From positions 806,001 through 870,000 of the forward strand of contig JALJCS010000018.1 of NCBI GenBank assembly GCA_023055355.1: DNA of 64,000 nt, read 5' to 3'. Within the stretch, counting starts at the first letter, position 1; each line of letters begins with the position of its first letter. Below the pieces are notes generated by a model. That model ran no database searches. It was not told the origin of the DNA and worked only from the letters and a program-made list of their open reading frames with translations. Below are positions 1-64,000 of the stretch, piece after piece. A program made the position numbers and the translations under genes. The stretch comes from Agelaius tricolor (taxonomy: Eukaryota; Chordata; Aves; Passeriformes; Icteridae).

Positions 1-75
1 TGGTTTTTAAAGCAAGTCCCAGGATTCCATCAGGGCAAAGGGAGGCTGGTGTGGGTGCGGTGGCACAGGTGCCGA

Positions 76-105
76 GGCTGGGCTGGGCTGGGCTGGGCTG
101 GGCTG
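76..105. repeat. (GGGCT)n microsatellite
   Basis: About six tandem copies of ggctg/gggct immediately precede the larger G-rich minisatellite. Confidence 0.85.
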
Positions 106-750
106 TGGGAAGGGAGCCGGCGGCAGTAGATGGGGAAGGGAGCGGGCAGTAGGTGGGGAAGGGAGCCGGCAGTAGACGGGGAAGGGAGCGGGCAGTAGAC
201 GGGGAAGGGAGCCGGCAGTAGGTGGGGAAGGGAGCGGGCAGTAGGTGGGGAAGGGAAGGGAGCGGGCAGTAGGTGGGGAAGGGAGCGGGCAGTAGGTGGG
301 GAAGGGAGCGGGCAGTAGATAGGGAAGGGAGCCGGCAGTAGACGGGGAAGGGAGCGGGCAGTAGACGGGGAAGGGAAGGAAGCGGGCAGTAGACGGGGAA
401 GGGAAGGGAGCCGGCAGTAGACGGGGAAGGGAAGGGAGCCGGCAGTAGACGGGGAAGGGAGCCGGCAGTAGGTGGGGAAGGGAGCCGGCAGTAGGTGGGG
501 AAGGGAGCCGGCAGTAGGTGGGCAAGGGAGCGGGCAGTAGACGGGGAAGGGAAGGGAGCGGGCAGTAGACGGGGAAGGGAAGGGAACCGGCAGTAGGTGG
601 GGAAGGGAAGGGAGCCGGCAGTAGGTGGGGAAGGGAAGGGAGCCGGCAGTAGGTGGGGAAGGGAGCCGGCAGTAGATGGGGAAGGGAGCCGGCAGTAGAT
701 GGGGAAGGGAGCCGGCAGTAGATGGGGAAGGGAGCCGGCAGTAGATGGCA
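106..750. repeat. G-rich 23-bp minisatellite
   Basis: Roughly 26 tandem copies of a unit close to ggggaagggagccggcagta plus gac/gat/ggt. Some units carry an extra 5-nt ggaag. The strand is strongly purine-skewed and has many G-runs, so G-quadruplex formation is plausible. A 251-codon Pro/Leu-rich frame on the minus strand is only the translation of this repeat. Confidence 0.95.
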
Positions 751-1427
751 CCAGGCGCTCACCGCTGGGAGCTGCGCTGGGGCTCTCCCCGCACCTCTGC
801 TGCATTCCGGGATCCATCAGCAGGCAGATGCCAGGCAGCCCGGGGTGTCCCCAAGGGGACAGTGTCCCCAAGGGCTTGAGTGGCTGCAGTGACACCCCTG
901 AGTGCTGGCCCTGCGTTCTACCCACGAAGCGCAGCTGGCGAGTGTGGGGAAGGGCTGGCACAGGCTTTGCACTATCGTCACCTTTCTGTCTCTGAAGTTG
1001 ATTTAACCCTACAAAATGTTTTTATCTGAACTAAATGTTAGGATACTAAAACCCCCGGAGAACTTCATGAAGATTACACAGTAAGGAAGAAATAGAATTG
1101 CTGTGTCCTGTGCATTTGCAGCTGCATGTTACCCACAGCTGGGTCTGGCAGGCAGGGTGCTGGGACACCGACCCTGAAATGGGTGTCCCGGACTGCAAAT
1201 AAAGGGACACATACACTGCTGCAAGCTATTGGGCTGCCTAAGCCTTTGTTCTCCTTTCAAGGACACAAAACAATGTCTGAAGAGTACCAGATTTACCAGA
1301 TATTATCACCAGCAGTGCAAGAATTTGTAAGCTTAAAGACCGCATTGAATGACATCCCACTGAGGACAGATTGACAAAAAATGTTTTCTCCACCCCTTTC
1401 TAATTTTCTGTAATAAACCAGGGTTTT
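751..1427. other. Unannotated sequence left of the first pseudo-exon
   Basis: Apart from a short GC-rich stretch (751-960), I see no exon, repeat family or RNA gene here. It is presumably RANBP17 intron. An earlier RANBP17 exon could be present but unrecognisably decayed. Confidence 0.4.
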
Positions 1428-1547
1428 GAATGGAGACTATATTGTTCTAAGAACAACAAAGTGAGGTTAATGTGAAAATTTGCACTCCTTTGTGGGAAGA
1501 AATGTTCGTAAGAGCAAGTAAAAGCCTCAGTCCCCACATCACAGGAC
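1428..1547 (+). pseudogene. RANBP17: RANBP17 pseudo-exon candidate (EKIELAILWFLDQFRK region)
   Basis: By eye this stretch aligns with the human segment just before VYARMSEVLGI. A run resembling the codons for asparagine, EK, I and LW (aatgtgaaaattt, then ctttgtgg) is followed by cgtaag for RK. Five codons later comes CAG, which is the expected spacing to the next glutamine. The reading frame is disrupted: there is a net deletion between LW and FRK, and a TAA falls among the five codons. Boundaries are approximate and no clear donor is seen. The position, one short intron before the solid exon at 1736, is right. Confidence is moderate because nucleotide identity is patchy. Confidence 0.4.
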
Positions 1548-1735
1548 AACATAAGAGAGTAGATAAGCCATCTCCTACGAGTGCTGCAGCCTGCAAGGTC
1601 GTAGGTTGGATGTATAGGCACTTATGCCTGTGCTTTCCTCCTGCAGAGTCAAATTGGGGAAGGTTTTAGAGTAACTGAAAATGTTGAAGGTAGTTAGTAT
1701 CTATAGTATGTTACTGTTGAAATGTTAATTTCCAG

Positions 1736-1810
1736 GTGTATGCCAGGATGTCTGAAGTCTTGGGAATAAAAGGTGACAACCATGTTCTGGAAGCATTTAT
1801 GACCAAAAAT
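1736..1810 (+). pseudogene. RANBP17: RANBP17 exon, intact (VYARMSEVLGI)
   Basis: This is a complete 75-nt exon between a good acceptor (ttaatttccag) and a consensus donor (gtaagt). It translates as VYARMSEVLGI, then KGDNHVLEAFMTKN. About 21 of 25 residues equal human RANBP17 as I remember it, while XPO7 has clearly different residues here, so this exon fixes the paralog. It starts and ends in phase 0. It is the best preserved exon of the locus and shows no lesion, unlike most downstream exons. Confidence 0.85.
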
Positions 1811-2155
1811 GTAAGTTTGTGCTTGGGTTCTATTGTGTATGTTGTTTGTTTTGTCTTTAACATGCTGTCAAGTTTGCTCTTTGCTAGAAAAATGTTTTCT
1901 GTGAATTTGAACTATTTGAAATAAGGGACAACCATTTTTTGAAGGACCCATATCTTATTTTCTGAAGGTACTGCAAGCCTCTAAGTGAACAGTTGCAGCT
2001 CAGTATTTCCACCATAGTGCCTGTGTCCCCTCTCAAAATGGCTTATGTGGGGTAGAGCTGAGATGTCCCAGCCTCTTGTTCAATGACAAACTGGCACAAA
2101 CAGCCCCCATCCCTCCCTTCTCTTTCCTGCACCCTGTGTGGAATTGCCTGTAAAG

Positions 2156-2300
2156 TTTTGTGGCATTTCAAAGTGGGGAACTGACCGAAGCAAACTAATC
2201 TTCCGTTGTTTGGGAAAGTTTTCTTGGATTGATTTTTGTTCAAGATCTGGCAAATTTTGCTATCTTAAAAATGCAGGTTCACAGAGGAGGATCCTCAGGC
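2156..2300 (+). pseudogene. RANBP17: RANBP17 pseudo-exon candidate (NLKYWGR..ISRTLQF to MLKNHTSE)
   Basis: The frame reads FCGISKWGT, then KLIFRCLG, and further on FCYLKNAGS. Aligned with human VTNLKYWGR, VISRTLQF and KFMLKNHTS, it keeps WG, I.R.L, LKN and S in order. It carries one extra codon before ISR and about eight codons missing between the two halves. The upstream sequence gcctgtaaag could be a weak acceptor. It lies directly after the intact exon at 1736, as expected, and must be damaged if real because of the net deletion. It could be a chance match; the order and spacing argue otherwise. Confidence 0.45.
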
Positions 2301-4768
2301 CTCACACTGAAGGAGAAAAGAGGCATTATCATCACCTGTCTTCACATCTCTGGCATTTGCAGAATAACATAGTGTGTTATTTTGGCAGAGAAGTGCTGCA
2401 GTACTCTCTCTTAAGAATATTCCTGGACAATTACTCTGGAGAACATACTATTTCTCATGCCTCTGCTACAGCAGCTTTCCTTGGCTGCCAGCAAAATTAC
2501 CAGGATTTTGGTTTTTATTACGTATGGCCTTCATGATATTTACTAGTTTCTCCTGACACAAAAAGAGTTTCATCTAAAATAATTTTTTCTCTTGAAGCGA
2601 AACAAAATGATCCCTCTGAAAAACTGTGAATATACACAAAAAAATCTGGGAGTCCCCCAGGAGACAACATGGCCCATGTGTGCCTGGAGAAAGAGAAACA
2701 AGTGTCTGACCTCTTCATTTTGCAGTGAGGGAGATGCTGCATCTGGTCATTTGCTTCCTGTCCTCTCAATCTGACTTACAGGACCTTTGAACACTCCCAG
2801 GAAACCTTGGCCTGCTGGACACAGCTCTCTGCTGGTGTCACCAGGCTGGCTGTGACCTGCTGGGACAGTACTGATCAGGACTTGTAGTAATTAAAACAAG
2901 GTCATTTTCTGATACAACTTAAATATCTGTGGAACACAAGGCATAAACACTTCCTCAAACCGGAAGCCGAGTGTTGTATCTTGCCTTAGGATAACAACAG
3001 TACCCATCCAGCCCTGATATTTATCTGGAGCAGTCTTTGAAGACAGGTCAGTGGAGGGTGATGGATGGAAAAAGGCTGATGATGTTACTGTGGAGTTTTG
3101 GGAGGCAGCCCATGCCATGGAGCCTGATGGCTGGGCTGTGTTTGGTTGTTTCAAACTGCAGTGAACCTTGAACAGCTGAGGAAAAAGGAGGCAGAGGGCT
3201 CTTTTCTGGATACCATCAGTTTGCCTCTCTTGCTACTCATTGCTACCATTGAGGGGAATTCTCTGTTATGTTTGCCACTTGAAGGAATGGCATCCTTTTA
3301 CAAGTTGTATGAGCAGCCCTACATGTGTTTTGATAGGATAGGGTTGTGTTTGCACAATTACTGTAAATTAAGTTTTAAAAATTTAGTTTCTTCATGTTGA
3401 GTAGTTTAGTGTTAATGGGTTTTAGTGTTACATGGAAGATTTTAAAAGAAAACAAGGTACATAAAAAGCAAAAATCAGCAGTGCTTTTTAGATTACACAT
3501 TGTAGTTTTATTTCTCTTTCCTTGTGGCCTACTGTGTTTTCATAAAGCTCTGAGTTGTTAATTGATTAGATTGAAGATCGTATTTAACAGAATAGATGCT
3601 ACCACCTGACATGGACACTTCACTGAGTGGCTGTAAGAAGGAGCTGTGAATCCTAGATAAACATTGCTGTGTTTGTGGCAATGAGGGTCTTCTTCCCAGT
3701 GGTAGCATGCCAGGTGAAAATTCTGGGTGTGAAATCAGCATATTGATCTATATAATCCAAACCCAACGGTCTGATGGGGCAATCCAGTCTGGCAGCATTC
3801 CTGGTGCTCTGTTACTGGGAGTATTCTTAGCACATTTGTAGCAGCAGCAGGCAGAATCCCTGACTGGGAGCCCATTCACTTGTTCCTCCAGTGGATGGAG
3901 TGAGTGTTTTAACCACAGGTATTTTAGAAAGCCGCTCGTCTACTCTTCTGTCTTACCCCACAGATCCAGTTTTTCTTTCAGTAGGTGCCCACCTGCCTTG
4001 GTTCTTCCCTGCAGAGGTAAGAAAATGCTGGGACTGGAGGAGTTTTAGTTCCACCTGCTGCTTGAGCCTGGGCTGGAAGTGTCTTGTCATTATTTTGGCT
4101 GCAATCACCTTTCCTTTTCTTCCCTTACCCTTTGTGAACCTCTTCTGGGGTTTTTTTGGTTATTATCAAAATCACATGGAAATGATTTTTCATTAGGTGG
4201 ATTTACAAAATGTTTTCCCAAGTATTTCGTATTTCTGGTCATGATAAAATAAGTGAAACATGAATAAGAGGTGCATGTCCAAACATTGATGTGGGATGTC
4301 ACTGTGGTGAATGCAAATATGTGTCAATAGAGGGATTTTCCATGTTACAACTTTTCAGCGTGGATCTCTGAGTATTTTTTGGAACACTTACACTGAAATG
4401 GCTCCTTGAATCACAGCAAACAAAAATTCAGTACTTTTACTCATGATAGAACGTGCAGTTTTTAACTATTCACCTTTGTCCAGCTCTAATGAAAAGTATA
4501 TATCCCATTGCTGTCTGAGCCACCGAGAGCTTTCAGGGTAAGTGATGATAATCTGTCAGAAATAATTAAAACCTGACTGTACAGAGCTTTCTTGCCTCTG
4601 TGTTTTTACTGAAATTTCAGCACCACATAAAGAACAGATTTTCAGTGTCTTTTCAAGGGTTTTGGAAGCCCGTTTTTCTTTGCTCTGTAATGGGAATTGG
4701 ATAGCACATCCTTAAGCAAAAAAACTTTGAAAGTTTTTGTCTAAAATGTAGTTTTTTTCCATCTTTTC

Positions 4769-4782
4769 TGTAATGCATTACA
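4769..4782. repeat. 14-bp perfect palindrome
   Basis: TGTAATGCATTACA reads the same on both strands. It sits 18 bp before the larger palindrome at 4801 and shares its TGTAAT/ATTACA ends. Confidence 0.9.
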
Positions 4783-4800
4783 CTTCTGTAATGCAACTAC

Positions 4801-4835
4801 AGTTAAGGATATTACAATTTGTAATATCCTTAACT
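4801..4835. repeat. 35-bp near-perfect inverted repeat, 1-nt spacer
   Basis: The left arm AGTTAAGGATATTACAA (4801-4817) and the right arm TTGTAATATCCTTAACT (4819-4835) are exact reverse complements separated by a single T. The loop is too short for a microRNA precursor. Such a structure could form a cruciform or bind a dimeric factor. No function is established. Confidence 0.95.
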
Positions 4836-6389
4836 TGTGACCAAGACTGTTCATGAATTTACATTCCCAATTCATGTAATTCTTAGATAAGCTTAAAAGG
4901 TTTTCACTCTTTCCTTTAATTATTTAACAGGCAAACAAAACCCCAAAACAGCCACCTCAGCCAAATTTGGTGCTTTACGGCAGTCATCACCTCTTCTGGC
5001 TGGTAGCAGCTTAACTCTTGCAACTGCTTGTTTGGCATATTCCCAGCTTCCCTGTGCATGGGAGGTTAGGCAACCCATGTGTGAGCAGAAATTCTTGTGT
5101 TCCTGGAATTCCTCTGCACTGTGATGGTGAACCTGCCATTACCTTTCAGAAAAGAGGTTCAGGGCCTCCTGGAAAAAGGATGGTTCATCTGAAACTTCAT
5201 GGTTATCTCCTTTGACTCTGTAACTTTTAGTTCATCTTTTAAATCACTGAATCACTTGAGTTACAAAGATAGAGGGACCGTGGCCCCTGGATTTAAGAGC
5301 TATCTTGCCATGATTTCTCTGAGATCTGTAAATTTTTCTGCTCTTTTATTCCTTGCTTCTCTTCCTTGCATACTGGAAACTGCTTTTTGTATTATGAGAT
5401 TGAGCTCTAGATCTTTAGAAGTTTTCTCAGATACTTATATAAAGTTTTGCGAATGTTTCTTAAAAAACTATATTTTATGTGTGTTTCACCTTACCTGATA
5501 CTGGCAAGGCCAAAACAGAAATGGGAATTTCTATGATTGCCTCTGTTCACTCAAGAGTACTCTCCAGCTTTTATAGTATTGCTCCATCTTTCAGCATCCA
5601 AATACAACCCTGAACCAAAAGAACAGATGCAGACAAAAGTACTCTGAATGTTGGATGAAGAGACTTCCTTCCTTTAATTTTCTCTTCAAGCTGTCACCAT
5701 GGCTTCTTGTTTTCCTTTAAATGTCTTGTAACTGAAGGATAAAGACTCTGCTCTTTTGCAAAATAGCCTTTTTATGGTTTTGATATTGGTGTCAAATCTG
5801 GGTAGTTCAAAATCCTTTCTATTGCTTTGTATGGTATATACTTGTTAAGGATTTAGTGCAACTATAAACATCTCCAGAACTCTCCATAGTAGGGATAAAC
5901 TGTGAATTATGGACTTGTTTGAAGGGGCTATTTCTTTAAGGCAATCTGAACCCATATAGCTCTTCATAGAGATTTTATAAAGTAAATCAATGTCTGTCTG
6001 TAAATTTAAATTGAGGAATTGCTTTGGTAATTGCATTGTTATGTGTCTTTTCCTGAGCAAATAATACTAAACATTTAGATGCTTTAAACTCTGTTGAGCG
6101 TAAAACTTCCTGAAAAAAATAGTTTATGTGTTGTATACATTCCCTAGCCTGTGACTATGTAAAATCAATAATCAGTGCTGATTTTAAGGCATTTTCCATC
6201 TCTTCTACAGGTTCTCTTCTCTCAAAACTGAAATCCTACTGCATCACAGTACAAATAGCTGGTGCTGATGATATCTCTTACTTCACAGTCTGTCATCAAT
6301 GGATGTCACAGCTGAAAGTAAAAATCATTGTGCACATTCCACAGCCATGGAAACTGAGCAGACAAACCTGGGCTGACTCATTTCCCTGA

Positions 6390-6577
6390 CACCTTGGGGC
6401 ACACCTGGCTCCTGGGGCAGCGGGCGCAGCACCACCCTGGCAGAGTCAAGGGGTGTTTGGACAATGCTCTCAGTCACGTGATGTGACTTTTGGGGCTGTT
6501 CTGTCCAGGGCTGGGAGTTGGACTCAGTGATCCCCGTGGTCCCTTCCAACTCAGCTGATTCTGTGATTCTGTGGGTT
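6390..6577 (+). mobile_element. CR1 LINE, 3' end
   Basis: The stretch contains the familiar avian CR1 tail: gggctgttctgtccagggc, gagttggactcagtgatcc and gtcccttccaactcag. It finishes in the family's terminal octamer repeats (gattctgtgattctgtggg). It is a 5'-truncated copy in + orientation, as is normal for CR1. Confidence 0.85.
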
Positions 6578-7423
6578 TGATGTCATGGTCAGGAATAGGT
6601 GCTAGGGCTCCCAAGCCAGGCAATCATGGGGCCCTTTTGTTTGAGCAGGCTGGTATCCAAATGCAGGGTGTTAGAGAATGGACCAAGCTCTGCTCACTGG
6701 TGCCAAAAACAGGACAAGAGGCAATAGGCACAAACGGATTCCCAGAAGTTCCACCTGCCCAGGAGGCGGAACTTTGATGTGCAGTGCCCAGCCCTGAGCA
6801 GATGGTGCAGAGGCTGTGCAGTGTCCCTGCCTGGGGCCATGGCAGAGCTGTGAGCACACCCTGCTGTGCCCTGAGCTCTGGGATGGCCCTGCTGGAGCAG
6901 GGAGGTGACACCAGGTGAGCCCTGGGGTCCCTCAGCCTGACCCACTCTGGATTCTGTACCCTCACTAGAAAAACTACATTCCTACACTTCACTGGCAGCA
7001 GTTTCCCACTTCCATCCGAAGGCCAAGGCCACCTCTTTCCCTCCTGCTGGGTGGAGCAGGTAAGCACAGGAGGTTCCCTCCCAGCTCCAGGGGGGTCTGC
7101 AGCTGTGCAGGGTCCTGCCGCTGCCCCACCTCTCACCCTGAACCTGCAGAAGGCAGCGGGGCTGCAGGGTTTCACCAAAAGGCTCTTGACATGTCTTGTC
7201 ATTCCTGGTTTGGGGTTCCTCAGTGTGTCACCGATGAAACAGCTGTGACTTTTCATGTGCATTTTCATCTCCGTTCAGGTATTTTTGTGAAATTCTTATC
7301 CAGTCATGGATGCTAACTTGCTCTCTGTTGGAACCTTTTGTAGCTTATTCTAATTAATATTCACTTACCATAAGTTGCAGAAGAATGTTTGTTCCTGGAG
7401 TGTTCAGTCAGTCGAGCAAGAAG

Positions 7424-7444
7424 ATAAAAAAAAAAAAAAAAAAA
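7424..7444. repeat. poly(A) tract
   Basis: A run of about 20 A, preceded by gaagat and followed by caaaccc. There is no clear associated SINE or retrogene. Confidence 0.9.
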
Positions 7445-10130
7445 CAAACCCTGGTAGCAGTGTTTGATATGACACAATATTTAAAGGTGTATGACAGATA
7501 ATAAACTACCAGGGCTCACAAAAGCAACTGTTCAGTAATTTTCTAGAGGGGGTTGTTACACAAACAGAGGGGAAGGCACCTGGAATATGATAATTGGTAT
7601 CATTTTATTTCTCCATAGAACTCTAATACTGTAGGAATAATTTTAATATATTTCCTTGAGTTGAAAGATGAGTGCGGGTTTTCACATTCCATAAGTGAAT
7701 TTTGTTTAATGAAAACCAAACAAGGTGTAGTTCTATATGCTGACTTGAAATACCATTAAGCAGCTAACTTGATATTTTAAATATGCATGTGTTTGTTTTC
7801 TTATGGCATCACAGAAATTAGACTGGAAAGGACTTGAAACATTGCTAAGGAATTCAACATAACCAGAATGAGAGACATATATTTCATTAACAAGATTTAT
7901 GAAGGAACTAATGAACTCTCTCCTCCTTTCTACTGTATACTTATTGCTTCTGTAGGATTCAGAACTCTTTCAGAATCCCCATGAAATGTAGCACAGGGCC
8001 CCTAACTGCGAGTGCTTGCCTTGTTATTCCTGTGTTTCCTGACCGAATCACCTCACATTGCTGCTAAAGCCAGCAAGCATTCAGCATTTCCTGTTGTCTG
8101 CTGGAGGCTTGAAAAGGAATGTATTCTCACAGAAGTAGGGTCAAGATACACTGTTGGTGTGAATAATCCTTTCCAAGGCTGAAAAGTCAGGATAGCTTTC
8201 AGATTGCTCACATTATATTAGCAATAAATGAGTTTCTGCTCATGAAATATATGTAATAATATCAGGACCTAGAAAGGATGAGAAAGGAGATATTTAATAG
8301 TCTAAGTTCTCTTGAAGATTGGCATTGTCATGAACCTCTAGGGTTTTTCTTTGCAAAAACTGGAAAACTGTCGTGAGAGTGGTTTCAGACCCCGCTGTGT
8401 GCTCAGGCTGTCCAGCAGCACTGTCCTCTTCTTTTAAATGAATAAACTTCTTTATCAGCAGTGTAAAGTGTTGAAAGACCAGCAAAAAGAGAGATCAGCT
8501 GAAGAAACAAATACCCCAAATGAGTTCCATTAGAATGATTCCAGGAGGAACTCTGAGAATGGTTGCTCTGCTGCTTGGAGGGGTGGGGTTGTGCCCAGGC
8601 ATCTTCAATGCTGCTTCACTTCACCCTCAGCTTGTATTAGTTAAGTTTAAAATTGTGTTCCCTGGCAAACCATAAAAGATTTCAGAAGTATTAGACACCC
8701 ACTTTTGTGCTGGAATTTAATATGCAACTTTTTATTGGAAAATAATCGTCCTTGTCTGGCGAAATCCACCATGCAATATTTCTGTTAGTAGGCATAATGC
8801 AATAAAGACAGGGAGGGCTATTTATCACTACAAATTTTGAGGATTTCAGGATTCTTTTTATTATTTTAATATATTTCTTTGGTATTAAATCAGAAAAATG
8901 ATAAATTACACCTGTCGAGGCTGTTTTTCCTTTTTCCCAGAAAATGATGTACAACCTAATTTCACTGGTCATTTTGGCTTTTAAAGATATGTATTTTTTC
9001 CTATTAAAAACTCTACCAATAGGGGTTTTTTTAATAATAATACTGAAGTACTTTTTATTTCAAACATATGAAGTAGTTTATAACTACTTCCTGGCATTGC
9101 AAACTTTGGCCTTTTCACATTATATTTGGGGTTTTTTTAAAGGCTTTAAGTATACATTACTTTGAAAGAAATAGTGTATTGTTAAGATGCTAGATCCAGT
9201 GGATCAATTTTCAGTATTTGAAATAGATTAAATTGTGGCTCTTCTGAAAGGTTAAAGTAATAATTTATTTCATTTCAATACTTTCCTGTACACCAATCAG
9301 CTCTTACATGGTCTCAGAAGTTGGTATTTTTCTTTTTTTATGTGTATTATAATCTTTTTCTAAAGGATAAAGTAGAATTAAAAGCAAACCATAATTTCAG
9401 CAACTTCACTACAGAAAAAAAGAAGAAAAACCATAAGAAGGTATCAGCAAAGGCAACAAATGATTGGGGTTGATATCAGGGTTTCCATTACTTTCACAAT
9501 TATCCCAGGTTTGCATATTTCGAAATATATTAGTCCAATTTGATTCCAAAGCTCAGTTATTTGAATTATAAATCATTATGTCCCTCCTAGCTGATCAGTT
9601 GTGAAATATCTTTGAATTCATTTACATAATGGAATATGTTAGTCATTCCTTTATGTTTGTGAAGCCGAGTGCTCTCTCATACATGTTTAGTCCTCTCTGA
9701 TAATTAACTTTTCCACTCTATGTTTTTGTAGCAAAATAGCTGCAGTTTTATTATTATTGTGTATGGTAACTTGGGATGACATAGTTTTAGTCTCTCAAGT
9801 GTTCTCAGTCCCTGTGTTTGTTAGCCTCATGTTATTAAAGACTCTGCCCTATAATTGGGGGGGAACCAATTATGAAGCTTTGCAAAATAAAACCCTGTTG
9901 GATGTTATAGATTGACAGAGAAACAACCCTTAAAACTAAATTAGGAGATTTTCCAATACCTGGCAGCTATAAAAACTATTCTTACAATGTTACTTGTTTC
10001 AAAATGAGTTTAATCTAATTAAAATTAAAAGGAAAATTGTTTATTCTTATAAAAGTTAGCAAAGTCTTTTGTCAGTGATGTGCAGGGATGGCGCAGTGAA
10101 AGCACTGAGAAAAGCCCAGTGGCAGCAGTG

Positions 10131-10235
10131 AGTGTGCTGGGCATTTGTGGAATGTCTGTGAGTTCAGGATGTTCTGGGACACAGTGCCAAAGACCTTGCT
10201 GAAGTCAAAAGTGATGAACCTCCACGGCCCTGTTT
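10131..10235 (-). mobile_element. CR1 LINE internal fragment
   Basis: The phrase gttctgggacacagtgcc, followed by aaagaccttgctgaagtcaa and ctccacggcc, resembles the reverse complement of the CR1 reverse-transcriptase ORF seen throughout bird genomes. It is short and decayed, so the boundaries are approximate. Confidence 0.6.
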
Positions 10236-10930
10236 CAGCTTTGGTGAAGTGTTTGACATGGCTTAGTATGGATGGGATGTATTTTTATCTCTTGTAACTG
10301 AAACAAGTGAGATAAAAGTAATTGGGTTCATGTGTCTCTTTTGTGACTAGAATATATACCATGAAACATAATTGCTTTAATTAATAACAGATTACAGTCT
10401 TTAATGTCCTAAGGAATATCTCTATTGTATGTATTTCTAGATGAAATTCAGATTGGGTTTACCCAAAGTCCATCAGACCCTTTGCTACCAGCAGCAGCTT
10501 TGGGATCCAGCAGAAAGCCCCTCTCGCTCTGGGGTTTGATGCAGGTGAGGATGCAGCTCACAGATTTGGGCAGACCCTTCAGTAGGTTAAGAAAGTCCTT
10601 GAGCACAGATTGTGCTTTGAAGGCTCTGTAACTGAGCTGACCAGTGAGCAACAGTAAGTTATTGAATGTATTTCCTTTGCTTTAAGAAAAATCGGGAAAG
10701 GCCTGTATTAGAGCAGAGCAGTTCAGGTTACAAAGCTGGATATTTGGGACTGAGGAAATGGCAGGGCTTGGATTGCCAGTGCAACTGTAAATATTGGCAT
10801 TGTTACAGAGCAGTTTTAATTGCAGGATCACAATTACTTCTCTCAGAGGATATTTGATTTTTTCAGTTCAGAAGATGTGTCATCCTAGCTTCAAGAAAAC
10901 CTACTACTTACTATGATTTTTTCTTTCCAG

Positions 10931-11003
10931 GATGTTGTCTGAATTTGTCAGTCCCTGTGACTGCTCTTCTGGCATTTTCTGTCATTTTTACTGTTGCACT
11001 GGG
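10931..11003 (+). pseudogene. RANBP17: RANBP17 pseudo-exon (LSDFRCRTTFYTALTRLLMVDL)
   Basis: A 73-nt exon lies between a strong acceptor (ttctttccag) and a strong donor (gtgagt). The expected human segment from HSLSDF to the first base of the glycine in VDLG is also 73 nt, and it ends in the phase required by the next exon at 11997. Inside, ttgtctgaatt matches LSDF, tgtcag matches CR and actgctctt matches TAL. A TTACTG run near the end fits LL. Compensating small indels scramble the frame between these anchors. The splice sites and length support it; codon identity alone would not. Confidence 0.5.
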
Positions 11004-11996
11004 GTGAGTGATCTGGTCTGGGCAGCATCCCCAAAGGTAAGGGGCTGGAATTAGGCCTGTGTTACAGATGGCTGTGTGAAGTGTGGAAACTGAGCTGTGA
11101 AGCTCACACTAACTCTGCACAACCAGTTTAACACACAAAAGACTCCTCCTAATTCCATTTGTCACTTGGCTTCCCAGAGTTTGCCCATGAAGAGAGAAGA
11201 GAGAGAAGCCCTATAGCCAAGAGCCCTTTAAAGAACATAAATTAAATTCCTACTCTGAATTAGTCTCAAGGGGAATGAACGTGGGAGAAGCCTGCTAGCC
11301 TCATTAGAGCCTAAAGATGAGTAGGTGAGGGCTGATCCTTGTGCAGATTGCCATTTCTAAAGAGTTGTCCCCAGTTAATTTGTTTGGGATTACAACAAAA
11401 CAAAATCTTCCAGGATACCTTTCAGCTGTTGATCTCTTTCCCTTCTCAGAGCATCTTGTGTCTACTAAACTCACATATTCTGGAACAAGTGAGGCAATGT
11501 TACACATAATCCCAATACAGCCCAGGTTCATTTCCAGGGCAGCTTCATTCTTTATCCCAAATAGGTAGAGGCAGGAAAAACAGTATATGAAGGGAAAAGA
11601 TTACCATTTAAATATCATAAACTACACATGTGAAAGCATCTATTTTAATATTGTAGTTTTAAATTTACCATTTTCTAACTGTTGAATCTGGATTTTCTTA
11701 TGTGAATATTCTTGTAGGTCAGTGAACAAATGCTGCAGGTTAACAGAGGAAATATCAAAAGGAGGAAGGTGTGAAATGTGGACATGAACCAGTCTTAGAT
11801 ACAAGTTGTTTGAAATCAATGATTTGTGGTCCCTGTAGCTCAGTAAAAATGTGTCCTAGCTCAGGTTTTTGTTCCTGTAGGCCCCGTGAAGTTCCCACAA
11901 TGTGAGATTTCTCTGTGAAAGCCTCAGAGCCTGACCCTTCTGAACACGTGCAAAGATGAGGCCTTTGCTGGTTTGTTCTGGTTTCTTTTCCTGTAG
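11004..11996. other. RANBP17 intron, 1.0 kb
   Basis: Simple AT-rich intron from gtgagt to ttttcctgtag. I see no repeat or conserved-looking block in it. Confidence 0.5.
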
Positions 11997-12139
11997 GTGA
12001 AGATGAGGATGAGTTTGAGAATTTCCTGCTCCCCCTCACAGTTTGATTTAAGGTTTGAATATCACTCAGATACTCAACAGTAGTTTTGAACAAGAAGAAA
12101 CAAAGGCAGGTTTATTTCTATTACAGGGGAAGAAACAAT
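11997..12139 (+). pseudogene. RANBP17: RANBP17 pseudo-exon (GEDEDEFENF..LPLTV)
   Basis: After the acceptor ttttcctgtag the frame reads EDEDEFENFLLPLTV and then stops at TGA (12044-12046), where family members have AFE. A different frame then resumes the match as QILNSSFEQEETKAGLFLL, against human QIFNNNFKQEDVKRMLIGL. The gap between LTV and QIL is 23 nt instead of 18, a 5-nt insertion. Total length is 143 nt against 138 expected, which accounts exactly for that insertion. The putative donor after position 12139 reads tgtgtgg, with a weak gt. Starting phase (2 nt, GT) and ending phase both agree with the neighbours. This is one of the clearest dead exons. Confidence 0.85.
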
Positions 12140-14169
12140 GTGTGGGAAGAGCTGAGAGTGGGGCAAGCATTCAGCAGCAGCTTGGCACCTCTGCACAGCT
12201 GAGCATCTGCGTGTGGCTGTCTATTCCTGAATACATCTGTTTTATTAGGAATTCAGACATCAGAGGTACAAAGGCTGTGAATACTATCCTAGATAAACTT
12301 TGTACAAAGATTTTCAAAGGCATTGGGATTTCTCCCGTGTTTTGCAAATCAGGGGACCCCATTTAAGGCTCATTTATAATCAAAGAGACAGATTTTTCTT
12401 CAGCGATAGCTTATCTGTTCCATATTCCCCTTTTCCATGCAAGTATCCTCTTTGTGTATATTAACATATTTATTTGGGGGTATGAGGAGACATATAACAC
12501 ACTTGATAAAACACTGCTGGTTTAAAGTATTTTTTTCCCAAACAAGAATTTATTATATAAATCAAGACTTTATTAAATGGCTGGGCATATATGTATAAAT
12601 TGGAACGGGTCTTGAAGTATTGCACCCTTAAACTGAACAAAGTGATTAGGATAACTGATAGCTAAATAAGGTTTTTATGTGCCTGTGGGAGCCATATTAG
12701 GATTGATTTGACAAGGCAGTTCAGCTGTGGCAACAGTCATAATATCTAACACAACATTATGTTTTATTAGTAAAATCCTTAAGTGTAGCAAGCTGTTTGT
12801 GTCAAAACAACAGTATATTTTAGGGAAGAAAAAGACTTACTGGATACAAGGTACATCATCAGGAATGATAATATATTGGAGCACTCTTGCATTAAAGAGA
12901 TCTTCTTCTGCCATCACTGAATCAATAGTTAACTGCACACTGGAGTGCTCACTTCAGCTAAACAGGGTCATTTTGAAGAAATCCTAACAGTAATTTTTAA
13001 TTTGCTATTTTAAAATATGGTGGCAACTGAAATACTGCTTCATAATATTTATCTGCTTTTTTCACAAGGAAATAAACAGTTGTGCTGGATGTATTTGGTA
13101 AATAATTGGCTGCAGTATGTGGCTGACAGTACCAGAAGATGTGCAGTTCATAGTCATTGCTTGAATTAGGACAATATTTTTTTTAATCATACTAAAGGTT
13201 ATTTCAACAGTTACTTAATTCTGGTTTCCTCTTTGTTGTTGCTTTATGTATTTAATTGTAATCCCTTTCCATGTATAAAATAGACTCAGTTCACCTGTCC
13301 TGGATTCACCTCTCCTGTGTTCAAGTTATAAACCCTAAAAATTAGAACAAGGAGGTCATTTGATGACATAACCATTTCTGTAAGAAACTGGATTCCTCTT
13401 GTGTGAGGATTCAATTTATTAAAATAATTTTGCCATTGTCCTGTCTGGATTGCTTGAAACTGTCTTAGTAGAGAAATTTTAATGGAGTGCCAGTGATATA
13501 TTCCTAAACTAGCAAGTTCTTAACGACCCTGGAAAGTGACTGCTTGATTACACTTTAACGGTATTTGCAAATAAAATCACAAGTAATTAAGGGGAAATCT
13601 CCAGGCTTTTGAGCAAGTTTGATGCATGATAACTGCCTGATTCAGCTTCATCTAGAGTAATGCTGTGTAGACAAGAGCTACTGAGATCAATAGCAACATA
13701 ATGATAGTGGCAGAATTAAGTGAGTAACCTGAGAACTGTGTCTCCACAATGCATGCAGCTGCCACCAGCCAGGGCCACACAGTGCACTCCTGCTTCCGTC
13801 CTAAATGTTCATCAAAAGACGCCCTGCAGGAAAATGGAGTTAGATGCTCTTTATTGCTGATCGTGTCTCTTGCCACATTTATCAGGGAAATTGGATTAGC
13901 AGTTGGCAGCTGCAGGTAGACAAGGTTCTGCAGTGATTAAATATGCAGCTTGGCTGCATTTGTTGTGACAGACCTTTAGTAAATTCTACTGTAAGCACCA
14001 TCTGTCTAATTTGTATAAAGAAAACTTGGTGCTTTAAGCTACTGATAAAGAACTAAATGCTTTATCATAAACAAAACTTTTGCTCTAAATTATCTTAAAT
14101 GCAATTTATTAGGTTAAAGCTATTTTTTCTATCATAATAAATAAATAATACATGCAAAAGTGCTTTCAG
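12140..14169. other. RANBP17 intron, 2.0 kb
   Basis: AT-rich intron. Its last 330 bp (13830-14165) look like a conserved non-coding block and are listed separately. I recognise nothing else in it. Confidence 0.5.
13830..14165. promoter_or_regulatory. Possible conserved non-coding element
   Basis: Balanced, repeat-free sequence dense in short transcription-factor-like words: gcagctgcagg (E-box-like CAGCTG), ggattagcag, gtgattaaatatgc and gtctaattt. It runs up to the next exon's acceptor. The call rests on texture only; a multi-species alignment would decide it. Confidence 0.25.
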
Positions 14170-14320
14170 GTACTTCATTTTGCAAGTACTGAAAACAAAA
14201 ACAGTTCAGTTCTTCAATAAAATGCTTAGTATTGCAATCCACAGGGAGATGACACTGTTAAAATATCACTATGAAAATGGTCCAGGACTGCCAAATTCAT
14301 TTAATTTGTGGGTTTTACTA
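14170..14320 (+). pseudogene. RANBP17: RANBP17 pseudo-exon (IAFALNTKTS..MLFDWM)
   Basis: The acceptor gtgctttcag is followed by GT, giving the same 2-nt phase that completes the GGT glycine before IAFAL. The frame reads VLKTKTVQFFNKMLSI and later TLLKYHYENG. Human has ALNTKTSYTMLFDW and PLLQRAVEQWYG, so TKT, ML, LL and E recur in order. There are three inserted codons and a further shift near the start (ttttgcaag). The 3' boundary is unclear. Position between the neighbouring exons is correct. Moderate confidence. Confidence 0.5.
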
Positions 14321-17300
14321 GGACTTTCTAACTGGCTAGGGTTTTTTTTTAGGTTTTTAATATTTCTGAAATACACCACTGAAAAACAGTTGTAACAAGA
14401 GAGATCTTTCTTTTTAAAATACATTTGTAATCATTATATCTGCATACTAAGCATATGGTTAGGTTTCTTTTTCAGGGATATCAAATGTAATTGAAGAAGT
14501 CATTATACATGTTGCTTTCCTTTTTTCTTTTTGCCTTTTTTTTTTTGTTGTTTTGTTTTGTTTCTTTCTTCTTCATGTTTTTATACTAATAGGAAAAATT
14601 TCCAGTATTAAAACAGTGCCTAATTTTCTCCTAAGAATGTCAAGATTTCTTCTGACAATGTGGGTAAGGAATCTATTGCTTGGGCAGTTAGAATCTCAGT
14701 AGTACTTTGTTTATAGTTGTGACATCCTCAGATTTGCTACAAATGCATGGAAAAGGGATCTGAAGAAAAGGCAGTTAAATAGCAACATGCTATCTTTAGC
14801 TGGTTTGTAGAAACTCCATGCTGTTAAATTATTTAAAATCGTTGATTTTCAGCTTGCACACATTAAAAGTTTTCACACTAAGTGCCAAATGTTGCAAACA
14901 GCACTTTAACAGAATGATTTTGCTTTGATCCCTGTAGCAGTTCCTGAATAATTTATCACAGGTTATTGCCTTAATTCTGGAGAGGGATAGAGCAATAAAG
15001 GCAGATGAAAACACTCCAGTTGAAACACCTTGGGGCCTGCTCATTCCTCTGACACGGCTCTTTTGTTGGAACTATTTAGAGGTTATTAAGATGTGTCTCC
15101 AGAATTAAGAGTATGCTGTAAGGATGAAGACAGCCATCTTAATTCTAAAGACAAAGCACAATGACCCTTCACCTTTTTTTTCCTTTGTTGTTATTATATA
15201 GTAGAATTATGAGGGTAATATTATAGCTGCACCCAGTAGTGCCACTATAGTTAAGGGTCTGTCAGACTTTCCATTACCAGCCCTGTTTTGGGGGTGGTGG
15301 GTGTGAGCATACTCATGTGTTTTAGATGGCCTCAGTCAGACACTTGGCACATGTTGGCAAGTCAGAGGGGCTTTTCTGGGAATATTTACATCTCCAGCTC
15401 CTTTCCCTTGAAAAAAAATCATTGAAAAATGGGCTTCAGGATTCTGAAACCAAGTACCTGAATTTATTTTAAAAATAGCTTTGTTATAATTAAATCTTAA
15501 GGAAACCTGTCAGTGACATTCAGGGAAGGATATTCTGAAACTGAAATCTGCACAAAATTGCCACATTATCGAGAAGAGGACTGTGTAAACCCCCAGAATG
15601 CTGACAAGCTCTTTTTGCTGGGCTTCCTGTATTTGCTGTTCTTTACTCCTCCTCTCACTCTTTGGCCACTGCTGGTGATGCCATTTGCTGTCCCATTGCC
15701 CCGGGAAGGGCTGGGATATAGCTGGGAAAGGAGCAGCAGCCTCAGCAATTCCTGCCATCACTGTGAAGTTTGCAGGGCACTCGGGATCCCACGGGATGGC
15801 ACACAAAAAGCAGATGTAAAAGTATGTAATCTTGTTTGTCATTAATACATTTTATGCACATAAGTGCTATTTGATTACTTACAGTGAACTAAAACTAGAT
15901 CCTCTTGGGATTTTAGGAGATTGGGGGATAGGTTCTTACTGAATGTGAGGTAAGCAAACATGGAATCTAGGGTGATTTTTGCTCCTATTAGAGTTTAAGG
16001 GTATTTTGTACCAATGACTTAAATGGATCAGGATTCATCTTGGGATTCTGGAGGCTGTTCTGTGGGCTGTTCATCTGGTGCTGGCTGTGGCAGTGTGATC
16101 TTACACAGCTGTGTTCTCATGGATCCTATCTGAATCACTGCTTTGCTGGGATTTTACAGAACAAGGATATTAAATCTAAATCTTAGATCTTGCAGATTGA
16201 GATCATTTATTAAGAAGTGTGGTTATGGGCTTTTTGATAACAATATCTCAATTTTAATAACAGAAAACAAAAAAATGTTGTTTATGTAGTAGTCATTGTT
16301 CTTTCACTGGAATTTGAGGTGTCTGAAGCTGCCAAGTGTTCGTGTAGGTTCCCAGAAACCTGGGGCTGCAGTTCAAAGAAAGTTGGGCATCTACTTTAAT
16401 TAATAGTTTTTAAAGTCTCACAGCCAAACTGTTTCTTAAATAGATTTGCAAAAGAGCATTTTCTTAAACTATTTTTTGTGGAGACAGAATAAACCTGGTG
16501 GTGGCCTGTGGGTTGGGCTGTCCTTTTCTAGCCCCATCCCACAAAGCCACACGAAGGGAGCTCTTTGTCCCCAGCAGTGCCTGAACAAAGATGAGTTCTT
16601 GTCTTTCCAGGGGCTGTGATGGCTCCCCTTCTCCCTTGCCCCAGACTTGCTTTGTGCAGCCTTGTTATCTCCTTCTTTTGTGGCTGGCATGGGCAAGGGA
16701 ACCAAAATCAGAGTGAACTATTTCCACTCCTTGTATCTGTTGCTGCATCCCTGGCTGCCTTCAGAGAGATGTATAAATAATTGCTGCCAAGTTCTTTTAA
16801 TTCTTGATGTTTTGGCCACCTTGTCTGCTGAACAGTGATTTTCTGTGCAGACAAAGCAGCACACCAAGTATGAAAATATAGATGACTATAAAGTTACAAT
16901 TTTATATTGCATCTTCTCAGTATTGAACACTTCCTCTCTAGTGATTTCAGAGTCCCATTAAAGTTAATGAGAGTGGAGACCTCTGAGCATCTTTGTGAGT
17001 TCAGGCCATTTCAATGCACAACAGAAAGGAAATGCAAATATTAAAATACTCCCAGCAACCTCAGTAGTCTTTGGTAAAGAACTCCATTTGTCCTGGGATA
17101 AATCTATGTCTATGCCGCCCAGGTCAGCCAGGCTGATGAGTCTGTATATGAAAAGTAGAAATTAGGCCTGGTCTGAGCTCACAGGGAGCAGTTTACAAGG
17201 CATCAGACATAATTTGTTCTTTATGTGATCAAGTAAAATGAATATGTAGCTCTTGTATTTGTCAACACTATAAATATTGCAGTGGTAGTACCAAGCAGTA

Positions 17301-17789
17301 CATTACTGAAAACTCTGGGTTTAAAAAGGGAACTCCTTACTTTTTGTCATGGTTCTGTGATTGTTTTTTTTCCCCAGACTCTGTAGAATGGTGACTTTTT
17401 TTTGTAAAAAGTACAATCCCACCTGCAATTTAGAGAAGAATACTTATGTGTGAGTAAATCAAAAAGTTTATTTATGTTGTTAAAATATTTTTCATTCATT
17501 GGTGTTTCTTATTGATGTCTATTAATTATCCTGAAAACATCCCCTTGGTAGGGGCTAATTGTCTTCATACAGCATGGTCTGCAGGGGAGCAGGTAGGATT
17601 CTGCAGCCACACTTCAGTCATCAAAGGGCAAAAAGTGCATCTCAGAACTAATGTTAACACAGGCAGATTTGCATCGTTTCCTCTAAAGTGAGAAATCATT
17701 TTTGAAGAAAACTTTCTTGGAAAATTACTTAAAAAACCCCAAGAAAACAACAAAAGATATGTTAAAATAACAGTACAATGGGAGTCTCA

Positions 17790-18210
17790 ATGCAGCCTTA
17801 ATTGGAGCTTGTTATGAGTATCAGTTAGTCTTACACCATTCAAAATATTACAAACTTAAATTAACATTTTATTGTTATTATCCCTTTAAATATATTAATA
17901 CAGGAAGCACTTTTAAACGTTAATACATAGTATTCATATATAATGTTTTTATTTGCATTATTCATTGTGAGAGCATATTGAATAATCCAAGGCATTTCCT
18001 AAGCATTTTCCTAATGTCAGCACTAGAAAACTTGTGGAAATCTTTTTTTATCCGAGGACCTTTGTGTGTTTTCTGAAGAAAAAAAAAAAAAAAAAAAGCA
18101 GATTGGAGCAAGACATTTAAGCTAATGAATCAAAATCAGATATGTGCCCATTATTGGCTGATTATTGCTCCATCTGCTCAGCGCTAACGTGAAAATCAAT
18201 TAGGGAGTCT
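17790..18210. promoter_or_regulatory. Possible conserved non-coding element
   Basis: Two stretches have enhancer-like texture. One is 17790-17960, with gccttaattggagc and taaattaacatttta. The other is 18100-18210, with gctaatgaatc, cccattattggctgat and aaaatcaattaggg, giving several TAAT/ATTA cores and a CCAAT-box-like ATTGGC. A poly-A run (18079-18097) separates them. Conservation is inferred, not measured. Confidence 0.35.
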
Positions 18211-18214
18211 GCTC

Positions 18215-18440
18215 CCGCTGGCAGCGGCGCTGGGCACGGAGCGGCCCCGCCCGGAGCGGCCCCGCGGGGCGGGATCGGCGCTGGAGCCCCACACAGAGCG
18301 GGCCGGGCAGGGCAGGGCTGGGCAGGGCCGGGCCGGGCTGGGCAGGGCCGGGCCGGACCGGGCCGGGCCGGGCAGGGCGGAACAGAGCACGGCGCAGCTC
18401 AGCGCAGCAGGGCGGTTTCCTCGCCCTCACACCGCCAGCC
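18215..18440. repeat. GC-rich patch with GGGCC/GGGCA repeats
   Basis: A sharp switch from AT-rich sequence to very GC- and CpG-rich sequence. The core (about 18297-18380) is built of gggccgggca and gggctgggca units. Ala/Pro frames on the minus strand are artefacts of the repeat. It could be a small CpG island as well as a minisatellite. Confidence 0.75.
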
Positions 18441-18960
18441 TAGAACACATCCAAGGCGCTTCCTTCCCTGTAGGAACGATGGGGGGTAGAACGGTCAGGA
18501 CGGATGAAGACAGGAGATCTCTGAACCAGGTCCTGGAACTGGGGGTTTATTGCAAAGGGCCTGGGGGCAGGGCCCTGCTGGGAGCTGCCAGGCACAGCTC
18601 GGAGCAGGCCCCAGAGAAGTGAAGAGAGTGGTAATGAGGATGAGAGAGAGAGAGAGAGAGTAAAGGAGGATAAGAGGGCAATGTTCCCGTTGCAATACAA
18701 TAAATCTTCTTCTGTGTTGAATATTCTATTTCTCACTAACCAATCTAGTACAAGTCCTATAGCATTTACATACAATCTATAAGAATCATTACATTACCAT
18801 ACTGTGTTATACTTTAAACCCTAAAAACTCCTCTTTGGACCCCTTCTGCTGAGCTAGCAGGGTCTGCTCTGCCCCTTGGAGCTGTCTGCAAGCAGAGGGT
18901 GTTGTTCCATCAAAAGGGCATTACCTTCAGTCTGGCCACACCATTGTTTTCCAGTTGTTC
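18440..18960. mobile_element. Probable LTR-retrotransposon remnant
   Basis: The sequence ccaggtcctggaactggggg, then tttattgcaaagggcctggg and the rest resembles an LTR-type repeat common in songbirds. Family name, ends and orientation are uncertain. It contains a (GA)n run at 18642-18660. No coding part is recognisable. Confidence 0.45.
18642..18660. repeat. (GA)n microsatellite
   Basis: A short pure GA run inside the probable LTR remnant. Confidence 0.9.
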
Positions 18961-21733
18961 AGTAGCTAAGGTATCTCGAAGCTTGCTTTCATGTCAATCT
19001 CACTTATAATTTCTATATTCTCAAAATCTTTTGCCAAGCAATCATATTTATAAGGCTTTCCTGTTTCATCTTCACCAACACTTCCCTTTGTACATCCCTA
19101 ATGTTGTCATAGGAAAAAAAAAACTCCAAACCTGTGTCTTTCATTCCAAACACAATGTACCTACGTTTGGTTTAACATTGAAAGTGCTTAAAAATACCAT
19201 ACAAGTGCTATCTGGGGAGATTTCTTTCTCTGGTATGAATCATGTCTTTAATTTAGTCAGTTACTTTCTATTTATGTCAAGTCTATTAATATCCCAACAC
19301 CTGCAGTTGTCTTGATCCAAAAGAAAATGGACTTTTGCAAACAAAATCAAAACCTTTACATTGTAGTTTTCTTCAATAAGTAATGATAATGAACTCTGAT
19401 TACTTTAAATATTGTGTGCATTTTTAAAACTAGCACATACAATATTGCCCCAGGGTATTTTCTTAACCCTACAGAGAAATGCTTTGTATTGTTATAAATA
19501 CAGTAGCTGTAGCTCTTTCTCAGGCACACGGTCATGTTGGAAATAAACTGCTGAAATAGGTAGTGAGGGATTATGAAAATACTTGATTTATAATTTAGAT
19601 CTTACAAAACTATGAAAGTTAATTATGTATTTGTTTTATGGAAAAAAATAACATTTAAGAACAATTACATTATCTACAGGAAACGAAGCTTTAAAAAATA
19701 TTTTTATTTTAAGTCAATTGTGAAGCTTTACTTTTCTCTCATAATCTTCTTGGTTAAGAAAGAAAAATGCATCAATATTAAATCACAAGTAGGGAATTAT
19801 CCTTTCAGGACTGCCAGGCTGTACAGGAGCCCCTGATGATCTGAGCCCCTGCCATGCCCGGATGCTGGGGAGTAGGATCCTGATGACCACTCAGAAAATC
19901 CCTGTTTAAGACCCTTACAAGCCTGCAGGGATTTTGTCTGTGGAGGCTCAGTAGTAAGAAAGTAAATTCAAAACAGAAGCAGTGTAAGCTTTATTTCTCC
20001 TAAAACCAGTGGAAGGCATCCCTTATTTTCAGTTTTAGAAGACTGGAGGGGGAAAAATACCCACAACAACAAAAACAACAACAAGCCACCCAACTCCTGA
20101 GGCCAACTGTGAATTAGCATCTCATTTTCTAGTGGGCACCACTGGGTACATTTAACTTTGTTAGTGCTATTTGTGCTTGTGTTACCCTAAAACTTCATAA
20201 AATCAGGAACATGTGTAAAAGTTGATCAGTGCTGCTTCCATTCCAGATTGGTTTGACTTTGTTTTGCCTTGTGTACCACAAGTGTCATGCTCCTGTGCAG
20301 AACTGCAAACCTCCAGCTGTGGTAGGAGTAACAGCATCTTACCTCTGCTCCTCTGGAAAGAAAGAGATGCATCCATGCAGATGGCTTTCTATGGAAGGCT
20401 TCAGGACATACAGTCCTCAGGACCCTTTCTTGATATTTAAAAAATAATTTGGTCCTTCCACTTCATGGATTAATTTCATTTCAAATAAATAAAAACAGAA
20501 TCCAACTTTTGGATTTCAGTATTCCATATTCTCAGTAAAAATATGTGGACATGTACCTTTGTGTGGAATTCAAGGCTCAGGCCTTCCCAGTTTCTTTTCC
20601 CTTGCACAGGTTCAAAATGTTTTTCTTCATCCCCTTCAGCTGCCAAGGAGAAGTGCATGCTTCTGTTCAGTGGATTTCTCCTCATTCAGACAAGTCCAGC
20701 TGCACCCAGGTATTGATCCCAAGCATTACAGCACAATGAGCTGCTATGATCACAACTCTTATTTGCTGTAGTTAAAACAAAAAGGTAAATGGAAAAAGAA
20801 GGGAGGGTCAGGTACCAATTTTATTGTATCAAGTTTAAATATCCTTTGATATTAGCATGTTTCTTTTTTAGTTTCAAATACATCATCAGAAAATGGGCTT
20901 AATAGCAAAGAAAAATTGTTTTAAATTCTGTTATGTTTGAAGCCCCAGTATTTCAATATTGAAAATGGAAAACACAGAATATTATAAAAAATAATGTCTG
21001 TTTACTTACATTTGTTCAATTAATAAACCATACAAAGAGGCAAGAGATAAAAGACTAAGCTTTTAATATATCTTAAGGTGATGTTTATTCTGTATTGAGT
21101 ACTACCAGAAAAAGTCGCTTATAAATCATTGTTAGAAGAATGTCTTGATAAACTTTTCAAGTGATTGTAGGAAATACTTTGGGTCTAAGGCCTGTCTGTA
21201 AGAAAACAAATGACACTGGGTAATCTCTCACCTGATCACAGTGTTTAGGATTTAAGCTTTGTCCAGTAGATGGCAAAAATGAGCAGAAATAATTTCTTGG
21301 AAGTCCTTTTGGTCCAGGGAAGAGAGAGGGAAGGCAGGGCACAGTTGTATTTTAGCACCAGGATGGAGTTGTCGGGCTCCTGGCTCAGAGGAACATTGCA
21401 GGTACACCAGGGCTGTGCTGGGCTGCCAAACAGGGCTGCTCTGGAGCAGCTTTGCTTATACTAATTGAGTTTCTCCAGCAAATCAGGCTCCTTGGAAAAA
21501 GGCCAAAGGCTTTTCATAATTGTATTGACAAGAAAATGAATATGATAAATGGTGTTCATTCAGCTGAGACAAGATTTATAGTTTTCCTCTGGCAAGGGAT
21601 GAAGAGAAAATATTTATAATAATAGTAAAATTTGTTTTTAAGTTGTGTTAGGTGATCTCTCAAAAGACTTCATTAAAATATTTCCAAATATTTTAAGCAG
21701 CTTCAGGTGTTAAGTGTAGCATCTTCCCAAGTA

Positions 21734-21800
21734 TCCAGTAATGAACAATAAAAACAAAACAAAATAAAAAACAACACACAAATAACCAAACCAAGAAAAC
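21734..21800. repeat. A-rich low-complexity tract
   Basis: Mixed aaaac/aaaat/aacc units of about 65 bp with no pure period. Confidence 0.75.
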
Positions 21801-23747
21801 CAACCCCCTGGATATGAAAGTCATTTATTCTTCCTGAAATATTGATATGTCAAGCTGTCAATGACAATTGCAGTACCACAGCTTGGGAAAGTTTATTTGT
21901 CTTTTGTATTCAGAACATGTGGGCTCTGTAGTTTGTGGGTCAGGTCTGAATGAGCAGGTGTGGCCTTGGCAAAGCCTGAGTACCCACAGGTAGACAGGCA
22001 AAGCCTGGTTTCCCCCAACAGTGGTGATTCTCCTTAGGTATTTTAGTCTACTTCCAGGCTGCCTGGGTAAGATGTTGAGTGTTTAATCTGTTTTTTCCAT
22101 ACTAATACCAGAATGCAGTCTAAGATTCTTAGCCTGGAGTCAGATACATCCATGAAAATTCAGTTATGAGTTCAGGGAAATATCCACCTTTTTGTTTTTT
22201 CACTTAGTGTTTCTTTGCTAGGTGGGAACCCAGAGCAATCTTTTCCTGTGCTCCTCCCAGCTGAAGCTTGGGTTTAAGGATTTCTGTTCTCTCTAAAAGA
22301 AAGAGGTTGCAATAAGAAAATGGGTCGGAAAAATGAAATCATTAGGTTTAGTCAGAGCTGCAGTCAGCTCAATCACACCTGATGTCTGTGGGTGAGTGCA
22401 TGAAGCTGCCTATAGAAAATACCTGAGTGTACAGACACAGACACTGAGCTCACAGAAAAATTACCTGCCATGGATGGGTTCATCTCATGCTCATTTAAAA
22501 CTTGCAGTTGAGCTGGCCACTGGGCTGGCTGATCCTGTGCTGCTCCAATTGTGGATTACTGGGACAAGCAGGACAATCTTTTCACCAAACTGACAGTGTT
22601 ACATATTTGTCCAAATTCAAATCATATTTCTTAAGCAAATAAAACCATGAACAGCAGTAAGATGGCTTCTTCAATATTATTCTGATTATGAAGAACTAAA
22701 TTTTTGATTGTGTGTTTTAACTATTAAGGTTTAGGTACAAACTTGAAAGATCCAATCTGCTGCAGAGACTGAAGTTTCCTAATCACAAGAAGAGAATGCA
22801 TTTCTCATGAGGCAGTAATTTTGTAAGATCAGTTATTGCCCACTTACAGGGACTTAAACCTCAGTATTGTTTTTTGCAGCTTGAATTCCTTTGAGCTTGA
22901 GCTGACTGCTCAGGTTAAGTTCATGCCTTAGCCAGATTCCTTGAAGCTTATGGTTAGAAACACTTAAAAATAATACTCTGCTTAAAACCAATTTATTCCA
23001 TCTTATTTGATTTATAAAAGAAGCAATAAATTGCCAAAGCCTTTCTGTTGACCCTGGCTTTTATAAAATTTGACTGTAGTTTCCAGTCTTTCCTGGTCAA
23101 TGAATATGGACTCAATGCTTCAAGTTTCTGAATTAAGATGTATCCTGGATGTATCAGCAGCCTTTGCTGCTGGCTTACATTTTGCTTGGAGGGTTTGGCT
23201 GTCAATTTACTCTCCTTGCCATGAAATCTGAAAAGGTGATTGCTTTCTATGCCATGAAGTTCCATAGTGAGTCTGTGCACCTCTCCCTGCCGTGCCAGGG
23301 GGGTGCTCAGAAGGCCGAGGAATGGGGATGACTTAGGAGAATTAGTAACACAGCTCAGTTCTGTAGCTTACCTGGCATCTGCTGCATTTGGATAATTGAC
23401 CACCCTCTCTTGAGAGTGAGCTGTATTGGAAGTCTACCTCGGTAAAAATGCAGCTGCCATTAGTGAGCTTTCAGAGGTATGAGATGACGTGGGTCATCTG
23501 TGCCCTTTGAGAATATCTTGGGTAAGTGAGATTTGAATTTAAATCCCAGTTTATTACTGGACAGCTCTCCATGGTGTGCTTAACTCGTTTGTTGGATTCC
23601 AAATGTGAGGAACTCCATAAAGGAGAGAGAAGCAAGGTCTAAAGTACATTTGTCATGTCAGCCTCTTCCCCTCTATAGCTCAGCTGCAGAGCCTGGGGCA
23701 GGTGGCTGCAGGATGCAGCAGTGTGGAGCTGCCTCAGGCAGCAGCAG

Positions 23748-23800
23748 TCCATCCATCCATCCATCTGTCTGTTCATCTGTCTGTCTGTCCATCTGTCCAT
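23748..23800. repeat. CATC/TGTC tetranucleotide repeat
   Basis: Tandem catc units grade into ctgt units over about 53 bp. Confidence 0.9.
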
Positions 23801-24052
23801 GCAGTGCTGCCGTTGATTGGCAGGGCTGTGGCTGGACTTCATCTCCACCCCAGAGCAGAGCGGGCGCTGCATGGCCTGGAGGTGTGAAACCCTTCCTATA
23901 TATATATGTATATGTAAATCCATTTAATTGTACTCTGTAATCAGCAAATGTGTTTGTTTGCTTCTTTCTTTCTTTCTTTTAGAAGTGAATCCATTGCTGT
24001 GTTCAGCTCTGATGAAGATCTGAATATTTTTCTGTTATTTTTTAAATCACAG

Positions 24053-24126
24053 CATTTAAGTGTTGATGGATATCTCCAAACAGAATTCTTCCCTTCAGAG
24101 AAGCCAGTAAAGTGATGTGTCCATTG
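24053..24126 (+). pseudogene. RANBP17: RANBP17 pseudo-exon (RLNFDVSSPNGILLFREASK)
   Basis: The acceptor tttttaaatcacag leads into HLSVD in one frame. After a 1-nt deletion a second frame gives SPNRILPFREASKVMCPL. Human has RLNFDVSSPNG and ILLFREASKMICTY, so the match is near-continuous apart from the frameshift. Length is 74 nt against 75 expected, agreeing with one lost base between about 24068 and 24074. A good donor (gtaggt) follows. Position and phase fit the next pseudo-exon at 25630. A minisatellite begins about 220 bp downstream. Confidence 0.85.
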
Positions 24127-25629
24127 GTAGGTATTCATTAATGGTTCCTCTGCAGGGTAATCCTTTGCCTGGCATGTGATGTAAAAGTTCTATGAGTTGT
24201 TACTCTTGAGCAGGGCTGGATTTGGGGAATCCCCACCAGGACTGGGGAATCCCCAGGGAGTTGCTGCAGCCAGAGCCATCTTGGCAGTGCAGGGCTCAGG
24301 CCTCGGGAGCTCTTGGTCCCTGGCCTGGGGTTTGCTCCTGTGCCAGGGCTGCTCATGTCCCCTTTACCCCAGGGCTGCTCATGTCCCTTTACCCCAGGGC
24401 TGCTCATGTCCCCTTTACCCCAGGGCTGCTCATGTCCCTTTTACCCAAGGCTGCTCATGTCCCCTTTACCCCAGGGCTGCTCATGTCCCTTTACTCCAGG
24501 GCTGCTCATGTCCCCTCTACCCCAGGGCTGCTCATGTCCCCTTTACCCCAGGGCTGCTCATGTCCCCTTTACCCCAGGGCTGCTCATGTCCCTTTACTCC
24601 AGGGCTGCTGATGTCCCCTTTACCCCAGGGCTGCTCATGTCCCCTTTACCCCAGGGCTGCTCATGTCCCCTTTAACCCCAGGCACTCTGGCAGCTGCAGA
24701 TGTGTTCCAGATGTGTTCCAGCAAAGATGCACCTACTCATGAGGTGTTTGGTCCAGGCTGATTGATAGGTGTGGGATGATTTTATGGATTCAAATTATAT
24801 TCCAGCTCTTCCAAAACATAATAGGACCATAACAGCTCTACCCTAGAGCACTGTTAAAAGTGTTTATAATAAGTTGCTCCATTTTACTACTCCCACTCAT
24901 GCCTGCAACTGCAACAGGTCTCTGACACTAGCAGTTGGTATTACACCCCAACTGACATTGCAGATGATTTTGCTTTCTCAATATTTAGAAAGGAACATTA
25001 CCAAGTTTTTGTAGAGAAACCTCATTTGTAGTTTGTGTAAACTGGAAAAGCCATTAATGGCTTGTTTCATTTAAAGAAAGAAAATTGGCCCATCAAAGTT
25101 GCTTTTACTGCATTCATTCAGACTGATTTTTCGGTCTGGAAATTGTTTGTTACATGGCTGCCTTTATAAAAAACTTCAAATGTGATGTTGCATTTGATCT
25201 GTCAGACATGGAAACAGTATCTGTGCAATGCCTAAAGCATTTATTTGTAACAGAAAAAAAATTACACACAAGTAACTTTCAGTTTTTGCAAAATAATTTT
25301 TGTTTCTTTTGCAAATGTACTGTGTTGTAAGTGACCAAAATTTTTCAGCTGTGTTCTTAAGTAAATTTGTTAAAATGATTAAGCAAAATAAAAACAAGCT
25401 TTGAAAATGTGTGAAAGATAAAAGGCAAACCTTTAGCTGACCTAAAAAAATATAAAGTGTAGTCATGATGATGATTCAGCCCTATTTGTCTTATGGTATC
25501 TGATCCCAATGCAATCATATTTTCCTTTTTAATTTTTTATTTTAATTTATTTCCATCAGCCTTTACCATCCTTTCTGCACTTAGGAAAAACATAACCATA
25601 TTATTGGGCATCCATTCAGCTCAGTTGTT
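24127..25629. other. RANBP17 intron, 1.5 kb
   Basis: Short intron that contains the 27-bp minisatellite and otherwise unremarkable AT-rich sequence. Confidence 0.55.
24345..24690. repeat. 27/28-bp minisatellite, about 12 copies
   Basis: The unit is approximately cctttaccccagggctgctc plus atgtccc. Copies differ by one C and a few substitutions, such as the ctgatg variant near 24609. Overlapping frames of 120-181 codons through it are repeat translations. Confidence 0.95.
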
Positions 25630-25860
25630 GGCATCAAGTTTCTAAACCTTGCTGAGTAAACCACACGAGTTGTTTTCAACCTGTTTCATTCCTAATTCAT
25701 GCCCAAAAAATCCCCAAAAACCTTTGTAAAGAAACCTTCTGTTTTCAATTGCAGCTTTTATGGTGTGTATGCAGTTGATAAAATTCCCAGCCCTAAGGTA
25801 TTGGTAGCTCTTACACATAAGGACCAGACAGCATTTTCTGACTCATGCTGGGATTTAATT
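25630..25860 (+). pseudogene. RANBP17: RANBP17 pseudo-exon (GNQILSLG..SHSDLL)
   Basis: It begins codon-for-codon like GNQILSLG as GGC ATC AAG TTT CTA AAC CTT GCT GAG, then a TAA stop at 25657-25659. The middle (about 25700-25790) keeps stretches resembling [19 protein letters not shown] with several small indels. The end re-enters a good frame: VLVALTHK, then SDSCWDLI, against human VLQAFVK and SVSHSDLL. It ends in phase 0, as required by the following exon. Length is 231 nt against 216. No AG lies directly before 25630, so the acceptor seems lost, and the donor gtgtgg is weak. Moderate to good confidence. Confidence 0.6.
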
Positions 25861-26045
25861 GTGTGGTGGGAAAGGGACTCTGAGCCCAGTGCAGATCTGG
25901 GAGTAAAAACTGAGCAGTAGAGGCGTGGAGCCTGTGGGAGCTGTGTCCAAAGTCTGATCACCCTCTTTGCTAAATTATGGGAGAGATCCTTAGGACTGTG
26001 TGGCATCTCCTCAGAGGTGTGCACCACAGAAAAGGGGAGGTGAGC

Positions 26046-26133
26046 AGAGAATCAAAGACTGGGCTGGGTTGGAGGGACCTGCTAAAGGTTACTGAGTACA
26101 TCCCCTGCAATGGGCAGGGGTATCTTCTGCCCC
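26046..26133 (-). mobile_element. CR1 LINE 3' end, decayed
   Basis: agaatcaaagactgggctgg, then gttggagggacctgctaaag and cctgcaatgggcaggg, mirrors the inverted CR1 tail. That element reads gaatcatagaatgg, gttggaagggacct and cctgccatgggcaggg. Divergence is high, so the insertion is old. Confidence 0.7.
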
Positions 26134-29100
26134 CAAGAGCTTTCTCCTATGTCCTCTTCCATGTATATTATAACTGCTTTCCTAGGGAAGGATGACATTT
26201 CACCCAGCACAGGTTTAAGAGGAGTACTGTGCTTAATCTCCTCCAGAAGAAACATTTAAAATCACCCATCAGCTAAAAGCAGAGAAAAAATTGAGGTGTG
26301 GGAGAGAGCCTCCCCCAGCGTCTGTGGGGTTTATTTTGCTTTAAAGCACATGCATGTGAACATCAGGGTCCCATCAGTGATCCCTCCAGTACTCAGGTGT
26401 GACTTAAGAGGAACTGTGCAGCTTTTCTGTTGGGTGAGTGACTGCCAGGATTTATTCTGGGCAGAGCCCACTCTTGGGAATCCACCCCAGGATTTATTCC
26501 CACACGAACCCTGTCCATGTGGGAACAGGGATTTCACAGGATCCAGCTGGCACAGCTGGCACAGCTGGATAGCACAGCCTGGCCATCACCCTGCTGGGCT
26601 CTGGGCATGGAGTGAGCCCCACTCAGCCCCATTTCACACTGCTCTGGGAAGGTTTCCCTGCCCACTGTAAATATTTCAAGATACTACAACTGATCAGCAC
26701 TGAATCATGGCTGTTAGGATTTTTAGCTTTTGTCACGAAGTGGTAGTTTCTGAGATTTCTGTTCCAGTGTACAGAAAAATGTAACTTCTGGAAATGTGCT
26801 TCATTAATGAAGTATGATCTTTTGAACTTACAAATTCCTATAAAAGTACTGATGTAAAGGAATTCTGCATTATTCTCCAATGCCCTCCTGAAAATCTTAA
26901 TAATTTTATTTTTAAGGAAAACTGTAATCCATAAAAGTCTATGATCTTTTAAAGTGTATTTGTCTTTTAAGCCTGTGTAATCTTGGCAGACATCTGGGGT
27001 AAAACAAACAAGTAAAGCAAGTAATGATCATAAAATTCACTTTGGGTTCTTGAACAGTGTTTCCAGACCCTGAATTTTCCAATTCTGAAAAATTGTGTGA
27101 TTTGGATAAAAGAATAAACTCATACATGCCTTCTAATCCTGGGACTCAGTTTTCAAGTTTTCTTCTGTACCATTCTTCCAAATAACTTAAAATCACAAAA
27201 ATAGTTGAGATTTTCTCACTCAGCATGGTTTTATGATTGAAGTATTAGAAAAAAATAGGAAATGCACAGCAAATGTCAGGAGATGACACCAGACAGAATG
27301 TGCTCATTTATCTTACCAAGTCAGCCAGACCTCTTGTATGTGCCTGCAGCTTATGGTGAGCTCCTCAGAGCTGATCAAAGACACATTTTAACTCAAGATA
27401 GATTTGACTGAAATTTATATTATAATAATTTCCTTTTTAAACTGGGAGAAACACAAGGTGATGGCATGAAGCAGAGGGGGGAAATAGAAGTTTCTTTCCT
27501 CACACTGTCCTTTGCAGGAAGGCGCTTCCGTTCAATCTCTTTGTCAATTAATCCACTGACTGAGAGGATTGCCATAAACTCTGCCCAGGCTCCTCTCATC
27601 CCTAGGAAGTTCTATTTTCCACCACCTGGAGCCCTGGCAAACCCTTGTCTGAGCACCTGGCTTCCAGCTGTGAGGCTCTCCCCTCTCCTCCCTGCCATGC
27701 CCTTGACACTGAGTTTCTGTCTCTGGCTCTGTAGGGAAAGACTTGGTCCCTCTCCACAGACAGTATAGCTCAGCCTGGCTGTTCCTTTTTCTGAGAAGAA
27801 CAGAACATAAAGCAATAAAAAAAAATATGGCTTCATGGTATTGTGCTTTCATTGGTAAGTGAAATTTAAATTTGTTTTAGAACAGGATTTTTCCTCCTCT
27901 TTCATATGCAATGATATATAGAAAATGCATGTAAAGGTATTGTTTTCAGGAATTTCATTTGCACCAAATGAAACACAAAAATTTCTAGTTATGTCCTAGG
28001 TCAACTGGGAGTTTTCTTGCTATGTAAACCTACAGGTATATAAAAATGGGATCTGAGATACACCTCTGTCCAGTCAACACTTTGACAAGGAATTAGTGAC
28101 AGAAGTGAGGTGCATCAGGTGATTCTTCTCACCCATGGTGGTGATTGCTGGCATCATGTGCATTCTTCCTGAGCCTGGACTACACCAATCAAGGCAATTT
28201 TGACTAACACAGAGATACTTCACACATATGGCCTTCTTCAGGTGATGCAAATCAGCTAAAATTTATATGTGGCTTTGTTCTATGTGGGTCCTGTACTGTT
28301 GTGTGCAGGAAATAACAGTGGAAATGACTCTGAAACAAACATTAGTCATCCAGTGTGTTGCTTTCTTTCTATCTGTCTTCAGTTTAACCTAAGTTTGTGA
28401 TGTCTATTCTGAATGATCCCTCCATTTCATTTCTCTAAGAGCTGTAAGGTCTGTGCTTGGACTGAAGAGAGAAGGGGGAAAAAAGGGTAAAACTGTTTGG
28501 GAGGGTGAATGTACACAAAAGCTTGTGAGTCTGGATGCTGAAATCTTTAGTATTAGACTGGAGTAGAGACTCTTTTTTCCCTAGACTGGCATATAGTGAT
28601 TCCATGTGTTTGAGTGCAAAGCAGAAATCATCCCCAAATGCCTGTTTTTAAGATATGCACGTATGTTCAGTTGTCAGGGAATAAAATTCAAAAGATGAAT
28701 TTTTCTGTAGCTTTGAAGAGGAGCACCTTGGTGAGTGCTGAGTTGTGCTGCACAGATCCAGCTGTGCGCTTGGGGGAATGCTGGTGTGTCCTCTCCTGCT
28801 GTTCATTTATCACTGATCCTGTGCTGCAGACAGCTCTGAGATGCCATTGCTAATGTGATCTGCTCAGAAGATGGGAAGCCTGGCGTAGGATGCACTTAGT
28901 CAGGCAATTATCCTTGTTGGGGCTCCACAGCTTCTTGGCAAGGGCTGTTGTGTCTTGTCCATTACGGCTGGAGCCGGTCTGAGGGAGCGATAGTGATTTA
29001 AAATAGACAGCAGAGAGAATTGAGAGGAGTTGGAATAGTGTAGTTCACCATTCTTCATCCCCAATATATTTCACTTTTAATTCTGTATGTACAGGTCTCC

Positions 29101-30189
29101 TTACCGTGTGTTTTTGAACTCCCAGTGGCACAGGAATGTTTCGATGCATCTTGCGACCATCCATTTTTTGTTTTGTGGTTTCTTTACATTTTAGTAAACC
29201 TCTTCCCTTTCATTAGAGGAAGCTGACATAAAAATAATATTTTCAATATGCTGTTTTTATTTATCTACATTCTGTCATGATATACTTTGATGTAAGTTTT
29301 TAATTTTGCTTCAGCTTTCAGCTGCTGTAGCAGTTACTGCTAAGGGTCAGCAAGGAGGTTAGCCACAGTAGCACAAAACAATTTCCTGTGCTCACAGCTC
29401 AGGTAGCATTTGGATGTGGATTAAATTTTACCACATTTTCCAGTGGCCAGACACAATTATTTCTAATGAGCTTTAAATTGCTTCCAGAACATGTATTTCA
29501 AAACTTAGTGTGGTAATCCATTCAGTGTCAACTTCATAAGATAACAGGTCTTCTTCAAAATTTTGGTTAAACGGATTCTTGCAGTCTAACAGGTATTTCT
29601 CAGCAACAGCTGAGCTTGGCAGTGGCGTGCTCAGTGCTCTGAGCAGCACTGCTCTGCCCTCCTCATTCCTGGAGTGGTGGTTCCACAATATATTGTGCTG
29701 CATTTCTAACTTGTGTTTCAGAATCGCTTTCTTTCAGCAAATTTATCTTGGTGCTGGACACACTCATTGTGCTGATTTGAGAGCTTTTCTGCACATTTTG
29801 TAGTTATGGAAGCCTTAAAACACTTTTTGAAGCTCTCTCTCATCTTTATGATTCACATTTTCCTTTTTTGTCTGGGCACTTCTTTGCACTGCCCAGCATT
29901 CTAAATGCCTGAAGTGTAGCTCAAGCCATCTTTATGGGCAGTGGTGAATAATAAAAATAGGAAAGGAGGAGAGGCAAAACCTGCTTTTCTCTATAAATAT
30001 GATAAGTTCTCACAACCTTTGTTTAATCTCACCAAAGTCTTCATCTAATTCACACATGTTAAAATATGATTCAGGTACATTATTACCATCCAAAGTGTTT
30101 ATTGGTTTGAAATTGGTTAGAAGAAGCCCTGCTGCAATGAACTCAGCGATAAGGAAATCATTCTTTGTTACAGCTTCTCCTACGTGAAA

Positions 30190-30650
30190 AACACGTTCAG
30201 TCTCCTGTGAAAATTTAAAAGTTTAATAAAGGACAATAGGAGACAAGGACATGGAGCAAAGGTTATTATGGCAGGTGCATCTTGGCACTCAGCCAAGACC
30301 ACACTGTTACCTTTGGGGATACCCCTTAAATACCTTTTCCCCTACATCAGCCTGTTGCATATTCATAGACCCTTATGCCTATCCATAAATAGTTTACATA
30401 TTCCAGGAACTATTTTACATGGTCCCTCTTTGGGTCCGCCTTTTTAGAGCATGCATGTTTCTTGGCTGTGGTTTTGGCTCCTTTATCACTTCCAGTTTGG
30501 GCCTTGGTCCACACTTTCTTCAGATGGTGAGTGCTGATAGTTGGCGTATCTGTAGCAGGTGTCCTCATCCTGTGTTCATTGGATGTTATCCCATCCAAGC
30601 AGGCATTTTAACACAAGCATAGCTATTTCACTACTATGTCTAAGTTTAAT
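30190..30650. mobile_element. Probable LTR-retrotransposon remnant
   Basis: A block with gtttaataaaggacaatagg, ttgcatattcatagaccc, tggtccctctttgggtc and cagtttgggccttggtcc looks like a songbird LTR-type repeat. No target-site duplication or internal genes were identified; family and orientation are uncertain. Confidence 0.45.
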
Positions 30651-33600
30651 TAACAACAGAAATAAAAATGATATCTTTAAAGAAAAATTACTTTTACATC
30701 ACACATATAAAATCCATTTTAATATTTGCAAAAAGCCAATATGTATGTATAGCATCCTGTAAAAGCAATGAAAGAGAAGAGCTGAGGGGAAATCTGTGTG
30801 TGCTGACATCTCCTGCATCCAGGGGAGGGAGGGAAGGGGTGGCTGTGGGTCCTGAGCCTGGGGACGTTCCCTGGAGCCCCAGCAGCCCAGACTGCTGTTG
30901 GCTGCCTTGGAACTTCCCTCTGCACAGACACCTTTTTCTTCCAGCACCTTTGGTTGTACTGAGGAGTCTTTCAGTAAGTAGCTCATTAAATTGGCAGCCA
31001 AATTCAAGCCTGTATTTCCTCTCCAGCAGTTTCACCAATATCTTTTAAAACCCCTTTCATATTCCTATCAGAATTTTGTATCACCCCTGAGTCACAGAGA
31101 GTTCTTAATTTGTGTGACATTGCCATGAAGTGCAGGGCAAAACTTTGGGTTAAATGAAATTACTGAGAATTTTGAAAGCCAATGTATTTTAAGGTAGTGA
31201 GATGCAATTTCTCCCACAGCAAGAAGAAATTGGTGCAAGTTGGATTTTTTCATTTGATTTTTAACTCAGTAGTAGCACAGGGACTTCAGTGATTATCTCT
31301 ACAGAGTTGTTGTTTTGATAGGAGCTATGAATTTCAAAAACAATTTTTGAATTAAATATGTCAAAAGTCACTTTTATGTTGAATTAATTTCTTTAAATGG
31401 TTTCTTTTAACAATAGGAGTTTATAAAATTGTATTTTGGTCTTCCACTACAGGGATTATAAATGTAAGCATATCCTCAGTAGCTGAGGAGTTGTTCTTGA
31501 CCTGATTCCAAGTACCTCCATAAATTAGTTTATGTTCAGTAGTATCCATCGTGTATAAAAATATTCCCCTGAAGCTCCTGCTAAATGTTACAAGGAGATC
31601 ATTCTCTTTTTTTACCTACTCAGGCCTGGCACTGTAGTTCATATTTTGTTCAATAAATGCTGAAACACTGCTCTGCACTGGTGCCCTGATGGCGGCGGGG
31701 TGGGGAGTGGCACCACCAGTCCCTCAGCACAGGTGCTCTCGGAATTGGCTGCTCCCACCCTTGGGCCCTTTGGAGATGGATCCATGAGCACAGGACACTT
31801 CTCCTGTTCTCCTGCAGCTTTTACTCTCACACAAGACTCAGGCTCCTCAGTGCCTCTGGGGAGGGACAGCCCCGTGTTCCCCTGCTCCCTTCCTGCACCC
31901 AATCCCTTCTGCTCATCAAGGGGTTTTAATTACAGGGTGGTTTTTTTTTGAAGTAATGAAAGTGATGGAACATCAGCAGTTGAGGATACTTCCTAGAATT
32001 CATGTTCCCAGTCTAAGGGGTTCCTAGGGTTTTTCCAGCTTCTTTCCTCATCATCCATATTTTATCTCAGCTTGCAGTTAATTTCCATATTAAGTACATA
32101 ATTGCCTTCTTGACAACTCCTGAGCTCTTTCATTGCTTTTTACACCAAGTAGTTGAAGGACCTGTGGCTGCAGGATGTAATGCTTCGACGGCTACAAACT
32201 CAAGGCTCTTCCTTTCCGAGATCCAGAACTTTGCTTGTTTCTGAAGCCAGGTATATATTTGTGTTAGTGAAGTTGACATTTTCAACAGAGAATTTAATAG
32301 TGGAAGAGCAGCTCAGGTTAATTTACAGCACTCTTGCTTTTCTGTCTTGTTTGTGCCCTGAGAATTTTACTCTTCAACAATGGTTTCCAAAACCAGTGTC
32401 TGTCTTCCCACTTGGTCTCACAGACAGTTTTGTATTTAGTTTTATTTTTTTCCCCACAGAATTTGAAGTTCATTGATCTTCTCAGTAACTACACCAGGAC
32501 TTGTCAAAGACATTAATTGTAATTAAGATTATTTGTCTGGGATGTATTAAATAGTACACTGTAGGAAGCTAAATGGAGTTTAAGTTTTTGTAAGTGAAAT
32601 CTCTTATTTATGTAAAGTATTAAAATAAATTAATATTCAGGTACACTATAAGACTTTTTTCTTTTTTTGCTATGTTTTACTTTTCAAAGACCTTTTAGAT
32701 TCTGCTCCTGTTTAGTAACAGAGATTTAACACCCTTTGGAACTAGTTTCTGTGCAGCAACAATGTCTGGAATGGTATGTCTTCCCCAGTTACCCTGTGTT
32801 CCTGACTGTAGCATTTGAGATAAGAGAGGTGCTGCAGCGCCATTTCCAAATGTGAAAACCATTCTGGATTCTCATTCATAAATTAGTTTTTGTTTAATTA
32901 GGAAGGCTTGATTTTATTTTGTGATCATCTTTCCTAGCTAAATATTTGCTTTCCTCTTCTCTTCTGTAATTCTAATTTACCATTCCAGCTTCTTACAGAC
33001 CCCAGTTACTTTTTTAAAGCATATTACCTGACTGTATTCCCAGTCGGTTTTTTTTTTTTTTTTCATCTACTTTTCTTTGACACCCTAATGCATAAATTCC
33101 CTTGCATAAATTCACCACTTGCTAGAAGTGGTGACCAACACTAGTGTTTTAAACAGTAGCTTATGCCTTTCTACCCTACATCAGGTGACACCAAATGGGT
33201 GGTACTTCAGTGCATTAGGTGTTTGGAAACAATGTTTTCCTTTCATTTTTTTAATTGCATGATGTAAATTTGTCATTGCTGGTAACCAGTAGCATTAAGA
33301 GAAAGAACTGAAATGAGGCAGGGAGATGATTTGCAGGTGGGAATTTGCTTGGATGGGAAGGAGAGCTGTGCAGAGGCTGACCCACTTTAAGGTTAGGCCT
33401 CAATACGTGTTAAATGATGCTCCATCTGTGCAATCTCAGGCAAGGTTTTAGGGCATTTTTTAATTGCCTACTATAAAATCACAACTGCATTGTCATAACT
33501 CCCGCTCCCAGCAGGCAATGTTTGGGTTGTGAACCAGTACAGGTACTGCCCACTTAGCTCAGTGCTCCTTGATCCAAGCTGTCATCACAGCCAGGACAGC

Positions 33601-34572
33601 ACGGAGAGCAGAGGAGCCGAGCATCTCATTGTGGGCTGTTCTTAATGAGAATCCTTTCAAAAACCTACAGCTTTGTGGTATTTTCCTCTGGTTAAAATTG
33701 CCAAGAATGATGAGTAGTAACAAAGGCAAGTCTGGCACTTGGGTTCTGTGCAGACCAGGTTTGTCCAGGTCACATCCGAGGGCTCAGTTGAGTCAGGCTG
33801 CTCCATGGTGGGCAAGAGCTTTGGCTTTGCTGTGCTCTTGCACTATTTTAGCTCACTTTCATTAATTGCCTTAGGTTTGAGAAAGACTGTCATGAAGACA
33901 AACTCCCTCTGGGGTGCTGTGAAGATGAGCATTAAATTGTTACAAGGTACTAAGAAAACATGGTAATGAGACCTTGTGAGCACAGGAATCTGTACAGAGG
34001 ATTGCACTGGGATCTGCTGCACGATGGATCCAAAAGTCATTACTGCTTGTTAATAGCAACAAAAATATTTACCAGTTGCTGTTATTTTTATATTATAAAC
34101 ATGGAGTTGAATTAAAAAGTCATTCCCATCGGTGACTGGTAAAACAGAGGCTTTTGAAAAGGACATGTTAGCTTTCTGAGGAATACATTTAGGGTGTGTA
34201 TCTGTCAGCAAGGGACCCGAGAGACCATTCTGGTAGTGGATCAAAACCAGGTTTTGCTGTGGCTGAGGCATGAGAAACTACAAAACCATGTGTTGCAACT
34301 CTGTTCAGATTGAGGAATTCATGCTGATAGACCCAGTCATGGTCTGGCTGTACATCAGTGGCAGGGATTAGGAGCTTTTAATTTTAATTTTGCATACTAA
34401 TTGCTTGGTGGCTTTTAAACTCTAGTCATGCTTACTTAACAGATCTTTTACATCTTTTGCATCTTTACATCTTTTACATATTTCTTCCAAATAGTAATGA
34501 AAATAGAGGCAAAAAATAAGTTTAGATAGTGCCATCAAAATATTTTAGATTTGCAGCTGCTTAAATAAAAGT

Positions 34573-34755
34573 CCCTTCCTTCCTTCCTTCCTTCCTTCCT
34601 TCCTTCCTTCCTTCCTTCCTTCCTTCCTTCCTTCCTTCCTTCCTTCCTTCCTTCCTTCCTTCCTTCCTTCCTTCCTTCCTTCCTTCCTTCCTTCCTTCCT
34701 TCCTTCCTTCCTTCCTTCCTTCCTTCCTTCCTCTCTCTTTCTTCCTTTCTTTCTT
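34573..34755. repeat. (TTCC)n microsatellite, about 40 copies
   Basis: An almost pure TTCC/GGAA run of about 158 bp (34573-34731), followed by a degenerate ctct/tttc tail. The Lys-Glu-Gly-Arg frame on the minus strand is a repeat translation. Confidence 0.97.
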
Positions 34756-36150
34756 AACATGTAATCAGATCCTCTCTCATGGGATCAAGTTCATCTGCTG
34801 AAAGTCAAGGGCATTTCCATCTGTTTCTCTCCACTCAAATCTGCCTTATGTGGAAATTATGTCAGCTTTGGTGTCTTCAAGTTGAACAGGGACGACCACT
34901 TTGACAATGTACTTCAGGCCTGTGTCAAAATGCTGTTTTCAGTATCCCACAGTGACCTGCTAGTAAGCAATTACTCATCTTGGGAGTTTTTATGTGAAAT
35001 ATGAAATAATACCACCACAGGCTTTGTATTGGTATAATGAGAGGGATCTAGAACAGCTCAAATGCAGTTTTCAGTTCTCTTATATGAATTTATTTATATA
35101 GTGACATCTGAAATACAGGTATGACTGAAGTGCCATGTGAAACAAGAGCTTTTTGAGAACTCCCGCTAGGCTTGTAAAAGAGAGAAATGCAATTTTTTTT
35201 TTCCATTTCTATACTTGCAAACCCATTTTGTTTCCTGCATGCACTGTAAAGCATCCTCATATATCCAGCTACTCTGCAATTAGTTTCAATCTGTGAATTG
35301 TCACTGCACTGTGTATTCCCCATAAACTGGGAAACTTTAAAATTAAAGTACACCATGTTCCCACTTCTCCACAGGAAAACAGCAGATCTTACATAATATC
35401 TGCCTGAATTCAAACTGTGACTTTTTCTTTGTGATACTTTCATTCAGAGCTGTCCTTGTCTTGTAGGAGGGGACAAATCCAGGGTAGTTAAAGATGGTAA
35501 CACTCACGTTTATTTTTGCTCATAAAGAAAGACATAAAGAAAGTCCATGGAAGTGGTAAGTTGCTCTCAGTTAAGTCAGTGTATGGTCTGTATAGTCAAA
35601 CATGCCTAATGGGAACATTCCCATATATCCAATGCTTAATTCCCTAAACAAGAATCCTTAAGAGGAAGATGATGGTTGGATTGGGCTGGTGGGCTCAAGC
35701 TGGGACCTGTGCCAGCACACAGCCTGTTAAAGGAGCTCATTTAGGCACAAAAACAAGCGTCTCTCTGAGGTGGCTTGGGTTGTGATAAATCTTGGTGAGG
35801 TGAGGTTTCCTGCAGAAGGCAAGACACAGCTGGAGTCCTGAACAGAGCCATCCCACTCTTCCTGGACTGGGAGCTGTGGCAGATAGCAAAGCACTCGAGT
35901 GGGTTTGGAATATCCTGAGCTTATTATTTTAAACTAATAGCAAGTTATATCCAATGGTAAATTTGAAAAGTTGAAATCTACTGAAGACAAGAGAATATTT
36001 TGTCTTTCAAAATATTCTGATTTATTGGCTAGTTTAGAATTTATCATCTCATCAAATCTGTAAGATCATTCTTGTGTCATCTATTAATACTGTTAATATT
36101 AGTCAATGGTAGTATCAGTATTTTCTATGAATGTGTACTCCTTTTTTCAG

Positions 36151-36297
36151 TAATATCCAAAACAAAGCCACTCTTATAACTCATTTTTTGAAGTGTCTCA
36201 CCCAGGATCATATGAGTTCCATTGCCTGTTTGCCTGTTTAGAAGTAACATCTTAGTCTGTATTCTGACCTCAGTATCTGAAGGACTCGCTGCAGTAG
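36151..36297 (+). pseudogene. RANBP17: RANBP17 pseudo-exon (QYRKLSQSYY..LTSISEGL)
   Basis: The acceptor cttttttcag is followed at once by TAA (36151-36153) where the family has CAA for Q. The frame then gives YPKQSHSYNSFFE (family YRKLSQSYYPLLE). One extra G (36193) shifts to CLTQDHMSSI, an exact match to CLTQDHMSFI but for one residue. An 8-bp tandem duplication (GCCTGTTT at 36224-36231 and 36232-36239) shifts again. LE appears next, then a 1-nt loss, then LTSVSEGLAAVD against human LTSISEGLTTLD. Length is 147 nt against 139 expected, exactly the sum of the indels. From the phase of the next exon, the donor position reads AT instead of GT (36298-36299). Confidence 0.9.
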
Positions 36298-37195
36298 ATA
36301 GGAATTGCTTTTACTTGGCTACAGAAAGAATTTAAGTATTTAGATAGCTCAGGTTTTCAAGGCAGCACATTCATGTGTATCTTCAAAAAAAATAATAATA
36401 TTTCAAACAATGGAAGATGTTGAATTTTGATGTTTGGAATTTGGAAGACACTTGGATTTTGAATAGCCAAAGAATGTGACTCTTTGGTTACTGGATAAAT
36501 TCTTTTAAACCTGTAGATTTTTACAGAGAGTGTTTTTATAGAAGCCTGAATTTTTAAACTTATTAATGTGCCTCTCCTGGAATCGTACTGAAAACTCATG
36601 CATTTGTTATACAGAAGAAAAATATTAATGTGTGTACAAGTATCTGTGGGGTTATGTTTTATTTGATCAGCATTGCTATTGTGTAAATAATGCTTGTTCT
36701 GCACAGCTGTGATGTGATTTGAGGAATGTAAAAGTATCTGCCCATGGAAAAAAGAAACCAGTTACTCAGTACTTCCTGAAAACACTTCAGGGGAGGATCA
36801 GAGCCACAGAAGCACACCTGGTATGATAAAGCACAGCATCCAATTGCAGTTCACTGAATTCGTTTGCACTGTTTAATTAATGATTTTGAACCAGATGCCT
36901 GTCCAATATTTGGGGTTTGGGCTGGGGAGTCCTAGTCTAAAGTAATTTGGAATATGGAGAAGGAGACAGCATTTGAAGGAAGAAAAAATAAATCATGCAG
37001 TTACGTTCTGGTCACCTTGGAATACCCTGCAGTTTCTGCCAGGGAAGCTGTTCAAACCCTTCAGTCAGGTTTCTTGATTAGGGGAGTTCTTGCGGGAAGG
37101 ACCAGGAGCCCACACCATGAGCGTGTGGAGGTGTGGCTGCAGGAGCTGCTGCTGCTGCCCCGGGCCCGCAGGAGGGCAGAGGCACTGAGGGGTTC

Positions 37196-37655
37196 TCGCT
37201 CTGCTAAATACACCCGGGCAGCACTTCGGGAGGGGATCCTGGGATCCTCTGTAAAATACACCCAGGCAGCACTTCGGGAGGGGATCCTGAGATCCTCTGC
37301 TAAATACACCCGGGCAGCACTTCGGGAGGGGATCCTGGGATCCTCTGTAAAATACACCCAGGCAGCACTTCGGGAGGGGATCCTGAGATCCTCTGCTAAA
37401 TACACCCGGGCAGCACTTCGGGAGGGGATCCTGGGATCCTCTGTAAAATACACCCGGGCAGCACTTCGGGAGGGGATCCTGGGATCCTCTGTAAAATACA
37501 CCCGGGCAGCACTTCGGGAGGGGATCCTGAGATCCTCTGCTAAATACACCCGGGCAGCACTTCGGGAGGGGATCCTGGGATCCTCTGTAAAATACACCCA
37601 GGCAGCACTTCGGGAGGGGATCCTCTGCTAAATACACCCGGGCAGCACTTGGGAG
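37196..37655. repeat. 48-bp minisatellite, about 9.5 copies, dimeric
   Basis: The unit reads tctgctaaatacacccgggc, then agcacttcgggaggggatcc, then tgggatcc. Two variants (ctaaat/ggg and gtaaaa/gag types) partly alternate, suggesting a 96-bp higher-order unit. Since 48 is divisible by 3 and stops are absent, frames stay open on both strands (up to 279 codons). These are not genes. Confidence 0.95.
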
Positions 37656-38204
37656 GGAGCACTGCGAGGGGGAGCGGGCAGGGAAGGGCTGAGCCGCAGC
37701 ACGAGGAGTGTTCAGGTCATTCTGCTCTAGAACAAAACCCATGTCCCCGTTATCCCGAGTGCTTTGTCGCAGTGGTGATGGCACGACGGCTCCTGCCCGT
37801 GGCTGGCCCTGCAGGTGGGTATTCTGCCTGAACCTGACCTTGGCCAGCTCAGCAAGCCATGACCTGGGCTCTGCTATCCTCCACACCTCTTCCATGGGAC
37901 ACACTGGTTATGTTCATTTCCATAATTCACTGGCATACCATGTTTACTTTTAACATCTCTTTGAAAAGCAAATGGAACTAACTAAAAGGGGGAGAAGAAA
38001 ATGTAAAAGCTAAATAAGCTTCAGCTTTCAGGTGTTCTGTTTATTTTTCCCTCTCAAAAAGTGTTGATCTCTCACTCAAGGCAGGTAGGAGGAGTAAGAA
38101 AATTGTGTCTTTCCAGTTTTAGCTTCAAACTTTTGTGGTTTAGGCATATGGGAGTTTAATTATCAAAAATCATTGATTTTTTTTTTTTTTTAGGAACATT
38201 TTAG

Positions 38205-38268
38205 AAAACTTATATACTCTATAATGCCTAATATTCTGCTCACTTATATACTCTATAATGCCTAATGT
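38205..38268. repeat. Tandem duplication, about 35 bp unit
   Basis: The phrase cttatatactctataatgcc plus taat occurs twice, about 33 bp apart, with near-perfect identity. Confidence 0.9.
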
Positions 38269-38377
38269 TAACAGCTCACTTTTTTTATCATAAGCCCTAG
38301 ATTTGCTTATCCAATGCTCTCCTTCAGTTCCTATCAATGTCCTTACAGCACAAAAAAAGAAGTACAAACATACAAGG

Positions 38378-38500
38378 CCAAAACACTGTGCAGTCTCCAT
38401 CCTTGGAGATATTCCCAAATACTGGAAAAAGTCCTGAGGGACCTGTCTGGTGCTGACCCTGGTTTTAAGAGGAGGTTGGATGGACAATGGTCTCATTTGG
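38378..38500 (+). mobile_element. CR1 LINE 3' region fragment
   Basis: gcagtctccatccttggaga, tattcccaaatactggaaaa and gtgctgaccctggttttaag correspond to the avian CR1 phrases for tctccatccttggagatatt and gaccctgctttgagcagg. The terminal octamers are missing or decayed. Confidence 0.7.
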
Positions 38501-39379
38501 TTTCTGCCTCCATCTTTAGGATCCCGCTGGTCTTTTTCACTTGTTTTCATGTTAGCTCCCCAAGACATGTTTTGGTTGTGTCCAAATGCCTGTGCTTACT
38601 TCCCATGATTAGTCAGCTGAAAAAGGCTTCATTTGTTTTAAATTTCCATGTTGCAGTGACAAACTGATTATTTTTCCTTAATATCATGTATCAAGAATTA
38701 ATATTCAAGTCAGCCATTAAATTCTTCATTTGTGTTAAAGAAATGTTATTTTCCATACTGCTGTAATGACATGTCCAGAAGAACTATTGGACAGTTTATG
38801 GCTCTTAATGTTGATTTGATTTTAATCATCGCAATAGTCTCACCTGTCACTGTATTTCCTAATTTTCTAAATGTTTTATCCCTTTTAAAATGTTGGTATT
38901 TGGGACATTATTAATTATCAGACAGTGAAATATAAATTTACGTCCTCTGTGTTATTTGGCCACCTACAACCTTGTGAGTAGATTCAAGCATTGCCTTTTT
39001 CACTGAATTGTATCAGTGCCACAAGAACATCTCAGAATAGTAGGGCTCAAGGCTATAAGCCATGTGAGGGGGAATTGTGTTTTAAACTGATTAGAACACA
39101 CAAGTCATTTTCAGAAATGTTTATATAAATTAAATAGCTGTCTTTTTTATTTTAAAAATTATATACAAGGAGATCACTTCTCTTTCACAGAAAAAAAGTA
39201 TGTGACATTTTTCTCCATTCTCTTTATGTATGTGAAACCTTTGAGACTATCATTGCAGTCAGGTGTAGGACAACCATTCCCCAAATTCTTTTTCCTGAGG
39301 AGTGCTCATTCTGATCCTGAGTAAATACCTTTCTTGATTCCCCACTTTATAAGGAATATGTATCCCTTCTGAGGCACCT

Positions 39380-39760
39380 CACTGCAAATCAGCTGTAACG
39401 GAAGCCCTCATCCCCGCTTTTATTGGGAGGATAAACACTGCAGCAGTTCCCTTCCAAAGTGTTTACCTGGCTTTCTCACAGCTGACTCAGTGGATCAGAG
39501 CCTTTTAAGGCAGTCTGCCTGGCATTTTGTCACTAATCTCTGAAAAGCTTTTCTAATTCTCATATGATTAATAGTATAGGATGCTATTCATTGAGGAAAA
39601 AGTAAAACATTTTTTTCTGTCTTGCTGCCTAATTTAGATGTTAAATTGCTAAATCCATTTACTTTCCAGCTTTAGTCTCAAAGGCAAATAATGCCAGTAT
39701 TGAACTACAAGCAGTTGACGGACAAAGAAAATACCACTTAACTCCCTCTCCTTGCCAAAC
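39380..39760. promoter_or_regulatory. Possible conserved non-coding element
   Basis: Repeat-free, mixed-composition block with gcttttattgggagg, ctgactcagtgg (AP-1-like TGACTCA) and catatgattaatag. Conservation is inferred from texture only. Confidence 0.25.
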
Positions 39761-42499
39761 CAAAATCTTTTAATTTGCAGAGATTCAGCAATGTCATTAA
39801 ACTACTGAAAAACAATTTCCTTCCAGCAGGTTGTTGTCATATTGCTGAGACCAAAAGGCATCATCAAGTCCTCTGAGGTCTTGATGTCTCTTCTAAAAAA
39901 CAATATAACCCATTCTAAGATACATGCTCAACCTGCAATTGAATGAGCTGATGGCTGATTGGAATTGCATACAGGAGGCAAAACCACACAGATAACAGAG
40001 AAGTGCAGGTAAGGCCCCAAATCTGAAATGAACACCGGCTAGCAAAGCAGAAACCCAAGGGACTGGTGACTGGTGCCACAGTTGCCATCCATGTCCTCGG
40101 CCGGTCCCTGTCCCCAGCTGGTCATCAGGGAGGTGCAGAGGGCTCCGTTTGCCTGACAAAGCTGCTGAAGTGCTGCTGCTCCCTGATGACACACCCAGAG
40201 CTGGAGGTGGTGCCTGTGTAACCATGACCTGCTCGCTTGGTGATCCAAATGATTTGTACACAGGGCATGGAGCTGAGTGGACCAGAAGTGAGAAGCATGG
40301 TTTGACTGCATTTTTCCTGATTATACCAAGATTTTTCTCTGTTTCCTTTGTAATTACATCTTTATTCTGTCTTCTCACCCATTTATCTGTCCATAGCCTA
40401 GAGCTGGTAGCTCCTCATTGCTCCTGTTTGTTCTATTTATTTGGTTGGCTTGTCTCACTAAGATTTAGTGAGAACATTGTTCTGCAAAGCACAGGGTTCC
40501 ACATGCCCAAAAGAGTCATTCAAGGGAGTTTGCTTGACACTCCCTGTCTGCAATCAAAAGGAAAAATGAGCATAGGGAAGCATATTTGATATATAGTTAT
40601 GGGCAAATTTAAGTAGCTCTTAACACTCCTATCAGATTCTCATGAGCAAATGATAGCGTAGACTGTCTGCTGTCCTGCTAAAATCACTTACTGTCGAGTG
40701 TAAAATACCTACTTGCACAGTATCAGCATGTTTAGAACTACTGCTGTTTTGTAAAGTGATGATAGTGATTTACTTTGTATTATTCAATTTAAAAAGAAAT
40801 AGAGTTAAGCACTGGTTAGGAAATACAGCAGAGCCCTCCTATGAAATATGTATTTTCAAATCTCTCACTTGTTGTTATTGATGGTGATTCAATTCCACCA
40901 TGCAATTGCATTGCATTTCTAGTTTATATGCAGGACTGTTTTGGTTGGGAATACAACAGTACCAGGTTCTGCGGCCTTGGCTTTGTTAACACTCACAGCT
41001 TTGGACTCAGCTCTGTTCCAGCAATGTCCTGCCCTCTTGTACCATTGAGTTCAGCCCTCAGAAGCTCATGGGTCCTGTGGAGACAGAGCTGAGAGGCTCC
41101 AGGTCATTTTTGTGAGCTGTTAGGTGACTCCCAGCTCCTGCTGCTGAGCCAGCTGGTTGCTTTGGAAGATCAAGCCTTAGGAGACCACTTCTCTGGCTAA
41201 ATGTCCATTTAGTGTTTCCTCCAAAACACCCTTAGCAAGATGCTGTTTAGATTTAGATTCTGAAGGGTTAATAGTGTCAGCACAGAGCTCAAGGAGTTAA
41301 ATAGACACAGATCAAAATACTCCAGTGTCTAGAGGGATGTGTTTAAATGAACACTGCAAGGTTGGCAGGCCTCCAAATTAGCATAGCTTAAAGAATTCAA
41401 GGTACATTTAATTGGATCCTTCTAATCCCTTTTCCCTTAGAATGAGCATTTTAACAGTTTAATTCCTTTTGCAACCCCCACATCCCTTACTCCAGTGGCC
41501 CATCTAAAATAAATACTGTGAACTATAAAAGGCCTAGAGAAGTTCTTGCTGAAGCTAGTGGCAACAGGATGTAGCCCTCAACACTCCACTCATTCGGATG
41601 GGATGCTTGGAATTGCAGAGGGTATCAGGGCTAAGCTTGGCACCCAGCAGGTTCAGCTGCTGCCTGCACAAGGAGCTTCAGGGGCTGTGTTGGGATGGAG
41701 TTGGCAGCTGTGGAACAAGGGTTACAGGGTGGGAACTGGAGGCAGCACAGGGGGCTGTGTCCGGGTGGCTAGGGAGTCCCTTGGGTGCCATCTCAAGGAG
41801 GTGGCAGTGGGCAGGGGATGACACTGACACTGCCAGAGCAAGGCAAGGGAAGAGTGCATGAGAACCACAGGCCAGGACACTGCTTTTAATGGATTTAATA
41901 CACTTTAGCCACTTCAATTACTCATTAGTGAGTGAACTGACTAACTGGCTGTTCGTGATGACCTTTTTACTGCCTTTAATGACCCTTGTTCAGTGTTTGG
42001 CACCTGACATGGACTATAAGCTCCTTGGGGCACAGAAACACTGGGAAACCCTTCTTGAGGAAAGCCTGGATAACAGCTCTATTGGGTTTAACCTTTTCTT
42101 CTCAGTAGGCAGATGAAACTAGAATTTTAGTTTCCAGGAATCCGCAGTCTTTTGAATGTGAAACTGAATACCAGTAAAATGTCAGCCCTCATCCTGCCAG
42201 AGGATGAGCAGCCAGTGTTCATACAGTGCTGAATGAGGCTTGCTGCAGTTACAGGATCCTTCATGTAGATATCCCACAACATGGTATAACATGAATAACC
42301 AGTTCCCCAACAGCAAAGGGGCCTTAGTAAAAGCAGTCTTCAAAGCTGCCCAGCCCCTCTGCCAAAACGAGACTGGGTGATTTATCATCTAGCCTAATGT
42401 CAAATAGATTAAACTTGAGCTCTCGAAGTACTGTGAAATGTCATTATTAGTTTTTGTTTTTATGGAAACAATTACAAAACTGTTTCATTTTTTACACAG

Positions 42500-42660
42500 A
42501 TACAATTGTCTCCTCCAGCTGCTGAGCTACTTTAGACTACATTGTCATCTGCTTCTTCAGGCACTAAAGACAAGAAGACTCTCACAGAGGTAGAGATATT
42601 TCACAGGATGGAGAGAGATTGCTCCACTTCATGCAGCAGAACCCAGAAGTTCTACACCAG
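42500..42660 (+). pseudogene. RANBP17: RANBP17 pseudo-exon (VSSSCCTSLDYIV..RLLHFMQQNP)
   Basis: After the acceptor ttttttacacag and 2 nt of a split codon the frame reads TIVSSSC, then TGA (42523-42525) replacing the second cysteine's TGC. ATLDYIVICFFRH follows, then TAA (42565-42567), and after a short variable part ERLLHFMQQNPEVLHQ with an intact donor (gtgaat). Human has TVVSSSCC, SLDYIVTYLFKHI and QRLLHFMQQNPDVLQQ. The frame is continuous, two codons shorter than human in the variable linker. The two nonsense codons are the only lesions seen. It is the best long match in the window. Confidence 0.92.
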
Positions 42661-43339
42661 GTGAATTCACAGCCTTTTCTATGGGGTATTACTATATTTC
42701 TGAATTCTCCTGGGTTTTGCGGTACTTAACATCACGTAGCAGTGGCTATTTAGTGACAGAACAAATGTCCCCACTCTGGGATGCAACCCCTGAGTAGCTT
42801 CAGCTGTGTTCTCATGACAACCAAGGACTGAAGGTATTTTTTGTCACACTGAACAGTGTAGGCCCTGTACTTGTCTGTACAGCATCTTACAACTGAGTGT
42901 TTCATTTTTGCTGATAAAAAAAATGTATGTGAGATCATCAATACATTTCTATAGACAAATGGGAAGAAAAGTCTCTAAAGTATTTTAGGAGGAAGAAGAA
43001 AAAATTCTGGCATTGAACTACACATTTTGGTAATGAAATGTGCAAACTGAATGTCTATATGCTGCCAAGTTTGAATATTTTATTTTACAGTAGATGACTC
43101 ACTGGAATTTTTTTCTATTAAAGGTAAATACAATAGAAATTAAATCTCATGCTTCTGAAAAGGAAGTGGCCTCTGTAGTGCTTAGGAGAGATTGCCCCTT
43201 CTCAACTCCCTCAGGTTTTCACAGCCCAAGTGCATTACAGAGAGACCAAGATGTTCATAGCTACAGATCTCCCCATGCCACATGCCCTTAAATTCTCACT
43301 AAACTATTTGGAAATGCTTATTTACAGGAATCTAATGCA

Positions 43340-44650
43340 GTGGCATTTAAGGAGGTGTGTTTCACAGGTCAGGAGGCTTTTAATCTAACTAAATGCAAAT
43401 GACGAGTGTGATCATTTGTGTTTCCCTGCTAGCTGGGCGTCATTTGTAAAAAGCCTGGCATGCAGTCACCAGTTGTTGTTGGCATTTGCTTGCTGTTCTA
43501 ATTGAAGGTGAAAAGGAACTAATGGTAGCTAATATAATCCTGGCACTAAATTCCAAGAATATTAATGGTGTTTATTATTGACATCATTACCAGAATAGGA
43601 TGATTCCCTTGTCATATTACAGGTTCTTATGTTTTACACGCCTGACAGGGGTTTCCTGGAAGCAGCAGTCAGCGTTTGGGGCTGTTGGATTACTCCACAC
43701 TGCACCTCACGTGCAGTGATTGAAGGGGCAGAGCAGCAGGCTGGTCCATTTATGGCAGTCCTGATGTAATACTTTGTCTGTTAATATGCAGTAATCTTTC
43801 ACTTTACAGCATATGACTAGGCAGCGATCTGTCTTTATTAACTTCAGATTCTGCGGAATACGTTATATTTATTTTGAATGCAGGCTTTCACATACTCTTT
43901 TAAATATTAATGGCTGGTCTCCAGCAGTCAGCATAAATATGATTTGCATTAGCACTAGTCATATCATATTGAGTGCCTTTGATGTCAACTATTCAGGGTA
44001 CTAATATCTGACATCATCTCCCGAGGTCACTGACAACTTTGACCTTTATTCTCATGCACAGTTTCTATGGTCTCAGAAGCTCTTTTGAATTGATTTGAAA
44101 TTTTGACTCTTCCCTTTATGAGGCAGTAAAATTGATAATTATTCAGATGGGAACTGAGTACTGAGCGAAAAATCAATTCCACCCGCTCTCTGCTGCGTAT
44201 AAAATTACTTCTGAGTCTGCCGGACTGAACGGATGGCCAAGGTAAAAGCAGCAGGCAGGAATAGTGGAGAGGATTAGCTGGACAAAACTAATAGCCTAAA
44301 GGGATGGCTTTGGAGATGAGGGAGTGTGTCGGTTGGGGGTTATTATTAGCAATGATGGGACTCATTGATCATATGTTTACATCAGGTTTCCATTGGGTTA
44401 TAAATCAGCCCTGAATAGAAGCGGAACCCAGGGCCTGGTGCACTACCGGGGGCACGGCGTATTAGATTATTCTCTCTTTCACACTCGGATGAAAAGTGAG
44501 ACATTGATTATTCATTGGCTGGCCATTAAACACTGGGTTTATGGACGATTTGACTATCATAGAAGCTAATGAACAAGATTGCTGCTTCCTAACCAGCGGT
44601 TTCAGTTTTCAGGACATCTGTTTGGTCTCAGTAATGCATAACCCTGTTAA
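43340..44650. promoter_or_regulatory. Putative developmental enhancer cluster
   Basis: About 1.3 kb of repeat-free sequence with unusually dense factor-like sites: ATGCAAAT (43393-43400) and its complement ATTTGCAT (43942-43949), which are POU octamers; many TAAT/ATTA homeodomain cores; catgcagtcacc; gcgtataaaatt (TATA-like, near 44195); and cattgattattcattggctg near 44500. It abuts a CpG island on its right. This texture is typical of deeply conserved non-coding elements around developmental transcription factors, plausibly serving TLX3. Conservation itself could not be measured. Confidence 0.5.
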
Positions 44651-45254
44651 GGAGCGGGTCACAGACGCTTAACGGCGCTGAAAACCTGCGGCCTGCTGCC
44701 AAACTGTGCTGCACTTTGGGGGTTTGGCGGCTCGGTACCTGCGCCGCTGGCGCGCCCCCTGCACAGTTCCCAGCCGGGGCTCGGGGCTGCCGTGAGGCTC
44801 CGGCGGCAGCCGGACAACGACCCGGCCCCGCTCAGGCCCCGCAGCGGCGCCGGTGTGCCCCGGGCCGTGCCGGGCTGCGCCGGGAACTCGGGTAGCGCCG
44901 GCCCCGCGCCCCCGCCCATCGTGCCCGGGGCAGGGCAGCGCCTCCGCCGGCCCGGCACAGCCCGGAACTGCCCGGCACAGCCCGGAGCTGCCCGGCACGG
45001 ACCGGCACAGCCCGGCACAGCCCGGAACTGCCCGGAACTGCCCGGGGTGGGGGCCGGGGCCGAGCGGCCGCCTCGCCGGAGGAGAAGGCGGCGGGCGGTA
45101 GGTGCGGGCCGGGCCCGCGGGCGGCGGGAGGGGCTGGGGCTGGGCAGGGGCGGTTCTGCGGGCCCGGGGCCCTCTCGCAACAGGAACCGCCGCCCGCCCG
45201 GCCGCGAGTGCGGGTGTCCCGCTGTCCTGTGGCATCACTATCATCATCATCATG

Positions 45255-45291
<37 letters not shown>

Positions 45292-45420
45292 CCATCACGC
45301 CCACGCTGCCCAGCGGGGCGGTCGCGGTGCGGCCGCTGCGGACAGCGCGGTGTGACGCGGCCCCGAGCAGCGGAGCTGTGGGATCGCCCCCCTCGATCCT
45401 ACCTTGATCCCTCACGTGTG
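44650..45420. promoter_or_regulatory. Orphan CpG island
   Basis: About 770 bp of very GC-rich sequence, dense in CpG and with short ccggcacagc/cccggaactg repeats (44950-45045). It lies within an intron of the pseudogene with no recognised first exon. Possible readings are a promoter of a non-coding transcript or a poised-enhancer island coupled to the block on its left. Long Ala/Arg/Pro-rich frames on both strands are composition artefacts. Confidence 0.7.
45233..45297. repeat. (ATC)n trinucleotide repeat
   Basis: About 20 near-perfect atc units, with one gatc interruption, inside the CpG island. They give runs of His, Ile or Met in shadow frames. Confidence 0.95.
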
Positions 45421-47449
45421 ACCCGCAGCAGCTCGGGGCTTTAATGGGTTGACGTGACTGTATGAAGAGGGAGCAATAGAGAACATGGAAGTGAAACAGC
45501 TCCGTAATGCTCAGGAGCAAATTTCGGCATCCCTGGGAAACTCAGCAGTGGCTGTTGGCTCTGGCCGGCTTTTGCCGTGCCCGGGCTCGTAGCCCCGGGC
45601 GAGCAGCCTGAGCTCCATCTGCATATATCCACTTGGTGAGGGGATCTTACAGCCACTCCGAATTAATGTGGGAAGTAATTTCAGATGTATGGGTAGAACA
45701 CGGTATTAAGTTTACTGCACTCACCTATTGATGTTATGTTCTGTTCTAAGCACTTTGATAAATAGTTTTTTAAAAAAAAGCTCCTACTTTGTAATTTTTC
45801 TCAAATTGAGACTTTTGGTACTTCACTTTATAAATGAAAGTGTAATTTTTGGTCTTAAGAAGCTACCTTTACCCTCTCTTAATGCTGATCTTGCTGAACT
45901 CTACACATTAGGCTGTTAGCTCAATTTTTGTGTCTTAAAATACTATTCCTTTTAGTTCTTTCCAAAAATTGATGAGTTTTGTAGCATCTTTCACCTGCAG
46001 TTCTAACAAATGTTTATGAACAAGGCACAATAGGTAAAGAATTCTTGATTGCATCTCTGAAATGATTCTGTGCTGGCTGCAGAGGGGATAAATGGATGGT
46101 TGGTTGAATAGAAACAGGATTTCAGTGGCATTCCAGTATTCACTTTCTTTCCTGGGTGTTTCCTGGGCAGGGATGTAAAGTACAGCTAGGCCAAGTGAGG
46201 GTCAGCAGTGCCAGTGGTTACTTGCTGTGCATCATTTTCAGGAAGATCATGTGGACAGTGAACTGGGTTTTTGATGAGACTGAGCACTGCAGCAGTGTTT
46301 GGGTTCCCCCTGGCCATGGGCAGGGTTGCTCCATGTCTCAGCCCCAGCGCTGGCAGAGAGGTGCTTTGGGGCTGGGTCTGTGGGTTGAGGCTGTGCTCCA
46401 GGGTTCAGCATTTCAGGGGACAACAGGTGAGCAGTGCTGGAGGAGGGGATGGTTGGCAGGGACATGGGAAGAGCCAGCATTCCCTGCCAGAGGAGAATCT
46501 GGTGGAATACAAGGGCTGGAGAGGGACCTCTGGACAGGAGTGTCGCAGTAGGTAAGAGGGAAGGTATGCAGGTGAACAAAGACCAGAGCCTGGAGCCAGG
46601 AGCCAGAACGGGATGGGAGGTCCTGGGGAGGAAGAGGGGGTGAGGTCTTGAGGAACTTGCCTGGGCTGCCCAGTGACCAAGGACCCAGTGATGGGAGGCA
46701 CCAAGTGAAGCGGCACAACAGGCACTGCCTGGAAAGTGGAAACCAGAAAGCAGAGGTGCCAGTAGCAATGAAAAATCAAGTGGCATTACTACAACGAGAA
46801 AGTATTATAAATTGGAACTTTCCTTCTTTCCCTTTTATATAGTGAAATAAGTGATGTTTTTGTTTTTCAGATAAAGCTCAGTGCTGTATACAGCTAGTGT
46901 GGAGTTATGCACAGTAATAGAGATAAAAACCTGCAGTGGAGCTGTGTTTATAACACGTACTTCATGGCCCAGGCAGCAGCACTTACACATAAGCACATCA
47001 CAAAGAAATCTAATTGGCATTGGCAGAGGGTACTGGTGTGCAAGATGTTGAGTGCCTAAGACCCTCACTCATATTTGTGAGCATATACTTCATCTTAAGA
47101 GCAGATCAAACCCACAGGTGTGATTGTTCCTATGCTTAAAATCAAATGTGTTTAAAGGCTCAGCTGAATCAGGATGAGGGTGCTCAGCGTTTGCTGGCTC
47201 AAGGCTTGAAAGTTTTGATAAAATAGTGAGAAGGATTTTCCCTGGGACATCTGTTTCAGCCTCTTAGCCCAATTTAAAAATGTTATCCAATACTACCATA
47301 ACTTTCTTTATTAATTGAAAGGGATGGGGATATACCAGCTGTAGCCAAGCCAGCAGAGATTTGGGTGGCTAAGCAACAGAAAAGACATCATATTGAGTGA
47401 GCCAAAATTCAGTCTCAAAGTCATTTACTTTAACCAGTGACAATACATT

Positions 47450-47980
47450 TAGACTCTAGTGTTTCAATTTGATTGATGGTTTAATATCATATATAATCTT
47501 TTTAATGAAGGAACCCATTTAAATATGTTAACATTTGCACTAGTAGTCTCCCATGTACATAACTGCATTTAATCATTACTCTGATTGTTTTTGTGGTTGT
47601 GTCATTTGCATCAGCAAAATAACTATGTCAAAGCTGTGTTATATTAATGAAAGCTACAGTTGCTTCTCTTTTATACATGCTTCTTACTGTTCATGTATAA
47701 AAATGGCAGCAATCCCAGTCCCAAGTATATTGCTAAATGTATAGTTATCACTATGTGTGCTGTCAATTAACAAACGAAAAAATTAATGAGCTTAGTGTCT
47801 TTTCTAATTCCACTTTGTTTAAAGCCTCATTGTGATTCGTTATCATGTGAACTGAGTAATTTAATTTTAAGACTTTTAATGTTAAAATACATCATCATTA
47901 GTGATCTATCGGAAGATTTCACGGTCTTAATAGTGGCGCTAAATCAAATTGGGAATCCCCTCTTAATCATCCAAGCTGTG
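47450..47980. promoter_or_regulatory. Putative conserved non-coding element
   Basis: Repeat-free block with TGATTGAT (47470-47477, PBX/HOX-like), several TTAAT/ATTA cores, gtcatttgcatcag and gtcaattaacaaac. A stretch near 47880-47960 (catcatcattagtgatctat, then cggaagatttcac and gtggcgctaaatc) reads like classic ultraconserved sequence. It is followed directly by a GC-rich patch. Confidence 0.45.
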
Positions 47981-47999
47981 CTGCAGTTGGCAGCAGCAG

Positions 48000-48120
48000 T
48001 TTTGGGCTGGGGAGAAGTTCCGAGCGCGCTTTGTACCAGCCCGGGGAGGAGCACAAAGCTCCGCACGGCCGCGCGAGGTGTCGGCGCCGCAGGGCCCCGG
48101 GCGAGGCAGCTGCTCCGTGT
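48000..48120. promoter_or_regulatory. Small CpG-rich patch
   Basis: About 120 bp with many CpGs (gagcgcgctttg, cacggccgcgcgag, gtcggcgccgcag) at the right edge of the block at 47450-47980. It repeats the enhancer-plus-CpG arrangement seen at 44650. Confidence 0.5.
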
Positions 48121-50604
48121 CTGCTTTTGTTTATCCCTTGCTGGTTTGTGTAGCCTTTAGGCCAGCACATGAAACAATCGCTTCTACAGGGTCAGCTGCT
48201 GGTCAGAAGCAAAGCAAGAAAAGGCTTTGCCTTAAAACGCCTCAGCCATCATTTCAGCGCAGCTGGCACCTGCTACTGGTGCGCAGCGGGAGGGTTAGGG
48301 GTCAAAGAGGCAGTTGTTCTAAACTCAGTGATGGCTTAAAGGGACTTGTAGATTAATCTGCTTTATTAACTTCTGTATATTAGATAACTATTGCAGTGAA
48401 TGACAGTCCGTCTTTCTGAATAAGTCCCTTCACCTCATTCTCTTTTAAATTGGCTTTTGAGTAATGAATATTAAATAGAATACATTTCAGGGTAATTAAG
48501 TGGAAACATTAGGATGATGTTGTTTTACAATCATATCTATAAGTTTCTTGTGTATTTATCTTGCAATATTACTATTCATTGCTAGCAGAACAAAAAGCAT
48601 AAATGTTTCAATTAAACGAGAGAAATTGGCTGTGTTTCTCACTAAACTCGTGTCTTTGTGCTGCATAAGTATTTTCAAAAAGCAAATAAGTTTAGGGAGA
48701 AGTATAAAAATGTTTTATTCCTTGTTTACTCCCTGCAATGTAATACTTTACTTGGAAATGTTCAATTTTTGCTGGCTGTGGTTCTGTTATGATAATAAAC
48801 ACTAAGAGGTGCTGGTTTGGGGAAGGTCAAAAAATATCACTGTTCCATAGAATCTAACTAGTGATATGAATAGCACCAATAATTTTGTAAAGTTCACATT
48901 ATAATTCAAAATCCAGTTAGAAGTGATGTTTGCAGTCTGGAAAGAAAGCAATATCTTTGCAAAATGGATAGGGAAAGGTAACAATCCATTCTGTGATCTG
49001 CTACTGGCAGATTTGCCACGTGAGTGATGAAACTCGCTCTCTGCGAATGAACTCCCTCCTCCATCTGGAAAAAAAAAAGTAAATTTGAAATTCTAGAATA
49101 GCTGCAGCTTACAAGGATGTTAATTGCTGTTGGATCTGAAGGCAGCAGCCGAGATGGTGCTAGTGTGGAGGTCCAGGGTTGGATGAGGCAGTTCCTGGGC
49201 ATTCTGACTGGGAGTCAGAGCAGAGACGTGCAGGTGAGGGGGCTGGTTTGTGCCCAAAACTCTGTAAGTGACTGGCAGACACTAAATATGTGTCCCACTT
49301 AACCTTGGCAGATGTCTGATTTTCAGGACTCTGGAACTGAACCTCAAAGTACACATTTTTCATGGGCTAATGCTGTTGGTTTTGTCTGTTTGTGATCCTG
49401 AGAGATATTTGTGTGCTCAAGATGTCTTCTGAAGTCATGACCTCCAGCTGGGTTTTATTCCTTTGGTGCATACTCATTTGGAGTTTTTACTGAGAATTGA
49501 GATTCTTGAGTATTTGCATGTCTCCAGGAAGCTTCACAGCTTTAAAATAAAATACAGTTTAAAAAAAAAACAACGTCACAATGGTTTGATGAGACCTGAG
49601 AATGCTGTTATCTTCTCTCAGCTTAGCCCAGCATTGTCTAGGTAAGCTGAGTTTAACTTGAAGAAATCCTCCCTGTGCTTTGCTGGGCACATCAAATGAG
49701 AGATTTGAGTGTCTGGAAGAGCACCACACACAAAGGGCTGCAGCAACATGGGCTTTGACCTCTCAGTAGAACCATGTTTCTGAATTCATAAGTCGTTTTC
49801 CTTTAAAAAAAAAGAAATATAAAAAATTAAAAATGAAGTGTGTGCAACCATTCTTTAAAATCTTTTTAGCATGACAAGTAAAGTAATCTTCCATTGATAC
49901 TTAAAAGTCCATCTGCAGAAATTCAGGCAGAATGTTAGAGAGATGCAATATCTATTGAAATGCTGAGTGTCAAACTGCCAGGGTAATGTATTTAGTATGA
50001 AATATAATATTCAGTGCATTTTGTTTTGATGACTGCATGAAATAGCCGTGTGCTCTTAGCCTTTGTTGTTGTTGTTGTGAAAGATGATATTCACTGCCAA
50101 GTGTTGGTGGCTGCTCAGGACACAGGAGCAATCTGCTTATTACCAGCTTTATCATCTGTCTTTGTGTTTATTTGCAAAAGCTTTGGTTACAGTTCAGTTC
50201 ATCAGGATAACAAAAACACTTTTAATTGTTCCACAGAAGAAATTAGAATCTATTTATGAACAGTTTGAAAACAGAAGAGGCTTGCAATCTGTTAGTCAAT
50301 GGGTAATTAATACTCATTTTAGGCTTTTTAAGTTGTGTACTGGTCCAGTGCTCTGCTGGAGCCAGCAGAGGGGTCACTGTGCCCTCCAGACCATCCTGGC
50401 ACAGTGGTCACAGCCCAGCTGCTGCCTTTCTACCACTCTCATTTCCTTCAAGGGGTGGTTTAAAGCCCACCCTGCCTCTTGTCCCTGCTAATCATCTCCA
50501 TATCAATTGATATGGGTAAAATAATTACCCCTGTTCTAATTGTCTCTGGTTATTGTTGCTGTGTGGGGGCAGCCTCTGGCTCTGCTCCTGGCATGTGTCC
50601 ATGG

Positions 50605-50703
50605 AGCTGAGCCCACTCTGAGCCTGCTCTGAGCCCAGCCTGAGCCTGCTCTGAGCCCAGCCTGAGCCCACCCTAAGCCCACCCTGAGCCCCACCCTGAG
50701 CCC
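50605..50703. repeat. CTGAGCC-type minisatellite
   Basis: Degenerate tandem copies of ctgagcccagc/ctgagcctgctc, period about 12 and 24 bp. Confidence 0.9.
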
Positions 50704-52248
50704 TTACTGGAAGGTGTTGGTGTGGGTGAAATTGATGTTCTGTCCTCCCAAGAGGATTAAATAATGTGTAACTCATCACTGGGGTAGAGATGCTTGCAGG
50801 AGACCCCAGCTCCATCCTGTGTCACCTCTCAGACAAGAGGGCTGGCTGTACAGGACAGAGAGAGGCTCTCACTATGGGGACTGTAAAAGATGCTTAAGGA
50901 CCCTCAAAGATTAGCCTGTGCTAGAAAGCCCTGAACCTGTCTGCTTTTTCATGTGCTGTTAAAGCAGAGAGGAATGGGTATTAATTTTTTTTTTTTTTTT
51001 TGTGAGGTTTTGAAAGGGCTCAGCCCTCTGGTACATCAGACCATCCTGAAATTTCTGTTACAAATTATGGCAGGTTGTGCATTCCACAGGTCTCAGTTAT
51101 CACAGTCCTGTCATCATTAAAAACAGCTGTAGCATCATATAGTTACAGCCACTTGTTTAGAAATAGCTGAATCTTAAATAAGCAGCTTAGATTAATATAA
51201 AATGACAGTCTAGTAGCTGTAACTTAAAATCTCTGCATGCTACCAGCTAAAAAATGCAGATTAAGGATTGATGTCACAATCTTCAATTATTCCAGCCTAA
51301 GGTGGAATAACTTGCTGTCTAACAGGGAGCACAGATGGATAGGCAGGAAGAAGCTGTGCAGATACATGAGTTTGTAAACATCTGTCAGCTACAGCAGGTA
51401 CCCAAATACAAAATCTTGCACTTCAGGCAGCGCATGAGCATGTGACATTCAACAGAGGGTTTACATGAAATTCAGCACAGACAGGAGCAAGTCAACACAC
51501 TCTGGAAGGTAATAATTAATGAAATATATCCTTCAGAAGGAGGAGGGATTTCATTCATCAGACATTTTCAGTACTGCTGCTGTTAACTGTTCTGCTCCCA
51601 GAATATGATGTAGCCAGCCCTTAGACCAAGCAAAATTGCTCCACCCTGTGAGACTCAGTGCTTTCCTATTGGGGCAGTCTACACTGGCCAGCTGGCATCA
51701 CTTCTGCAGCTCTGGTGGGTGTCAGCCTCCCCCGGAGCACGGTGTCCCCTGACAGAGGTGGACCGAGTTCTGATGAGTGAGACTGGATGTGTGATAGTCC
51801 TTCTTGGGAAAAATTCAGATGCAACTGCAATTTGAAAATAACTTACTCTGTCATGTAGGAATGGGGTCTCAGACAATGACTGTTGGAAAACCTGCTGGGG
51901 CAGGGCAGAGCTGTGTTGTGAACAGCTCAGGTGCAGGCTGTAGCTGCTGCCCCTGCCCAGCAGTGCTGTGGTGACTCCGTGGCATAGCACAAACCTCTGC
52001 TTTGTAATCGCATCAACGCCCTTGAAGGCTAAGGGCTGCTGGCTAAAGGTAGGGAATTAGGAGGGGAAGCTTTGGAAGGAGCTCTTTGCACTCCTGCTCT
52101 GGGTTATTGTGCTATTAACATAAGAACCAGACCACAATGGCTCTGGTGCACATGGCAGGGGCTAAACCTGTCCTGAGGGTGTCCTGAGAGTGTGCTTATG
52201 CTCATGTTTATATACAAAGTCAGCTCTGACCTAAGTTCACACACTCTT

Positions 52249-52297
52249 ATTTTAGGACTATTTCTGCTGGCTCATTTTAGGACTATTTCTGCTGCAG
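52249..52297. repeat. Tandem duplication, about 25 bp unit
   Basis: attttaggactatttctgct occurs twice back to back, with ggctc between the copies. Confidence 0.9.
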
Positions 52298-55200
52298 ACT
52301 TGGGTCTGCTTTAAGTGAATTCCCACACTCAGCCCTTTGGCCAGTTCTGAAGATCTGTTGGGAAATGCAGAGCTCCACATTCCCTGTAGCTGCTCCTTTT
52401 TCACATCACCCTTTTGGACACTGGGAGAATGGGAGTCTCCCAGCAGGATGTAAAACTGATGGGAATACCCTGTGAGAGACATGCTTGGAGAATATTTCAG
52501 TCCATCAGCTGCTGGCACATTCTAGTTTATGGTGTGCAGTGTGTCTCCCAGATGCCTTGTCCTGGCACCAGGATTGGGTTTTTTCTCAGCCATTTGCACG
52601 TAATTCTCATAAAAGTAGGCAAAAAGGGCAGTGCCTGTTGAACTGTTGCAACAGAGGTACAGAACTGGGTCCCTCACACTTTTTAGCTTCAACTGTTGAA
52701 TCCTAAAATTTTAGTTACTAATGTTTATTTAAATATATATATACTGGAAGTGTGCATAAAGAGGGTGAAATGCTACATACTCTGAAGAGAATCTGGAGGA
52801 ATCTGGTCTGTGCGGGGAGGAATGCCAGGCTTGGCCCGAGGGCAGGTGGAAGGCTTTGGAAAGGGCTCTGGATCCCTTGCCTGGGCTCACGGACTGCCCG
52901 TGTTTCCTGCCTGATGCCTCTTCTGCCTCTCCCTCCCTCCCTCCCTCCTGCCACAACTCCTCCCTTCTTCCTGTACATGTCCTGGAAATTGGCAACAGGA
53001 TGGGAGGGATTGGGGAGGGAAAAGGAAGGAAATATGAAAGTCACAAGGGAGGGGAGCTGCAGTGTCACCAACCTTCCGTGCTGCTCTGGACAGCTTGATA
53101 ATATTCTGTCTTGGACTAATGTGGTTTCATCATGCGGGGGGAAAGGCACGTGGTTCTTAAACTCTTATATATTACAAAGCTCAGCTGATGTGCTGTTTCT
53201 GACAGTTAAATATTTTTAGTTCAGGAATAATGGGTTTATTCTTGCTTTCAAGGTAAATAAAGGCTTTATTTTCTGCATTTCATCTGGAAATTTTAGCTTT
53301 GAACATGAAAAATATCAATATGAAAGCCAAACTTTCTAGTAAATAAATATTTTTAAAAACAGATTAAAATTTAAGGTAATTAATAATCCTGGAGTATTGA
53401 AATCTTCCTAGTGTTATTAGTAAATTATGATCTGTTTACCGATAGGGGAAAAATTGATGATGAAAGAACTAAGAATTCCAAAGGACATTTAAATTAGTCA
53501 GATCTTAAATTAAGAGCAGACTCTCCAAAGCTGGAGCTTTAAAAACCAACCAAATTTTATATGCTAAACAATGAAAAAAAAAAAGGTGATTTTTCAGATC
53601 TGAATGGAAACAATGAATGCTATTAGCAGACAAGTATTTTGTTAAAATCTGTGCATGTTCCCTTCTAAATCCTTTGTAAAGAAGTACTCGTAGTGCCTTC
53701 TCTGGTGTTACTGTAATGGGTTTTTTTGCCAAAATGTGATTTTTTGCAGCATAGTAAAGGATCCATCCAAACATATGGCAAAGAGAAGTGAGTTACAGGA
53801 CTTGCAGTGATGCAAATGTTCTGTTGATAACCTGGCACAGCAAACCAGCCTTTGCAATGGAAGGGCAGCTTCTCTTCCAGCTTCCTTGCTTTATAACTTT
53901 AAAAATGCTTCTGTCCCAACAACTGGCTTTGTTACAAGCTAGGAAGATGAAAACCTAGCAAGGAATGAATTATAAGGAGTCATAATTATTCTTCATGTTT
54001 GGAAAACAAGCCCCTATTGGTGCTTGTGCAGAGGTTTGGAATAGTTTGCTCTGGTTCCAAAGCAGAATGGAACAGTTTTTGTCCTCTGAGTAATGGAGCA
54101 CAGTTGGTGTGATGCATAACTGTGAAATCAAGTGAAGAACTGGCCCTTCCCATGCCAGACCATGTGTTCCTAACCTGGATGCTGAAATGATTTGTGGATC
54201 TCTGTGTTCCAGGTGATTTGTAGTGCTAGGATTCATCTTTTTCATTTAGTGAAACATGCTGTTTGACTTTGCCTTGGCCAGTTATTACAGGCTAGTTTGC
54301 TGTGTGGCAGCTCTCTGGAGACCCCGCTCACAGCTGCTCATTGGCCTACAAGAAAGGATTTAATGATTTTCTACTTCCTCTGTGTTTGGTTTTAGGGTGT
54401 GGATATTTTATAAATGTGAGTCAAACTATTTACTGGTGACATTTTACAAATTTTCTCTCTGTTTAATCTCTAAGTAATGTTTTTAGGTTTGTATATGTTG
54501 TGGCCTTTGGCGTTTGGGACTATCTCAGAGCATTTTATCTTCAAATGGATTCCATCGTTATTTTGTAATTTCTTTGTACAAGAATGGTGCCAATCACTAA
54601 GATAAGTCTTATCCTTCCCAGCTAGACACACCAGAGGTACAGGAGTAGAGCTGAACAAGCAGAGGACTCAGAGTCGGAGCTTTGTGGGGCTCTAGGGCAA
54701 AGTGAATTGTGCAGCTTCTGCTTAGGTGCCAACAGAACCTAAGTGTGTGAGCTGCTAGATCTCAGTGCTTTATAGAGCTGAGAAGTGGCTGTATCCCTGC
54801 TATAGAGCTCTGTAAAGCAAGTCAGAGAATAAAATCAAATGTCTAAACTCTGAGGCTGGGTGTGTAACTATGGTGGAAAGGGTACAGGTTTAAAGACCTT
54901 TTGCTGTAATCACAATTGCCTTGGTTGAAATAGGGAGTGTTCCTCTCCAGTCCTGGCAGTGTCCTACACAGAGAAAGTTGAATGTGAGAAAACCAGAATT
55001 TTGAAGAGCAGCCTGGGTTTTGTCTCAAACTTGGACAGATTGCTGAGCACACGTGTTGCTCTCTAAAAATAGTGTGACAATGGGGAAAATCCTGGAGGGA
55101 GCTTCAAAGTCTGTACCTCAACTAACTCTGCTCTAAATGTCAGTTCACACTTCAGGTTTTATTCAACTTTGGCTTTAGAGATGAGCTTTGGCAATATTTT

Positions 55201-55401
55201 TTTCTATCTGTCTTCAGCTGGTAGTTTTGGTTATAGAAATATTTGTTTGGAAGAAGGACTTTTGTAATTCCAAGTTCATACAGGAAACATCAGTGATTTA
55301 ATCAGGATTAGTAAAGGTTTCATGCATTTTTCCTTCTCAGCACATCACACAGCTTAACAACAGCATCCATGTTCATGTAAACTGTCTGAATTTTCTTTCA
55401 G

Positions 55402-55500
55402 GTGATGTCAGTCCTAATGAACACCATCATCTTTGGACACTGAAGAAACCAATGGCCTGTGTCAAGACTGTTGCTTAGACTCACACTTCTTAATGAGAAA
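55402..55500 (+). pseudogene. RANBP17: RANBP17 pseudo-exon (MMSVLMNTIVFEDCRNQW..LLNEK)
   Basis: The acceptor ttttctttcag is followed in phase 0, as expected from the exon at 42500, by VMSVLMNTIIF. GH comes next, then TGA (55441-55443) at the TGC cysteine codon of the family's EDC. The same frame continues as RNQWPVSRLLLRLTLLNEK, against human RNQWSVSRPLLGLILLNEK. The match fades after AAA at 55500, where gcgaat stands at the likely donor. A further in-frame TAG follows at 55510. Substitutions at conserved P, G and I positions add to the picture of relaxed constraint. Confidence 0.92.
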
Positions 55501-55665
55501 GCGAATGTTTAGGAAATTCCACCCGATCACATGCCAAAATAGTAAAAATAATTACTACACATAGAACAGAGCTGCCTGTTGCACTTTCAGTTGCCATCTC
55601 TGTCCCTGGTCCTTGCTCCATTATGCTCATGTTAGGAATGAAGAGTGGATTTCAGCCCATGCACT

Positions 55666-55703
55666 CTGTAAGCCTCTTACAGATCTGTAAGCCTCTTACA
55701 GAT
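55666..55703. repeat. 19-bp tandem duplication with palindromic core
   Basis: ctgtaagcctcttacagat occurs twice without spacer (55666-55684 and 55685-55703). Each copy contains TGTAAG-cct-CTTACA inverted arms. Confidence 0.95.
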
Positions 55704-58700
55704 CATTCCCAGAGTTGAGTGGGTTCATTTTGATGAAAAATCCTCTCAAACTTTTACCCCAACCTTTACACCCAACCTCCGATCATGCAAGGATATAATT
55801 AACCTTTTCCTAATAAACTTTGTTTTCATATTTCCAGAATTAGGCAGAAGATATGCAAGCTCATCAGTCTTTTAGATAGAAAGATAAAACAACAACACCA
55901 TGCAAATCACATCAGAAAAATTGCTTCCTAGAAAAATAGTTAACCAGTTTCTTTCTCTGAATGGTTTTCCAGGAGCAACTGGCTTTGGGGGGGATTATCT
56001 GAGTGCTCACACTTAACTACTGGCATTGATTGCAGTTTGGGTTGTGTGCATCTGTGGCAGACTCTGTAAACCAGGAAATAGGCTGCAATTCGCCCTTTCA
56101 ATAAAATCTGAAGCTGTGAATTTGGATATGCCCATCATGTTCCCCTGGTGACTTCCTAGCAATGCAATATGTGGGATGGGAGCCCTCTGAGGGAAAGCCT
56201 GTGCCTTGTTCCAAAGGTGTGCATTTTTTGTGTGGTGAGGGGTTGTTTCTGAGAATATTGACCTGTTGTCTGTGCCTTTCTGCAGAGCTGGCTCTAACTT
56301 TATTCTGAATTGCTTTATCTCCTGGGCAGTCACAAGCCTCAGTGTATTACTGCTTTGGAGAATGAATTGTCTATACAATAAGAGGGCGCTGGAAAAAAAA
56401 TCAGACACTAAGATTAGCAGCAACTGCATACATTAAAATTCAAACTGAAATCCCAGCCATGGAAGGAAACTAATAGAAGAAGAAAATATATCAAGAAGAG
56501 AAGCGCTGTCTCATCATTCACCTGTGCTGAAGGATCCAATTTTAGCCATATCTAACAGCAATGTCATTCATCTTCTTGGTGTGTTACTGTGATTTAAATC
56601 CAAGCTCTATAAGAGAGAGCAGTTCTTTTAAAATGATTGAGAGGGAATAAGGGTAAATTCAGTGTTTAGGAAAACTTTATGACATCACAATATTATACTT
56701 TACAGATGGAAGCAATATTTTCTACTTTGGAAGGAAAACTAATCATTTTCTATCTGCTCTGAGTCACTGCCTCATTATAAAAGTGGGATATAAGTAGTTT
56801 TCTGCACTCCCAATCTTGTTCAAGACGACACTTTTGTTTATATAATGCTTCTGATTTATAGTGCTTAAGGATTAGCCTGACTACATATTAATTATATGGT
56901 TTTGATGCTTCAATATAAGAAGAAATTAAATATTTCACTTGAAGATAAAACCATGGAGCTGTAAATCATAAAGAATAAATTTGTGACTGTCAGAATATTC
57001 TTTTTACTGAAATTAGACTAGTTCTAATGATTATGTGTTTTGCTTAGCAGACATGGATATGTATAAGCACCTTTACTTAGGAACAAGTCTTATATTTCTT
57101 TTGGAAGAGTGACGAACAGGAAATAGGATTTGCAATATTTGTATTGCCCTTTTTGCATCAAGGTTATTTATTTCATGTTGAGAAAATGTAGGAGATGTTC
57201 TTACATATAACTGTAAAAGTCATCTTTTCTTGGCTCATTCCAGTGCACTGCTGATTTATTTATTGGGAATGGGTTCCTTTACTTCCTTTACTGTCTCTAC
57301 AGTTCTTGAGAAATAGCAAGCATGCAAGTTACCAGGTCTTACTGCTCGTTCCAGTACTGCTCTTTTGTTTTAATGAGATCTTCTTTGCCCATAATTGATT
57401 TCAAAGGGAAGGCATCATGTTTACTGGGGGCTCAGAAAAATTGGGATTGACACATGCCTGCACCAATAGGGTTAATTATCCAAAATGGAATCATACTCAC
57501 AGTCCACCCTACAACAGCACTACTCTCTTGAGGCAGCAGGAGCTCAGTATGGACTGGCATGTTTAGAAAGCCCAGGGCTCAGCACAGCTCCATGGTGTTG
57601 GCACATGGATGCCATGGGATGCTGTGATCAGGAAGGGGACACAGAGATGTTATTCTTTGCTGTTGCCTGGGGATGCTGTTAATGCTTTCAATTGTGGGGT
57701 TGAATGAAGTTCTTGGAATGCCTCTTTTCTAAAAATCACTTGTGGACACTGGCCAAGGTCTCAGGATTGTGACCTCCTCTAGTCTGGACTCTGCGCTGGT
57801 GGTCACTGTTGTTGATGTTTGGGGTTTGGAGTTTGGTGTGGGTTTGGGGTTTGGTGCAGGCAGGTCTTGCATCCTTCATGCCTGCTCCCAGGGGATGTTC
57901 AGAGTGGTTTGGGTGTTCCAGGACCCAGCTGTGATCAGCTGCTGCCTCTGCTCCCAGTGCTGCTGCAGGGGCAGCAAAGATGGTGACACAGGGTATTACT
58001 GTGAGAGGAACTGTCCTGGGGCCATGAAATTTGCCAAGGAGACATTAAGCCAAAAACTCCCTCCACAACTGTGGAGTTGTCAGGGCTTAGCCTTAGTGTT
58101 ACAGTTTTATTACATTTTCTTTCACCATCCCATATTTTTGCCTATGTACAGACAACTGTAATTTTGATGATAATGATGTGTGTTTAATTTGGGATTTGTT
58201 TAAGATTTAAACCAGTTTGAATATTTTAAAGGTTTTTTTAAAAATCTGGCAAACAAATCCCAAACTTCTGTGCTTTCTGATGCTCTGTGTGACACCCTAC
58301 AAGTTACATTAACTTCAAAAGTCTACTACATTTTGCATCCTAAAAGCTGATTCTCAGCCTGCCTTTAACAAGTTCTCTTGTTACACACCTGAAATTTGTG
58401 GAATACAGGTAATATTCCTCTGGAGTGCAATATCAGACTGCTCAGGAACCTTGCCAGGTACGTGCACACAGGTTCATCAGAATGAACCTCTGAATAATTG
58501 TCTGTATAAGTGCGTATCCCAGGGATGTGCTGATGCCCAGGGCCATGACTGAGGCTGTGACTGACACAGCCAATGTAATAAAGGCTGAACAGGGTTATTT
58601 GACTTGCTTGGCTGTGGTAGCAGGATGGTGGGCAGCTGTACAGTCCCCTCCTGTTTCATATTTCTAAGCTAAATCAACATTCTTGTGAGGTGCTAAAAAG

Positions 58701-59432
58701 TTCTGCTTTAAGTAGCCTATAACTGTGCCAGAATATGATGGGAAGAGAAATACAGGAAGTGATGCAGATGCCTGAGCTTCCCAAGAGCCCAGAGCAGATG
58801 GCCCAAACTGGCACCACCCTAAAAAGGCTTGAGAAGTACTCGAGGATGCTGCTGCCACCTCTCCAGGGTGAGTTGGAGCTGGTTAGGGGCCAACACCCAC
58901 TGCTGGTCCCACTTCACCTCAGCCCTGGTGGCTGTTAGTTTTTCTGTGAAGCAGGAGGCTCATTTTAACTGCAAATGCTTAAAATTGAGCAGAAATCAAT
59001 TTCCATTAGTAAGAATATAAGCACAATCATTAAAAAATAGGACTAGGATAAAGAATAACTTTCTAATTGCATCCTGTACCTCCACACAAGCCCCAGCTCA
59101 CCCCACTGCTCCAGACATCCCCATGCAGTGGAGGCAGGCAGGATTATTGCCTCTGATCTGGCAAAGAGACCTTTGCTGAGATCCCATCAGTTTGCAGGCA
59201 CCTGTCCCCACAGTCCTGTGCAGGAAGGAGCCCTCAGGAGCTGTTTTGGGGAGACTTTATTAGCTTGGCTGTTGTGAGCCAGCAAAGCCTGACACAATCA
59301 CAGCAAAGAGCATAGAGGCAACAGACAAAGAACATTTGAAAAACTCTAAATGTGGAGTGCAGACACATCTGGTACTTTAAATCGTTTCTGTGTGGGTTTT
59401 GGATTGTTTTGGTGTTTCGGTTTTGAAAAAAT

Positions 59433-59540
59433 AGAATCATAGAATGGTTTGGGTTGGAAGGGACCTTAAAGATCAGCCAGTTCCAGCCCCATTGCCGTGG
59501 GCAGGAACATCTGACCAAACACACAGATTTGGGTTGGGAC
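59433..59540 (-). mobile_element. CR1 LINE 3' end
   Basis: agaatcatagaatggtttgg, then gttggaagggaccttaaaga and ccattgccgtgggcagg is the inverted 3' end of avian CR1. It is the least diverged copy in the window and the clearest indication of a bird genome. Confidence 0.9.
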
Positions 59541-60076
59541 AAACAGCAGTCAAGGTGCTCATTCCAGGGGAGGAGTTCATGTCTGGGCTCTGAGGTGTCC
59601 TTCAGTCTCAGGTGATGTTAGCAGACAGATTTCACACCCCACCCCCCAGGTGGTGAGCTGCTGGGGGGTTTGTGTGTTTGTGCTGTGCCAGAGGGGTCTG
59701 GTCCCACCTTTCAGCAGCCAGGCTGGACTCTGGCATCTTCCAGAGGGGGGAAGGTGGGGCTGGCCTCCATGGCACATCCCAAGGAGCCCTTTGCTGCAGG
59801 CTGGGGAGGAAGGACATTTCTCAGCCATGTGAGGTGGGAAAGCTTCTGGCTGCAGTCATTTCTCTGCTGGCTCTCAAATGTTTCACACGTTGCTATGCCC
59901 AGACTTTCATGTCATAGAACTGGCTTTTGAGGACACCTGGTGATTCTGTTGGTGAGTCTTCCTCTGGTTTTCCCTCAATTTAATACACATTATAGTTTCT
60001 ATTTTTACCATCTCTCACAATGTATCTCCCACAGTAAGGTCTCCTTTAACCAAATGTTTGGTGTCTGCTTTTCCAG

Positions 60077-60161
60077 GTCACTCAGAGCATGCTGGAGAGA
60101 TGTGGCCAAAGCTCTGCAGTGCAAAGGGGCCTCCAATCCCAAGGGTGTGGATATGATTTGA
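60077..60161 (+). pseudogene. RANBP17: RANBP17 terminal exon, diverged but open
   Basis: The acceptor ctgcttttccag is followed by G, which completes the CAG of FTQ, then SLRACWRDVAKALQ and, near the end, GVDMI with a TGA stop (60159-60161). Human ends NLSVFRRDVAEALR and then LDMMS. RDVA.AL and DM recur, with the same total length to within one residue. No nonsense or frameshift is visible, yet conserved residues (F, R) are replaced by C and W. The stop marks the 3' end of the RANBP17 reading frame. Confidence 0.75.
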
Positions 60162-63100
60162 CAAGGACTTTGGAAACGGAGAACTGACTGATAAACCCTC
60201 TTGGAAAGTGCCAGGACCCTGTTATATTGTTAGAGAGATTTTTTACTCTTGTGAAAACTATTTTTAAGATATTTTCTTCATTTTTCTATCTCTAGCCTAA
60301 ATGTAAGGATTTATAATAGTGAAAACAATGGAAAACCAGCCTTACTTTGAAGAATGTTTTCAGCATTTCTTATCAAAATTTATAATCCTGTTGTTTTCGC
60401 TTTATGAAACAGTGTAAAAATAGTGTATAACTAGAGAAAAAAGAATATGTGTTCCTTCTGAATTTGTGTCAGTTCACGATTCTCAGTTCTGTACATAATA
60501 GTAAATAATATCTCATCAGTTCAAACCTCTAAGCTCACTCTAGAAGACACATTTGTTTGAAAATGAGATGAAAGCCAGTACAAACTTTATATGACACCTT
60601 TTCAAACTATTTTTCTGCAATATGTTCTATATTTCTTTGTAGCACAGGTGGTTAATGACAATGAGGACCACAAAGAAGACTGAAAACAAGCATTTTTAGG
60701 CTATAAGTATAGCAAGAAAATTGAATGTTGCACAGAGTGGAATAAGAGAGGATGGAGCATGACTTAGTGAAGTACTGATGTGTTATTTCACAAGAACACA
60801 TTTTCCAGGTCTTTAGAATCAGGAAAAAAAGAACCACAGAAAAAAATGGTGTTAAAACCCTTTACAAAGCATAAAGTTTATCCAAAACTGCAGAAAAAAA
60901 AAAAAAAGAGACTTACACTGGGGAGCAGTGGGTGTCCTGTGCTGGGCAGGAGGGGCTCTGCTGGCTGGGGAGATGCAAAATGAATTGAAGGAAGACCTAA
61001 TAAAAATCAGAACCTCTTAAACCATAACTCAGTGTATTATGTGGAAAAGCTACTATGTGCAATTACAAACTTGCTTTGGGATTGAGTTGAGTTTTCCATA
61101 ATTTACCTAAGGAAAAAAAAAATTCACATATTTGTCATGTTTGCTGACATTTGTGAATTCAATAACATTTCACCACTTCTTAGATAAGAATGGGAATTAT
61201 TAATTGTGGCCAACAGGGAGAAAAAGTTCACACCTGTATTTCTTACAGGGCTTTTCCAGTTTTCTTCTTTGCAATTGTTACTTTTCTGCACATTTTCAAA
61301 CGGCAGGAAGTACAGCTGGAAGGAAGGTGTTTCATCAGTTTGCTGTTCACATTTGAGCTCAGTTCAAGAAAGGATTTCAGCCAAAGGCTCTGAGCTCCAG
61401 GAATGCTGAGCATCTGAGGAGTAATCCGTGGAGGTAAAGTGACACATGGAGGCTACAGAAATCCATGGAGGTTGAAATCCATGGAAGTTACAGTAATCCA
61501 CAGAGATTGCAGTAATCCATGGAGGCTACAGAAATCCATGGAGCATGTGTAATGCCTTATGCATTTTTTGAAAAGACATAATTGCCTTAAGGCCCTGGAA
61601 TTTTTTTCTCCTTTAAAAACAGTGGAAACCATGGCATGGGGAATGTCAAAGGGAGATGCCGCTCAGAGCCCAAGCAATTTCCTCACAAAGAAGCAAAGTG
61701 AGCCTGTCTAGCAATGCAGAGAGTTGGGGACTGTAAAACTGGGCTGGTTGTCCCCCAGCTGTGTTTTATATCCTCGCAGAGCAAGGCAGGGCCTGCTGAG
61801 GTTCAGGTGAGTGCCCATCCCTGTGTGAGTCAGAACAAAGCCAGAGCCTGCCCTGGCTGGGCTCTGCTGCCTGGGGCAGGCACTGGGCTGAGCACACTGA
61901 ATATGGGCCCTGCTTGCACAGGAGGCTGTGAAGAGCTCAGCCCCAGTATATGCACACCTTCCAGGGTAATTCCTTGGCTTCATTAATGTTTTATTGCACA
62001 AGGAGTTTACGATGACAGCGAACCTCTCAAACTGCAGCGGGATAACACGCTTCCTCACCAGATTAAAAAATAATGCTGCTATAGGTTTATGTACCAGGGT
62101 GTAGACTGCTGTTAAGAGGCACTGCTTTGACAAAATTCTTTTTGAGGTTTACAGAAAGCATAATAAAATATGTAAGTTACATTTCTACAAACAAAAGCTA
62201 TAACATAAGTTATTTATAAGCATGAGATACAAATGGTATCACAATAAATAAACCTTAATGGATACCTGTGGCATCCATCCTAATGTAATTTGCCCAGCAA
62301 AAGTCATATTTAGTATAAAAACCTGGCAGCAGCTGCATGTTGGTATTTAATATAGGAATGAAGGAAGGAAGAAAGCAGCTGCTTCCCCAGGCTTATCCCT
62401 GACCTGTGGTACCTCCCTGCCTTCCCCCTCACCTGGAGCTGGCACTGCTGCTCCCAGAAACCAGATGTCTCTGCGTCTTTCAGGGCTTGTCCACGATAAT
62501 AGGATGTTCCCCGTCAGCTTCACTACAGGCTGATTTTATTAAAGATGGCAGAAAGAAATGGAGCCCCATCTGCCCATCACCCTCTGCCCTTTCAGGGGTA
62601 GCTCCTTCCCCAGCACCTCCCTTGAAGCCTCCCCTTCTCATCTAGTCTCAGCCATTTGTGGAACAATGCATGGATTCTGAACTGAAATAAAGTTTTGGCT
62701 TTTTAAATATCACAGTTAAGGTTACCAACCCCACAGAGATGTGTTTTGGAACGGGGATTGAAACCACTAAGGAATGTTCATTTGTCAGAGGCTTTAGAAC
62801 CTGTTAGCATTGGCTCTCTGAGTGGGGTTTAACTGCTTCCACCCACTGGGACATGGAGGACAGGGAGTTTTGCTGGAGCCTGTGTGTCTGGACCTTGGCT
62901 TATGGGGCAGGTGTCTCCTCCATCTTGGGGTATAAGGAATATCCCTTGTTCTGATGGGGAAAAGGCTGCTGAGGGCAGAGCTCCATGACCCTGCCCTCCC
63001 CTCTGCCTTCATGGGATGAGGGGAGGCAGGAGGGGCACAGCCCTCCAAACCCAAAGGAAGGGGCAGAGGGGAATGACCTTTGGCTCTGCAGCATTGGAGC

Positions 63101-64000
63101 CCTTCCCTCAGAAAAAGAGCAGCTGATTTAACCCTTGTTAAAAAATAAAAGGGGCTTTTTGTCAGCTCTGCTGAGAGCCAGGAGCTGAGTGCCTGAGCCA
63201 GGTGCTGCCCCATGAGAGCACAGCCACAGCTGGCACCCAGGGTCCTGCTCCATCACTGGCATGGGGCAGCCAGGCCTCTGCTCTGTCCTGGGGCCTGCTG
63301 GCCTGTTGGCCATGGTGAGCCCCACTCAGGGCGGCTCATCACTGACCAGGAGGACCCCCAGGGTCTCACTGAGCCCTGCAGAAGGTACAAGGGTCAGGAC
63401 CACATCCCCCTTTGGTGCACAAACCTCAGCCCTTGCCTGCCACTGCCCTCCACAGCTGGGCACATCTGGCTACAGGCAGAGTTCAGGCAGCACATAAGCT
63501 GCTCCTGGCTGTCCTGTTCCCCTTCCCCTGCTCATGCCAGGACAGAGATCACACATGTCCCTCTTCTGCATGAACACCAGCATCACCCACCAGCTGCACA
63601 GGAAGCTTCTAGGGCTATGGCTGAAAAGCAACGTGTGTCCTCTGTCGTGCTGAATTCCACATGAGTTGTGTAATCACTCCAAACCATATGGGGTTTATGC
63701 AGCAATATCCATCCAGAAAAGGCTGTGGAGAACAGGACTGGCCTTGCCCAGCCTGAGAGCTGCTGCCAAAGACAGGAGACACAGCAGGAACTCTGGAGAT
63801 ACAGCAGGAACATCTCAGCATCTGCTACTGCTTCCTGGTGCAGGGGGTTATTTGCAGTGCTCATCACGTGGTTTGATTATCTCCTGCTACAGGAAGCACT
63901 TTTTAAAAGCTGAACGGTGGTGTTGGCCACTGTCAGGCACATGGTGGGGGTCCTGCAAGGATAAGGGTCCTGCGAGGACATGGTGCTGCAAGGACACCCT
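60162..64000. other. Intergenic sequence downstream of RANBP17
   Basis: No TLX3 homeobox or other exon is recognisable. Possible poly(A) signals (aataaa) occur near 60999 and 62687. A poly-A run lies at 60895-60907 and a short minisatellite at 61421-61545. The last bases (63950-64000) begin another repeat (gggtcctgcaaggata). Confidence 0.5.
61421..61545. repeat. about 20-bp degenerate minisatellite (aatccatggaggctacag)
   Basis: Five to six copies of a unit near aatccatggaggctacag with substitutions such as ccgtgg, cacaga and ttgaa. Confidence 0.9.

Follow-up and report, generated by a model that had tools for sequence, protein, structure and literature searches.

The window, that is, the whole 64,000-nucleotide stretch of Agelaius tricolor DNA analysed here, is best explained as the dead 3' half of the orthologous passerine RANBP17 locus, probably inactivated once before the corvoid–sylvioid split, and this reading is given a probability of about 0.84. 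A single inactivation would have taken place after passerines and parrots separated and before corvoid and sylvioid songbirds did, and the locus would later have drifted, with each lineage adding lesions of its own. The pseudogene is real and probably old, and it is likely to be "unitary". We further infer that no intact copy exists elsewhere, that the 5' half is lost as well, when the loss occurred, and that XPO7 may cover for the missing receptor.

Remnants of RANBP17 and their lesions

A chain of plus-strand matches in protein order, which begins at position 1733 (residue 570) and ends at 60158 (residue 1087), was obtained by tblastn with the RANBP17 proteins of the razorbill Alca torda (P0120), the green turtle (P0078) and the alligator (P0095), and the same plus-strand chain was returned by tblastn with a human RANBP17 query of approximate sequence. 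Splice signals delimit eight collinear exon remnants that cover RANBP17 residues from about 571 to 1087 (numbering of the turtle protein P0078):

1736–1810, plus strand: exon remnant, residues 571–595; acceptor and GTAAGT donor intact, no stop
11997–12105, plus strand: exon remnant, residues about 680–714; TGA at S696 (12044), frameshift at about 12053–12060, donor GC
24044–24126, plus strand: exon remnant, residues about 780–807; one frameshift, acceptor unrecognisable, donor GTAGGT kept
34763–34962, plus strand: exon remnant, residues about 809–879; 13-base loss near the 5' end, acceptor unrecognisable, donor kept
36151–36297, plus strand: exon remnant, residues 881–926; two frameshifts, TAG at 36239, TAA at 36245, TAA at the exon start, donor AT
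42500–42660, plus strand: exon remnant, residues 926–980; TGA at C934, TAA at 948 after a deletion, both splice sites kept
55402–55500, plus strand: exon remnant, residues about 982–1014; TGA at C995, acceptor kept, donor GC
60077–60161, plus strand: remnant of the last coding exon, residues 1058–1087; 8-base loss between residues 1062 and 1066

In a frameshift-tolerant alignment the remnant segments scored 62–255, while the controls for each segment reached 25–34 (best of eight shuffles) and 18–41 (reverse complement). The ordered RANBP17-like exons described in the first-pass annotation are thus recovered by two methods as eight collinear plus-strand remnants. The start that it placed at 1428 did not hold, as no exon is supported there and the first one found lies at 1736–1810; residues 505–572, searched for in 800–1760, scored only 23, below both the mean of the shuffles (25.9) and the reverse complement (35), and this candidate was rejected. 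The best kept remnant is the one at 34763–34962, in which residues 817–879 (63 codons at 34774–34962, the longest remnant) contain no stop, with 82.5% identity over 63 amino acids in tblastn (E 1.5e-24 to 1.9e-24). The remnant at 42500–42660 matches razorbill and parrot RANBP17 at 66–68% over 59 amino acids (E 1.1e-16 to 2.6e-15), and that at 1736–1810 matches Alca torda P0120 at 78.6% over 28 amino acids (tblastn, E 3.9e-7). For the last exon, the frameshift-tolerant alignment offered an ungapped reading from 60069, whose start would precede the acceptor; preference is given to a reading that starts at the acceptor (60077) and includes an 8-base loss, since this recovers residues TQ-M and agrees with the blue jay model described below.

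The six in-frame stops lie in four exons (TGA 12044, TAG 36239, TAA 36245, TGA 42523, TAA 42565 and TGA 55441). One of them, TAA 36245, sits at a placed frameshift, so that its frame depends on that placement, and TAA 42565 comes directly after a deletion; an additional TAA follows immediately after the acceptor at 36151. Six exons carry frameshifts, three of them detected by the aligner (one frameshift in 11997–12105, one in 24044–24126 and two in 36151–36297) and three read by hand from the sequence, namely the 13-base loss at about 34772 in the remnant 34763–34962, a deletion near 42565, almost made up for farther downstream (net 6 bases, which appears as a two-codon gap in the frameshift-tolerant alignment) and the 8-base loss at 60092 in the last exon. 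The six stops and several frameshifts previously claimed therefore stand, with a correction to their spread over "at least five exons": stops occur in four, and stops or frameshifts in seven of the eight.

Splice signals have decayed in part. Acceptors are kept at six of the eight exons and are unrecognisable before 24044 and 34763, and four donors are retained (GTAAGT after 1810, GTAGGT after 24126, GTAAGC after 34962 and GTGAAT after 42660), while three of seven are no longer GT, reading GC after 12105 and 55500 and AT after 36297. GC donors can be functional. A (CCTT)45 repeat at 34574–34755 ends less than 10 bases from the remnant start at 34763, and it may have contributed to destroying the acceptor of that exon.

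Three stretches of the protein (residues 598–673, 715–779 and 1015–1056) gave no match above the best shuffle when the whole collinear intervals were searched with eight overlapping queries, and these exons, whose absence the first-pass annotation had not noted, have therefore been deleted or have decayed beyond recognition. Two candidates were dropped, residues 736–749 at 16099–16140, whose score of 39 lay below the best shuffle (41), and a minus-strand match of 39655–39873 to residues 687–759, taken as chance (E 0.08–2.3). With its stops, frameshifts and missing exons, the locus cannot give rise to a full-length receptor and, once the lost splice sites are added, the claim of a RANBP17 pseudogene is well supported.

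Protein constraint is relaxed at the remnants. In fact, with stops counted and over 266 aligned codons, the window is altered at 43 of 184 residues that are invariant in 13 intact tetrapod RANBP17 proteins (eight birds, a turtle, an alligator, a tegu lizard, a monkey and an opossum, the razorbill model being labelled low quality by its source), whereas each of the 13, compared with the other 12, differs at 0–6 of 184–190 invariant residues; the tally leaves out the last exon and residues 780–788 and 948–956. Among the passerine models introduced below, invariant residues are changed at 9 of 46 positions in the wrentit and at 5 of 42 in the blue jay, which shows less decay than the window.

As to the remaining content of the window, no Rfam family matched at gathering score, no Pfam family was found in the 10 examined of 72 open reading frames of at least 100 amino acids, and among solved structures no sequence relative was found for the 63-residue remnant at E 1e-3, nor for P0078 at E 1e-20. 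Minisatellites with units of 23, 26 and 48 bases, in 9 to 26 copies matching at 85–93%, occupy 107–748, 24343–24682 and 37199–37624.

Orthology of the locus and the models of two other songbirds

The paralogue XPO7, in an approximate sequence, matches collinearly by tblastn at five of the remnants and scores below RANBP17 at all of them (RANBP17 against XPO7, 40–47 and 27, 39–40 and 35, 100–102 and 82, 69–77 and 46, and 48.5 and 40 bits), the margin being small at the second. The identity of XPO7 to the window is 65% at 34774–34962, compared with 82.5% for RANBP17, and 37% at 42499–42669, compared with 63–68%. The RANBP17 proteins of other birds, turtles and crocodilians (P0120, P0122, P0078 and P0095) show the same residue order and 63–83% identity over the three best remnants; these are long models of 1061–1238 residues, in contrast to the window with its six in-frame stops, frameshifts and missing exons. 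Furthermore, introns are retained, and the copy in the window is therefore not a processed pseudogene. In the chicken, Ranbp17 has been placed in one group with Tlx3 and Npm1, on chromosome 13 (PMC2446394); an approximate TLX3 piece found no convincing match in the window, which reaches only 3.8 kb beyond the last exon.

A protein collection was searched with the exon translations of the window, X standing at each stop, and 44 proteins were returned, 17 of them in rows without an organism name. The passerines among the organism-named rows are two, the blue jay (P0199, Corvoidea) and the wrentit (P0198, Sylvioidea), and both models are broken RANBP17 remnants. The blue jay model, of 196 residues, is named ran-binding protein 17. 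Its residues 89–127 and 124–157 match the remnants of residues 926–980 and 982–1014, and the model jumps from residue 1014 straight to 1058, as expected from the missing stretch 1015–1056 of the window. Residues 157–191 then match 60074–60178 in frame +2 throughout (77% over 35 residues, E 7.4e-12), while the RANBP17 register from residue 1066 onward lies in frame +3 of the window. In both the window and the jay, the last exon thus has VTQ(N/S)M in the RANBP17 register, followed by a downstream reading that is out of frame; since the jay exon reads in the shifted frame of the window, the same 8-base loss is placed in both genomes. Moreover, part of the jay model corresponds to intron sequence of the window:

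38560–38661, plus strand: intron of the window, coding in the jay model (residues 55–88); 76.5% over 34 amino acids, E 8.2e-11

This segment is collinear between the remnants of residues 881–926 and 926–980, which supports the orthology of the locus. In all, the blue jay model has in common with the window, and in the same order, three of the exon remnants, a segment of intron and a frameshift, and the two represent the same locus. The intron segment is included in a 131-codon open frame (38272–38667), for which no Pfam family was found and which may be a repeat or an adopted exon.

The wrentit model, of 199 residues, holds RANBP17 residues 570–594 and 933–994 and ends just before C995, which is a TGA codon in the window (55441). 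From this protein end alone, we infer that the wrentit stop would be the same base change. Other lesions are unshared: the jay retains C995, the TAA at 948 is absent from both jay and wrentit, and position 934 is F in the wrentit and a stop in the window, the jay model not reaching it. Derived residues agree with this nesting of lesions, E993G being present in window, jay and wrentit, T590A, S936T and L944F in window and wrentit, and M982V and I1009T in window and jay; in the simplest history the window is nearer to the wrentit. Given the damage common to the three birds, RANBP17 probably died before the corvoid–sylvioid split, the shared lesions being read from the protein models of jay and wrentit and not from their DNA. 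By the same two models, the sequence of the window is in itself very probably that of a passerine.

The first-pass annotation had proposed looking for the same lesions in related species; one frameshift does recur in the jay model, and the wrentit model ends at the position of one of the stops. Because of these recurrences, assembly or sequencing error as the source of the lesions, which had been called unlikely, becomes very unlikely, with next to no probability left to it; the window contains no N, and lesions of several kinds are distributed across 48 kb, from 12044 to 60092.

The window covers residues 571 onward only, which leaves room for a truncated gene in which decay is confined to the 3' half, and the 5' half, encoding the RanGTP-binding N-terminus, survives and yields a short protein. 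This is quite improbable, given that the jay and wrentit models have no significant match to RANBP17 before residue 570 (best E 0.035) and that the exon for residues 571–595 has diverged in the wrentit too.

That two passerine models exist at all means that part of the locus may still be transcribed. The decayed locus might even have been reused for a short lineage-specific protein or a non-coding RNA, a proposal that overlaps the preferred one, with the receptor still dead. The models join RANBP17 remnants with other sequence, splice sites survive around several exons and a CpG-rich stretch lies at 44.5–45.5 kb, but the two models are unlike in structure, and the window has stops in two of the four stretches matched by the jay model and in one of the three matched by the wrentit model, so that only a slight chance is given to reuse. 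The CpG-rich stretch (44501–45500) has a GC content of 0.66–0.69, a CpG observed/expected ratio of 0.88–0.89 and 101 CpG, and it holds GC-rich tandem repeats and an (ATC)17 run; it is situated in the intron between the remnants of residues 926–980 and 982–1014 and, from its sequence, an orphan promoter is possible.

RANBP17 in other vertebrates

RANBP17 models were found from newts to mammals. The 120 listed of 1668 matches include at least 23 named bird species, two of which are parrots. Parrots are the sister order to passerines. No passerine is named among these 120 matches. This absence is weak evidence alone because each protein cluster, built at 90% identity, is listed under a single name and may contain as many as hundreds of proteins (347 in P0078), among which an intact RANBP17 of a passerine could be hidden. 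Two of the 23 bird models, those of Alca torda (P0120) and Guaruba guarouba (P0130), carry a low-quality label from their source, and RANBP17 may therefore be damaged, or affected by assembly faults, outside passerines as well. Turkey RANBP17 is listed among genes differentially expressed in muscle satellite cells (PMC5714890). A further match, P0176 from Platysternon megacephalum (368 amino acids), is named transcription factor nrf2; its residues 85–368 are 98.9% identical to residues 805–1088 of green turtle RANBP17 and, judging from this identity, the name is wrong for most of the protein.

An intact passerine gene could also accompany the pseudogene if the window held a dead duplicate and the working RANBP17 lay at another place in the genome or on the germline-restricted chromosome of passerines, which somatic assemblies lack. 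This is unlikely: the remnants still have their introns and stand in the order of the gene, each of the two named passerine models is itself a RANBP17 remnant, that of the jay also matching an intron of this very locus, and the matches listed name no passerine.

Function, sperm and significance of the loss

The cellular role of RANBP17 is still called ill defined (PMC9290296). Its knockdown is reported to make mouse stem cells differentiate (PMC7145948) and to have slowed growth in most of the human cancer cell lines tested. If all passerines live without RANBP17, they constitute a natural knockout, and the receptor would be one that a vertebrate can do without; its function could then be tested by comparing XPO7, SPEM1 and the structure of spermatids between lineages on either side of the loss. 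Because the lesions are nested, there is also a prospect of dating the death of the gene within songbirds. Over half of all living bird species are passerines. As an event, gene loss is nothing out of the ordinary; the identity of the gene and the possible breadth of its loss are a modest surprise.

The 2011 study of SPEM1 and RANBP17 at the manchette was reportedly carried out in mouse. In reviews, RANBP17 is reported to bind SPEM1 at the manchette, a sheath of microtubules that gives the sperm head its shape (PMC8812575, PMC7279445). Passerine sperm are described as differing from those of other birds in their spiral head and short nucleus and in lacking a perforatorium, a proximal centriole and an annulus (PMC8812575), and a germline-restricted chromosome has been found in all studied passerines (PMC13231051). 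It is conceivable, though decidedly unlikely, that a single loss of RANBP17 on the stem of the passerines went along with a remodelling of their spermatids, or that a copy on the germline-restricted chromosome took over its role in the germline. In the first case, losing a transport receptor linked to the manchette would have either caused the remodelling or resulted from it. The two events may lie on nearby branches, which is a single coincidence on the tree and no proof, and the germline-restricted chromosome could offer a second route for a testis gene to vanish from the somatic genome.

No report of RANBP17 loss in birds was found in the titles and abstract beginnings of the open-licence literature, and RANBP17 does not occur in the listed papers on passerine gene loss or the germline-restricted chromosome. 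Losses of ghrelin and of a putative magnetoreceptor have been reported in passerines, in the parts of the sources available (PMC11919490, PMC10846946), and are likewise cases of a vertebrate gene lost within this order; unlike ghrelin or the putative magnetoreceptor, RANBP17 is a nuclear transport receptor.
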